Source: Henckelia pumila
Taxonomy: Eukaryota > Streptophyta > Magnoliopsida > Lamiales > Gesneriaceae
DNA length: 64,000 nucleotides
Reading direction: 5' to 3'
NCBI RefSeq assembly: GCF_033568475.1
Contig: NC_133121.1
Location: 7,254,001-7,318,000 of the forward strand
A program made the translations under genes and the position numbers. This document shows, in pieces, positions 1 through 64,000 of the stretch. Under the pieces are notes generated by a model. That model did no database searches. It saw only the letters and a program-made list of their open reading frames with translations, and was not told where the DNA came from. Position 1 is the stretch's first letter. The number at the start of each line of letters is the position of its first letter.

Positions 1-2
1 GA

Positions 3-95
3 GATGCTTTTGACATTACAATTGATGGTGTGTTGCGGATGTTCAAGGAGCAAAAGGGGTCGATGAATGCAACAATTGGAGTAATAAAGAGTTGA
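3..95 (+). CDS. possible 3' end of an unidentified protein-coding gene
   Basis: An open frame enters from the left edge and ends at a TGA at 93-95, giving 30 residues that end in MNATIGVIKS. The composition is protein-like (DAFDITIDGVLRMFKEQ) and the DNA after the stop becomes AT-rich, as expected for a 3' UTR. No domain can be recognised in so short a piece. It could be the last exon of a plus-strand gene lying outside the window, or simply a chance open frame. It matters because, if real, it limits how far the minus-strand HOS15-like gene can extend to the left. Confidence 0.3.
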   Translation, partial: DAFDITIDGVLRMFKEQKGSMNATIGVIKS

Positions 96-1624
96 GAATT
101 GTGTGAAAATCATCACACGTCTCAAAGTTGTTGCTTGTATTTTTTACTTTAGAAAGCATAGATTCTTTCTCATGTGGTGTTGTATAAAGTTGACATACGT
201 TTCGATATACATGTAACATGTTCTTGAAATGAAACTCGAGAATTTTTATGGGAGCATTCTCGATTTTGTGTTTTAGTTCAAATACTATGAGACTCTACGA
301 GCTTATGATTTTTTTTTTTTGAATTTCCAATAATTCTTTCATTCTATCGATTGATTTATTATGTTGAAAAGGGAACAAGAAAAATCTGATGATTGGTAAA
401 GTAAAGTGATGTTCCCAACTTTTGAGAAAGATCGATGTTTCCGGATAAAACAAATGGATTTATTCCTTTAAAAGGCATGAATGACCTAGCATACCAAGAA
501 ATAAGGGATTAATTAACAAGATTTCAGGAAGCGGTATTTGTTTAATATTATTTTTCTTATTATGGATCGGTGGTGTTTTCTTTTTCTTTTTATTTCTTTC
601 TTTTTTTACGAGTTTTTTGATCGGTGGCATTTGTTTTATTTTATTTGCAAGTATATTCATACATGGTATTTGTTTATTTTAATGTTTTTACATATGTAAA
701 TGAATGAATAACCTAAAAACACAAAATTCGAATTTTTTTTTTTACTCAAAAAAGAAAATTTTCGAAATTGTGTCTAAAATTCTAAATGGACGGATTAGGG
801 AAAACTGGAAAAGGTCAATTTCTTTGGTGTTTTTGTTTATTTTAAACGTGGAAAACCAATTTCGAATCAGTCAAACAAATCGATTTCTTTCTTAATTTGT
901 TTTTTTTTTCTCTATTTCACCACATTACGGCGATATCCCTTTGCTGGCACATTAGACTTCGTTCGGGGTTGAAATTCGTTATGGATTTGCAGATTTCAAG
1001 ATATTTAACATAAATTTATGACCGAAATTATTCCTGAGATTCTCTCACAACAGTTTCTGTATCATAGATTAATTTTATGTGACGAGATCGAAAAATAAAA
1101 AGTACTCAAATATGGTCTTGACCGTCTCACAAGAAACTTACTCAATAAAAGATTCCCGGTTGGCCAACTAAGTACGATGTGTAGTTGGTTTATGAAGTAC
1201 TTAAACCATAGACTGATAGAAGTATTTCATAAACAATAAACCAATACAGAATACACATCTGACTCTCTGTGTATACAAATATATACATATACATGAACAT
1301 ATGCATATAGATATGTTTGTGTGGGGTATTTAAGTGTATGCATGATGACTGATGATGCCCAAAATCACTTCTAACCAAACATTTGTACAACAGCGTTCTT
1401 TGCTCGAGCAACAAACAAAAAATTGTAACTAGATCGAAAAAGGCGGCTTCAAATTTGAATCTCTAAACCAAGAAACAAGAACAAACGAATAAAGTCACCC
1501 AAGTTAGATTTAACCCAAAACAATACATTTTTCCTCGTGTCAGATTTCTAGGTTCAAACACAGTCATTCATTTTTAACCTCAGCAACTGTATCTTTACAT
1601 GCACTTCTCTATCCCTTTATATCC
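96..1624. other. AT-rich intergenic stretch, no gene seen
   Basis: About 1.5 kb of AT-rich DNA with poly-T and poly-A runs. I looked on the minus strand for WD40 exons that should follow the HOS15-like LisH exons and saw none. A segment near 1110-1145 (GACCGTCTCACAAGAAAC) resembles the dispersed 'GAGACGGTCTC' repeat family found elsewhere in the window. Confidence 0.6.
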
Positions 1625-3682
1625 CTAGCGTTTTTTAGTATTATCTTTACCTTTCTTATCAGTAACTCTGCCAGTTGCTCCAACTGTTGCTCGATCCAAC
1701 TTCCTTTCTCTGGCCTCTTGTTTACTGTCCCTTTTGTTCTTAACAATTTTATATAGCTCCTCGGCATCCTTTGTGATGAGATCTAATGGTTGTAAAAATG
1801 CGAAGTTATGTTCAACGTCGTCGTCATTCTCAGCCTGATAAGCAAGCAATGACATTAATCCACATAAAACACGTCCTTCTATGGACCATAAAATAATTCG
1901 AGATGAGTTATGTGACTGCTAACATTAGTAACATTTGCTTCCATTTCCACGAATTGAAGTCCTTTTTGCACAACTTTAACTAAAGATCCAGGTGGAACCA
2001 AATTGCCATCAATCGAGGATTTGTCGAGACCAGACTCAAATCCAAAAGTAAAAGCAGCATGTGTAAATCCTATGAAAAAAAAATCATGCGAAGAAATCAG
2101 CAAAGATGGCATCGAAAGGCAGACATGGGAAAACCACCCTTTGACGCAAATGCATTTGGTCTCATCCCTTACCATAAAAACTCAAATGCTGTCCAACACG
2201 CTTTAATTGCTAGACGTTTAAGGCAAGAAATAATAGGAAGCATCAAATCATTTAACGAATACAGACATAAAAATTTTGAAAAAACTGTAGATAATAAACA
2301 AAAAAGGAAAGGAGCACACATTATCGCCGGGCAGAGTGGATCAACAATTTCTAGGAAAAGGAGCAAGTCAATAGAGTTCTTCTGAGGGTGAAAGTTAAAG
2401 TTTTAGAACCATTACACACAGATTTTTAATCTTTTTCCACTTGGGGAGGAGCAACTGCCACCATCACCCCAGCTGGATCCGCTCCCTGTGACCAGAATAA
2501 TTTGTGTTAACAAAATGAACTCTCTGAGGTAATCTCACATAAGGGGAGCGTTACAAAGCAACATCCTTCTATGTCTCGCATCCGACGAGAACGACGTCGT
2601 ACAGCCAACAGCATCATTAAATTGGATGCCTGGATATTGAATTCAGGCTCTTAAAATATTATACAGTTTTTGTCTTCGTACCACCTTCTTGTTAAAGTGT
2701 GAGATGAAGTGAGCAAAAAACTCATTTTTCATTATCGAATAATACCGGAGTAAAAAGTCTGAAATGGTTAATATACAACTCAAGTAGCAAACTAACCTAA
2801 CTACGTAACGGTAACGTGTAAAAGGTGAAAAAATGTAATAAACAAAACACGCTTCTATAACTAACATAACCAACACTTCTAAGCATCAAGAATCATACCT
2901 CAAAGAACACCTAAAAATTACAGAAGCTTGATGATATGATAATTTCTAAAAATTTCCTCGATCTAACACTCGAAAGTCTAAAGATAACTATAAAAAACCT
3001 GTGAATGCACAAATTTACACAACTAACTTATAAGACCAGAGCGAGGAGACAACCACATCGGAATAAATCCATTCGAAACATAAACAAATATGTTCAAATC
3101 TATTTAAACTTGAGCCACAATAGAAATCTGCCATCCGGAAATTTATTACATATACATATGTGTGTTTTTGTAGTTCTCCGTGACCAATTATACTTTATAG
3201 GTTATAGGCTATAGGTCAAAATGGAGATAAAAAAAGGGTACAAAATTTAAGAATATTTTCTCAGCGAGTGGCTCCCTCTTCTGGTTCCCTCTTCCAAGAC
3301 GAGCAGAAAATACTCCCGATTGACTTCAAAGAGCAACGATTCATTTCGAAAACAAGAAAAAAAAACTACAGCTAAGTCGCAAAATCTTTCACAAGCAGAA
3401 CTAAATCAGTTTAAACAAAAGCATATATTCAAAGAAAACAAGAAACGGCGGGGGAGGAAGGGGTGTTGAAACTAAAACATAAACCATAGATTTTGAAAAT
3501 AGTTCACGTCCCAAGAAGACATAAATTTCAAACCAAACAACCATTAATCGCCTACAAGATAGGGTAAAAACTTATAGATGCATATATACTGAGAAAGAAC
3601 TGAATCCGGAAGACAACACACCTGATTCTTGAAGATAACGGTAAACCAGATAATTCAGCTCAACGGACGTGATTGACTCCAT
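1625..3682 (-). CDS. HOS15/TBL1-like LisH protein, apparently lacking the WD40 domain
   Basis: Three exons can be read on the minus strand: 3682-3622, 2069-1924 and 1834-1625. All have GT/AG borders and matching phases, giving 138 residues. The N-terminus (MESITSVELNYLVYRYLQES) and the next exon (FTHAAFTFGFESG, SSIDGNLVPPGSLVKVVQKG) match the LisH region of plant HOS15 and animal TBL1, and exon 3 continues the family motif (FLQPLDLITKD) into a charged Lys/Arg tail ending at TAG 1627-1625. Family members are WD40 proteins of about 600 residues that act with histone deacetylases in nuclear corepressors; LisH mediates oligomerisation. Here the eight WD40 repeats are not seen. Exon 3 also holds a good donor (AAG|GTAAAG, exon end 1651), so a long intron leading out of the window is the alternative. 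Either a truncated duplicate or a LisH-only small protein is possible. Confidence 0.7.
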
Positions 3683-3789
3683 TGCTTAAGAGAAAAAAGC
3701 TTGAAATCAACGGCTCCAGGACACTTAAATTTGAGAATCCGAACAAACCCGCGACCGATTTTGCGAGTCTCCGCAGAATTGGGGATGAC

Positions 3790-4060
3790 ATTTATAGGTG
3801 TTCACGCGGAAGAATACGAAACGTACCGCGCGTGACTTTGCAGTTCCTATACGGCTATACGTTCTCTTTCTAGGCGTTCTTCTTGCCGGGCCATGTTCGG
3901 CTTTAAAACACAATGTAGAATTGGGCCTCGTCAATTTTCGAGTTTTACACGTGAAAGTGTTAGGCTGTTAGCCCATAAAAATTAATTTCTCAGCCTAATT
4001 AATGCCCCGTCAAAAATGGAAGCTTTAAGCTAAAACAAATTGGGCCCAAGCCCAAGGCAT
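3790..4060 (-). promoter_or_regulatory. promoter of the HOS15-like gene: TATA box and GGGCCCA (site II-like) motifs
   Basis: On the minus strand a TATA box (CTATAAAT, about 3790-3797) lies roughly 110 bases upstream of the proposed ATG at 3682. Further upstream are TTGGGCCTCG-type and TTGGGCCCAAGCCCAA motifs (about 3921-3930 and 4040-4056, read on plus). GGGCCC/GGCCCA elements are known TCP-binding 'site II' motifs in plant housekeeping promoters. Their presence suggests that the promoter of this reduced gene is still conserved. Confidence 0.5.
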
Positions 4061-6072
4061 AAAATTGGGTCTGAGGTGGATAACTGTTTCGATAAACCAA
4101 CCCATATGTATCTATCAAACAGCGCACACAAAATCTTTTGAAATCATCAAACAATTTGATTTTTCCCAAGCATGAAAAAATATTACTTTTTACTATATAT
4201 ATGGATCAGATCGATAAGTCTTACGAATAAATATATTTGTGAAACAATCACACAAGAGACCTACCCATGATATACTTTAGTCCCTAGTTTAAACTAGTCT
4301 ATTTTTCACCCGAAACAACTAAACCTACTGAATATTGCTTTGCTCCGATGGTATCCTACGTGCTCATTTGGTAATATGTGCTTGTATAATCTATTTTTAA
4401 CGAAAACACAAAAAATGTTAAAATAAAAATTTTTAAAAAATGACGTTTTCGTAAATAAATAGTCACGAGGTTTTGTTTCTCAGCGTATCCACTCCCATGC
4501 TCGAGTTAGAAGGGTACACAGCGAGAGCAAAGATATAATATGGTAAATTAAAGCGAACTGATAACTCGTCAACATTACCCCCTACTTGTCAAGCTTACTT
4601 TTTTTTCTGATGAAGACAATGGGCCTGTGGTTTGTAATTGAGGTGACACGGGGGGATCGAAGTCCATTAGCCTACTTGCTTCAAAGTCATTAGCGAGCTT
4701 TCATTTAGAGAAGGCCTTCTTATGGTTTATGGGTTCTAAAGTAAAGCCCATATGTTGCCTTGGACCTTCAATTCAGATCAACTTTATATTTGTGTGTTTT
4801 GTACAAATCAAAATATCCCCTGATTTTTTTTTAACATAATTTCCTTTATTAAATTATACATGGTTTTTTCCATATGTTTGAGCCAAATTTGTGGGACTCT
4901 AGTCTCTGTATATCACAAGAAAATGTGGAAAGATATAAATCTGGATTTGAAAGAATTCAATTCGTAAATATTGTGTTATCACAATCTCAAACCTGAAGAT
5001 TCCCAGTTTATATTCCTTGCATTTTTAATTTTTTTTTTAAAAAAAAATAACAAAAAACAATGTCCCCACTAAGCAGGGATATTTTTTTTAGTTTATTTTA
5101 GTTTAGTTTGCTGCCACCTTTCATTTAAACAGCGCAGTCTACAGTGTAGGGTGGAAGCATTATCAAGAAATGTACTCCAAATTCAGTAAAAATATGCTCT
5201 ATTTTGATTGGACCCTTTAATTCAACCAACTACCACTTGCTCATTTTAGGGTAATTCAAAATCCTCCTCTACATCACTTCTCTTTTCAAAGCTGTTTTCA
5301 TTTATTCATTGCCTTTATTGTATTCAGCCAACCTTTTTAGAAATGCATATTTGAATACGATTCCATAAATTTATATATATAATAATCAACAAATTCTTCA
5401 AGGAAGAAAACGAAAACGAATTTTGTATTTACTTCGTTTGGATGAAATTTGAATCAATTAGTTCAATGCATTTTAAATGATTAAATTCATAAAAGTAAAG
5501 CCAAGAAAAGCGTGCCCACTTTGCAGTGTATTCATTCGAACAGAGCCAAGGGATAAGAATAATCACAAAAGCATATTCAAATATTTCAGCCAATGGGAAT
5601 AGGAGGCGAGTCTTGTCCCACAATTCAGTCCACTTCTTTTTTGTTTTTGTTTTTTTTTTTGGTCTTGCTTTCAGTTCCCCTTCAAATCATTAAACTTCCC
5701 CGGGGTTCTTAGCCCTTTTTTAACCAAAACAAAATTCAAGAATGAACCCATAAATTGAAACAAAATTTAATATTATTTATGTATTTATATTAAGAAAAAG
5801 AAAACTAGAGATGAGAGAGCACAAAATTCACATGGATTTGATTGGAATTTAATTTAATTTAATCTCTCTTCTTTTTTTTCCCCATTGGATTTTGCATTTT
5901 TCTATTGCAACGTTTCCCCCCTCAGTCGTCTCCTCGAAACCACCTTCTTTTTTACCTAATCTGTACACAACGAACTAGAAACAAAGATCGTTTCTTTCTT
6001 TCTCCCCAGGCACCTAACATTAGGCCATTTCTGGATTTCATTTCTGGCAAAGGATAAGTTAACAACAAGAAC
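4061..6072. other. intergenic stretch, no gene seen
   Basis: AT-rich sequence with poly-T runs (near 5020-5050 and 5650). A degraded copy of the 'GAGACGG' family lies about 4185-4270 (GGATCAGATCGATAAGTC ... CACAAGAGACC). The stretch just left of 6072 should be the 3' UTR of the MYB gene. I see no coding exon. Confidence 0.5.
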
Positions 6073-7137
6073 TCAATCGATTCTGCTGATTCCAACGCGA
6101 TTGATGGTGGGATTCCTCAGTCTCTCGTTGGCATTGGCTTGTTGCATGCACATCCCCATCTGCTGAACCTGCTGCTGAATCTGCTGTTGAATGTAATGCT
6201 GATGCTGCTGATGCTGATGTTGATGGTGGAAAATTTGGTTTTGATGCTGCTCCAATCCCATCATATAGTTCCTCACCTCTGTTTTTATCATCTCCTGCAT
6301 CACGGCCATCAGTTCCGCGCTGAATGGCGTGAACACCTTGTCCTGCTGCGGCATCTGAACCGCCAACGGAGGAGTGGCCGCCGCAGCGACGGATAAGGGC
6401 TTAGGCGACGCTGCCAAAGAAAGCAGAGGCGTCGGCGTCGGAGGCGGCGGTGGAGTTTGGTTCCTTTTCGGCTCAGTCAAGTCGATCTTGTCACTGGTTG
6501 ACTCAGATGAATCCGACCCCGGAAGAGAGAGGCTAAGACTCGTCGGAGGATCGCCGCCGGCGGATCCCACTTCAAGTTTCCTCGGCGAGACGGCGCCGGG
6601 TCTCGCCACGGGTTTAAACAAATTGGACCCGGACACCACCGGCAAACTGGAGTCGCTGACATCAGAGCAGGACGGGCTGCCGGGGCTGAAGTAAACGGGT
6701 AGGCCCGACCCGTCGCTGACGGATCTCTTCAACGGCGGCTGCTCATGGTGAATCTCGAAATCCGAGAAACTGCTATCACCACCGCCCTCATCGCACTTGC
6801 GCTTGAGGGTGGAGTTCCAGTGATTCTTGATGGCGTTATCGGTCCGACCCGAGAGCAGACGGGCTATGGTGGCCCATTTGTTCCCGAACTTGGCATGAGC
6901 CCGAATGATGATCCGATCCTCCTCCGGGCTGAAAGCCCGATGCTCCACCTGAGGAGAGAGCTGATTACACCACCTGAGGCGGCAGCTCTTCCCCGAACGG
7001 CCGACGATGGATTTGCTGATAAGGGACCAGTTCCGGGGGCCGTGCTTCTGCACCAGATGCTGTAGAAGGTCGTCTTCTTCGGGGCTCCACGGACCCTTGA
7101 TGCGATCCGTATCCGTTTTATGGATATTCGCTGCCAT
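6073..7137 (-). CDS. MYB44-like: R2R3-MYB transcription factor, subgroup 22 (MYB44/70/73/77 type)
   Basis: Single-exon gene of 354 residues. The R2 repeat (about residues 13-62, KGPWSPEEDDLL, GRSGKSCRLRW) and R3 repeat (about 65-112, FSPEEDRIIIRAHAKFGNKW, GRTDNAIKNHWNS) bind DNA. Subgroup 22 markers follow: a YFSPGSPSCSDVSDSS block near residue 155, an LxLxL EAR repression motif (TSLSLSLPG) near residue 200, and a conserved FSAELMAVMQEMIKTEVRNYM-type helix near 271-293. A His/Gln-rich tract precedes the C-terminus. It is nuclear and in Arabidopsis the group modulates ABA, auxin and stress responses, with SP sites phosphorylated by MAP kinases. Lack of introns is normal for the subgroup. It is somewhat longer than the roughly 300-320 residue Arabidopsis members, mainly in the Pro- and Gln-rich linkers. 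The start fits the family N-terminus. Confidence 0.95.
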   Translation of the reverse strand: MAANIHKTDTDRIKGPWSPEEDDLLQHLVQKHGPRNWSLISKSIVGRSGKSCRLRWCNQLSPQVEHRAFSPEEDRIIIRAHAKFGNKWATIARLLSGRTDNAIKNHWNSTLKRKCDEGGGDSSFSDFEIHHEQPPLKRSVSDGSGLPVYFSPGSPSCSDVSDSSLPVVSGSNLFKPVARPGAVSPRKLEVGSAGGDPPTSLSLSLPGSDSSESTSDKIDLTEPKRNQTPPPPPTPTPLLSLAASPKPLSVAAAATPPLAVQMPQQDKVFTPFSAELMAVMQEMIKTEVRNYMMGLEQHQNQIFHHQHQHQQHQHYIQQQIQQQVQQMGMCMQQANANERLRNPTINRVGISRID

Positions 7138-7204
7138 TTTCCCCGAGAAATGGAGAAGGAGAACTAATTCTGAATTTGGATTGGAACGACCAGGAGTGGA
7201 GATA

Positions 7205-7350
7205 ATTTATATGAGAGAAGAGGATAACGGGTGACCGGAGTAGCCGGTGGATTTCGAGGGGCGTTATGGGCTGTGCATGGGGGGAAACAAATGGATGAAG
7301 CGGTTGAAATATATCCAGTGGGATACAGCTGGATAACGGACACGCGTCAC
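7205..7350 (-). promoter_or_regulatory. MYB promoter: TATA box and CE3-like ABA coupling element
   Basis: On the minus strand TCATATAAA (7207-7214) lies about 70 bases upstream of the ATG and is a plausible TATA box. ACGCGTGTC (7339-7347, minus strand) is identical to the core of the CE3 coupling element known from ABA-responsive promoters, which fits the ABA/stress role of subgroup 22 MYBs. A second ACGT-type motif (GCTGACGTGGCGC, about 8877-8889) lies 1.75 kb upstream. Function is inferred from motif identity only. Confidence 0.45.
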
Positions 7351-10300
7351 ATCCCAGCTCTTCACTATTATTTCTACATATATATATTTTTTTCTTTCTA
7401 TAACTAATACTATAAAAAAAATAAAATTAAAATCATTTTAATTTTTTTCTATTTTATGAATCCCCAAAACATATATTTTTGAAGACAGATTGCTTTTTTT
7501 TATTTTATTTTTGAAAATGAAGACAGATTGTTATGTAGATATTTATTTAATTGTTTGTTTTTAAAGATATGACATTTTTACAACTGGCTTGGTAGCTCTA
7601 ATTAACCTTTTGTGGTAACTCCTACTTTGCTTTTAGTGGCGTAACCTTCACACTCCCAACCTTTTGCCTCATTCTACCTAAACTTGCTTTATCTTTCCAA
7701 TAAATTTAAAATAAATAAGTAAAAAAAAAATTGAATTTTAAAATGTAAGTTTAATGTTGAATCTTCGGTCAGCCCTTATTCCTCGAGAAATATAGTTTGC
7801 ACAGGAACATAGAATTATTCAAACTATTGAATTATGGAAAATAATCATCCATTTGTCATTTTCAACCAAATTGTTAAGTCTAAGTCGTTGCAACTTCAAC
7901 AATAAATATACTGTTTGATATTAGTTCAAAAGTCAAAATATAGTTAAAGAAGAATCCAAAAATAGTTATGCTTTGATACCAAGGGATAATGGCTGTTTTA
8001 CTATTATTTTTTATCCTATAATTCGCGTAGGTTCATTTTAATATAATTTTTTTGTTCAAAGAATTACTTTTTTTTTACATGGAATTTATATATGATCAGT
8101 TTTTCGTAATATATAAAATATATTAGGATCATGAAACTCGAATAGTATATATGGTATGGTGCTTTGATGGCATTCTTGGTTATTGCTACTTATCTCTTTG
8201 GTGTCCAATAATACCAAACTAAAATTCAAAAACAAGAGTTTGGTCTCCATTGTCCTTGTTTTGGCAGTTGTAGACTGCCGCGTTTGAATAGCCTTTTTTG
8301 TTAAATAACTAAACGACATTTCACTTACTTTCGATTTTTTTTTTTTCTAGAAATTTTCCAAAATTTATTATTCTTCAATTAAATCTCAAAAAAAAATTAC
8401 GACCAATAAAATTACATTTCATTCAAGCTTTGGTCAAGTAATTTATCGGCCATGTATTTGGATCTTAGACAACCAAAATCCAAAATCTTAAACCGAGAAA
8501 TACAACTGGATTTAATAATTGATAAATGGCACACAAAATCAAAAGATAAGATCTTTTATTCGCAACTGTTACGATATATATATAAATTTAAAAACTACCA
8601 ATTATCTTAAAACAGACAGAAGATAATAAAATAGCCCATCAGCTTTGACCATTGCACACATTGAGAGAGAGAAGGGGGACGAAAAAAAAAAGGAAAAAAA
8701 AAAAAAAAAAAAAAAGGGGGCCAGCCTGGAGAGCATTTCCTTTTTCCTTTCGAAAGCAACATTTTTATAATTTTCTTTAAACTAAAAAATTAATAATAAT
8801 AATAAAAGGAGTTGGAATATTTTCTATTATTTCCTGGAAACAATAATATAATAGAAAATAAACGGCCGCACGGAAGCGCTGACGTGGCGCAAAACGACAA
8901 GATTTGTCGCCGAATCGGAAGGCGAATCATTTCTGCAATCCTGTCAGTCCAGCCTGTAATTTCTCGTTTAAATTAAGATTTTATAAACGGTCATTATTTT
9001 CCCCCTCTCCGGTCCACCGGTTCTAGCCGGTCGCCCTAACGTCCTCTAACGTTAAAGCTTACCTGTACGGATTCAGGTAATCAAGTCCCACGCTCACGCG
9101 CACGCCTCCCCATGCATTTCTGGGCTGGATATCTATTTTATTAATAATAAAATATTAATATTTTATTACCAATTGTTTAGATTTAGATTAACGTTAATTA
9201 AACCGATGGGTTTAGGGTTGTACGTACTGTCTGCTTTCATAGCTAGGATAGGATACCTCACACACAATGCGTGAATAATAAAAATTGTCAGTAAAATAAA
9301 TAAATATTTTATTGTTTAAAGATGTAATAAATGAAATTAATTGATTTTTTTTTTCAGATTAAAATATCATTCAAAGATCGTATCTATTTCTGTTGCTCGT
9401 ACGTAGTACCCTACGACCCAATCTTTACTCGTGGTTAAGGGAAAGTCACCAAATAAAACAAATTAATAGACGGGGGGGCATTATTATCAAGATTCTCTGG
9501 TTTTTCAGATTTTTATTTTTTGTTTTTGTCTGATTTAAGTTACTTGTTATATACTAAATAATAATAATTGCTGCCTACTTGTTAGCTGTATATGTCCTGC
9601 AAAAAGTACTGTGGGATTCAATAATTAATGAGGATTTGCATAATCTGCGAAGTTAAGACTTGAATGCCCGTTAAAGTAATCTGTTTTCATGCCTCAAGTG
9701 TGGCATCGATCTTTTCTTCGAATTTTGTTATAATGGGATTCAGTCACATCAATTCTCATCGGTCTTGTAAAATCTTCTTTTTCAATATGTTAATTTTAAT
9801 CGGGCTCATAAATTCACGTGATGATTGCAAATCTCTTAAAATTTAAAAAAAAAAAAAAAAGTTTATCTTTAATTCAACTCAAAATAAGTGATTCTTCGTG
9901 TCTATATGAGTACATAATGTGAAGATTATGTGTCATTCGTAAAAACAAACTTTATAGTATAGTTTTATGAGATTAATATTTTATTTGATTTGACACGTAA
10001 AAACTGTCACATTTCATTTGTAATTTTCATCGTAACTAGTTTTAGTAGGAAATGTAATATAAAATTAAGAGTTCTAATTTGTCGGACGAAAAATCAATGG
10101 AAGAGATATAAATTAGCATGAAATAACGATAAAATTCCAATATGGGGAGAGGCATCTGATATATTTACCTTCGGAAGTGAAAATGATGGGTCTTGGTCGT
10201 CCACTCCACTAAAGCGATGTGTGCTTTCATTTTCTACATCTCCCAAACATAAAACAAGGTTCAATTTTATTAGGACCGAGCTAGTGTGTATTTTTGTGTT

Positions 10301-11080
10301 ACTATGCTTTTCTTGGCTTTTTATATCCAGTTGGAAATTTGAAATTGATAAGTCCTTTTTAAGTAATCCCACAATCAAATTATTGTGCGTAACCAGTTAT
10401 AAAAAAAAAAGGGGGAGGGGGGGGGGGGGGGGGTCTTCTGCTCTTTTAAATGTAAAATAAAATATTTAAGTTTTTTAACCTAAAAATTCGATCGAATGTA
10501 AATAGTATTGTATTCGTAAAAACTCTTTCTCCGGTTAGTATATGATATTGATCTCCTTAATTCTCAGCCCGAAACAAAAAAAAAAATTATAATGAAAGTA
10601 TTTTTTTTTACTATATATGAGTCGAGTGGATTACTTATTTCACACATATTAATCAAAAGTGAGACAATCTTACATAAGAATTAATTACCAATATATTTTT
10701 TATTTTGTGATGCATGTGTGATAATTAATAGCACGATTTAAGTCGCAGTGTTTCCCAATGAAAACTCTAAGCGAGATCTTATGTAAAACAGAAGATTATT
10801 ACCTCATTTGTAGAAATTTGAATGGAAATTAAAGTACTCAAAGTATTTTTATGTTTTATGGATCCTATCAATTTCATTTCATGTATACTCAAAAATTTTA
10901 AACATTATATTATTTAATAATTTATAGCATATTGTTTAATAAAAATGTTAAAAATGCATCATCCTCTTTACTAATTTTATCCGGCTAATTATTGTTTTTG
11001 TGCAACGTTTTGGAATCTTGGATTAAACCGTTGCAAAGGGGCACATATTTCAACTAGGAATATGTTATTTGAGGTAATCC
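7351..11080. other. gene-free stretch with simple repeats
   Basis: AT-rich DNA with no convincing exon. It holds a long poly-A run (about 8690-8718), a poly-G run (about 10411-10432) and a locally GC-richer island at about 8865-9120 that is not repeat-like. A weak copy of the dispersed 'GAGACGG' family sits at about 10600-10690. Short open frames at 9664-9846 and 10094-10460 have no recognisable features. Confidence 0.45.
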
Positions 11081-11260
11081 CAACGGTTGGTTTAGTACAT
11101 GCCGCCCGCAGAGTACTACCCTGCGGGTGATGTGTAACCTCATGATTGGTCAAAATTAGTGTATTTCACTTGGATCCCACTAATTTTCACCAATCATGAG
11201 CCGACACGTCACCCGCATGACACTATCCTGCGGGTAGCATCTAATCAACCCCAACTGTTG
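11081..11260. mobile_element. foldback MITE, about 180 bp
   Basis: A long imperfect inverted repeat. The left end (CAACGGTTGG...GCCGCCCGCAG) pairs with the right end (CTGCGGGTAGC...CCCCAACTGTTG), and the inner arms CATGATTGGTCAAAATTAGTG and CACTAATTTTCACCAATCATG pair almost perfectly around a loop of about 16 bases. No coding capacity. I could not define a target duplication, so the superfamily is open. The hairpin could be a source of small RNAs if transcribed. Confidence 0.6.
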
Positions 11261-12191
11261 ATGTAACTTTTGTTCTTCACGTATTTCGAAATATGAACCC
11301 CTGTAGCAGCACACGAATCGATTATAATATTCTTAACTATCTACATGTTCGTTGCAAAGTGGCCTCATACTCGATGATTCATGTCAAAGTTCTGGACTCA
11401 AGTTTAAAAAAAAAAAATTAGTGATATGATAGATATTAGTTGAGTGTAGTTAATAACTTAATATATAAGTTAGAGTGTATTAAAGTTATAATTTCAATTT
11501 CAGTATTCTATTTGCTTAGACTCTATAGGAGAATTCATATATTTGGAGGTCCATTGCAAGAAATTCTAGATTGGATACACGATGAGCAATTTGTTTCTTA
11601 AAGCTGTGATTTACTTTAATTGACTGAACACGCGAAAGACTTTCTTCAAGATTTTGTGCAGCATCATATAAGAATAAATCTCATGATTCCAGTATCCAAA
11701 CTATAACTTTTACTATAATTTAAGAACTATGCAGTGATAAATAAGTTTGAAACGATGGAGCATGCAAGTTTCTTCTTTTTTATATAGACTATCAATTTAA
11801 GTTAAATTGTTTCCATTAGGTTAATAAGATCATGTAATCAATGTATAATACATATATATATTTAATTGATATGATGCCTTCTTTCTTTGATCATAAACGA
11901 CACAAAGTGTGAACTCAGAAAATAGACACAACGGCCCACGAATTAAATACTATGTATTTGTAATGGAACAATATAGTATTATATCTTGTGTACAAACTGT
12001 ATATACCGTTGGCGTTTGAACATTGACTCACATCTCACGTGACAGGGAAGGGTCCTTGGAGTTGCTTCACAATATATTCATCCGGGGAAGGCTTTTCGTA
12101 TTTGTTTATTTATTTGTTATAATAATATTATTATTATAATAACTACTGACTTACAAGTTACAACTACACATTAGACAGTACCTAACACGTA
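11261..12191. other. gene-free AT-rich stretch
   Basis: No exon, RNA gene or clear repeat was recognised between the foldback MITE and the TRIM element. Confidence 0.4.
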
Positions 12192-12196
12192 ACATT

Positions 12197-12385
12197 TATT
12201 AGAATATCAACTTAAGTCCCACATTGGTAGATCAAGAAAATAATCATGGGTTAATAAATGGAATGATATCTTCATTGATATAAGGCCTTTTGGATGGATT
12301 CCCAAAAACAAAATCATGAGGGTTTATACCCAAAGTGGACAATATCATACCATTATGGAGATATCCGGATTCCATTGATCTAAAT
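12197..12385 (+). repeat. left terminal repeat of the TRIM
   Basis: Aligns end to end with 12598-12788 (shared blocks such as AGTCCCACATTG and GGACAATATCATACCATT). The immediate left flank is the ACATT target copy. Confidence 0.8.
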
Positions 12386-12597
12386 CGAACCAATGTGGGT
12401 GGAATCCTCGGAATTAAAAACGAAGGAGGTGAGGCTCCCGATAAGATCCGTGTTAAGCTCTCGAGGGGTGATGCTCCCGGGAATTCATGTAAGACGTGTG
12501 CCTCAACGCAGTGTAGTGGAGTAGCCTCGATTGGAAACAGATTGAGGGGAGGCCCGGACCATGTGAATAATGGTGTGAATTCGTTTGAGGGGAGGAT

Positions 12598-12788
12598 TGT
12601 TGGGATATCAACCTAAGTCCCACATTGATAGATCAAGGAAATAATCATATGGGTTAATAAATGAAATGATATCTCCATTGGTATGAGGCCTTTTGGGTGG
12701 ATTCTCAAAAACAAAACCATGAGGGTTTATACCCAAAGTGGACAATATCATACCATTGTGGAGATATCCGGATTCCATTGATCTAACA
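12598..12788 (+). repeat. right terminal repeat of the TRIM
   Basis: Begins TG and ends CA as LTRs do, follows a purine tract, and is followed by the second ACATT target copy. Confidence 0.8.
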
Positions 12789-13462
12789 ACATTTGCATGA
12801 GATACAATGGCTCGAGTATTAAAACGAAGAGTAGGTATCTTTTGAAATGATTTTATTGATCTAGATTGTGAAATGAGTCAAATTGTTTTATATTTTGCAT
12901 CGAAACTTAATATTTTTTTTACTTAAAAAGTATTATATTTTTATAAACTGAGTCGATCAGGTATTAATCTGCCAGAATTGATTCGTGGAACGTTTTTATG
13001 GAAAAAAATTTTTTTATGTAAAATGAGATAATAGCATAAATTATTGAGAGAAAGGGCCCATTTTACCTTGAGAGTGATTAAAATGTAGTACTTCAGATAG
13101 TGTAGTAATTACAAATAAATTATTATCTTATTCAAAAAATTTAGTTACACCACTTTAACTAAGAAATATTATGACATCATTCAATTCAATTAGCTGTCAT
13201 ACATAAGGATAATAAAAAAATGGTCATAGCTATCATTGTCTCCCCTAGAACTTTTTCCAAAAACCGGGTTTTTATACTTGATCAATTGTATCTCATTGTA
13301 TTTAGTGTTACAAATTTTAGGAGTCTAAAACTTTTGATAAGTTATAACTAGAAAATTCAACAACATATATTATATTAAATATAATGAATTTTTTCAAATT
13401 CTGTAAAGTAATTTTTGTCTTCTAATTAATACAATCTATAATCAATTTAGTTTATAATTATA

Positions 13463-13543
13463 TTTTAATTATTTATTCAAATATTTATACTTACTGATTT
13501 TACTTTAATTATTTATTCAAATATTTATACTTACTGATTTTAC
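13463..13543. repeat. two-copy 40-bp tandem duplication
   Basis: The block TTTAATTATTTATTC...TTACTGATTTTAC occurs twice in direct order with a 40-bp period and no visible mismatch, so the duplication is recent. Confidence 0.85.
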
Positions 13544-15560
13544 TAATAAATTTTATAAAATAACATCCAATAATTACTTATATAGAAAAACATCTCGTGA
13601 ATCATTCAAGTAAGATACTAATATTAGCATTAAATCAGGACACAGATTTGGTTTTTTAAGGATCTATTAATAAAAGGAATCACACGCTTTTGGACCCGAA
13701 GTCCCAGATCGTGACAGCTCTATCTTTTTTGGTTTGAATAATTAATATTTAATAACAGTGGATGAATCTTCTGATGACAATATTTTATTAAAAAACAATA
13801 ACAATATTTTGGTCTTATTAGATTAACTAATTAAATATTAGCACCAATTAAGGCTGTGACGCACCTAGGAAGTTAACTCAGTTTTTTTATTCGGCTAAAA
13901 ATATGCCTCTTTTCTTTCTCGTGTGCCAATCAGTCTTATCAAAAGCCAAAAGGTGATTCAGGGAAAAACAAAATTTGGAGAGTTTTAAAAATTAAAATGG
14001 TTTGTTCATCAATCATATCGTAGATATTAGCAATTTTTTGCATACATAAATTTAAATTGACTTTTTTTGCATATAATATTTGTACATACCTATTAGTTTT
14101 TGAGTGCACAGTCAAAAAAATATTTCGTATAAAATCTATATGATTAAAGTAGATTAATTTTCATTATTTTATTCTTATTTATACATATGTTTTTTTTTAA
14201 TCGTAACTGATATAATTATTTTGTGACTTCAAAACGATAACCAAGTGATTAATTTACACACCTTTACTTAATACCCAAGACAAAAATATTGATTTAATGT
14301 GTAAAAAAATTTCTGAGATACAATAACTTGGAACCTTAATTTTTTTAAAAAAATAATAATAATAACGCGTGTTATCGAAAACTGATATCCCTAGCCATAT
14401 ATATAGGATGTTCAGTTAGTTTGAAAATGATGTAAAAACTTTTTTTTTACAATAAACATGGGTCGATCACTCGATCTCTGATCTAACCTCATGCTAAAAA
14501 TGTAGTGATTTTTATGTCTACGGACAACGGTATTCCTTTTACTATAAATATAGATCGAAACGACTCGTTAATGGATATAAATCTGTAAAGTTGTCATAAA
14601 AAAAAACTATTCAGTTATATCATATACCCTCCATCTTGCCTAAATATACAAGGTTATTTATTTATTTTAATGAAATTGGGGAAATTATTGAAAAAATAAT
14701 GTTTTCAAGAAATTTTTTTATTTTATCTTTATTTAATTAACTCAACACAATATTTTACATTCTCAATATCTCAGTTAATAGAGTATAGTAATAAAGAAGA
14801 AAAACAAAAACACTTGGAATTAAATATAGAAGATAGACTAAATATTGATAGAGCCGAAAAATAAAATGAAAGATGTATAATTGAGACAGATGATGTGTTT
14901 GATAATGCGAATATCATAAATTTCATAAAACACACGTGACATAATATATGCTAAATTTTTATTATCACGGAGAGATAATTAAATTTAAAAAATAATAATA
15001 ATTAAATAATTGGTTCCATGGTAATTGAGGATAATATAACTTCAGTTAATCAGAACTTTTTGCGAGAGATATTTTGTATGATTTATTATCCATGAGCATA
15101 GAGCCATAGACAAACTCCGAGGTACTCTCTACTTTTACTTTTCTTTTTATTTTTATTTTTTCACTCCTAACAATCATATTTATCGGAAGCCAAATATGTG
15201 GCTAGGATCACTTCGATATCAATATCTCTCATAAAATAATAACTAGCCACTTTATTGCACGCATTGCGTGCTAAATATTCAATTTTCATAATGAAATTAT
15301 ATTTCAATTAAAACTGTCAAATAAAATTAATTTATTATATATTAAATATAAAAATTGGTGGGAAAATAAAAAAATAGTTAAATAAAAAAAAAGAAAAAAA
15401 GAAATCATAATTGAGGAAAAAAAATGTGATAATGAAAGAAAGCGGTTGTGTTTTTTTTTATTTATATATTATTTTAATGGACATACCAAGAGACCACTAA
15501 AAGGCTCTTGCATAATATATAGAAATAGATATATATATCTCTTTTAGGAACCAAAAATGG

Positions 15561-15593
15561 CAAGTTAAAAAGCAATTTTTGCTTTTTAACTTG
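15561..15593. repeat. perfect short palindrome
   Basis: CAAGTTAAAAAGCAA is followed after three T residues by its exact reverse complement. It could extrude as a 15-bp stem. No element around it was recognised. Confidence 0.8.
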
Positions 15594-16604
15594 GCCCTTT
15601 GATTAGTTGAAAAGTTGACCACAGATCTTAACACGGAAATTTTATATTTAATTTTTAAACTTCTAATTTTTTTTTCACACCGACTAGTAACATTCAAAAT
15701 CACATCAATAATCATTAATCATCAATGCTTTGTTAGCAACAGTATACGTTAATCGATTATTCGAAGATAACTAGCTAGTGTGTGTGTATATATATAAAGT
15801 AAGATATATTTTTAAATTAGAAAATGAAAATTAATTCAGCTCAAATCACACTATCAACTTTTTTCTTATATTTGTTACCATCGGATTATTAATGTTTTGG
15901 TTGCTTGTGTTGAATCATTGGACCAAAACTTTAATGACACGTGAAAAATAAGGCATAGGAAGCCACGGTTTTGGAACCATAAAAAAGAAAAAAGAAAACA
16001 AAAATAAATAATAAATAAATATAATGGGGAGTCAATGAAGGCGGCGGTTAATTGGACAGTTTGTTTGTTAGAGGGAAGACATAATGAACGATGAATGGAG
16101 AGTCCACGTTGCACTACCTCAGACAAACCCATCCAGCTCTCTCCCTCGACACGTCAGCGTTTTAGTTATTAATGGACCCCACATTACGAATTTAGGTAAT
16201 TTAGGGGGACTATTCACGTGTTTGCGATATATTATATTATATCATATTAGGAATAGGACGGGCTACAAATATCACACGCTGTGTAATTAGTTTTTTTTTT
16301 CCCACAATATAATCTAAGGTAATTTAAGTTTATGAAAAATATTCAACCTTATAAAATTATATACTTCATAACGTATAAGAAAAAAAATAAATTTGTGTTC
16401 TCAAGAAAGGTTCAAGTTGGTAGAGTACGTAAAAACTCGTTAAGTGATCAGGTGTCCAATTCAGTTATCAACACTTTCTTGAACTATCATGTCGTACAGA
16501 TCTTGTCCAGTTCGATTAATTTGATTAACGTGTTTTTTAGGCTATTGCATTAATTTGGAGGTTTATCGAGTACATACGAAAAGATTGCAGTCGTAGGTTT
16601 TCAC

Positions 16605-17262
16605 CAGGTGCGGTCCTGAGAAAAACGAGGTCCTGAGCGAAGATTGAAATATGACCCCTTTCTCATCAATTTGAAAGTTCGAATATATATGGAAAAAAAT
16701 AGCATGATGAAAGTAAAAAAATATATGTAAATCAAGAAACTGAACGTTTTACATAATTCATCAAAATTATTTATTCAACAATCAATATTATTTAAAAAGC
16801 ACTCTTCTAGCGTTTTTTGAAGCGAAGTCATCAATTGTGTCATCGTGTGATATATCATCCAATATGACTTTTTCGATGCACAGGTCGCTAAATCATTCAA
16901 TATCTCTTAATTCATTGTGGTTTTCAAATAAAATTTCAATAATTTCAACTTGAAAAAACTACTCTGACCAGCTGATGCTACAGTCACATGAATAGTCATT
17001 AAAATTTGATATGAAACCACGACCGTAAGAAAAAATTTCATATATTTTCTCAAATATTGACAATTAAATAACAATTCAATTCATACGACGCCGTAAGTTT
17101 TATGTTTGCTTTCATTATTTATATTTATATTTATAATATAAAAGAGTTATTTAGACCTCATTATATATAATAATTATGATTTAAATATATATTTATAATA
17201 ATTTTTTTAATATTTGGGGCCCACCTCGTGCCCTGCCCGCCCTGGGCAAGAGCCTCTCTTGG
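16605..17262 (-). mobile_element. degraded hAT-type DNA transposon fragment
   Basis: The region begins near CAGGTGCGGTCCTGAG (16605) and ends near GGGCAAGAGCCTCTC (17262), sequences reminiscent of the ends of plant hAT elements of the zinc-finger (TTF-type) group. Its only coding trace is the transposase C-terminus on the minus strand (separate entry). The bulk of a full element is missing and no target duplication was found, so the limits are approximate. Confidence 0.5.
16788..17003 (-). pseudogene. hAT transposase C-terminal relic
   Basis: On the minus strand one frame reads VTVASAGQSSFFKLKLLKFY and another reads DDTIDDFASKNARRVLFK before a TAA at 16790-16788. These match the conserved C-terminal dimerisation region of plant TTF-type hAT transposases (S-F-S-K-L-K-L-I-K ... 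I-N-D-F-A-S-K-K-A-R). The relic carries an in-frame stop after TTMN and a frameshift between the two blocks, so it is dead. N-terminal zinc finger and catalytic parts are absent. Confidence 0.65.
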
Positions 17263-17406
17263 TTCTCACATCATAAAAAAATAACAAGTAAATTTGCTTC
17301 TAATTTGAGTTTGCATTCATTTTTAGTCTAAAAAATATATATGCTTTCGCACTAGTTGACTACAAAAATGTTTATGTACTATATGAGCCTAAATGTTTTT
17401 TCAAGG

Positions 17407-17684
17407 GTGAGTATCAATACGCCAATGAGCCCTTGGCCCAACGGTTAAGGGTGAGGCCCTGAGACCAATTGGTCTCAGGTTCGATCCTCGCTGATGGCGG
17501 GTAGGTCTCCTAATTTATTTAGGTAGATTTAAGTAGTTTCATCGCTCGAGATAAGCAAGTCTCGAGTCCATGCTCAAGACTCGTCGGTTGTGCGGACAGT
17601 TTCATTACATTGTTGTATCGTGTAGTTGTAATATTGATGAAATATTATACTTGTACTCTAAAAAAAAAGAGTGAGTATCAATAC
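17407..17684 (+). mobile_element. tRNA-derived SINE with perfect 14-bp target duplication
   Basis: The body at 17421-17670 has a pol III A box (TTGGCCCAACGG, 17433-17444) and B box (GGTTCGATCC, 17478-17487) spaced as in a tRNA-derived head, a unique body of about 170 bp and a short A-rich tail (TCTAAAAAAAAAGA). It is bounded by a perfect 14-bp direct repeat GTGAGTATCAATAC at 17407-17420 and 17671-17684. Perfect duplication and intact promoter boxes indicate a fairly recent insertion mobilised by LINE enzymes. Confidence 0.9.
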
Positions 17685-17689
17685 AAAAT

Positions 17690-20441
17690 ATTGAATATAT
17701 TAGTACTAATGTTTTAAATTTCGTACAAAATATATAATTTTAATTACAAAACTAAAACAATCTTATTTTGGTTACTCATAAAAAAATATTATTTTTTATG
17801 TCAAAAGTATTATTTTTTTAATTATAAAAATGAACATGATTGACCCGTCTCACAAGAAACCTTCCATAGTATAAATTACATGTTTGGATACTCGAAAAAA
17901 TTATATATTAATACTATATTTTCAATATTTTGCAATGATTTCATTCGCAAAAATGAGTGTGTTAAAAATACCAATATTTGTTAACATGTTTGGGTACTAA
18001 ACAATCATATATAAATATCAGATATGAAACAGATGAAACTTAAATATTATATATACTAGTCGTCTGCATACGCGTTGCGTGTGTAATTAAAATATGAATA
18101 TTATTTATTGTATACATATATTATATTTTTGTTTCAACCCAATTTTAATTTAAAAATAAAATGAAAGCACAAAATGGAGGAAAATCATGGGCAAATGAAG
18201 TTTGAAATAGAGATAGAAATTTTGTTTTTATTTTGTTTTTTTCCTTTTTGAATGATATTTTAGATATTTCATCTTTGGTTTCGTCAAATTAATTTTAATT
18301 CGATTAATAAATATTGTTCTTCTTTAATAATATAAAAAGATATATATATATATATATATACGATTTTAGTCCGAGAAAAGACAATGCTACTCTAAGGAAT
18401 ACGGTAGCATTTTTCGTCAAGAAGTGTATGCACATATTTTCTCCAAGAAAAACTGAATAAAACTTAAATTTGTATTAAAAATTTTAAAACAAATTTGACG
18501 ATAACATAATCTTATAAAATTATGAACCCCGGGCACACAAACCAATTTGTGCACCCTTACTGAAATTACAAAATCTGCCTTGAAACGAAAGAATGGATTT
18601 TGTGCATTTAAAATAATATCCAACGGAAAAATTTTCCCTACAGATTTATATTTAGAGATTTTTCTGTTGGATCTGAGTTGGATATTATTTTCGGCATATC
18701 GTATCGAATTTTTTTTTATATACAGACATTTTTTTGGTATACCATTTTTTTTTCGATATCTATACGATATCAATATGGATTTTTTCCATACCAAAATTTT
18801 GGAATTTCGTTATCGGTATCGATATAGATTTTTTTTCACACTAATATTTTTAGTACGATATACCGAAAAACCACCCTAGACTACCGTATCATATTGTACC
18901 GAAAAATATAGTATAAAAAAAATGTAATATGATACCGTATCGAAAGTATAGTACAAACCCGATTAAAACCCGATTAAAACAACATAAATGACAAAATCTT
19001 AAAAAGTATAGTATTTCCATTTAAATAAATTGTTGATGTACATATTTATTCAGATATTTCCAAAAACAAAAAAAAAATTATATGAGATTAAAAAAGAAAA
19101 CGGAAAAAAAAGAGAGAAAAGATTATATTTGACAGCTAGAAAATATAATAAAAAAATAAATATAAATGTTTGGTAGTACAAATCTATTAATACGCAGATT
19201 TGTTTGTTTGCACGAAAAGGGGCAACAATCCTTGAAAAAGACGCACCACTGGTCTTTCGATTTGAAACCGATTCCACTGTACAAATAAAACTGCATAACG
19301 TACCCCACTCCGATGCACACCCCTTGATTCCCGCTAACGTAAGCCGTATGCATCATGTCGTACTATGCAAGGGCCACCCTCCAACTAACTCATCTGATGT
19401 ACATTATTGATCATTCATTTCAAACCTGCTCCAAATATTCAACACTTATCGTCTTAATATATACAATTAAAATCCAAAATTTTGTATTCCCATCTTCTCA
19501 ACACTCGCTAATAAATCCCCGAAATCGCTTGAAAACCCACGAACAAATCGTCGGGAGCCGCTAGGATTTCCCTTCGATCCTTGGGTTAAACAGAGCACAA
19601 AAAGAGTGAAAAAAATGAAAAGATAATAAATAACCCTAATGAATAAAGTGTAGTTTTTTGGTGAGACGATCGATTCGATTAATACATGCATATATATATA
19701 TATATCTATGACATAAAAAAATAATATGTTTAATGAATCAAATCGAAAATGAGATAAATAATTTAATCTATTGAACTCAAACTACAAACGTGAAATATAG
19801 AATTATAGATTGCCCCTTTAGTGCGTGTGACAGAGTAGTTAACGGTTGTTGTCTATATAATGAAATGAAGGGCTTATTTTTTGATCCTCTCTTTTTTATA
19901 CTACTTTATTTGAGCCCAATCATAGGTAAAGTATGATAATTTGTAGCCATTAATTATTAATGTCAGCAATTCATGCGGTCCAGCTCTAAATTAATTAGTT
20001 TAATATCACACTCCTAAATTAATGTGTCTCTCGGATTGCTGTGTGACTTACAATATTTGTGTGAATAAATAAAATATAGGAATGGATTCAAAGTATAAAT
20101 ATTGTAACCAAAGCCAATAATAGAGTTTTTGTTTTTTCAAATCATTTATCGATCTTTTCCGATTTAAAATTGTTTATTGATTTGAAGTCACTCCTTTTTA
20201 GTTTTGTATTGTAAAGTAAACTTTGTCAAAGTTTTAAAGGCGTATTTAAAGGGCAAGTTGGCTTCTTTTTCCTTTTACTTTTCCTAGTTTTGTTCGTCGG
20301 CAATAATTGAAGGGGCGAGTTAATTTGGTGTGATTTCATTACATAAGAACTAAATGAAAAATATTAGGCTTTACAGTACAACCCAAATCTCACGATGGGT
20401 AGGAAAAACAATTTTCTTTCCCATAACACAAATTAGTTATA
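17690..20441. other. gene-free stretch with repeat remnants
   Basis: Holds a 'GAGACGG' family copy (about 17770-17870), a GCATACGCGTTGCGTGTG motif (about 18068-18085), a (TA)n run (about 18338-18360) and a block at about 18660-18990 saturated with CGGTATCG/GATATACCGA words. A GC-richer island (about 19200-19600) looks neither repetitive nor clearly coding. No gene is supported. Confidence 0.45.
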
Positions 20442-20446
20442 CATAT

Positions 20447-20975
20447 TGTTACCTCGAGAAAATATTTCAACCCGAGCCCGTTTATAATGGGTCTGCTAGA
20501 TACGACCAGGACTGGTATTTATGGGCCGACCAGGGCTGGGCCTAGTATGCCGTACGCATCTTTTTTATAATTCGAGTGAGACTCTGATACATGTGAGATA
20601 AGTATGGATCTTCTCAAATATTCACAAGATAGAGATAAACTTAAGAAGGGTCCAATGGATGAAGAGTCCTAGTCCAGGATATGTTATAATTCTACTAGGT
20701 AACTTATTCTATTTTCTCCTATAAATACAGGTACTGTTATGGTTGTATTCATTATTCACGCACTCATATCTCTCAGTTTTCGTATTAATCATACCCTCTG
20801 CCTTCAAGACACTGACTTAGACATCGGAGGGGTCACGCCGAAAACACTTTCGGCGCCCCTTGACCTAGTTGTTGCTTGTGCAGAACTTGGTGGTACCCGA
20901 CCCGACCGGCTCCATAAAGAAATTGGAGGATCCATTCTACCAGACCGAACCCGAGGTAAAATTCCGACATCATCA
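20447..20975 (+). repeat. 5' LTR of the Gypsy element
   Basis: Starts TGTTACC and ends ACATCATCA. A TATA box (CCTATAAATACAG, about 20719-20731) marks the likely pol II promoter. Nearly identical to 29710-30237. Confidence 0.95.
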
Positions 20976-20976
20976 A

Positions 20977-20994
20977 TTGGCGCCGTCTGTGGGA
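20977..20994 (+). other. primer-binding site of the Gypsy element
   Basis: TTGGCGCCGTCTGTGGGA lies one base after the 5' LTR. TGGCGCC-type primer sites are usual in plant Tat/Athila/Ogre-type elements. The exact tRNA was not determined. Confidence 0.7.
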
Positions 20995-21015
20995 ATTTGA
21001 AGAAAAAGAGTTTCG

Positions 21016-24000
21016 ATGGCTGATCAGAATGGAAATCATCCTAATTTAGAGTTGTTAATAGCTCAGGCTGTTCAGAGGGCTTTGGCAGAGAGGGATGAGG
21101 AAAATATTCCGCACCCCGATCATAATGCCCACCTCGAGGAGATCAAAAAATTGAAGGAAGAAATGGAGCAGCTCAGGAAGAAGCAGGCCGGGTACCTAGC
21201 TACCACAATCAGAAACATTCCTTTTACTCAGGAGATATTGGACGCTGACCTTCCCAAACAATTTAAATTGCCCCACGTCGGGGAGTACGATGGTAAAGGC
21301 GATCCAGAGGAACATTTAGCACGCTTCGAGAATCCAGCTCTGCTGCATAAATATTCGGATCCGATCAAGTGTAGGGCTTTCCTTACTACTCTCATAGGAC
21401 CAGCCCAGCAATGGTTCAATACGTTACGCGCTGGGGAGATCAAGGAATTCAAAGATTTTAGCAAATCCTTTTTGCATCACTTTGCTAGTAGCAAAAAGCA
21501 TCCTACCACTACTTTCAGTCTCTTTGCAATCAAACAACGGGAACATGAAAATTTGAGGGCATACATTCGAAGGTTTAGTTCCTTGGCTCTCGAGGTACCC
21601 ATGGCTACCCCAGACCTGCTCATCAGCGCATTCATGCAAGGGCTGGATACAAAAGATTTTCTTAAATCTTTAATAAAAAGGCCGCCGGAGACGTATGAGG
21701 AATTACTTGCCCGAGCTGAGAAATATGTCAACATGGAAGAGATTCAGGTCTCGCGAGCAGCTGTTAAGAGGGAGCGACCAAAAAGTCCAAAGGGCAATAG
21801 GGTTCCGAGCAATGGGACAGGAATGGGACAACCATTTCGACCTGCGCTGTTGGGAGAATTCAGCTCTTTCACTCCCTTGCGCATGAGTAAAGTCCGAGCC
21901 CTCCAAATTTGTGATGATCGAAAGCTCACACAAAGGCCTCCATGGACTGAGAAGGGACCTCGGAACAGGGAATCAGATAAATATTGTCACTTTCATAATG
22001 AGTATGGGCATATTACTGAGAACTGTCGTCAATTAGATCAAGAGATTGAAAGAATAATACAACAACATGCTGAATTAAAAAATATATTGACCCGTCAAGA
22101 GGGATATCGCCCGAACAAGAGACAGCAAGAAAGACCGAGGCAAAGAGCCAGGACTGCTCCTCCCCATGAAGATTTCAATCACCCGAATCAGGGCCAGCCC
22201 GACGATGACCGAGCTCATCAAAGACCAGCTCCGCCTGCTAGAGGAATTATAAACATGATTTCTGGAGGCCCTACTGACAGAGATTCCAATCGAGCTAGGA
22301 AAACTAGCAGTAGAAAATTAATAAATATGGAGATTGGGAATCAAATCCTCCATACTGGCCCGACCCTCTCCTTTGGTCCAGAAGATTTGAAAGGGGTTTC
22401 CAGCAACCATAACGATGCGCTGGTAATAAGGGCCACAGTCGCAAACTATGACGTAGCTCGGATATTCGTGGATTCAGGCAGTTCAGTCAATGTTTTATTC
22501 CAAGAAACAATAAATCAAATGGATTTGGGACAGTACAAGATGGAGCCTGTGGTAACATCACTCTTTGGTTTCACGGGTCATGCCATCCGACCTGTTGGAT
22601 TAGTCCACCTACCCTTAACTCTTGGAAAAAACAACACTCGCAAAACCCGAATTGTAAGTTTCATTATAGTGGACGCCCCATCCGCTTATAATGCTATACT
22701 AGGCAGACCTGCCATGACCACTTTCATGGCTGTGGCATCAGCTCTGCATCAGAAAATGAAATTCCCAGTGGGTAATGAGGTTGGGGAGGTGCAAGGTGAT
22801 CAAGTTATTTCGCGCAAGTGTTATGTGGAGGAGGTCAGAATAGAGCAAAAAGTAGTCAGGACTGATAACGTCGATCGACCTGGAATTTCTGGCATGGAAA
22901 AAATCAACTTGATAGAAGACACATCTGTCACCACTGAAGAAGAAACTGGAGAAGTAATAATCTCCCCTCCTTTCGGGGTAGTAAAAATTGCTCGAACCCT
23001 GGAAACAAAGTTGAAGCAAACACTGCTGGAATGCTTGCAAAAAAATAAAGACGTCTTTGCATGGTCAGTTTCAGACCTGGTAGGGGTCCATCGGGAAATA
23101 TCAGAACACAAGCTCAATGTGATAAAAGGTTATCGCCCTATTATTCAAAAAAAAACGACACTTCGGTCCTGAAAAGGATGCAGTAATAAAGGAGCAGGTG
23201 GACGAGTTACTCAAGGCGGGGCACATTGAAGAAATCCACTTCCCGACCTGGTTGTCCAACATAGTCCTAGTTCCAAAGTCTACGGGAAAATGGCGCATGT
23301 GTGTAGATTTTCGAGATTTGAATAAAGCATGCCCTAAAGATTGTTACCCCCTACCTAGAATCGGTCAGCTGGTTGATTCGACTGCAGGGCATGAATTACT
23401 CAGTTTTTTGGATGCTTATCAGGGATATCACCAAATTCCCTTGGCAAAAGAGGACAAAGACAAAGTGAGTTTTGTCACATCAACTGGAACTTATTGCTAT
23501 GTGGTCATGCCATTTGGACTCAAAAATGCCGGGGCAACATATCATAGACTAATGGACAAAGTGTTCGAGCAACAAATTGGGAAAAACATTGAGGTATACG
23601 TTGATGATATCCTGATCAAAACCTGAACTGCAGACCAGTTCATCACCGACCTGGCTCAAACATTCCAGACATTGAGAAATTATCAATTGAAGCTAAACCC
23701 TAGCAAGTGTACTTTTGGAGTCCGGGCTGGTAAATTCCTAGGTTATATACGAGAAGGGGAATTGAGGCAAATCCTGAAAAGGTCCAAGCTATCATTTCTA
23801 TGACCTCGCCCAGAAATGTACAGGAAGTACAAAGGCTGACAGGAAGAATTACCGCATTAGCCCGGTTTATAAGCAGATCTGCAGATAAAAGTTTATCCTT
23901 CTTCAAGGCACTGCGAAATACCAAAAATTTCGAATGGAATGAGGAAAGTGAGAAGGCCTTTCAGGATTTGAAGACCTATTTAAAACAATTGCCCGTGCTG

Positions 24001-26084
24001 AATAAGCCTATTCCAGGGGAAGAGTTGTTCCTATATCTGGCAGTCACACCCCGAGCAGCCAGTTCAGTCCTGGTCAGGAAGGACGGGGCAAATCATCAGC
24101 CTGTTTATTTTGTGAGTCATGTCTTGAAGGGAGCCGAGCTCAATTATTTAACCCAAGAAAAACTTGCCTTAGCTCTGGTAATCACCGCAAGAAAATTACG
24201 GCCTTACTTCCTGTCACATCCCATCACCGTGCTCACCAATAGCGTCCTGGGAAAAATTGCAACTAATCCAGATGCATCAGGTAGACTGGTCAGATGGATC
24301 ACAGAATTGAGTGAGTACGATCTCAAGTTTGAACCTCGAACAGCTATAAAAGCTCAAGCCCTGGCTGACTTCTTGGCAGAGACAGTCCAGCTAGAACAAG
24401 AAGAGCTATGGAAGATTTTTGTAGATGGGTCATCATGTCAGTCAGGGAGCGGAGCTGGAATCGTGATCATCTCACCTTGGGGTGAAAAAACTAATATATC
24501 AATCAGATTGGAGTTCAGAGCCTCTAACAATGAAGCAGAATATGAGGCATTGCTACTCGGACTTAAGGCAGCACGGAATTTGGGTATCTCCCGGGCTACT
24601 CTATATTCCGATTCCCAACTAGCTATTCAGCAGAGCAACGGAAAGTTTGAGATCAAAGATGATAAAATGAGGAAATATGCTAAGGCATTAGACACAGCTA
24701 AGGAAGGATTCACCGAGCTGAATTTAGAGCTCATCTCCCGAGCTGAGAACATCAAGGCCGACCATTTGGCTCGCCTAGCTAGTGCATTGAATGATCGGCC
24801 TGATCCCATTGTTGCAGGTCAGGAACTTGTGTCTCAGTTGGAAACTCTTGATGATATGCTAACTCAAGTACTAGAAGGAGATTGGAGATATGACATACAC
24901 ACATATCTGACTAAGAAAGAATTACCAAATGATAACAAAAAGGCCAAGGAAGTAAAAAGAAGGGCTCTTTGCTTCGTCATGATCGATCAAATTTTGTTCA
25001 AGAGATCTTTCTCTCAGCCCTTGTTAAAGTGTTTAGGCCCTGACGAGGCAAATTACGTATTACGAGAAATTCATGAAGGGTCTTGCGGAAGTCACCTGGG
25101 CAGTCTTGCCCTAGCTCGCAAAGCTCTTCTTGCTGGTTTCTTTTGGCCTACTATGCGCAAAGACTCCTCAGATCTGGTTCATTCGTGCTATAATTGCCAA
25201 AGACACGCTAACCTACAGTGGAGACCTGCATAATACATGAAGGCAGTGGTGGCTGCTTGCCCTTTTGACCAATGGGGGATGGACATAGTAGGGCCATTCC
25301 CTGTGAGCACAGGACAAAGGAAATTTTTGTTGGTCGCAGTCGATTACTTTTCCAAATGGGTGGAGGCCGAACCCCTTGCGAAGATTACGGAGAATGAAGT
25401 GCTCAATTTTTTATGGAAAAATATAGTATGTCGCTTTGGGATCCCTCGCAGGCTAGTATCAGACAATGGGCGACAGTTCTGTGGATCTAAAGTCCGAGCA
25501 TGGTGTCAAAAAATGAAGATTGAACAGGTTTTCACCTCTGTCGCGTATCCACAGGGGAATGGACAGGTCGAAGTTACCAATAGAACGATAGTCCAAGCTC
25601 TCAAGACACGACTGGATGCGGCTAAGGGCAAGTGGGCAGATGAGCTCCCTTCCGTATTGTGGTCCTACCAAACTACAACTCGGTCCGGTACAGGTGAAAC
25701 CCCTTTCAGCATGGTATACGGGACTGAAGCTGTGCTCCCAGCAGAGATAGGGCAAGAGAGTGCAAGAATCATGGCGTATGGGGAAAACAATCAAGAATTA
25801 CGAGCAATGGATCAAGATTTACTCGAAGAAAACAGGTCCCGAGCTGCAAACGAATGACCCAAGCATACAACAAAAGAGTATACCCCAAGGTTTTCCAAGA
25901 GGGAGACCTGGTTATGCGAAAAATACAACATCAAGGGGAACGAGGAAAGTTAGAAGCCAAGTATGAAGGCCCATTCAAAGTGATAGGAAAAGCCGGAGTA
26001 GCCGTATATTACTTGGAAGATGCTCAAGGTAAAAAGGGAAAAAGGCCATGGAACGCTCAGCACTTGAAAAAATATTATCCCTAA
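21016..26084 (+). pseudogene. gag-pol region of the Gypsy element (broken)
   Basis: The region starts at ATG 21016 (MADQNGNHPN) and carries, in order, a gag domain (about 21250-21700), a zinc-knuckle-like motif (YCHFHNEYGHITENC, about 21980), an aspartic protease (IFVDSGSSVNVLF, about 22465), reverse transcriptase (DFRDLNKACPKDCYPLP and YVDDI, about 23050-23610), RNase H (about 24020-24240), a second RNase H (IFVDGSSCQSGSGAGI, about 24415-24800) and integrase (zinc-binding HHCC domain about 25070-25210, core with SDNGRQF about 25460). It is not a single open frame: about four breaks interrupt it. Two RNase H domains support the Tat clade. It is a fossil and should not be annotated as a host gene. 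Confidence 0.9.
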
Positions 26085-26275
26085 CAGCTCAGTTCGGGCC
26101 TCATCATGTTATCTATTTTTCACTAAACTGGCACTTAACCAATTATTTATATTTTTGAAGTTTTCTTGTTTACATTAGGATCATTCCTGTCTAGTGTCAA
26201 TTTTATTTTGGAAATATGGCGCTGAAAAGTTTTGGTCTGTTTTTATAAAACAATTTTTTGAGAAACATACCTTGC

Positions 26276-26712
26276 AAAGCCCAGGCAGGTCTGGCACTCA
26301 AAATCCACATCAGTGGTCTCAAAGCCCAGGCAGGTCTGGCACTTAAAATCCACATCAGTGGTCTCAAACCCCAGGCAGGTCTGACACTCAAAATCCACAT
26401 CAGTGGTCTCAAAGCCCAAGCAGGTCTGGCACTTAAAATCCACATCAGTGGTCTCAAAGCCCAGGCATGTCTGGCACTTAAAATCCACATCAGTGGTCTC
26501 AAAGCTTAGGCAGGTCTGGCACATAAAATCCACATCAGTGGTCTCAAAGCCCAGACAGGTCTGGCACTCAAAATCCACATCAGTGGTCTCAAAGCCCAGA
26601 CAGGTCTGGCACTTAAAATCCACATCAATGGTCTCAAAGCCCAGGCAGGTCTGGCACTCAAAATCCACATCAGTGGTCTCAAAGCCCAGGCAGGTCTGGC
26701 ACTTAAAACCCA
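26276..26712. repeat. 45-bp minisatellite inside the Gypsy element, about 10 copies
   Basis: The unit CAGTGGTCTCAAAGCCCAGG...AAAATCCACAT repeats about ten times with a few substitutions between copies. Because 45 is a multiple of three and the unit lacks stops in several frames, long open frames appear on both strands; they are by-products of the period, not proteins. Tandem arrays between pol and the 3' LTR are common in Tat/Ogre-type elements. Confidence 0.95.
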
Positions 26713-26879
26713 TATCAGTATTAGAGCCTAATAGCTGAGCAGGTCCAGCACATCAACTACTTCGGTAGTAAGCAGGTCTAGCATTAAAACAATTTCCATT
26801 AGTACTTAGAACTTAAAAGTTTAAATATGGATCGATCTCAAGGGCTGAATTAAGGTTGAACAAATTCATTATCACCCTG

Positions 26880-27060
26880 CCGTAATTAAGTCAGTTCGGG
26901 CATATATAGGTCGGGACTTCATAAACTTGCATAAGTTTGCTCAGTTATTAAGTCAGTTCGGGCATATATAAGTCGGGACTTTATAAACTTGCATGATAAG
27001 TTTAGTTTCAGTTATTAAAACAGTCCGGGCACACGCAGATCGGGGCCTTAAAACAGTCGG
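26880..27060. repeat. degenerate tandem repeat, about 62-bp period, three copies
   Basis: CAGTTCGGGCATATATAGGTCGGGAC at 26892 recurs at 26954 and, more diverged, near 27022. It is a second, older tandem array in the non-coding part of the Gypsy element. Confidence 0.6.
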
Positions 27061-27239
27061 ACTTGGTAAAATTTCTCGCATTTTTTAAAGAAACCCGAAC
27101 TAAAAATAGAATAAGAAATAAACGTTCATTCATAGCAACAATGTATCAGCCCGACCTGGGCAATAACAAAAATCGATGACCACGCAGGGTATCATTCATA
27201 TCATGTTTTTAGACAATTCAGAGCAGGAAGAAGAAATAA

Positions 27240-29252
27240 TCAAGGGGTAGGGGCATCCTGTGGCCTTGAGTTCTGGCCGGGACTTGTTGTTCTCTCCGGC
27301 CCGGCCTCCTCGGAGTCCTCATCAGGCATGTCATCTAGGGCCTTGGAACAGTCCACGAAAAGGGCGGGGTGCTCGGTCTCTGAATACCCATTAGCCCTGA
27401 ACTGGGCTAAGCACCCCTTAAAACCCTCGTCAAAAAAAGTAGCTGCCTTCTCAGCTACGGCGTTAGCAAAATCAGCGGAATTCAAGAATTCTCTTTTCCC
27501 GACCTCCTTCGCAGCCTCAAGTTCCCGAGTCAGGGCCCGTACTTGGTTCTTTAGTTCAATCTTGTCCACTTCCATCTCGGCAGTCTTTTTATGAGCAGCC
27601 TCCAGAGCATCCCGTATGGATTCAATCTCCACCCTCATCTCGGTCACCTTTTCATCATGATCAGCCTTCATTTCCCGGGTTTTTCGTGTGAGCTCAGAAA
27701 TCCGAGCAACGAAGGCCTCCTGGTTCAGGTTGTGTTCCTCCCGGTATTTGAAAGCTCGGCTGGTGATCTCCCCTCCCCAAGCTAGAGCTTGTGAAAACAT
27801 GAAGGTTAAAACCCAGCTCGGTACATGACAGCTTCGTATACAAGGTAAGATCGAAAAATGCAATATACCTGCAGGGATGCAAGAGCGAAGTTCTGTTCAG
27901 CCTCCAAGGTAGGCACTCCTTGAAGGATTTTTAAATCAGAACGAGAAATCAGGTTCTGCATTATGCCTAGGCACCCTTGGGGGTCAGGCTTCGAGAAAAA
28001 TGACATCTCTGGGACCCCGGGCTGATCTGGCATTCCCTGAGGTTCAGCATCAGGTAGGGACCCGAACTCTATTATGGGTTCTTTGCCACGGGCTCGGGAC
28101 GAGGAAACAATGGACGGCTGCTCAAGCTCGGGAAGATTGGCGCTGGGCTTTTCCTTGGTTTTGGAAGCTTTCTTTTTTGACTGTTCAGGGGGAGGAGGTT
28201 CGGGATGAGTTCTGGCCTCACTGTCCTCTGTTTTCTTCCTCTTCAAGTTCTTCAGTGCAGCTCTGAAGTTGGCAGGCATAGTGGCAGATTTGATCCTGTC
28301 GTCTAAAAATAAAAAATGTATACATATATAAAAATACGGTAAATCAAAGGCATAAGGGGAATCAGTCTTAGATAAGGATAGCACGGGTACAGGGGTACTA
28401 CCTACATCCCCTTGGATCTCTACTCCCTTCCCACTGAAGCCATAATGACAAAGCAGATCCTCCTCAATCAGGCTCTCAATATCAAAAGTTTGCGCAAACA
28501 TGGTATTGATAAAATTGGTAAAGTTGTGAGTAGGTAAAGCTGGCAGTTCAGGACTGGTAAAGTTCATAGCCCAGTTAGACCGGCATTCCCATGGCTGGTT
28601 GGGGTTGACAAAAAAGTATATGTTTGTCCAGCCTTTGTGGGAGCTAGGTTTACCCTTCAGAAAGGGGTATTCGTGTCGCATGGAAATATAGAAGCGGCCC
28701 GGGGCGGTTTTCTTAATTTGCAAGAAGTAAATGAAATTTCCTATGTCTAAGGGAATTCGGAAGAAACAGAAAATTACACCTAATGATAGAATTGAACTAA
28801 AAGAGTTCGGGGATAATTGACTCGGGCACACACAAAAGTATTGACATAAGTAGGAAATGCAGTTCGGGACTGGAAATCTTAAACCCATCTTGATTTGATC
28901 TAGGCTGAAGCTCAAGAAATTAGGAGGGGGTCTGTGAGCTCGGTCTTTACGGCTCGGGATTATAAGATCATAGGTATCGGGCATTCCCGATTTCTCCCTA
29001 ATGAGGGGACCTAGGTCTGGACTTAGATGGGAGGCTAGGACTTCATACCATTGTTTCCCTTTGGCAGATAATCGGGCTTCATCCGACCTGAGTTTGTGCA
29101 ATCGCTTTAATTTTTTTTATACGAGTCTCCGACAGATCCAGCTCTGAGCTTGGATTATTGGAATCGGGGGGCTCGGGGTTGTTAGAAGGAGAATTGGATG
29201 CTTCAAAAAAGGCTACTATTTCCCGAACAGAAGTCTCGTCTGGGGAGGACAT
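27240..29252 (-). pseudogene. antisense gene region of the Tat-type Gypsy element
   Basis: Three coding blocks lie on the strand opposite to gag-pol. The first begins at ATG 29252 (MSSPDETSVREIVAFFEASN), the second carries a Trp/Phe-rich segment (GWTNIYFFVNPNQPWECRSN) and a Lys/Pro-rich linker, and the last encodes a coiled coil (DALEAAHKKTAEMEVDKIEL) and an acidic C-terminus. Antisense ORFs between pol and the 3' LTR, spliced in some families, are a known property of Tat/Retand-type elements; their function is unknown. A TATATATATA box at 29421-29430 lies about 170 bases upstream on the same strand and may be its promoter. I have not attempted to define a finished product. Confidence 0.7.
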
Positions 29253-29709
29253 ATTAATCAACCTAGTATAAGGACGGTAGGACTTACAGGTGAAAGAGTT
29301 GTAGCTCGGGAGTGACACAAACAAGATAGAAGCAGTAGTCCGGGTCGGGCGAGCTCTTGAAATTTTTGCAGCGTAACAGTACGAGAGTGAAAGGTGAAAA
29401 AATAAATTTTTACCGCCTAGTATATATATAGAGGTGGTGAATCGATCTAGACCGTTGATTTTTAACATGATCTACGGCTCGGGACGGGACAAGCCATGTT
29501 TTTTTTGGCTTCGGGAAAAGAACCGTCAGAGGACATCTGAGCCGTTCACTAAAAACACATCACGCGGATCCTGATCTAGACCGTTCAAAAGAAACACATT
29601 GCATGAATTAAATTCTGAACTGGTAGAATGACACATGCATAGATCGGGGTTCGGATTAAATTCTTAGTCTAACTTCATTCTTTTTTTAGACCAGTTCGGG
29701 AGGTACTAT

Positions 29710-30237
29710 TGTTACCCTGAGAAAATATTTCAACCCGAGCCCGTTTATAATGGGTCTGCTAGATATGACCAGGACTGGTATTTATGGGCCGACCAGGGCT
29801 GGGCCTAGTATGCCGTACGCATCTTTTTTATAATTCGAGTGAGACTCTGATACATGTGAGATAAGTATGGATCTTCTCAAATATTCACAAGATAGAGATA
29901 AACTTAAGAAGGGTCCAATGGATGAAGAGTCCTAGTCCAGGATATGTTATAATTCTACTAGGTAACTTATTCTGTTTTCTCCTATAAATACAGGTACTGT
30001 TATGGTTGTATTCATTATTCACGCACTCATATCTCTCAGTTTTCGTATTAATCATACCCTCTGCCTTCAAGACACTGACTTAGGCATCGGAGGGGTCACG
30101 TCGAAAACACTTTCGACGCCCTTGACCTAGTTGTTGCTTGTGCAGAACTTGGTGGTACCCGACCCGACCGGCTCCATAAAGAAATTGGAGGATCCATTCT
30201 ACCAGACCGAACCCGAGGTAAAATTCCGACATCATCA
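29710..30237 (+). repeat. 3' LTR of the Gypsy element
   Basis: Starts TGTTACC and ends CATCATCA, aligned with 20447-20975 over its full length, and followed by the second CATAT target copy. Confidence 0.95.
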
Positions 30238-30242
30238 CATAT

Positions 30243-30703
30243 AATTCTCGCCAAATAATATTTTATGCACATACAATATTTGTATCAGAACATTGATAAA
30301 AACAAGAATGAATTCATCAGTATTTCGATGTCACATTATGAACAAAATATGTGACCTATCTTTTAATTAGTGCATGAAAATATATATGATTAATATATGA
30401 AAACTTAATAGTGGGAATTTCGGTTGATGATATTGAATGCAACATCTCCTATTAAAGTAGAAGCAACTAAATTGTACGGTAATGGGAATCCTCGATTATT
30501 TATGTCTTCCAATGTCCGAGCTAATCCAAAAACTGATACGATAGTTGATATGCTTTAATTTACTTTGTGTTGTTGGATATTACATTTTAAATGTCATTAC
30601 ATTACACTGTACGTATTCCATTAAGGACGTATCTTAAAATTTGATTTCTCCTTTTTCTCATAACCTCTTTTTTCTTGTAATTTGTCCTTCCACCTGAGTT
30701 TGC
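30243..30703. other. spacer between the Gypsy element and the solo LTR
   Basis: About 460 bp of AT-rich DNA with nothing recognisable. Confidence 0.4.
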
Positions 30704-31646
30704 AATATTGATGATGGTTTACTAAACCAGGGCCCGGGCCGTCAGGGTAGTGAAGTGGGTCTGACGAAATAACCGGGCTGGTAAAAGATGATATGTGATC
30801 TGTCCTTCTCTGATTGAGACGATCTGCACAGAAGAAAAGGGAATGAAAGCACGTTAGTGGGATGCCGGAAGGTTTTTCGGCGGGGCCACTCCGATGCTTA
30901 AGTCAGACTTAGAAATAGAGTGGGCTTGTAAGAAAAATAGGTATAGTGTTTTGGAAATTTAGATGAACATACCCTCTCCGATACTTAATGTAAGGTATTT
31001 ATAGAGTTTAGAGTGAGAGAATCACTCCGCCTTTCCAGGATAGTGGCCACGATCTGGGTGGTGGGTGCAGAAGTTGGCCACGTTTACCTGCCACACACGA
31101 TGAAGCCGTCAAACTCGGAATTATGGCAATCGTGAGGATCATGCCCCTGAAAAATGGGTCTTGCTCAAGTCTTGAAGACTTGGTCTCTTGGTTTGAAAGG
31201 TTCCTTTAGGGTGAGTTATTTCCTTATATCTAAGCTATTACTCCGATTTTATCCAGCCCTGATGTCCCTATCTTTCCATAGGCTTGATACCCCTGACTTC
31301 TCGGGGTATTACTACTCCTTCATAAAATAGTCAGACTAGAGTCCCACTCGCTGCCCTGACAAGTCTTCCTTACACCCCTGTCTTTCCATAGGCTTGATAC
31401 CCCTGACTTTCCGGATTATCACTACTCCTTCATAAAATAGTCAGGCTAGAGTCTCACTCGCTGCCCTGACAAGTCTTCCTTACGCCCCTGTCTTTCCATA
31501 GGCTTGATACCCCTGACTTCTCGGGTTATCACTACTCCTTCATAAAATAGTCAGACTAGAGTCCCACTCGCTGCCCTGACAAGTCTTCCTTACGCCTCTG
31601 TCTTTCCATAGGCTTGATACCCCTGACTTCCCGGGTCATCAAATAT
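30704..31646. mobile_element. solo LTR (about 933 bp) with 5-bp target duplication
   Basis: A unit from TGATGATGGTTTAC (30709) to CCCGGGTCATCA (31641) starts TG, ends CA, has short inverted ends (TGATGA/TCATCA) and is flanked by AATAT on both sides (30704-30708, 31642-31646). No internal retroelement coding is attached, so it is best read as a solo LTR left by recombination between the LTRs of a full element. A TATA-like TATTTATAGA lies at 30997-31006. It is not related in sequence to the Gypsy LTR next door. Strand is set by neither coding nor primer sites. Confidence 0.75.
31271..31641. repeat. 110-bp tandem repeat inside the solo LTR, about 3.4 copies
   Basis: The block TCTTTCCATAGGCTTGATAC recurs at 31271, 31381, 31491 and 31601, a constant period of 110 bp, with the intervening TCATAAAATAGTCAGACTAG and CCCACTCGCTGCCCTGAC blocks nearly identical. 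The last copy is cut by the LTR end. Confidence 0.95.
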
Positions 31647-33491
31647 GATCACATAATTCATTCGTTTCAGTTATATAATTGATATATGTTTAAATTTATT
31701 TTTAGTCCGTTTCAGATACATGTTTCTTTTTAATATTTAATATTGTCTGTAATTGTGTTCAATTTAATTTCCCAATATCATTAAATAAGGGTGTATTGGG
31801 AAATTTGCACATAAGATTTGTTTTCCATGTGATATTCTTAATTTATGTGAAAAAACAAAGATACTATATAATTGAGATTCTGAGGAGAGAAGAATATTAT
31901 ACAATTTTGCATTTATAGGGTACTTTGCATTATTATTGTGTGATTTTAAGTCACCACTTACTTTTATACCCAATTTTTTTATCATGTGAATTCTCCTTTG
32001 TTTTATAGTTTTCTTTTACCGTCTAAAATTTTCCCATAAATTATGGGGAAATCATTTTTTTGCTCACGTAAATGGTATGCTTTTTCATTTTTCATCGTGT
32101 TTTCGATAAAATTTACGTTGCACTTTGTTTTCATCTTAATTATTTGTCACCGTAATACTTATACGATGTCGAAAATAAATGATGTGATATCATATATTGC
32201 TCACGTAATTTTATGTCAGTACTAAGTGAAAAAAGACTAAAATTGAAAAACAATGCAAATTAATGGTTCAAAGGCATAAATTAAGGTCTAATGATGGGAT
32301 AAAAATAGAAAACGTGCAACTTCGGTGATAAAAAAATATTAATTTTCCCGAATATATGAGGTCTTATTTGTCTTGTTGCTTAATCGTATATCATGTTTTG
32401 TCCCTTTTCCGATCCTTTCAATTTTTAATTGACAACTCTAGTTTACACTCACTCGAGTAGTGATTTTACGATTTCAATCACTTGTTAAAGCCTAAAGAGG
32501 ACAATTAACACAACACAGGTTCGATTCCGACCTTTTGCTTTCCCCAAAAAAATAGGCAGCAAACGTGGGAAAAGATATAAAGTGAGCCACGTCCCACAAT
32601 TCTACAGAGGAACATATGGAATATTTATCCATAAAAAGGGTTGCCATATATTTATGCATTGCGCGATGTTCAAGTCACATTGAGTAGAACCATGTTAGAA
32701 AGATGAGCTTTTTAGCTAATCAATTAACCATGAATATGATTAATTGAAAAGTTGTGTGTATTTTGCGTTCAAACATCTAAGTTATAACCTCGACGAGGTT
32801 TCCAAAAAAATAAGTCATAGATGAAAAGATAGAGTCGACTCGATCCGCTAATAAATTTATTGATTGTCTAAAAATTAATTTCAACAAGTTCCAAGAGAGT
32901 TTTTTGATGATCGCTTTTACTTATTTTAAAGTGATTCATAATTTTAAAGTTTGTGAGAAACAAAAGCAGAGAGAGTTAAGAAATAGATCCTAAGCTACTA
33001 CTAGTTAAAATTTAAGCGTTTGAACAATAATTATTTTCAAACTTAAATTTTAGTTAAATGAAAACAGTATCCTTAAACCATATAAAATTGATCTCATTTA
33101 ATTATCTAAAATTTGATACTCACGCCATCAACAATGTGTTTATATAATTAATATAATGAATATAGTATCAAAATTAATTTATTTTTAATAACATGAATGT
33201 TTGAAAAAATGATATGAGATTAATAAAAATATGAAAAAATGACAAAATTTGTATAAATATACAAAAATATTAAAAAATTATGGAAATGCAAATTATATAA
33301 AAAAGGTAAAATATTATCTTAAAAGGCAAAATTGCTAAGAAAAAAAAATATCTATAAGATCACTTATTTTTAAATGTTGCAAACAATACCTTAGAAATAT
33401 TTCAAAACTCTACATAAGTTTTTTAATTTCAAGTTCAAGCTTTTCAAGTGTGAGCTTCTATGGATCTCGAGCTCAAGTTCAACACATTTAA
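31647..33491. other. gene-free AT-rich stretch
   Basis: No exon recognised. A B-box-like GGTTCGATTCC occurs at about 32519 but without an A box. Confidence 0.4.
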
Positions 33492-34211
33492 GGAGTGTTT
33501 GGTAGAGTTTCTATAAAGTATTTTTTTTACCTTCTAGCTGCATGGAAGTGGTTTTGAGGCATTGTTTGGGAGAGCTTCTTAGAAGCACTTCTCAGCTTTT
33601 CCGTTAACAAAAATTTAAAATTTTGTTAACGAAAAGCTGAGAAGTGTTTCCTAGAAGCTCTCCCAAACACGAGTGTTTGTGATTGTTAAATTTTGTTTTA
33701 GCATCTACAACTTTAACCCAAAAGCAAGAAGCAAAAATTTGATGCTTTTTAGAGCTTATGTTTTTTCGTTTAAGATATAAAATTATAAGTTGACATTTAT
33801 ACATTAATAAACTTATCATATTACGTATGCTTTTATTTTTTATAAAATTATTTTTTTTATTTTACATTGTTATTACAAGCATTTATATATATATATATAT
33901 TGCATTTTCATAAATTTTTTTGTACATATATTGTAAATTTATTCAAATTTTGTCATTTTTTATATTTTTATTTTTATTAATCTTATATATTTTTCAAGTA
34001 TTCATGTTATAAAAAAAATATTTTTGATAAAAAAATTCATAATGTAATAAAAATATATAAACTCATTTTTTATAGTGTTAGCATCAAAAATTAAATATTT
34101 AAATAATGGTATGGTTGTCATTTGATTAAAAAATTAAGCTTGGAAGCAATTATTCTCCAAACAATAAAATTTAGCTAGTATTAGTTTTCAACTTCAATTT
34201 CCAAACACTCC
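33492..34211. mobile_element. MITE-like element with GGAGTGTTTGG ends
   Basis: GGAGTGTTTGG at 33492 is matched by CCAAACACTCC ending at 34211, giving an 11-bp terminal inverted repeat around about 720 bp of non-coding DNA. Ends of this kind are seen in plant hAT-like non-autonomous elements. A clear target duplication was not found. It contains a strong internal hairpin (separate entry), perhaps a second element. Confidence 0.5.
33563..33669. repeat. near-perfect hairpin with arms of about 50 bp
   Basis: TGTTTGGGAGAGCTTCTTAG...CCGTTAACAAAA is followed by its near-exact complement TTTTGTTAACGAAAAGCTGAG...CTCTCCCAAACA, with only a few mismatches and a very short loop. This would fold into a long stem if transcribed and is the sort of structure that gives MITE-derived small RNAs. 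Confidence 0.85.
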
Positions 34212-34761
34212 CTACTTTAGTTTCTCATCAATTTCAAAATAATCTCTACAAGAATTACTTTTAAATAAGTAAAAGCTTTCCAATTAATTCCAAAATACTC
34301 TCTTATACCTGCATGTTCAACGAGCATAAGCGGGTTCCAGTTTTCTTCTTTTTTTTGGGTTAACTTTACAAGTTCAATTCCCTGATAATTAATATCCGTG
34401 TATCCAAGAATGAGTTTTTAGCAATTTATATGAAGTTTACATTTTTTTCAATGTAGTCCAAATATATATATAAAAAATGTTAACTTTTAAGATTTTAAAC
34501 TAGGGGTGTGAACGAGGCGAGCTACTCGTGAGCAACTCGTGAGTAGCTCGGTCAAAGCCGAGCTCGAGTAGCTCGAGTATACAATCGAGTTTTGAAACTA
34601 TGTGATCGAGCTACTCGATAAGCCACATATATATATTAAAAAATAATATAAATAAATATATATAGAAATATAATATATATAATATTATATTTATATATTT
34701 ATTTATAATATTTATATATTTTATTTATTATATTTATATATATATATAGAGAGTTTTTTTC

Positions 34762-34897
34762 AAGTGCCCACCTACTATGCCCATCACCATGCCCACCAAC
34801 CCACCAATGATGTGACACTATTCTATTGGATGTGATAAAAATGTGATAAACTGTAGGTCCAATAGAATAGTGTCACATCATTGGTGTGCATGGTGGT

Positions 34898-34903
<6 letters not shown>
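34762..34903. mobile_element. inverted-repeat MITE nested in the hAT-type MITE
   Basis: The 28-bp arms at 34803-34830 (ACCAATGATGTGACACTATT...) and 34858-34885 are exact complements separated by 27 bases, and the outer flanks (CATCACCATGCCC and GTGCATGGTGGTGGAC) pair imperfectly. It lies between two TA-rich runs, which may be the target or tandem expansions. Confidence 0.65.

Positions 34904-34928
<25 letters not shown>
34902..34928. repeat. (TA)n microsatellite
   Basis: An uninterrupted TA run next to the nested MITE. Confidence 0.9.
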
Positions 34929-34933
<5 letters not shown>

Positions 34934-35104
34934 AAAGCTCGAGCTCGAGCTCGAGTACTCGAACTACAAACGATCTTGAGCACATATTTTATCACTCGAT
35001 CGAGCTCGAGCTCGAGTTCGAGTAGTAAAATATGAGCTCGAGTTCGAACTCGAATAGTATGCTACTCGAGATCGGCTCGGCTCGATAACACCCCTTTTTT
35101 AAAT

Positions 35105-37183
35105 GAAACCAATCACGCTTCTACGTAGTCATCATCAATCTAGATAAGTAGTGATTAGAGTGGATGCCAGTCGTACATATGGGTGATATGGACTTAATTC
35201 ATGGCTAAATCAGTACAGCTATATACTCCCTGTTTTATTCTTTATATTTTCGGGCCCTCTTTCCTTATTTTCATATAAACAGCAGACGTTTTCTTTCCAG
35301 AAAATGATCCGTTTTTGGTTTTTTTTTTGCGAACAAAGTTTTGAGACTTTTGCATAATAGCAACACTCTATCAAATCTTCTTTCAAAAAAAAAAAAAAAC
35401 ACTCTATCAAATCATTTTATAATTGAAAATTTCCCGAGCAGTTGAAATGGAGGAAAATTAATTATATTGTGTTATTTATATTGGGTTGTTGATTAGAACT
35501 TAGAAGATACAAGAAAAATAATATAGCGGGAACGGGAAAATATCAAAATAAAATTTATCCATCAAATAACAAACTTTTTGATTATTTTGCTAATTACCTC
35601 GAAATTTGTTTTGCAAATTTTATTCTGTGGAACTATGAAATTAAATCACTTCAAAATTCAAACTATTTGATGGGTTACTGTCCAAAATGGTTTTGCTAGT
35701 AATGATTTGCTTAGATGTCAGGCCACTGATGATGGGGCGGTGAGTTATTGCCTAGTGGGCCGTATTGGGCCCACTAGGTCAACAGATATACAGTCGTAGG
35801 CCCATTTTAAATGCACTTTAGAATTTAGATCTAGTATTCAAATTTCCATTTGTACTTTCTTCACATGTATGTGTGTGCACATATATAACCAAATAAAGTA
35901 AATGTCATATATAGAGTTATAGACTATAGTTGCAATTCTTGGAAAGTTCCCGACAAAATTTGCTACTAAACATGATTACAAATTTACAATGGAAACTCAC
36001 CTTTTCCTTTTTTTTTTTTCTTTGGGAAAAATTAAAAAAGAGACAATTTCAAGATTTTATAAATAATATAAATCCTAATCGGTGATAAATATTAGGTTAA
36101 ATTTATCTATATGACATGACAAATAAATTACTCAAAAGGTGAGAAAATAAATTCAAATCGTGGGCCTTTTAAGCCAACAAATTTTTTTTTCTCATGATGG
36201 CCAATCTATGGAATTCTAAAAAGTAAACGTACTTCAAAACCCTAACTCAAGTTGGCAAGCACTAAGGGGAGTTTCATTTTGCATGTCTTATTATGGGATA
36301 AAGCCTAAGGTCATTATTTTCTCAACCCATTTTTTGGTGGAATAAAATTAATAAATCTCCCTTGTCGCTTGTGATGAATCATGGGGTTCCTAGCTTTTTG
36401 AAATTTTTGGGCCCAATTATTGCATGGGTCCAATTATTTGTGAAACTTAAAAAGAAAGTTGTTGCACACAAAATAATAATAAGAACCAAAAGTTTGTCCA
36501 TTTCTTAAAGACCAAATCGATTGCAAAGCAACCACGCGTCTCGGATACTTTGATTGGTACATGAGTTGGAGTTTTAGTTGAAAATAATTCTGTGGTTAAT
36601 GGCGTAACACTTTCGGATTCGGTCGATGCTACTTTTCGGATAGTGTTTGAAGGCTAAATCCGAATATATATATTATTGCGTGATGTTCACTTTAACATCG
36701 TAATTAGTTTACAAAAAATATGTGCTTGAGATCGAAATTTCCATTTTTTGGATACATGATACCACGCACTACCATTCCTCCACTAATTTGGCAAAAGAAA
36801 TAACTCTCCCGACCCAAATATTTTCGATTATTTTTCGTTTAATTTATAGCCTATAGGGCAGGAAGTGCTCATATATATTTTATAAATCATACGATTCCCG
36901 GCCCATAAGTTTTCACATCCAATTTAACCAAATCTCATCACTTAAGACGAAATAATTTTTAAAGTTCAATCTCAACAATCTTATGAACCAGATATTTCAA
37001 AAGTAATTTAAAACATGCAATACGTACTTAATTAAACATATATATATCCACGCAAAATTAGCCCCGAGATGACCAATTCTCCTTCCGCCAAAAAATAGCG
37101 CAAAAAAAGAAGAAGAACACATTGTCTTCGATAAAATCACATAAATCATTAAAATAAATCTCCACAAAAGATAACAAAGGAAG
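35105..37183. other. gene-free stretch upstream of a possible small gene
   Basis: AT-rich with poly-T and poly-A runs. A 12-bp inverted repeat CCTAGTGGGCC...GGGCCCACTAGG (about 35751-35778), containing GGGCCCA motifs, and a TATATATATCC sequence (about 37041-37050) are the only regulatory-looking sites seen. Confidence 0.4.
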
Positions 37184-37405
37184 ATGAACAATAGCAAGAG
37201 TGGATCGGATAACATGGCGGAGAAGAAGGTGGTTGGTACAGTAGATATCCGGTCGTCGGCGGGGCAAGGCAAGGAGAGGAGGCCGGTGCAAATCATCCAT
37301 CAGCTGCATCAACCGGCCGCCGCAGACGGTGGCGTCGTGGCTAACGCCGCCGCTTCCATCGCATCACGTATCCAGTCTGCTAAAGAGGCTGTATCAGGGA
37401 AATAG
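37184..37405 (+). CDS. possible small protein, 73 residues, unknown
   Basis: A single open frame stands out because it is GC-rich in AT-rich surroundings and has a biased composition: a Lys/Ser-rich start, EKKVVGTVDIRSSAGQGKE, then Gln/His-, Ala- and Gly-rich segments ending ASIASRIQSAKEAVSGK. No domain, signal peptide or membrane segment is evident. The Ala/Gln/Ser-rich tail is vaguely like hydrophilic seed or LEA-type proteins, but that is only a resemblance. Two starts are possible, 37184 and the internal MAEKK Met at 37214. A TATATATATCC sequence lies about 135 bases upstream. It may be a complete one-exon gene or one exon of a larger one. Confidence 0.45.
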   Translation: MNNSKSGSDNMAEKKVVGTVDIRSSAGQGKERRPVQIIHQLHQPAAADGGVVANAAASIASRIQSAKEAVSGK

Positions 37406-38220
37406 CTAGCTAGCTAGCTTTGTTTTTTTTTTTTTTTCAATTCTTGGAGTATTTTCATTTACCTTGCTAGATTATAAATTCTATTTTATATAAACATTTA
37501 TTGCAATTACAAATATTGTTTATCATGGAACATTTTGTACGATTGAGTGAGTACTTTTGCGAGAACATTTTTTTTATATGTACTTTTAATATTTACCAAT
37601 AATAATAACAAGAAATATTATGGTGCAAATTAATCGTGTTAAATAAAACATGATCAATACATATATATTTTTTATTTCATTTTTAAATTTAAATTGTACA
37701 ATTGCAATTTAATGTGAAACTCAAAAACTAAAAAGAAAAAAAAAACTGTATACTACTTGAATTTGGATAGTTGTTAAACTCGAATTTTTTCATGTTAGAA
37801 GAATTAAGAGCTTAGAAATTAGGGGATGCCAAGTGGTTTAATCCTTAAATAAATTCGTCAAGAATGGATTACAAAATTAATTTTGTGAGACAATCTCCAA
37901 TTACTCCTACTCGAGTTCTGATTCATGAAAAATATTGTTTTTTTATGTCAAAATATTAAATTTTCACTCTATATATGGATTAAGTTGACTTGTTTAACGG
38001 ATAAATATCTGTGATATCGTATCAAACTAATTATATTTACCTAATGATTTTTAATATGATAATTTATCGTAAATATTTATACTAAGATTGATCTATAGTT
38101 CAAATACAAATTTGAATAAATAAACCAATTGTCCGTAAAAAAGAAATAAAAAACAAGCCAATTGTAATAATAAAATATAAAACCATCCATAAAAAAAGGT
38201 ATATCGGATTCGGACTAAAA
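37406..38220. other. intergenic stretch upstream of the SDN gene
   Basis: AT-rich. A copy of the dispersed 'GAGACGG' family is visible at about 37920-38030 (TATATGGATTAAGTTGACTTG, CGGATAAATATCTGTGA). Confidence 0.45.
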
Positions 38221-38224
38221 AAAC

Positions 38225-38331
38225 GGCCCAAATTTTACCGGGCCCAATTTGAACGTAATCATGCCTTGTCGGCAGACGAAGTGAGAATTTTGCCGATAAA
38301 ACCCTAATACCTCTTTATTGTAAAACCCTAA
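38225..38331 (+). promoter_or_regulatory. SDN promoter: two GGCCCA site II motifs and two telo-boxes
   Basis: GGCCCA occurs at 38225-38230 and 38241-38246 and AAACCCTAA at 38299-38307 and 38323-38331, all within 270 bases of the start codon. Site II plus telo-box is a known plant promoter arrangement bound by TCP and telo-box factors and typical of genes expressed in dividing tissue. No TATA box was needed to explain the promoter. Confidence 0.6.
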
Positions 38332-38487
38332 ACCCCAATCCTCTAGACCCTGACGCCATAATTCAAATTAAGGATTGGATTTTGTGCTTGAGAACCACAT
38401 GATCGTGATAATTGGGTTTTAAATTGAAACAAAACCCCACTCCACTTGAAACTCTTAACACTTTGTGGCTTCATTCTCGCAGCTCCA

Positions 38488-41400
38488 ATGGACGAGATTA
38501 TCGATTCTGCAAAAAAAGAGGTATTCTCTAGTTGTTACTTTAATGTCTTGTATCATTTCAGTCATGGAGCCCCGAATTGTCTTGCTTTAGTTCAACCATG
38601 GTCGCTCGGTGATTTTTTTACAACGAGATGGGTATTTAGTGGGTTTTTTTATATTCCCTGATTGTTTTAGTTGTTTTCTGTGTATTTTTTTAAAAAATTG
38701 AAAGCAGTTTTCTTTTTTTTGGGTTTTTTTTTTAATGTTGCTAGGTGTTAGTTGAAATGGTGAAATTGGCGCAAAAGAAAGAAATGGCTGGGAGTAAAGG
38801 TCAATGGAAAGATTTTTTGAAAGTTTATGATAAGTATGGGACAAGCTTGAGTGACCCATCACGGAGAAATATTGATTCGTTGAATGCATTTTTGAGAACT
38901 TTTACCGAGTCTGATGACTTGAAGGTAAAGTTAGGATGATTTACTATTCTGTTTTCTTGATAAGAAGAAAGTGCAAGATATTGGTCTGCAAGTTATGAAT
39001 TCGTTATTATCCCAAACTGCATTTTCAGTTCTTCAAGAAAGTACTGCAATGTCATTCCGATCGTGACAAGGTGGAACAATTGAAGAAAACTTCTCCTGAT
39101 GATGAAACTGCTGAGGAGGTTTCAACCTGATATTTTTTTCAAACTCTTTAAGACTTGAATTTTTTGAGTGTGGTCTGCGTTGGCTCCGAGTTTATTTTTA
39201 ATGAAATTGATGTGTGGAAATTCTATTTTACTACCATCTTGTGTGGATTGTTAATTAAGCTGCTTTTGTTACTGCAGAAGCTGGTCCGTTTAACTTTAAT
39301 GCATCCTCAGTACCCCGTCGACTTTTGCTTCCCATCATATGAGGAGGTTTGCTCGTTTAAATTTGGTCTCTTTCTTTTTTCTTGTCTGCTTAGTTTCATC
39401 CTATTGAGTAATTTATATTCTCTTATTGTTAGAGAAACCTTCTCTCTCTAAAGACAGGCACATCAATGTTCTAAACTTCTAAAAAAATAAAATTTTGAAT
39501 TATGCTTCAACCTTGAAGTACATGGTTAAGCACCAGCGTCATGATACTAGATGGACGATGAAACATTTAAAACCATTAAAAAATATGTAGCGTTTTTTTC
39601 TTAATTTTTGTACAGATGCTTTGTGTCAGTATTATGGTTTTTTTCCCTTATGAAGTCTGATATGGTGATCTGGCTTGTCCTTAATTGAATTTCTTTTCGT
39701 GGAACAGGAGTGGGTATCCAGTAAAAAATCCAGGATCATGAAATCGACAAAAATGCTTGGCGTTGACTGTGAGATGGTTCTTTGTGAAGATGGCACTGAA
39801 GCTTTGGTGAAGGTGTGTGCTGTAGACCGTAATTTGCAGGTAAGCTGCAGGGCAAATCATCTGTAAACACCCTTATTGCTTCCTCTGGGAACTTCTATCT
39901 GTTTGAGGTCAACAGCAATGAAGTTTTCGAATTTCAGGTGAAACTTGATGCAGTTGTAAACCCCAACAAAGCAATTGCAGATTTCCGAACTGAGATAACT
40001 GGAATGTCTGCAATTGATTTGGATGGAGTTACTTGTTCTTTGCCAGATGTACAGGTATATTTTACATTTTTAGTTTTCTGAGATACATGCTATCATCATC
40101 ATTATTTTATTATTATTTTGTTTAATTAATATTTTTTTTTGTGGCACAACAGAAATCCATGAAGAAGTTATTGTCACATGGTACCATTTTAGTTGGTCAC
40201 AGTCTCCATAATGATCTTCAAGGTCAGTTGAAAAGCATGACATCAGATTTTTTTTCTAGTTCATGGTTTTGACTTATTTTAAACGCTAGCCACTTCTTAT
40301 GGTTAATTATTGCATAATTTACTTGTTTCCTACCCTTTAGTTTACTCGTGTTTCTTATTCGATGGCCTTTTATATTTTACGTGCAGCATTGAAGGTAGAC
40401 CATGCAAGAGTGATTGACACATCTTATATTTTCAAGGATGCAAATAGACCTACTAGAAAGAAACCGTCTTTGAGCTTGTTGTGTAAGGTTGTTATTTTCT
40501 TAAGAACGTATTTTAAAACCTTTGTACTTTTACTCATCATGAACTTTAAGAGTGATTTCATGTACATTGTGGTTTGGGTCCTGGATGATCTGTCAACCAT
40601 TACCCTCTCGCTCTCTATATATCTCCCCTTGCCTTTAGATTGAGTATGGCACTGGACTTCTTCCTCTTTAAACCCTTGTTGGCTCTGGCCTACAGGAAGA
40701 TGGCTCGATTTTACGATATGGATATATAATATTTCACTCATCATATGCAGCTTTCTATATTGTTGCGTTGCCATATAGAGGCTGATAATGAGCAGTCATG
40801 ATTGGTTTTATGATTCCTATGTTTTATGGTAGGCCAAACTAGGTTATGAGCTTCGGAAACCAGGAAATCCTCATAACTGTCTGGATGATGCATGTGCTGC
40901 AATGAAGCTCGTCTTGGCTAGATTAGAGGGCAGAGTTGATGATCTTATCCCAGAGGAGGTAACGCACGACGTTTTCTGTTATTGTTGACTGAATCAGAAT
41001 ATGTAACCTATTCAATTTCTTATATTAGGTGAAAGAGTTGGATGCAAGAAGAAAGGAAATGGATGCAGGAAGGCTATTTGTGCACAGGATTCCTGTCAAT
41101 GTTCTTGCCAAAGACTTGCAGATAGTTATTCCTGGGAACTTCACCTTTCAAATGAAGGTACTTTTTACTTCATCTTTGGCTTATTTGTTCTTTGAGATAC
41201 TTTAGCACAGCTTTTGCTTAAAATGAGATTGTTTCTTTTTGTAAACAGTTTGTAATAGTTGTACAAAAGAAATAGTGGCCAGAAATTGACTCGATTCTTC
41301 AGTGTCTTGGTTACTTCTTTCTGGGAATCCTCTAATCTCAATTCTCAATGGTGGTCTATTTAAAGTTTGGCCACATGATTTCAAATATATTTTTACATCT

Positions 41401-42625
41401 ATTTCTGAGTAGCCAGGCAGTACTGTGGTTGAGCTCTTACTATTGGCAACCAACACAAAAGAGCTCTCAATTAATTCAATTTGAGTAGGGAAATAAGGTT
41501 TGACTTTTCATCATAATCCTTGGCAGCATATGATTTCCAAGCAGTTAATGACAGGAAGTGCATTTTTTGAGTTCTTTTTTCTTTAGAATTCTTGTTTGCT
41601 ATTTTTTTATCATAATTATTCTCATTATCTTCTGCTTTCTGTGGAAATCATTGTGATTACATGCCTATAATGAAATACCCTTGATAGTAAAATCCTTCTG
41701 GCAGTGAATGCCCGCTGTTGATTTGTTTAAATAGCAGAATTTGAACTTAAATATGTTGTATCGTTTATTGTTTATTATATGATAATATGTTGTATCGTTT
41801 ATTGTTATTGATTTGTGTAAATTGCTGTTAGCATGTGACTGTCGTTTATAACATTTACAAGTCTTTACCAGAGTGTATATACTCGGGCAACATTTTTAGT
41901 TTTACAGTCAAATGACCTCTGATAAATTTGTGTACCCTATGCATTGTGATGGAGCGAACTTCATTCTTATAGTTTGTCAAGGGTTTGCATTGTGGTTGTA
42001 AAGATGAAACAGAAATTTCATGCCTAATTTTCAATGAAAATAATTAGTCCTTGTCTTTCTATAAATGTCTGCAATCATTTCCTTGCACAAATATTAATTG
42101 TTGATTTTATTTTATTTGTTTTTTTAGATAAACAGGAAGAATACATATTCTGCCTTCGCGATATTCAGAAATATGGAAGAGGCAAATGAAGCATTTGAGA
42201 ACCTTGAAGGTGACATAGAGAAGGTATGCAGTTTTTCTATTCGCAACAGCCGTCTTGGTATTTTATTTTTCATGTGATTTGATAATCCAATCCTTTTGCA
42301 GGACTCAAATGGACGGCCGCAAAAGCTCGTTAAATTTAAGCTCGATTCAGGTTTATCTGGCAGTCTCTGTGTTTGTAAAACTTGCCATGATGATTCTGTT
42401 AAACAATTGAAATCAAATAAGAGATCGAATGGAGACGAGGACATTTCAGGGAGTTTAAAGAAGACGAGAACAGACCAACCTTGCGAACCAATTCAGGACA
42501 CCAATCAGTGCCAGGTACATTTAGAAGTGATCCAAAGATTGAAAGAAGAACTAAGTCACAGGGATCAAGAAATTTCAAGTTTGAACAGAATAATCGCTGC
42601 ACTCACTAGGAAACAGGGTCTCTGA
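38488..42625 (+). CDS. SDN3-like: small RNA degrading nuclease (SDN family), 12 exons
   Basis: Exons: 38488-38520, 38745-38924, 39029-39118, 39278-39346, 39708-39839, 39938-40054, 40153-40222, 40387-40487, 40833-40958, 41029-41157, 42128-42223, 42302-42625, all GT/AG with matching phases, giving 488 residues. The DEDDh exonuclease core is complete: D144 and E146 in GVDCEMV, D228 in HSLHNDL, H278 and D283 in HNCLDDA. An RRM-like segment follows ([28 protein letters not shown]) and the C-terminus is a predicted coiled coil ([20 protein letters not shown]). SDN enzymes trim mature microRNAs 3' to 5', even when 2'-O-methylated, and so limit miRNA levels. The start at 38488 aligns with the family N-terminus; no upstream ATG fits. 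The long intron 10 (970 bp) has a short duplicated segment near 41750-41810. The copy looks intact. Confidence 0.93.
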
Positions 42626-43100
42626 GTCCTCCCATCAACAGCGTCTCTTCAGGTTTTTAGCAACTCTAAATAGGCGTTTTGAGGTGTTCGAGTAGGAAGT
42701 GATTTCTTAACATCTAAGCCCTCCGCTGATTACATCACGACCCTCTCTTTCCATTATAAAGTTTCTCGCCATTTGAAGGATCGACGTGAGAATCACCGCA
42801 GATGATGGGATTCTGGAGGCTATACGATTTTTTTTTTTGCTCGAGTTATATTTATGACAAGAATCAGTGTATTGTCAACGTTGGAGCAAGGATTCCCATT
42901 TCCATTTGATTCATATTTAATGATGTATCTTGTATCTCTTGTTTTTTGTTTTATAAAAGATCAGACAGAAAATCATGTCAAGAAACTGTAATTTTCTCTC
43001 CTTGAATTACACTTTTAGATCCTCCATTTGATATTATTGCATTTCGATTGAAGGGTAGTAGATTAATACCAGTTCACGAATTAATTTTTTAATACATATA
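42626..43100. other. 3' UTR and downstream flank of the SDN gene
   Basis: Sequence after the TGA keeps a moderate composition to about 42960 and then becomes AT-rich, consistent with a 3' UTR of roughly 300 bases. AATAAA-like signals were not pinpointed. Confidence 0.4.
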
Positions 43101-43488
43101 GGGTCCGTTTGGAGTGAGAGATAAGATAAATAATATAGAGATAAATAATACATTGTAATAAAAAATAAATTAAAAAAATAGTTAATATAAGATTAGATTT
43201 GATTGATAGATTATGGTTTGTTTGATTTGATTGGTTATATTTTATATAAAAATAGTAAATTATCATCTTATCCTTTTTAATAATTAATAAAATATAAATA
43301 ATATTATTTATAAATGGTAATATAGTAATTTAAATTTAATGATTTGATTAATGTAATATAAATAATTAATGATTTGATTGATGCGATATAGATAATTGAA
43401 ACATTGATAAATAATATAACAAAAAAAACGTGAAACTAGATAAGATTATTAATGCATAGATTAATAATCTATAACATCAAACACACCC
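43101..43488. mobile_element. MITE with GGGTCCGTTTGG ends
   Basis: The left end GGGTCCGTTTGGAGTG and right end AACATCAAACACACCC form an imperfect terminal inverted repeat around 388 bp of AT-rich non-coding DNA. ATA occurs directly on both sides (43098-43100, 43489-43491), a 3-bp duplication typical in length for Harbinger/Tourist elements. It lies just downstream of the SDN 3' UTR. Confidence 0.65.
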
Positions 43489-43739
43489 ATAGGCTATAAT
43501 ACATATTTAATAAATTCTTAATATAAAATTATTAGCTATTTGTTTTTGATTAAATTGTATGTCTACAGTAAAGAAACCGTTTAATTAAATTCTGTGACAT
43601 ATACATGCATGCATGCATGTGGAAAATAAAATAAAAACAAAAACACTATTATTCATATAATAGATTAATTCATTACAAACAGGGGCGAAACTAAAAAATA
43701 AATAAGGGGAGACTAAAAAAGTTTATTTTAATAATGATC

Positions 43740-44470
43740 GATATTCCGTGTCAGATAAATTTTGGGAGTGGGATCGGGTCGGGATCCGTCCCGTAACCCT
43801 CTTACTTGATTCTCGTCATGATATGAATTGAGATTTTTTTCTCTCCCGATCCCGTAGCCGAAAAGTGTCGGACCCAAATGTTCGTTCGGGATTCCGTCGG
43901 GTAGGGAGAGGGAATTCCCGAAAAATATTTTTTAAAAAGAAATTCTATGAAATTTTTTTTAAAAAAATTATGAATAAACTCAATTACTCAAACAATTTCT
44001 TAGTATAGTACAAATAAATTAAAATTTCTTTGAATATAACCATTAAAAACTAAAATATTTTTTTAGTATATTACAAATAAACTAAAACAGCTACATAGTT
44101 AATACAATAAAAACACATAATTATTCGAAATAATAAAAAAAAATGAAAATTTATAACTCAACATTCATATTAAAACAAATAAATATAAATATAAAAAAAT
44201 AATTATTTGAGAGATAGTTATAAAATATTAATATTTAAAAAAAATATAAAAAATATTTCTATTTTTTTAATTAAAAAATATTATTAATATATTTGGATCG
44301 GGTCAAAAATCTCGTCGGATAAGGTTTTTAATCCCGATCCCGTTTCCGAAATTGAGAAAAATCCCAACCACCCGGATCATGAAAAATTCAGAACGAAATA
44401 GGATTGAGAATCGAAAAAAGTCAGCAAATTTTATCAATTTTGTTAGCCCGGGATAAATTTATATCCCGCG
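43740..44470. repeat. repeat saturated with CCCGATCCCG/GGGATCGGG words
   Basis: Both ends carry clusters of GGGATCGGGTCGGGATCC-like words (about 43770-43920 and 44295-44400) around an AT-rich middle. This resembles non-autonomous plant transposons whose subterminal regions are made of one repeated word. Exact ends and target duplication were not determined. Confidence 0.45.
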
Positions 44471-45310
44471 GTATGAAAGATCAATTTAGATAAGAAATTA
44501 ATTTCTCCCATAAATATTGAGTCGTGGCTCACGCAAAGATTCTTGATTGCCATGTTGATGGTCACATTTTCCAATGAATTCGTAGCGTTGAATCTGGACG
44601 TATTTTTGGGACATTGGGTGTTTTCGTTCGGTGGTCAAAACTGCCGCCCTAACTTACTTTCTATTTTGGGAAAATTAAACATCCCATAGTTTTTATTATT
44701 TTATAGAAATATGTTATAAAATTAAACATCCCATAGTTTTTGGGAGGCAACTTTCATATTGTAACCCTCATAAGATTTGGTCAATCCTCGACATTCGGGA
44801 AGCCGATAGCTTCGTTCGGTTCACTTCTTCCTACTATATTTGAAGTATTTTTCCCACGTCTTCAATAATATTATGTAACGATAAAAATTTCTTCCGATTT
44901 TTATAGAAATTCATTGTATACATGGGCGGATCTATTAAGGAACAAGGGGGGACATATGTCTCTTCTTGAGTTTTGATATCAAAGTACTAGCATGTCCATA
45001 TATTTTAAAATTAAAATTATGCACATAAAATTAAGTCAATTATATCTAGAAGTTAAAGTTTACCACTCCGTATGTCATTTAAAAATCGTCTTCGTAATCC
45101 ATTGGGAAATGAATATCTGAATGATAGTTCAATTACGTGTATTGAAAATGATATATTTTTTAGTTAATTTGTTTGTGTCTCGATTATATAGGTCATATTT
45201 TTTTGTTTTTTCTCAAATATATAGGCTTATATATATATATAATATATTTAAAAATCTTGTTTCTAATCTTCTACTAATATACTCCTATTAAATAAGTTTT
45301 GAAAAAAATG
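44471..45310. other. gene-free stretch
   Basis: AT-rich; a short direct duplication (AAATTAAACATCCCATAGTTTT, first cut here to its core, at about 44665 and 44720) and a TA-rich run near 45230 are the only features seen. Confidence 0.35.
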
Positions 45311-45497
45311 TAACCATTTTTTTTGGGTGACGTGTGAACCCGCGGTCGCTACCTTTTGGTGCGCTCTGGGTAAACATTCGTACTAATGCAATAGCCTGCA
45401 AACTACGCTAGTCGGGTAAACCACACTAGGCAAGCTCTGTGTGACAGACTATTCCAAAAAGGTGTTGACAAGAGAAATCGAACTCCTAACCATTTTT
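45311..45497 (-). mobile_element. 5'-truncated SINE with 11-bp target duplication
   Basis: Read on the minus strand, the body (45486-45322) starts at a B-box-like GGAGTTCGATTTC and continues through GTCTGTCACACAGAGC and CCGCGGGTTCACACG to an A-rich tail. The A box is missing, so the copy is 5'-truncated. TAACCATTTTT flanks it on both sides (45311-45321, 45487-45497), showing LINE-driven insertion. The sequence differs from the SINE at 17.4 kb and so is another family. Confidence 0.7.
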
Positions 45498-46033
45498 GAA
45501 TGATTCAAGCAAGGATAAGATATGAATTTTGTGTGTAAATTTATTTTTTCAATTATTTTTCTTAATTTGTGAGTTTAAAAAAGCAATTCTATATAATTGA
45601 AACAATATCTTTTATGTTTGGTTCTTTGCCCTCGCTCGATAAAATTCTTGGATTCGTCTCTATTGTATAGGACACATATATGTGCGTAAACGTTTATTAC
45701 CGTCATAAAAACATTCCAAATGCAGCACACGAAAAGCTATTAATCACTATAGGATTTTATTTAAGAGATACAATAATTTTTAAATCAAATATAACAATAC
45801 ATAGATGCGACATGGATGGACCGATGAGTTAAAAAGAGAAATTGAATAACAAAATAGCAAACAAACGCTAATTAGCAGCTTAATTGCTACGACGAGTGAA
45901 ATCATTAATTACCTTACTTTATTTATAATAATATAATATTTCATAGTATACAGATATATATAGTATATATATAATTCTCTTACTTTTTATTTTTGGTTAA
46001 TATTTTTCTATATATATTAAGAGTAACACTCCA

Positions 46034-46176
46034 GTGAGACGGTCTCATCCGTGAGACGAGTCAACCTTGCCTATATTTATAATAATAAGTAATAATTTTG
46101 ACATAAAATGTAATATTTTTAATGGATAACCCATGTAAAATATTCGTCTAAAAAAATAACCTTTGAGACCGTCTCA
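46034..46176. repeat. best copy of the dispersed 'GTGAGACGGTCTCA' repeat family
   Basis: The unit starts GTGAGACGGTCTCA and ends TGAGACCGTCTCA, enclosing TTTTGACATAAAATGTAATA-type sequence and a (G)AGTCAACC motif. Related but degraded segments occur at about 4185, 10600, 12850, 14430, 17770, 37920 and 57035. It has the size and inverted ends of a MITE. Superfamily not determined. Confidence 0.6.
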
Positions 46177-47075
46177 TAAAAGTTTTTGTCATATATTATA
46201 TCGCGCGCATATATTAGTGTAGCAGGAAAATGAGCATAATTTTAATTCGCTGTCAAATACTACCAATGTATTTGGAAATTTTCAAAAATTAATGTGTTAA
46301 CCATTTTTTTTAAAAAAATATCTTCCTAAAGGTTAGATAAAATAAATAAATAAAATCCCTGCATTTAGACTTTGTTTAGTACGAAAAATATGTTGGGTTT
46401 CATTTTAACATTTACTTTAAAAATGTTTTTAATATTTTATAAGTGAAAAAACTTAAAGTATGTGCTTGAATACAATTTTTGTAAAATGTTTTTTAAAAAA
46501 TATTCTACAAGTATAATTTTTAAAGAACACTTGAGGGGTGTTTTTAGAAGGTTTTAGAATAAGATCATAGAAGGTAAAGATGAACAACATTAATTTTGAA
46601 ATGTTCAAATATTTTTATAAAATAGTTGTCCAAACACATTTATTCTAAATTTTTTTTTTGAAAGATTTTATATATATATATTTTTTAAAAAAACACTTTT
46701 ATAAAAATATTTTGTAAGTATATTTTCAAACGAAACATTAGTCTTTAATCTTTAACTCTTCACATAATCCATGTTGACATTCGATGTATTATGTATCCAA
46801 TTGAAACAATATTTTTAGATCACTTTCAGTTTATAAATAAATAACTTAAGATGATTTTATTTTCAAAAGAACTTGAATTACGAGCACATATTTTGTGATA
46901 ATTTGGGAAACATTAGTACTCTATCCATCTAAATTATATATCGTTGTTCAAATCTATAGTCTAGTTTTTTTTTTTTTAGTAGAATGTTTTCTTGTTTTTA
47001 ACTCATATACCTCTCTTAACTATATCTGAAAAATGTATAATCATTTCTTGAATTAGGGATAAAAACGAGAAATTT
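46177..47075. other. gene-free AT-rich stretch left of the Copia element
   Basis: Nothing recognisable apart from poly-A and poly-T runs. Confidence 0.4.
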
Positions 47076-47080
47076 GTTTT

Positions 47081-47345
47081 TGTTGAAAATATATATAAAT
47101 ATATATTATTATTTATTGTTGAATGTTGAAGGTTGAAAGTTGAAAATTGAGTTGTAAAATATTGAAAATTAGTGTGTGATGATGTAATTAATGATGTATT
47201 AATTTTTGACTAATCTCCAATTGAGATCTATAAATAGGTCTCTCCATTTGTGTAGAAAAACACAATTGTGAAGAGAGAAAAATTTTATAAAGTGTAGAAT
47301 TTTGAGTTTTTACTTTTTACCGTAAATTTTTACTTTTTCACAACA
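47081..47345 (+). repeat. 5' LTR of the Copia element
   Basis: Starts TGTTGAAAAT and ends CACAACA. A TATA box (CTATAAATAG, about 47228-47237) marks the promoter. Confidence 0.95.
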
Positions 47346-47362
47346 CGTTATCAGCACGATCG
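47346..47362 (+). other. primer-binding site region of the Copia element
   Basis: CGTTATCAGCACGATCG directly follows the LTR. A TATCA core is shared with the tRNA-iMet primer sites of many plant Copia elements. Confidence 0.6.
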
Positions 47363-47569
47363 CTCGAAGGTTCTCTATATTTTCCGACGCTCCAAAATAC
47401 AAGAAGAAGTCAAAAATATTCAACAAGTAAGAATTTTTATTTTACTGTTTATATATTTTTATTGTGTATATATTAATATATAATATCATGTTATGAAAAA
47501 AATAAGTTTTTTTCAAAACTTGTTATAAATCCTGGGAGGATGTTAAGACGACATCCCACACTCCCGGTA

Positions 47570-48125
47570 AGGGATACGACAAGTATAAAAGCCTCTAAAG
47601 TTTTTAAACAATAACGTGATATATATTTATTATGTATATATATTAACTATATTAATATATAATTTCATGTTATTATATAAAAGGTTGTCTATGACACTGA
47701 CCTTATAATAACGTGATATGATATATATTATTGTGTATTTATATACTAACCATATTTGTATAATATCATGTTATTATATAAAAGGTTGTCTACGACACAG
47801 ATCTTATAATAATGTGATATGATATACTATACCTGACTTTATACTAACTATATTGGTATAATTTCACAACATTATATAAAAGGCTGTCTACGACACCGAT
47901 CTTATAATAATGTGATATGATATACTATACCTGACTTTATACTAACTATATTGGTATAATTTCACAACATTATATAAAAGGCTGTCTACGACACCGATCT
48001 TATAATAATGTGATATGATATACTATACCTGACTTTATACTAACTATATTGGTATAATTTCACAACATTATATAAAAGGCTGTCTACGACACTGACCTTA
48101 TAATAATGTGATATGATATACATAA
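47570..48125 (+). repeat. 98-bp tandem repeats in the Copia leader, about five copies
   Basis: AGGCTGTCTACGACACCGAT begins at 47881 and recurs at 47979 and 48077, an exact 98-bp period, with more diverged units to the left (near 47680 and 47785). The array lies between the primer site and gag, where packaging or translation signals would be expected. Confidence 0.9.
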
Positions 48126-48538
48126 TTATTTAATTATGATTATCATTATATGCATTATATGATTATCACGAATTTTTATTCAACACATACTCAATTTTTT
48201 CTTTACCCCCAACGGTCACAAACGGTAACAAAACGGCTAGTTTTTGCCCTATAAATATGTTCACTCAAACTCATTTTCAATCACACCAAATTCATTCTTT
48301 CTCTCAAAATATTTTATCCTCGGTTTTTTCGAAGATGGAGATGATGACATTTATAAGGATATTTTTCATAACGACTATGATCATCATGCTCACGAGTCTT
48401 TTACTCACCAGCGATTTTCCAACACATATTTTTTCTCTATTTGTATACGCACTTATAATTTACGTTCTTCCATTATTTTGTATTGTCATATTTATGGAAA
48501 TTAACTAATAAAATGCATTGTTATTTTCTAGTACCACC

Positions 48539-49579
48539 ATGTCGAACTTGGCGAAACTCGAATTCATTGCACTTGATATAACCGGAAAGAATTATATGTC
48601 ATGGACCCTCGATGTAGAAATGCATCTCGAGTCATTGGGTCTTAACGAAACTATCAAAGAAAATAACATATCATCCTCACAAGATAAAGCAAAAGCGATG
48701 ATATTTTTACGCAGACATCTTGATGAGGGGTTGAAATGTGAATATTTGACCGAAAAAGACCCAATGATTTTGTGGAAAGGGTTAAAAGAACGTTTTGAGC
48801 ATATACGGGAAGTTATACTTCCGACCGCACGAGATGAATGGAATACTTTAAGATTCCAAGATTTTAAAAAGGTGAGTGATTATAATTCTGCGATGTATCG
48901 AATTGTCTCACAGCTGAAATTTTGTGGGCATAATATTACTGAGATGGAAATGCTTGAAAAGACATTTTCCACATTCCACGCATCAAATATAACTCTACAA
49001 CAGCAATATAGAGTGCGTGAATTTTCAAGATACTCAGAACTCATCGCATGTTTACTCGTGGCGGAAAAGAATAATGAATTGCTCATGAGAAATCATCAGT
49101 CCAGACCTACTGGTTCAACGGCATTTCCTGAAGCAAATGTCGTAAGTAAAAATGAAAACCAAAATCAAAGATATAGACAAGATTTTGGTCGAGGTCGTGG
49201 ACGAGGACGTGGGCGTGGACGTGGGCGTAGAAATGATCGCGGTCGTGGTCGAGGCCGTGGATTTGAAAATAAAAGAGATAGTTATTTCAATAACTCATCT
49301 CAAAGGAACGTCACGAACCACCCACAAAAGAGGCAGCATGATAATACGGGTGAAAATGAAAATCATCCAAAAAGAACTGAGAGTGTTTGTTATAGATGTG
49401 GCACTCCAGGACATTGGTCAAGAACTTGTCGAGCCCCTGAGCATCTGTGTAAGCTCTATAAAGATTCAATAAAGGGGAAAGAAAAAGAGACCAATTTTAC
49501 TGAAAACATTGACCATGCAAGTGGTTCAATGAATTTAGATGCTGCCTACTTTTTGAATGATTTCGAAGATATTGATTAA
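48539..49579 (+). CDS. Copia gag protein
   Basis: Open frame beginning MSNLAKLEFIALDITGKNYM at an ATG in a favourable context (ACCACCATG), giving about 346 residues. It has the UBN2-type gag fold region (WTLDVEMHLESLG, LWKGLKERF), an Arg/Gly-rich stretch (GRGRGRGRGRG) for RNA binding and a CCHC zinc knuckle (CYRCGTPGHWSRTC). It would form the capsid of cytoplasmic virus-like particles. It lies after the tandem-repeat leader and before pol. Confidence 0.9.
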   Translation: MSNLAKLEFIALDITGKNYMSWTLDVEMHLESLGLNETIKENNISSSQDKAKAMIFLRRHLDEGLKCEYLTEKDPMILWKGLKERFEHIREVILPTARDEWNTLRFQDFKKVSDYNSAMYRIVSQLKFCGHNITEMEMLEKTFSTFHASNITLQQQYRVREFSRYSELIACLLVAEKNNELLMRNHQSRPTGSTAFPEANVVSKNENQNQRYRQDFGRGRGRGRGRGRGRRNDRGRGRGRGFENKRDSYFNNSSQRNVTNHPQKRQHDNTGENENHPKRTESVCYRCGTPGHWSRTCRAPEHLCKLYKDSIKGKEKETNFTENIDHASGSMNLDAAYFLNDFEDID

Positions 49580-49739
49580 ATGTACTGGTGGGAAAAGAAT
49601 GTAACAATGTAATTTTTATATTGTAAAACATATTATATCTTGCATGTATTGTTTTATTCTGCAATTAAATTGTAACATATTATAATTTGCATGTATCTTT
49701 CTTAATTCATTTTATTGCATATTGTTTTTGAAGATCATT

Positions 49740-52700
49740 ATGGAAAATGCTATGATCAAAGATGGAAATAATGCACTGAAAGTTTGCATACCAGATAGTG
49801 GTACAACGCACACTATCCTCAGAAATGAAAAATATTTCTTGGAATTAAAACCAACAAAAACAATGGTGAATACAATATCAGGTCCTGTAGACTTGATTGA
49901 AGGATGTGGCAAAGCACAATTTTTGTTACCTAATGGTACAAAATTTTTGATAAATAGTGCTTTATATTCACCACGATCACAAAGAAATTTGTTGAGTTTT
50001 AATGATATATATTCTCATGGTTATGATACGGAAACAATAACCGAAGGAAATGAGAAATATATGTGTCTTACTACATATAAATCAGGAAAGAAATATGTAG
50101 TTGAGAAATTATCAATGCTCCCTACTGGATTGCATTATACACATATAAGTCCAATCGAATCAAATATGGTTATTGGAAATTCTTCAATACTAACAAATTG
50201 GCATGATCGATTGGGACATCCTGGTTCAATAATGATGCGAAGGATTATAGAAAATACAAGTGGTCATCCACTGAAAGACCAGAAGATCTTTCAGAATAAT
50301 AAGTTTCAGTGTAAAGCATGTTCTCTGGGGAAACTTATTATAAGACCATCACCAGCTAAAATCCAAAAGGAATCACCCATATTTCTTGAACGTATTCAAG
50401 GTGATATTTGTGGGCCAATTCATCCACCATGTGGACCATTTCGATACTTTATGGTATTGATCGATGCCTCTAGCAGATGGTCACATGTATGTTTATTGTC
50501 CACTCGGAATGTGGCATTTGCAAAATTGATGGCTCAAATAATAAAATTGCGGAATCAATTTCCCGAATATACGATCAAGAAAATAAGACTTGATAATGCT
50601 GGAGAATTTACTTCCCAGACTTTTAACGACTATTGTATGTCGATGGGAATTACTGTTGAACATCCTGTAGCTCATGTTCATACACAAAATGGATTAGCTG
50701 AATCATTGATTAAACGTCTGCAGTTGATTGCTAGACCAATGATTATGAGAACGAAACTCCCTATTTCTATATGGGGACATGCAATTTTACATGCTGCTGC
50801 ATTGATTCGCATCAGGCCAAGTGCATATCATAAACACTCCCCATTGCAGCTTGTATTTGGCAAAGAACCAGATATTTCTCATTTGAGAATTTTTGGATGT
50901 ATGGTGTATGTGCCTATTGCACCACCTCAAAGAACAAAAATGGGACCTCAAAGAAAAAATGGTATTTATATCGGCTATGATAGTCCATCAATCATTAGAT
51001 ATCTTGAGGCTCAGACAGGCGATGTGTTTACAGCACGGTTTGCTGATTGTCATTTTGATGAAAATAACTTTCCAATGTTAGGGGGAGAAAAGAAACACAT
51101 CGAAAAAGAAATCACATGGTATGTACCATCATTATTACATTTGGATCCTAGAACTAAACAATGTGATAAAGATGTACAGCAAATTGTGCATTTGCAAAGA
51201 ATAGCAAATCAAATGCCAGATGCATTTGCAGACACAAAAGGGGTAACAAAATCATATATACCTGCTGTAAATGCCCCTGCTCGAGTTGAAATTCCAAAGA
51301 AACAAAATGAAGACATTCATGATGTCATAAAACGCCTAAAGCGTGGAAGGTCAATCGGTTCAAAGGATAAAAATCCTCGGAAAAGAAAATACATAGAGAA
51401 AAATGATGATCAGAAAATAGAAAATGGTGTTTCAGAAGAAACACACGATGATGAAAATATTTTGTCAGAACCACAAACTGACGAGAATCATGAAATCTCT
51501 ATCAATTATATTAATACTGGAAAAATATGGAACCGAAAGAATGTACAAGATATTGATGAGATATTTTCGTACAATGTGGCATGTGACATCGTAAATGAAG
51601 ATAATGAACCAAAATCTTTTGGTGAATGCAAAACTCGAAAGGATTGGTCAAAATGGAAAGATGCCATCCAGGTTGAATTAAATTCGCTAAATAAACGTAG
51701 TGTTTTTGGACCTATAGTCCTTACACCTAAAGGTGTTAAACCTGTTGGGTACAAATGGGTTTTTATTCGAAAGAGAAATGAGAAAAATGAAATAGTGAGA
51801 TATAAAGCTCGACTTGTTGCACAAGGTTTTTCTCAAAGACCTGGAATTGATTATGAAGAAACATATTCTCCTGTTATGGATGCAATTACGTTTCGATATT
51901 TGATTAGTTTGGCAGTGTCTGAAAATTTGGAAATGTGTCTTATGGATGTTGTTACAGCTTACTTATACGGATCACTTGATAGTGATATATACATGAAAAT
52001 CCCTGAAGGATTTAAGATGCCTGAAGCACAAAGTTCAAAACCCAGAGAATTTTATTCTGTAAAATTGCAAAGATCATTATATGAGTTAAAGCAATCTGGC
52101 CGAATGTGGTATAATCGGCTAAGTGAGCACTTGATGAAAAAGGGATATGTAAATGATCCAATATGCCCTTGTGTTTTCATCAAAAAAACAACATCCGGAT
52201 GTGTAATTATTGCTGTATATGTTGATGATTTAAACATCATTGGAACGAATAAAGAAATTCAAGAAGTTATGATGTACTTGAAGGAAGAATTTGAAATGAA
52301 AGACCTTGGAAAAACCAAGTATTGTCTTGGTTTACAAATTGAACAAAAAGAATGTGGAATTTTTGTTCACCAGTCTAATTATACAGAGAAGGTCCTTAAA
52401 CGTTTCAATATGGATCAATCAAATCCTTTAAGTACTCCAATGGTTGTCAGATCATTGAATATAGAAAAGGATCCATTTCGTCCATGTGAAGATGATGAAG
52501 TTGTTCTTGGTCCTGAAGTACCATATCTAAGTGTCATTGGTGCCCTTATGTATCTTGCAAATTGCACTAGACCAGACATATCTTTTGCAGTAAATTTATT
52601 GGCAAGATTCAGTTCATGTCCAACGAAGAGGCACTGGAACGGAATTAAACATATATTCCGTTATTTACGTGGAACGACGGATTTGGGACTTTTGTATCCA

Positions 52701-53216
52701 AAAGATACAAATCAGAGAATAATTGGTTATGCTGATGCTGGATACTTATCTGATCCACATAAGGCACGTTCCCAAACCGGATATGTATTTACTCGTGGAG
52801 GCACTGCAATCTCTTGGCGATCACAGAAACAAACACTTGTTACAACTTCATCAAATCATGCCGAGATTATTGCACTACATGAAGCAAGCCGTGAATGTGT
52901 CTGGCTTAAATCAATGACTCGGCATATCCAAACTTCTTGCGGATTATCAGTGGACAAGAATCCAATCACACTGTATGAAGATAATGCCGCATGTGTTGCC
53001 CAAATGAAAGAAGGATACATCAAAAGTGACAGAACTAAACATATTCCTCCTAAATTCTTTGCATACACTCAAGAGCTGGAGAAGAATAAAGATATTGATA
53101 TCTGTTACATTCAATCAAGTGAGAACTCATCCGATCTCTTCACAAAGACACTTCCCACGGCGATATTCAGAAAACACATTTATAATATTGGGATGCGCAA
53201 TCTACGAAATATGTGA
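49740..53216 (+). CDS. Copia pol polyprotein
   Basis: A long open frame of about 1,158 residues carrying, in order, aspartic protease (PDSGTTHTIL), the GAG-pre-integrase zinc domain (WHDRLGHPG ... CKACSLGK), integrase core (GDICGPIHPP, RLDNAGEF), reverse transcriptase (YKARLVAQGFSQRPGIDY, YVDDLNIIG) and RNase H (YADAGYLSDPHKARSQTG, ending TKTLP). Gag and pol are carried as two frames. The order of domains is diagnostic of Copia. It looks whole. Confidence 0.93.
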   Translation: MENAMIKDGNNALKVCIPDSGTTHTILRNEKYFLELKPTKTMVNTISGPVDLIEGCGKAQFLLPNGTKFLINSALYSPRSQRNLLSFNDIYSHGYDTETITEGNEKYMCLTTYKSGKKYVVEKLSMLPTGLHYTHISPIESNMVIGNSSILTNWHDRLGHPGSIMMRRIIENTSGHPLKDQKIFQNNKFQCKACSLGKLIIRPSPAKIQKESPIFLERIQGDICGPIHPPCGPFRYFMVLIDASSRWSHVCLLSTRNVAFAKLMAQIIKLRNQFPEYTIKKIRLDNAGEFTSQTFNDYCMSMGITVEHPVAHVHTQNGLAESLIKRLQLIARPMIMRTKLPISIWGHAILHAAALIRIRPSAYHKHSPLQLVFGKEPDISHLRIFGCMVYVPIAPPQRTKMGPQRKNGIYIGYDSPSIIRYLEAQTGDVFTARFADCHFDENNFPMLGGEKKHIEKEITWYVPSLLHLDPRTKQCDKDVQQIVHLQRIANQMPDAFADTKGVTKSYIPAVNAPARVEIPKKQNEDIHDVIKRLKRGRSIGSKDKNPRKRKYIEKNDDQKIENGVSEETHDDENILSEPQTDENHEISINYINTGKIWNRKNVQDIDEIFSYNVACDIVNEDNEPKSFGECKTRKDWSKWKDAIQVELNSLNKRSVFGPIVLTPKGVKPVGYKWVFIRKRNEKNEIVRYKARLVAQGFSQRPGIDYEETYSPVMDAITFRYLISLAVSENLEMCLMDVVTAYLYGSLDSDIYMKIPEGFKMPEAQSSKPREFYSVKLQRSLYELKQSGRMWYNRLSEHLMKKGYVNDPICPCVFIKKTTSGCVIIAVYVDDLNIIGTNKEIQEVMMYLKEEFEMKDLGKTKYCLGLQIEQKECGIFVHQSNYTEKVLKRFNMDQSNPLSTPMVVRSLNIEKDPFRPCEDDEVVLGPEVPYLSVIGALMYLANCTRPDISFAVNLLARFSSCPTKRHWNGIKHIFRYLRGTTDLGLLYPKDTNQRIIGYADAGYLSDPHKARSQTGYVFTRGGTAISWRSQKQTLVTTSSNHAEIIALHEASRECVWLKSMTRHIQTSCGLSVDKNPITLYEDNAACVAQMKEGYIKSDRTKHIPPKFFAYTQELEKNKDIDICYIQSSENSSDLFTKTLPTAIFRKHIYNIGMRNLRNM

Positions 53217-53381
53217 AGAATCATTCATGTTGACATCAGGGGGAGTTTACGTGGCTGCACTCTTTTTTCCTTACTATGGTTTTTGTCCCAATGGGTTTTT
53301 CCTAGTAAGGTTTTTAACGAGGCAGTATACAACACGTAATGGAGATAGTCATTCTATCATGATCATCATCACAAGGGGGAG

Positions 53382-53654
53382 TGTTGAAAATATATATAAA
53401 TATATATTATTATTTATTGTTGAATGTTGAAGGTTGAAAGTTGAAAATTGAGTTGTAAAATATTGAAAATTAGTGTGTGATGATGTAATTAATGATGTAT
53501 TAATTTTTGACTAATCTCCAATTGAGATCTATAAATAGGTCTCTCCATTTGTGTAGAAAAACACAATTGTGAAGAGAGAAAAATTTTATAAAGTGTAGAA
53601 TTTTGAGTTTTTGAGTTTTTACTTTTTACCGTAAATTTTTACTTTTTCACAACA
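53382..53654 (+). repeat. 3' LTR of the Copia element
   Basis: Preceded by a purine tract (CAAGGGGGAG, about 53372-53381) and followed by the GTTTT target copy. Matches the 5' LTR apart from one short internal duplication. Confidence 0.95.
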
Positions 53655-53659
53655 GTTTT

Positions 53660-54138
53660 TAAATTTTGGATTTTTAATAATTTTCTTCATTCGTGTGAAA
53701 AACAAACAAAATTATATATTTGAAACACAACACAGAGTATTATCAATAAAATTCCATTCATCTTGACAAAATTATTATGCCATACAGATTCATTGTTCGA
53801 TTGTTTTCACAAGTAAACTTCTTCGGGTCAAAATCTATTTAATTTTTTCTAAAACTACATGAGTTTTCTTCTTCTTTTAATAAGCAATAAATGTATATAG
53901 ATAGAGACAATGGATTTAGTAGCAAACTTTTAGAGTACCAAAATTGAAATCATCAGACATATTGAACTACTGATATTTAACTTGGACTTAAACTCGAGAA
54001 ACTCCAATTTCATTAAACAATACCAAATGTTTCCAAACGCAATACAATAGGACAAAATATATACACACATCATTCTATTGAAAATCCATCCATCAAATTG
54101 ATAGGCTAAAAGAAAAAAGAACATGCTCCTTCCCATCT
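53660..54138. other. spacer and 3' UTR of the cysteine protease
   Basis: About 480 bp of AT-rich DNA between the Copia element and the stop codon of the protease gene; the right part should be its 3' UTR. Confidence 0.4.
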
Positions 54139-55625
<1,487 letters not shown>

Positions 55626-55720
55626 GGTTTCTTGGTTTGGGGAAGAAATGTAAAGAGGAGAATTTCAAAAGTTGTGCAAAGGGAAAGTTTGCTTTGGGTT
55701 GAAGAAGCAAACGATGCTTG

Positions 55721-55733
55721 GGATATATATAGG
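55721..55733 (-). promoter_or_regulatory. TATA box of the cysteine protease gene
   Basis: CCTATATATATCC on the minus strand lies about 98 bases upstream of the ATG at 55625, a normal distance for a plant TATA box plus short 5' leader. Confidence 0.7.
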
Positions 55734-55739
55734 CACAGA

Positions 55740-55823
55740 AATCATTATTATTTCTTAATTTATTTTGGATCTATGAAAAAAGATTAATTTTTTATATTAT
55801 TTATCTTTTGAATACGTAATTAG

Positions 55824-55863
<40 letters not shown>

Positions 55864-58447
55864 ATATGAAAACTTGGAGAGTGCTTTTTTTATGGTTAGG
55901 GAACAGGGATTACGAATTTAAGGAATCCATGCCAAAAAAGGAAAATATCATGCATACACTTAGTGTTATATGTCAAATTACATATTCGCTTTGAAATTAC
56001 ATCATTATCTATGCATTTTATTTGAAAAAAATATATGTAAAATAATTATGTAATTTCAATGTAATGTATAATCTAATGTGTAATCTTTCATATACATGTA
56101 TCATAACTCATTAAAAAATAAGATAAGAAAAGTCACATTTCTAGAACTATGATTTCATCACAAGAATGATATTTGAACCGAGTTGTACATCTGTATGTGT
56201 TTTATCGTCATTGATCAATACCCGACCTAAATATTTAGATTATTTATGCAATTTTTGATTGATGGATTAATGTTGAAATAAAATTAGTGGCTAGAATATA
56301 ACTAAATACTCTTGAAACGTTGATCATTTAATTTTATATTTAAAACTTCGATTCTTTATCTTTGGTTTTTTTTTTTCTTAATTTTAAAAAAACCCCACTT
56401 TCATATTAAAATTTAGTTACAAGGACGGATCTGTATGCATTAAATTAAAATGATAAAATATTGGCCATGTCTTAATTTAATAGATGATGTCTATTCTTAC
56501 TTATGACAGTATGGAGGGTTATAACTTATAACTAGTGAAACTGACTAAAATTAAAATTATATACAAAAATATAGTATAAAATTTTAAAACTAATAAACTT
56601 ATTACTGGGTGATATGTTTTTTTTTTTTTTTGGATTAAAAGAAACGGATGAATTATGATGCTAAAATCTGAATATTACGCATGCGGACATTTATTTTTTT
56701 ACTTTTTCCAGACAGCGAATGCTAACTAACTAGCTTACTTTCCGTTTTGGGAAATATATAAAATTGGAGTAAAAAATTAATTTTAAATCCACAGAATTAG
56801 TAAATGTATGGGAATCTGGGAGGTCCCATAATGTCTGTCAGTTAGTCCATCATGTTAATTCATCCTATGTCGGTAAAATTGTTGCATAGGCAAATAATTT
56901 AGTAATATTTGTCACCCATTTTGCCCCCCTCCCATCCTTTTTTATGGGAAGTGGGAGGGATTGCTGTTATTTCAATTTCATAATTAATGTGACATCTTTT
57001 GAGCGCGTCTGGGACATTAATTTTGTGTCACGAATATTTTATTTTACTCGATCTATAAAAAAATATCGTTTTTAAAAAAAATTAATTTTCATTCGATATG
57101 TTGATGAGACATTTATCTCACCATAAATATATGTAATACCGTCCGACTCAACCCTCAAATTAATTAATATTGTTGTTCACTCTCCTCCAATGGTGGGTTT
57201 CTTGAGCAGTCAAATCATTCCCCAGGCAACTTATGATTCCCCATAAATCTGATTTCACGCAGATTATATGCATCCTTTTCCAACCAATGCTTCTGATCTA
57301 ACAAAATATTTGTGTTTGGATTGATAATGAGTGTTAGGGTATTCAGCTGTAAATATTTGATTTTAGGATGGAAAATGTATTTTCGTAAAAATAAATTAAA
57401 ATCAGATCTTTTAAAAACCAAGCCTCTTGAATTTATTTTTTGGGGAAGGGGAGAAAATGATCTTCAGTCAGATTTGATTTTAGAAAAATGACATTCTGCT
57501 GTTAAAATAATCATTTTTCTAAAGGTGAAATCGCTTGTATTTAATCTAAACGAAGCCGTTTTTAAGAGAGTTACGCAATTTTGGTTTTATATATTTTTAT
57601 TTTTCTCATTTCATTTTTTTTATGTTGTCTAATTTTAGTTTTTGTTCATTATCTTTTTTCGACATGATTTTGATATATCGTCGATGCAACGATAACACGA
57701 ACATGACTCAATTGAGCATTACATGAAAAAGAACTATGTTCACTCTGTTAAATATTGAGAGAAGTTAGAGTCAGAGACGTTATGGAAACAAGTACATGAA
57801 TGAAAGAACTAAAATATACGAAAAATCAATGTATTAGTCCGTAGAAAGGCCTAAACTATAGGATAATTTTATATATTATCTCATATTTTGTATACATTTA
57901 TATTTAAAGCTGGAAGTTTCATTTAAATGAATGAGTGGCAACCCAAAAGTCAAACCCAAAATTTGAAGTTTTGGAGAGAAACTTGATATACATTCAAATT
58001 AGTATCCGAGCAGGTTGGCCATGTGCTCTCCCAATGATTCATCAATCATCCTGAGTCCTGACGACCTTGAAAATCCAAAAAGAAAAAAAAAAAAGTATAC
58101 TAAATCGTTTCTGTTTCGAGAATCTTGGAATATGAAGCTTGGGAGACAAGTACATACACGTTACAACCAAGAAACAAGCTTAGATGCTATATCACACGAA
58201 TGAAGGAATGGAATAAGGAAGAATTTCACATGAAACCAATCTCAGAAGTAAACCAAGCCAAGAATCAAAATGTATGTATCGACTGGCCATCATCGTATAT
58301 GTAACATATGCCTCGATGTATTTACCGAACAAGATATCTACCAAACAAGATATCAAACATTTTGCCTCCATGGTTATCATGTCAAAGGTTTGCTCGATTG
58401 TCACAATTCACATTCGCTGGTAACTGAGATGTGACGTATAAGAGTTT
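55740..58447. other. intergenic stretch between the protease and IRX14-like genes
   Basis: AT-rich with a long (TA)n run at about 55826-55860, a poly-T run near 56617, and a weak 'GAGACGG' family copy at about 57035-57140. The part next to 58447 should be the 3' UTR of the IRX14-like gene. No exon is seen. Confidence 0.45.
55826..55860. repeat. (TA)n microsatellite
   Basis: About 17 uninterrupted TA units roughly 200 bp upstream of the protease start codon. Confidence 0.95.
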
Positions 58448-61400
58448 CTAGTTATCCTCAGGCTGTCTCATAATAGTAGCATGCTCGTTCAATACTTTTG
58501 TCGTGTGCTTCTTCTTGCTCCGAGTGCGTTTTCTTCTTGACCCAACTTTGGGCGCTGCGCGCCTTTCAGTGTTCTCTGGGATGCTTTCTTGGATACCAAG
58601 AACTTTTTCTGTAAGAGATGGAAGTTCGGGAGGAGAGTCGGGCCATGGGGTACGTTTAGCTGGGACAGTGATCTCTAATGGAGGATCAATTATCCATCTA
58701 CATTTTCAAACAATAATAATTTCAAGTTGTTTACATGGCCAAACATATACTGATATACATAAGAATCATACAGTTCAAGATCACAATTTGTTGCAAGAAA
58801 TTATAAGACAATTAACAATAACAAAACTAACATGATTCTGTTGATGCCTATTGATTTATCACCCCACAAGCAAACACAATTGCACAATGGACCTCTATAG
58901 CAACTATTCCGTGATCGTCCTTGTTCTACAAAAATGATTAACTCCAGTCGCTATAAGAGTCCATTATATCTTATTATAAACTCTTTTAAACTTGTTGTTC
59001 CAACCCATGTGGGACAAAGGGTGTTATACTAATTCTCAGCAAATATTGAGAATGAGTGGCAAAATTTGTACACATTGAGGATTGACTCCCTGAATAAAGC
59101 TTATTATAAATTTTAACTCGTGACAGCCGTTAAAGAAATCATTTCACACTGCATAATCAGTCTTAAGTATGCAACTGAAAACAAAGCAGTATGATAGACA
59201 ATGGTGCTGTTTTTCCCACGAAGGATAAAAGAAAACATGATGATAATGCAAAAACTACCCAAAGTCAATAAAGCTTATAAAACAGAGGAATAAATGAAAG
59301 AAATCCGTTTGAAAGACTGTTACAGAATGGTAAACAACAAATATAAATATGGTCTTCCATAGTTGATCGAAAGAATGTATTCTATATCAAATTGTTCAGG
59401 TGGCTGCTTTGGTTGGTTTTCCGCTCTACAGGAGTCTCATCTCTCTTTTTGGTCTTAAGTGGTATTCTGCCTTAAAGACCTACCTTTCTTCTTTTGGTGG
59501 CTCCTGGCTGTTGATGTATTTAGCATCTGGTTCATATGTGAGGTGGATTTCAACTGATATAATTGGACCCCTATTTTGAGTCCAAGTCTTGGGGCTTCAG
59601 TTGTTGGAGGTCTATTGGGAACTGTTCCTAAATATCTCACATACCTCGCCTTAGTACCTCTAGTTTTCTTTCTTTTCATAAAGATTTTTCACGATTTTGT
59701 ATCATTCTCTTTGATCAGCAATATATCTTTTCCAGAGGTTTATCTCAGACCCCTTTTCTTAACAATCTTTTAGACATATACGCTGGGTCTGCCTAAATCC
59801 CATCACCAGGCCTTCTTGTATTAAAAAATCCATGTCATTCTTGAAAATAATTAATGTACTTAAAACCTAACATGAATCATCCTAATATTCACCGGACTGT
59901 CACACATGGCATTCATTCTTTATGGGTTCAATTAACGTATACACCTTTGGGTCAGATTTTCATTTTCCACCATCCGATAGTTAACCTTTGTGCCTGAAGC
60001 CTCATAGTTAAGTCCTAGTATTTGCACCAGTCTTCTGTGGAATCAGTACAGCCAAGATGCACATGGAAATTCATAGCACATATGGCCCTAATCACATGAC
60101 TCATTTTTCACGAAAAAAATAACACACACACACAAGCTCCATGCAATAAATGAAACCTGTCCTTCACCGTACCTAATACTTAATGAAAGAATGTAACCAA
60201 TACATGTGTGTGTGTGGGCGCACAAAAGTGGATAGTGATTCTATTTCCTTTTCATAAAGAGGTCTACAACTATCAAAGTTCAGAAACTAGTCAATCGTTC
60301 CACAAGCATTGTGTAATGATCACGACGGAAACTGAAGAACACCCCATACGATAACAAACAATGACACGAGCAGAAGGTAAAGCTGATCACGCCCACTTAA
60401 AAGGGTTGGAGCCATAACGAACAACTATACTATGCACTTCAATATATAGAACAAAAGACTTACCTTGCAGGGAATTTACTATCTGCCCGTGCCTCAACAC
60501 GCAACCACCATAGCATCACTTTACGCCCACAACTCCCAAGGGGCTCCACTATTGACGTATCCTTTAACAAGGATAGTGGACTCTCCAGATCTCCTTCATT
60601 CCGACCAACTTCGTCTAAATCCTTAAACCATTTAGGCTTATCTGCTGTGTCCTCCCACACCAATCTTGCATTTAATATAAACCCAGCCCATTCCAGCTTT
60701 CTTGGTAGCACAAGAGCCCTGTCGCCAATATATCTAGCACTCCTATCTGCAAATTGAGACATATCGAGGGTATGCCACCCAACAAAATGGTTTGAAGAAT
60801 TGCAAGCCGGCCCTTGAACAGGCAATTCGGACATCTTATCATCATCATTCTTAACATCTGGGAATTCTCGTTCCTCAGAACCCCCAGATTGTATAATAAT
60901 CCCAATTGAAACAGAGCCTACCCATTTCACATTCTGAATCTCATCAAATAACTCCATGCCATGCATGTTACTATCATCTGCAAACATGATGATACCATCT
61001 AAGGTCTTCTCTCTTACTACCCTGCACATTTGAACGACGTCAAGTTACAGACTTCCTGCTAATTAATCACTATGATATCCACCTTTTACCAAAAGTAACA
61101 CTCTAAATCAACCAAAATCTAATTGCTTAATCAATCAAAATAAAATCACGGACACTATCAACATGTACCTTAAAGCATGAAGCCTCATCCTCGACTCCAA
61201 CCTATGCCGATCCTCCCACAGAACTGGCATCTTTTCATTAAATCCAATATGAATAGTCTTCAGTCCCGATTTAGAAATCAGCGAGGCGGTCTCATTGGTA
61301 ATGCCACCAGCTTCAACCACGATCCATATGAGATCATAGGGAACATTCATCAAAGAATGCATCACTCCAGTGAGATGAAGTGTCTGAAAAGTTCGAACAT

Positions 61401-61887
61401 AGGTAGGTGTGATCACAATAACTGGCTTAGGCGTTTTGACACCATATAGAGACCTTTGCTCGATCTGAACCCTCTCAATTATCCTGTGTGCCTTCATCAC
61501 CTCGGCCGGATCGGGATGTGGCCACGGCCGAATCAGTATCCCATGCCTCCCAACAACCACCCTACTCCCACCTCCCGTGGAAAAATTCCCCTTAGGCGGC
61601 GACGTGGCCGCGTCGGAGGAGGTAGATAAAGTGTGGAAAGCGGAGAAAGTGGTGGCAGCAGGGGGTAATGGGGACGACGAAGTAGAAAACAAGAGAAAAA
61701 ACAAAAGCCGCGAAAATCGAAAACCCAGCACTAAACTTATCAAACAGCAGAGTCCGTGTAAGACCAGCCAGAAAATAGTCACCGGCGACTTCTTCCCGCC
61801 TTCTACCGCCCCGTCCAACGGCGAAGGCCCGCCACGGAAGCTGTTGCTACGACGGTTCTGCTGCTGCAACGCCGTCAACTGCTTCAT
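58448..61887 (-). CDS. IRX14-like: IRX14-type GT43 glycosyltransferase (xylan synthesis)
   Basis: Three exons on the minus strand, 61887-61169, 61021-60464 and 58697-58448, join in phase to 508 residues. The protein is a type II Golgi membrane protein: a short cytosolic N-terminus (MKQLTALQQQNRRSNSFRG), one membrane segment (VTIFWLVLHGLCCLISLVLG) and a lumenal GT43 domain (VIVITPTYVRTFQTLHLTGV, LIWIVVEAGG, acidic FADDSN motif, GPACNSSNHFVGWH, LLKDTSIVEPLGSCGR). It ends in a basic tail (RRKRTRSKKK). IRX14 works with IRX9 and IRX10 to extend the xylan backbone of secondary walls; its own catalytic activity is debated. I chose the Met at 61887 over one 14 codons upstream because it aligns with the family start. 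Intron 2 is long (1.77 kb). Length fits the family. Confidence 0.93.
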
Positions 61888-61929
61888 TTCGCCACTCCTC
61901 AGCCCCGCCAAAAACCCACAAACTCCCAC

Positions 61930-64000
61930 AACTGTTTTCCAAAATGCAATTCAGCTGCAGATAGAAAAACCCAATAGCAGAGTAGATTTGAAGAAATGGG
62001 AAACAGATTGGTTGAGAAGGGTTTGGTGGAGCAAATTAATTGAAGAGATTTCTTTCAGTTTACGATTCAATCGTTAGTTCAATGTCAGCTTCCAATTACA
62101 ATTCATCGCCTGCTTTCCTACAATTGATCAAAATAATAAACACAAAAATCAGGTGAAAGATTTGAAATTTCGGACATGAATGGGAGATTGGAGGAGCAAA
62201 TCAAGGGTCAATTCCTTCATGAAATACACATGTCAAATCGTGAAGGGGCAAGATGGAGGGCAATTTCGGTATTTCGAACTGGCTTTTTAGGACTAATGGT
62301 TTAATAAATAATTACTTAATTACTCTAATAATGACGTTATTTAAGGGAAGTAGAAATAATGAAGACCTGAGTTGTTTCCGGTTGATGTCAATTATCAAAA
62401 TGAGTTGAGACGTCAGATTTCAACAAACATATTATTTTAACATTAATTATTATTATTTCCAAAAAAACATTAATTATTATTAACATTGTCTCTTTATATT
62501 ATTTATGCAGGAATATGGAATGTGAACAAATTGGTTAAGTGTTGAAATTAACTTCATTAGTCATAAACGAAATCAATGTTTTGGGAAAAAACGTGGGTTA
62601 ATTGCGAAGAAGAAGTTTCGATTTTAATAAAAGTGTGGAAAAATAATTGTCAGCTTAATCTAATTAACAATATTATGCGTGAAAAAAATATGATTAAACG
62701 TGAGCTTTTTTATTAATTTTTTACAAAAAATTCCTTTTAATTTTTTAATATTAAATCTTTGATATTATAAAAAATTTTAAGCAAAATATCATTAAAAAAC
62801 ATTGAAATATTATTTAAAATTTATTGTAAAAAAATTCTAAGATATATGCATTTACGTGTTATCTAATTTATTGAAAAAAAAAGTATTTTCACTCTTAATT
62901 TCGTACTAAAATTGTTCAAACTTGTAAAATTTGAAATTTGACCTTGACACATCATCACATTTTACACATTTAGAATCTTAAAAAAAAATTTGAAAGATAA
63001 AAAAATTATTTTTAAATAATTTAATTATTATTTCAAATTTATTTTTACAAACTCTAATTGTATTCTATAATAAAATTTTGAAAAAAAATAAGTAAATGTA
63101 AATAAGTTTGAAGCATAAGTCCTAGAAAAAAGAAAAAAATTTATGTACTCCAAAATTATATTATACTAAAGCTTATGATTTGGTGTACCAAATCGTAAAT
63201 TATTATCTTAGTCTATCCCGTGAAAAATATGCCTCGAGATTGTAGAAAGGCAGCACAAAAGTTTGGGCAAAGTTTCCTAAAAAGAATGTCAAGCTAAATT
63301 TTCTAATTATTTTTAAATCTTAAAAAAGCAAAATATAACAGGTGTATGATTTGTAGTTTGCTATTATTTGAAAGATATCTATAGATGAATTAATTGCATT
63401 CGTGTGAAATTGTAGTTTCAAGAATAAACAAATTAATGACAAAACTGGAAGTGAAATGTTTTAAATAATTGGCAGCCCAAAAAGAGGAAATAATCTCTCT
63501 AAATGGAAGGGGGACATAGTTAATAAAGTTCAATTTTTTTTATTTATTTGTTTTTTGGGACAGAGACTAATAATATTGCATTTGGCTAAATTAAGAAATT
63601 CACATGCATCCAAACAAATCATTTGGATTTAAAATTATCTAATTTGGTTTGTATCTATTTACTCATATAGATCTGGCTCCAATTTACTGCTCCAGAATTT
63701 TGCAAAAAATAGCTCCACAGGACCATTTGTTGCATATAATATATACATATTTTAAATAGAGCATATAAAATATTTTTAGATTTTTTTTTTTGGAGAATAT
63801 AAAATAATTTTAGATGACGAGAGTGATTCCTGCTTTTGGGGCAGATAATTTTTTTTTTTAAAAAAATAATGTATTTCAAGAGGCAATTCATAGTAAAATA
63901 AATGCTCTGACTATTATGATGAACTATTAAGGGAAATTAGCATTAAACTCCCCGTGAGAAATTAATGATCATTTAAATTTGATTTTTTAAAAAAATCCAG
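61930..64000. other. 5' flank of the IRX14-like gene and intergenic DNA
   Basis: The first 200 bases are the probable 5' leader and promoter; beyond about 62300 the sequence is very AT-rich with no exon or recognisable element up to the window end. Confidence 0.4.

Follow-up and report, generated by a model that had tools for sequence, protein, structure and literature searches.

The genes and retrotransposons of the window

The window, that is, the whole stretch of 64,000 nt of Henckelia pumila DNA that was analyzed, starts with the N-terminal piece of a HOS15/TBL1-like gene on the minus strand (1625–3682). It is followed by a MYB44-like R2R3-MYB gene, also on the minus strand (6073–7137), which consists of a single open frame (Pfam Myb, E 6.9e-38), and by a multi-exon gene for an SDN-like small RNA degrading nuclease on the plus strand (38488–42622), the start codon of which was inferred. 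For the SDN-like gene, a Pfam scan of single exons yielded no match, but the joined exon translations matched SDN1 (PDB 5z9x), the one Arabidopsis protein compared, with an E value of 1.4e-102. The last gene is an IRX14-like GT43 glycosyltransferase gene on the minus strand (60460–61887) with two exons (Pfam GT43, E 3.9e-30 and 3.3e-09). All four families were found at the places and in the succession that the earlier note had given. In addition, a gene for a papain-type cysteine protease, which is absent from that note, is located between the SDN-like and IRX14-like genes on the minus strand (54142–55664). Its first exon matches Inhibitor_I29 (E 3.7e-20) and Peptidase_C1 (E 6.5e-05) in Pfam, and its further exons were recognized by eye. 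No tRNA was found in the window, and no Rfam family reached the gathering score.

Two LTR elements, assigned to types by eye from their open frames and both on the plus strand, together account for about 16 kb. A Gypsy-type element (20444–30237) lies between the MYB and SDN genes; its LTRs (20444–20975 and 29707–30237) are 98.5% identical, with seven mismatches and one gap. A Copia-type element (47081–53654) lies between the SDN and protease genes; its LTRs (47081–47345 and 53382–53654) differ by no mismatches and one gap. The proposal that transposons had stretched the block mostly between the MYB and SDN genes is thus only partly right, because one of the two elements is located outside of that interval.

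A HOS15-like gene that consists of the LisH domain only

The exon coordinates of the HOS15-like piece (exon 1, 3622–3682; exon 2, 1924–2069; exon 3, 1628–1834; stop codon, 1625–1627; all on the minus strand) were deduced from the sequence and the splice borders. The three exons have GT/AG borders and an intact frame of 138 codons plus the stop, and encode solely a LisH domain. Again, scanning of single exons with Pfam gave no match, but the joined exon translations matched both the LisH domain (E 1.2e-10) and the N-terminal domain of human TBL1 (E 6e-24); 41 of 66 residues are identical to human TBL1. The gene is HOS15-like with respect to its family, but it is not complete: only exons 1–3 and a stop codon are present.

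Elsewhere in the genome, at 143.3 Mb of contig C4, there is a HOS15 copy with WD40 repeats, 39 kb from another NRAMP gene. When the WD40 region of this copy was used as the query in eight pieces, which cover part of its exons, no match to the WD40 half was found in 304 kb (best E 0.10). A WD40 cluster at 6.78 Mb of contig C2, which harbors the window, was considered as a HOS15 remnant and rejected, since by eye it is a separate WD40 gene with its own start. In exon 2, 26 of 48 residues are identical to human TBL1 in the window piece and 25 of 48 in the C4 copy, so that, over these 48 residues, the piece has diverged no faster than the C4 copy.

Arabidopsis HOS15 contains eight WD40 repeats, and for the Arabidopsis allele oli1-1 a product truncated within the first of them is predicted (PMC5943563). 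The gene in the window ends before any such repeat. Being a mutant allele, oli1-1 suggests that a product of this kind does not take the place of HOS15. It is conceivable, although rather improbable, that the HOS15-like gene is not a relic and that its sequence specifies a putative LisH-only protein under selection, which would act like a microProtein by joining HOS15/TBL1-type tetramers and titrating or tuning the HOS15-PWR-HDA9 corepressor. If functional, it would represent a naturally occurring regulator with a single domain, derived from a corepressor that lost its WD40 half. Had the WD40 half been deleted only recently, the picture would be the same as for a LisH-only protein kept by selection. 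Among the literature matches listed, no title dealt with a LisH-only or truncated HOS15, which does not prove absence.

Gene order in comparison with Arabidopsis

Arabidopsis partners were set by family and locus number, rather than by best hit or tree. On this basis, the order HOS15-like, MYB44-like, SDN-like, IRX14-like agrees with At5g67320, At5g67300, At5g67240, At5g67230, as had been claimed. The agreement extends to the flanking genes, that is, peroxidase, subtilase, and NRAMP on the left (At5g67400, 67360, and 67330) and ERF and AP2 on the right (At5g67190 and 67180); the Pfam score of the AP2 exon scanned was under the cut-off. Altogether, nine families strictly follow the order from At5g67400 to At5g67180. 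They represent 9 of the 23 non-transposon loci in the list, and the other 14 are outside of the series. These results support collinearity with the tip of Arabidopsis chromosome 5 at the gene-family level, past the four genes originally named. The MYB, peroxidase, subtilase, and ERF genes belong to large families, which counts against the reading of a conserved block.

Unlike the At5g67180–67400 segment, the window contains the cysteine protease gene between the SDN and GT43 genes and a truncated HOS15. Genes for cyclin D3, a SKIP2-type F-box protein, and EB1, which in Arabidopsis are located between At5g67240 and At5g67300, were not noticed between the MYB and SDN genes among the listed frames of at least 65 aa. 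The CK2 alpha gene, if it corresponds to At5g67380, would be out of the At5g order, and we know of no partners of the AGO2-like, ABCF, and GT47 genes in the Arabidopsis segments. Among the literature matches listed for these chromosome 5 loci together, one paper contained two of the four locus numbers, but it does not deal with gene order.

Two further Arabidopsis segments have gene runs in common with the Henckelia block. Five families (NAGS1, CKA4, LEA_6 of the PvLEA18 type, NRAMP3, and MYB70) are in the strict order of At2g22910–23290. In the At4g36880–37510 segment, one run comprises protease, GT43, ERF, and AP2 genes (At4g36880, 36890, 36900, and 36920), and another comprises RNase III, KAI2, and MYB genes (At4g37510, 37470, and 37260). 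Compared to At4g, the two runs face opposite ways, with the switch between the MYB and protease genes, and the order of peroxidase and NPH3 is reversed as well. The five families in At2g order and the two At4g runs point to a shared ancestral segment and not to the chromosome 5 tip alone; the claim of a common block with the chromosome 5 end stands for nine families, flanks included, but is too narrow when confined to that tip.

The frame at position 7152349 of C2 had been tried as the product of At5g67370; Pfam gave RNase III (26.1 bits, just under the cut-off of 27), and the frame was moved to At4g37510. The NAGS exon had no PDB match and two NAGS exons had NCBIfam matches far under the cut-off, so that the name is tentative.

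Copies of the block within the genome and probable origin of the gene order

Six of the ten families searched recur at 31.19–31.66 Mb of C4, with the order fully inverted and all six strands flipped. In 5,000 random placements, no 474-kb stretch contained more than four of these six families. The remaining four (HOS15, SDN, GT43, and GRAS) have no partner inside this C4 block; a 28% match to GRAS lies outside of it, at 31.99 Mb. The AP2, KAI2, and NPH3 matches in the block cross one or two stop codons, which may reflect either introns or decay. Three of the ten families recur at 49.86–50.06 Mb of contig C3, with order and strands unchanged. Paralogue Ks values are 1.13 for MYB (interval 0.83–1.52) and 1.24 for NRAMP (0.87–1.92); the value for GT47, 3.41, is above both and has a wide interval, from 1.69 to infinite.

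A chance explanation, in which the four matches reflect large gene families and their order is accidental, is favored by the size of the MYB family, with 115 listed matches in the genome, but the SDN-like gene has only one other match (38% identical) and the second exon of the IRX14-like gene has none. Furthermore, once the families are chosen, the strict order of nine loci has a chance probability of 2/9! = 5.5e-6, a value that ignores the choice of 9 among 23 loci, and the six anchors repeat on C4 with consistent order and orientation. Based on the nine-locus series and the C4 anchors, chance was rejected as extremely improbable, in line with the original assertion about the four families.

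A more serious alternative, to which we assign a substantial but less than even probability, is that the block and the At4g and At2g segments go back to one and the same copy, so that the chromosome 5 tip would be a sister and not the direct counterpart. The KAI2, RNase III, LEA_6, and NAGS genes have At4g or At2g partners, as does the CK2 alpha gene, which by eye has an N-terminal extension, and the protease-GT43-ERF-AP2 run has At4g partners. On the other hand, the order MYB-SDN-GT43-ERF-AP2 is that of At5g67, and reciprocal gene loss could yield an equal mixture. To our knowledge, HOS15 and SDN occur solely on the At5g67/At3g50 side and not in the At4g36880–37510 or At2g22910–23290 segments, which also counts against this alternative.

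Taken together, the window very probably lies within an ancestral gene block of eudicots, the order of which was retained by descent and which is at least 0.28 Mb long here (7.067–7.350 Mb of C2). In Arabidopsis, chromosomes 2 and 4 and the tip of chromosome 5 would carry relatives of this block. The copies within the genome may have originated from an ancient whole-genome duplication, followed by loss of different genes, and retrotransposons would have been inserted between the genes later; HOS15 would have lost its WD40 half in the C2 copy, while the C4 copy kept the repeats. Overall, this is an ordinary case of conserved gene order, and the LisH-only HOS15 is the single lead. An old gene order thus persists between retrotransposon insertions in a plant genome of 885 Mb, and the block supplies anchors for sorting the duplicated segments of the Henckelia genome.

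Gene Content of the Window and Its Flanks

The order HOS15-like, MYB44-like, SDN and IRX14-like proposed in an earlier note is borne out by the gene families found at these window positions. The HOS15-like gene (1625-3682, minus strand) encodes a LisH domain, the MYB44-like gene (6073-7137, minus strand) is a single frame with two MYB repeats, the SDN-like gene (about 38.5-42.6 kb, plus strand) has many exons, and the IRX14-like gene (60460-61887, minus strand) has two GT43 exons. The SDN-like exon translations, joined by hand, matched Arabidopsis SDN1 in PDB (E = 1.4e-102) and Pfam RNase_T (E = 1.2e-07). A papain-type cysteine protease gene (54142..55664, minus strand) sits between SDN and IRX14.

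The stretch examined, to which all statements on the flanks refer, comprised the window, at C2:7254001-7318000, with 200 kb on the left and 40 kb on the right (304 kb) in a genome of 884.66 Mb and 133 contigs. On this contig, C2, 23 loci were listed in the flanks and window, the remaining frames being transposon-like or without assignment. From left to right, these are NAGS-like (C2:7067218, a weak match), CK2 alpha (C2:7111326), GRAS (C2:7122069), peroxidase (C2:7125149), an ORF with no Pfam match (C2:7140009), NPH3 (C2:7143125), RNase III (C2:7152349, below cut-off), subtilase (C2:7174773), LEA_6 (C2:7180270), two tandem genes that we take to be AGO2-like (C2:7183827-7188132, with a Piwi match, and C2:7191863-7196537, with a frame resembling the first), KAI2 (C2:7200901), a proline-rich ORF (C2:7213941, frame only), ABCF (C2:7219834), NRAMP (C2:7225086) and GT47 (C2:7252569). 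Then follow the window loci HOS15, MYB, SDN, protease and GT43, an ERF gene (C2:7337915), and a locus at C2:7349573 that, from its sequence features, we take to be AP2, and whose scanned exon holds a partial AP2 domain (E = 0.0074, below cut-off). The open frames of the two tandem AGO2-like genes look nearly alike.

Collinearity with Arabidopsis

Conserved gene order among eudicots is well known. Matching was done here at the level of the gene family, where HOS15, SDN, GT43, NRAMP and KAI2 weigh more than large families. The published Arabidopsis loci are NAGS1 (At2g22910) and ARA12 (At5g67360) (PMC8392395), CKA4 (At2g23070; PMC4112627), a peroxidase (At5g67400) and a subtilase (At5g67360) (PMC4888286), RNase III-like (At4g37510; PMC9162185), PvLEA18-type (At2g23110, At2g23120; PMC2292704), KAI2 (At4g37470; PMC3548789), NRAMP3 (At2g23150) and NRAMP4 (At5g67330) (PMC5983769), HOS15 (At5g67320; PMC11371169), MYB44 (At5g67300), MYB73 (At4g37260), MYB77 (At3g50060) and MYB70 (At2g23290) (PMC5441854), SDN3 (At5g67240; PMC10350450), CP1/RDL1 (At4g36880; PMC8708664), IRX14H (At5g67230) and MYBR1 (At5g67300) (PMC3927872), the AP2/EREBP class (At4g36900, At5g67190, At2g23340; PMC3485569), and AP2 (At4g36920) and TOE3 (At5g67180) (PMC12311289).

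At the family level, nine families lie strictly in the order At5g67400 to At5g67180. Five lie strictly in the order At2g22910 to At2g23290, and the ERF-class At2g23340 agrees too. Two At4g runs point in opposite directions, one with RNase III, KAI2 and MYB (At4g37510, At4g37470, At4g37260), again by family, the other with protease, GT43, ERF and AP2 (At4g36880, At4g36890, At4g36900, At4g36920), where we take At4g36890 to be IRX14. Further numbers that we assume are At5g67411 and At3g49950 for GRAS, At5g67385 and At4g37590 for NPH3-type, At5g67380 for CKA1, At4g37670 for NAGS2 and At4g37520 for a peroxidase; of these, the GRAS and NPH3 numbers also fit the At5g67 order, and CK2 alpha as At5g67380 would not. 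An N-terminal extension in the first frame of CK2 alpha, judged by eye, is the reason for assigning this gene to At2g23070. The matches to At5g67, At2g and At4g indicate that the end of chromosome 5 is one among several relatives of the window stretch. The synteny with this end claimed earlier holds at the family level and extends beyond the four genes, but the focus on chromosome 5 was too narrow.

Collinear Copies in the Same Genome

Ten families of the block were searched across the genome. On contig C4 (31.19-31.66 Mb), AP2, MYB, GT47, NRAMP, KAI2 and NPH3 form an exact inversion of the order, with 6/6 strands flipped; in three of these matches (AP2, KAI2 and NPH3) the reading frame runs across 1-2 stop codons, perhaps because of introns or decay. 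HOS15, SDN, GT43 and GRAS, also among the ten families searched, had no partner within this block. On contig C3 (49.86-50.06 Mb), NPH3, KAI2 and AP2 have the order and strands of C2. At C4 143.3 Mb, HOS15 and NRAMP are 39 kb apart, and a MYB match lies at 142.54 Mb, 755 kb from this pair. When the listed matches were placed randomly and uniformly, at most four of the six families fell within any 474-kb stretch in 5000 trials, a test that serves as a guide, since real genes are non-uniform and the six families are those having a partner.

From the collinearity, we infer that the copies are whole-genome duplicates. The Ks values between the window region and the C4:31 block were 1.13 for MYB (interval 0.83-1.52), 1.24 for NRAMP (0.87-1.92) and 3.41 for GT47 (1.69 to infinite); with these intervals, Ks does not fix the age of the block. 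An NPH3-type exon (C2:7144707-7145336) is 99% identical to C4:157439541-157440170, the next match being at 66%; this looks like a recent copy.

The Truncated HOS15-Like Gene

The designation HOS15-like applies to the family and the LisH domain, not to a whole gene: exons 1-3, bordered by GT/AG splice sites, can be spliced into one continuous LisH-only frame of 138 codons that ends in a stop. The HOS15 copy at C4:143.29 Mb, in whose open frames WD40 repeats are visible, supplied ten query pieces for a search of the 304 kb. Both N-terminal pieces matched the window fragment, with E = 3.8e-21 and 7.1e-08. The other eight, drawn from the WD40 region and covering not every exon, reached only E = 0.10 at best in this stretch.

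Over 97 aligned codons, the window gene and the C4 copy share 52% identity, and silent changes are saturated (Ks bootstrap lower bound, 1.60). The Ka/Ks ratio (bootstrap upper bound, 0.228) is only suggestive: it is computed between the two copies, so that constraint on the C4 copy enters it as well, and the positions of the exon joints were chosen by hand. A recent deletion would leave the same intact frame. Over 48 residues, 26 positions of the window fragment and 25 of the C4 copy are identical to human TBL1, so that the fragment is not ahead of the C4 copy in change.

Transposons and Repeats

A Gypsy-type element (20444-30237; 98.5% LTR identity across an alignment of 532 bases) and a Copia-type element (47081-53654; LTRs without mismatch, one gap) together occupy about 16.4 kb of the 64 kb, and both look recent, given their near-identical LTRs. 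The proposal that transposons stretched the block mostly between MYB and SDN fits the Gypsy-type element, but the Copia-type element lies between SDN and the protease gene. The rest of the MYB-SDN interval also has smaller repeats common to the flanks.

Within the Gypsy-type element, about ten 45-base tandem copies (26275-26719) are open on the minus strand, with the peptide CQTCLGFETTDVDFE repeated. In the Copia-type element, about five 98-base tandem copies (47658-48121) lie between the 5' LTR and the first frame. An inverted-repeat pair of about 390 bases (32913-34276), 70% alike, matches the flanks too.
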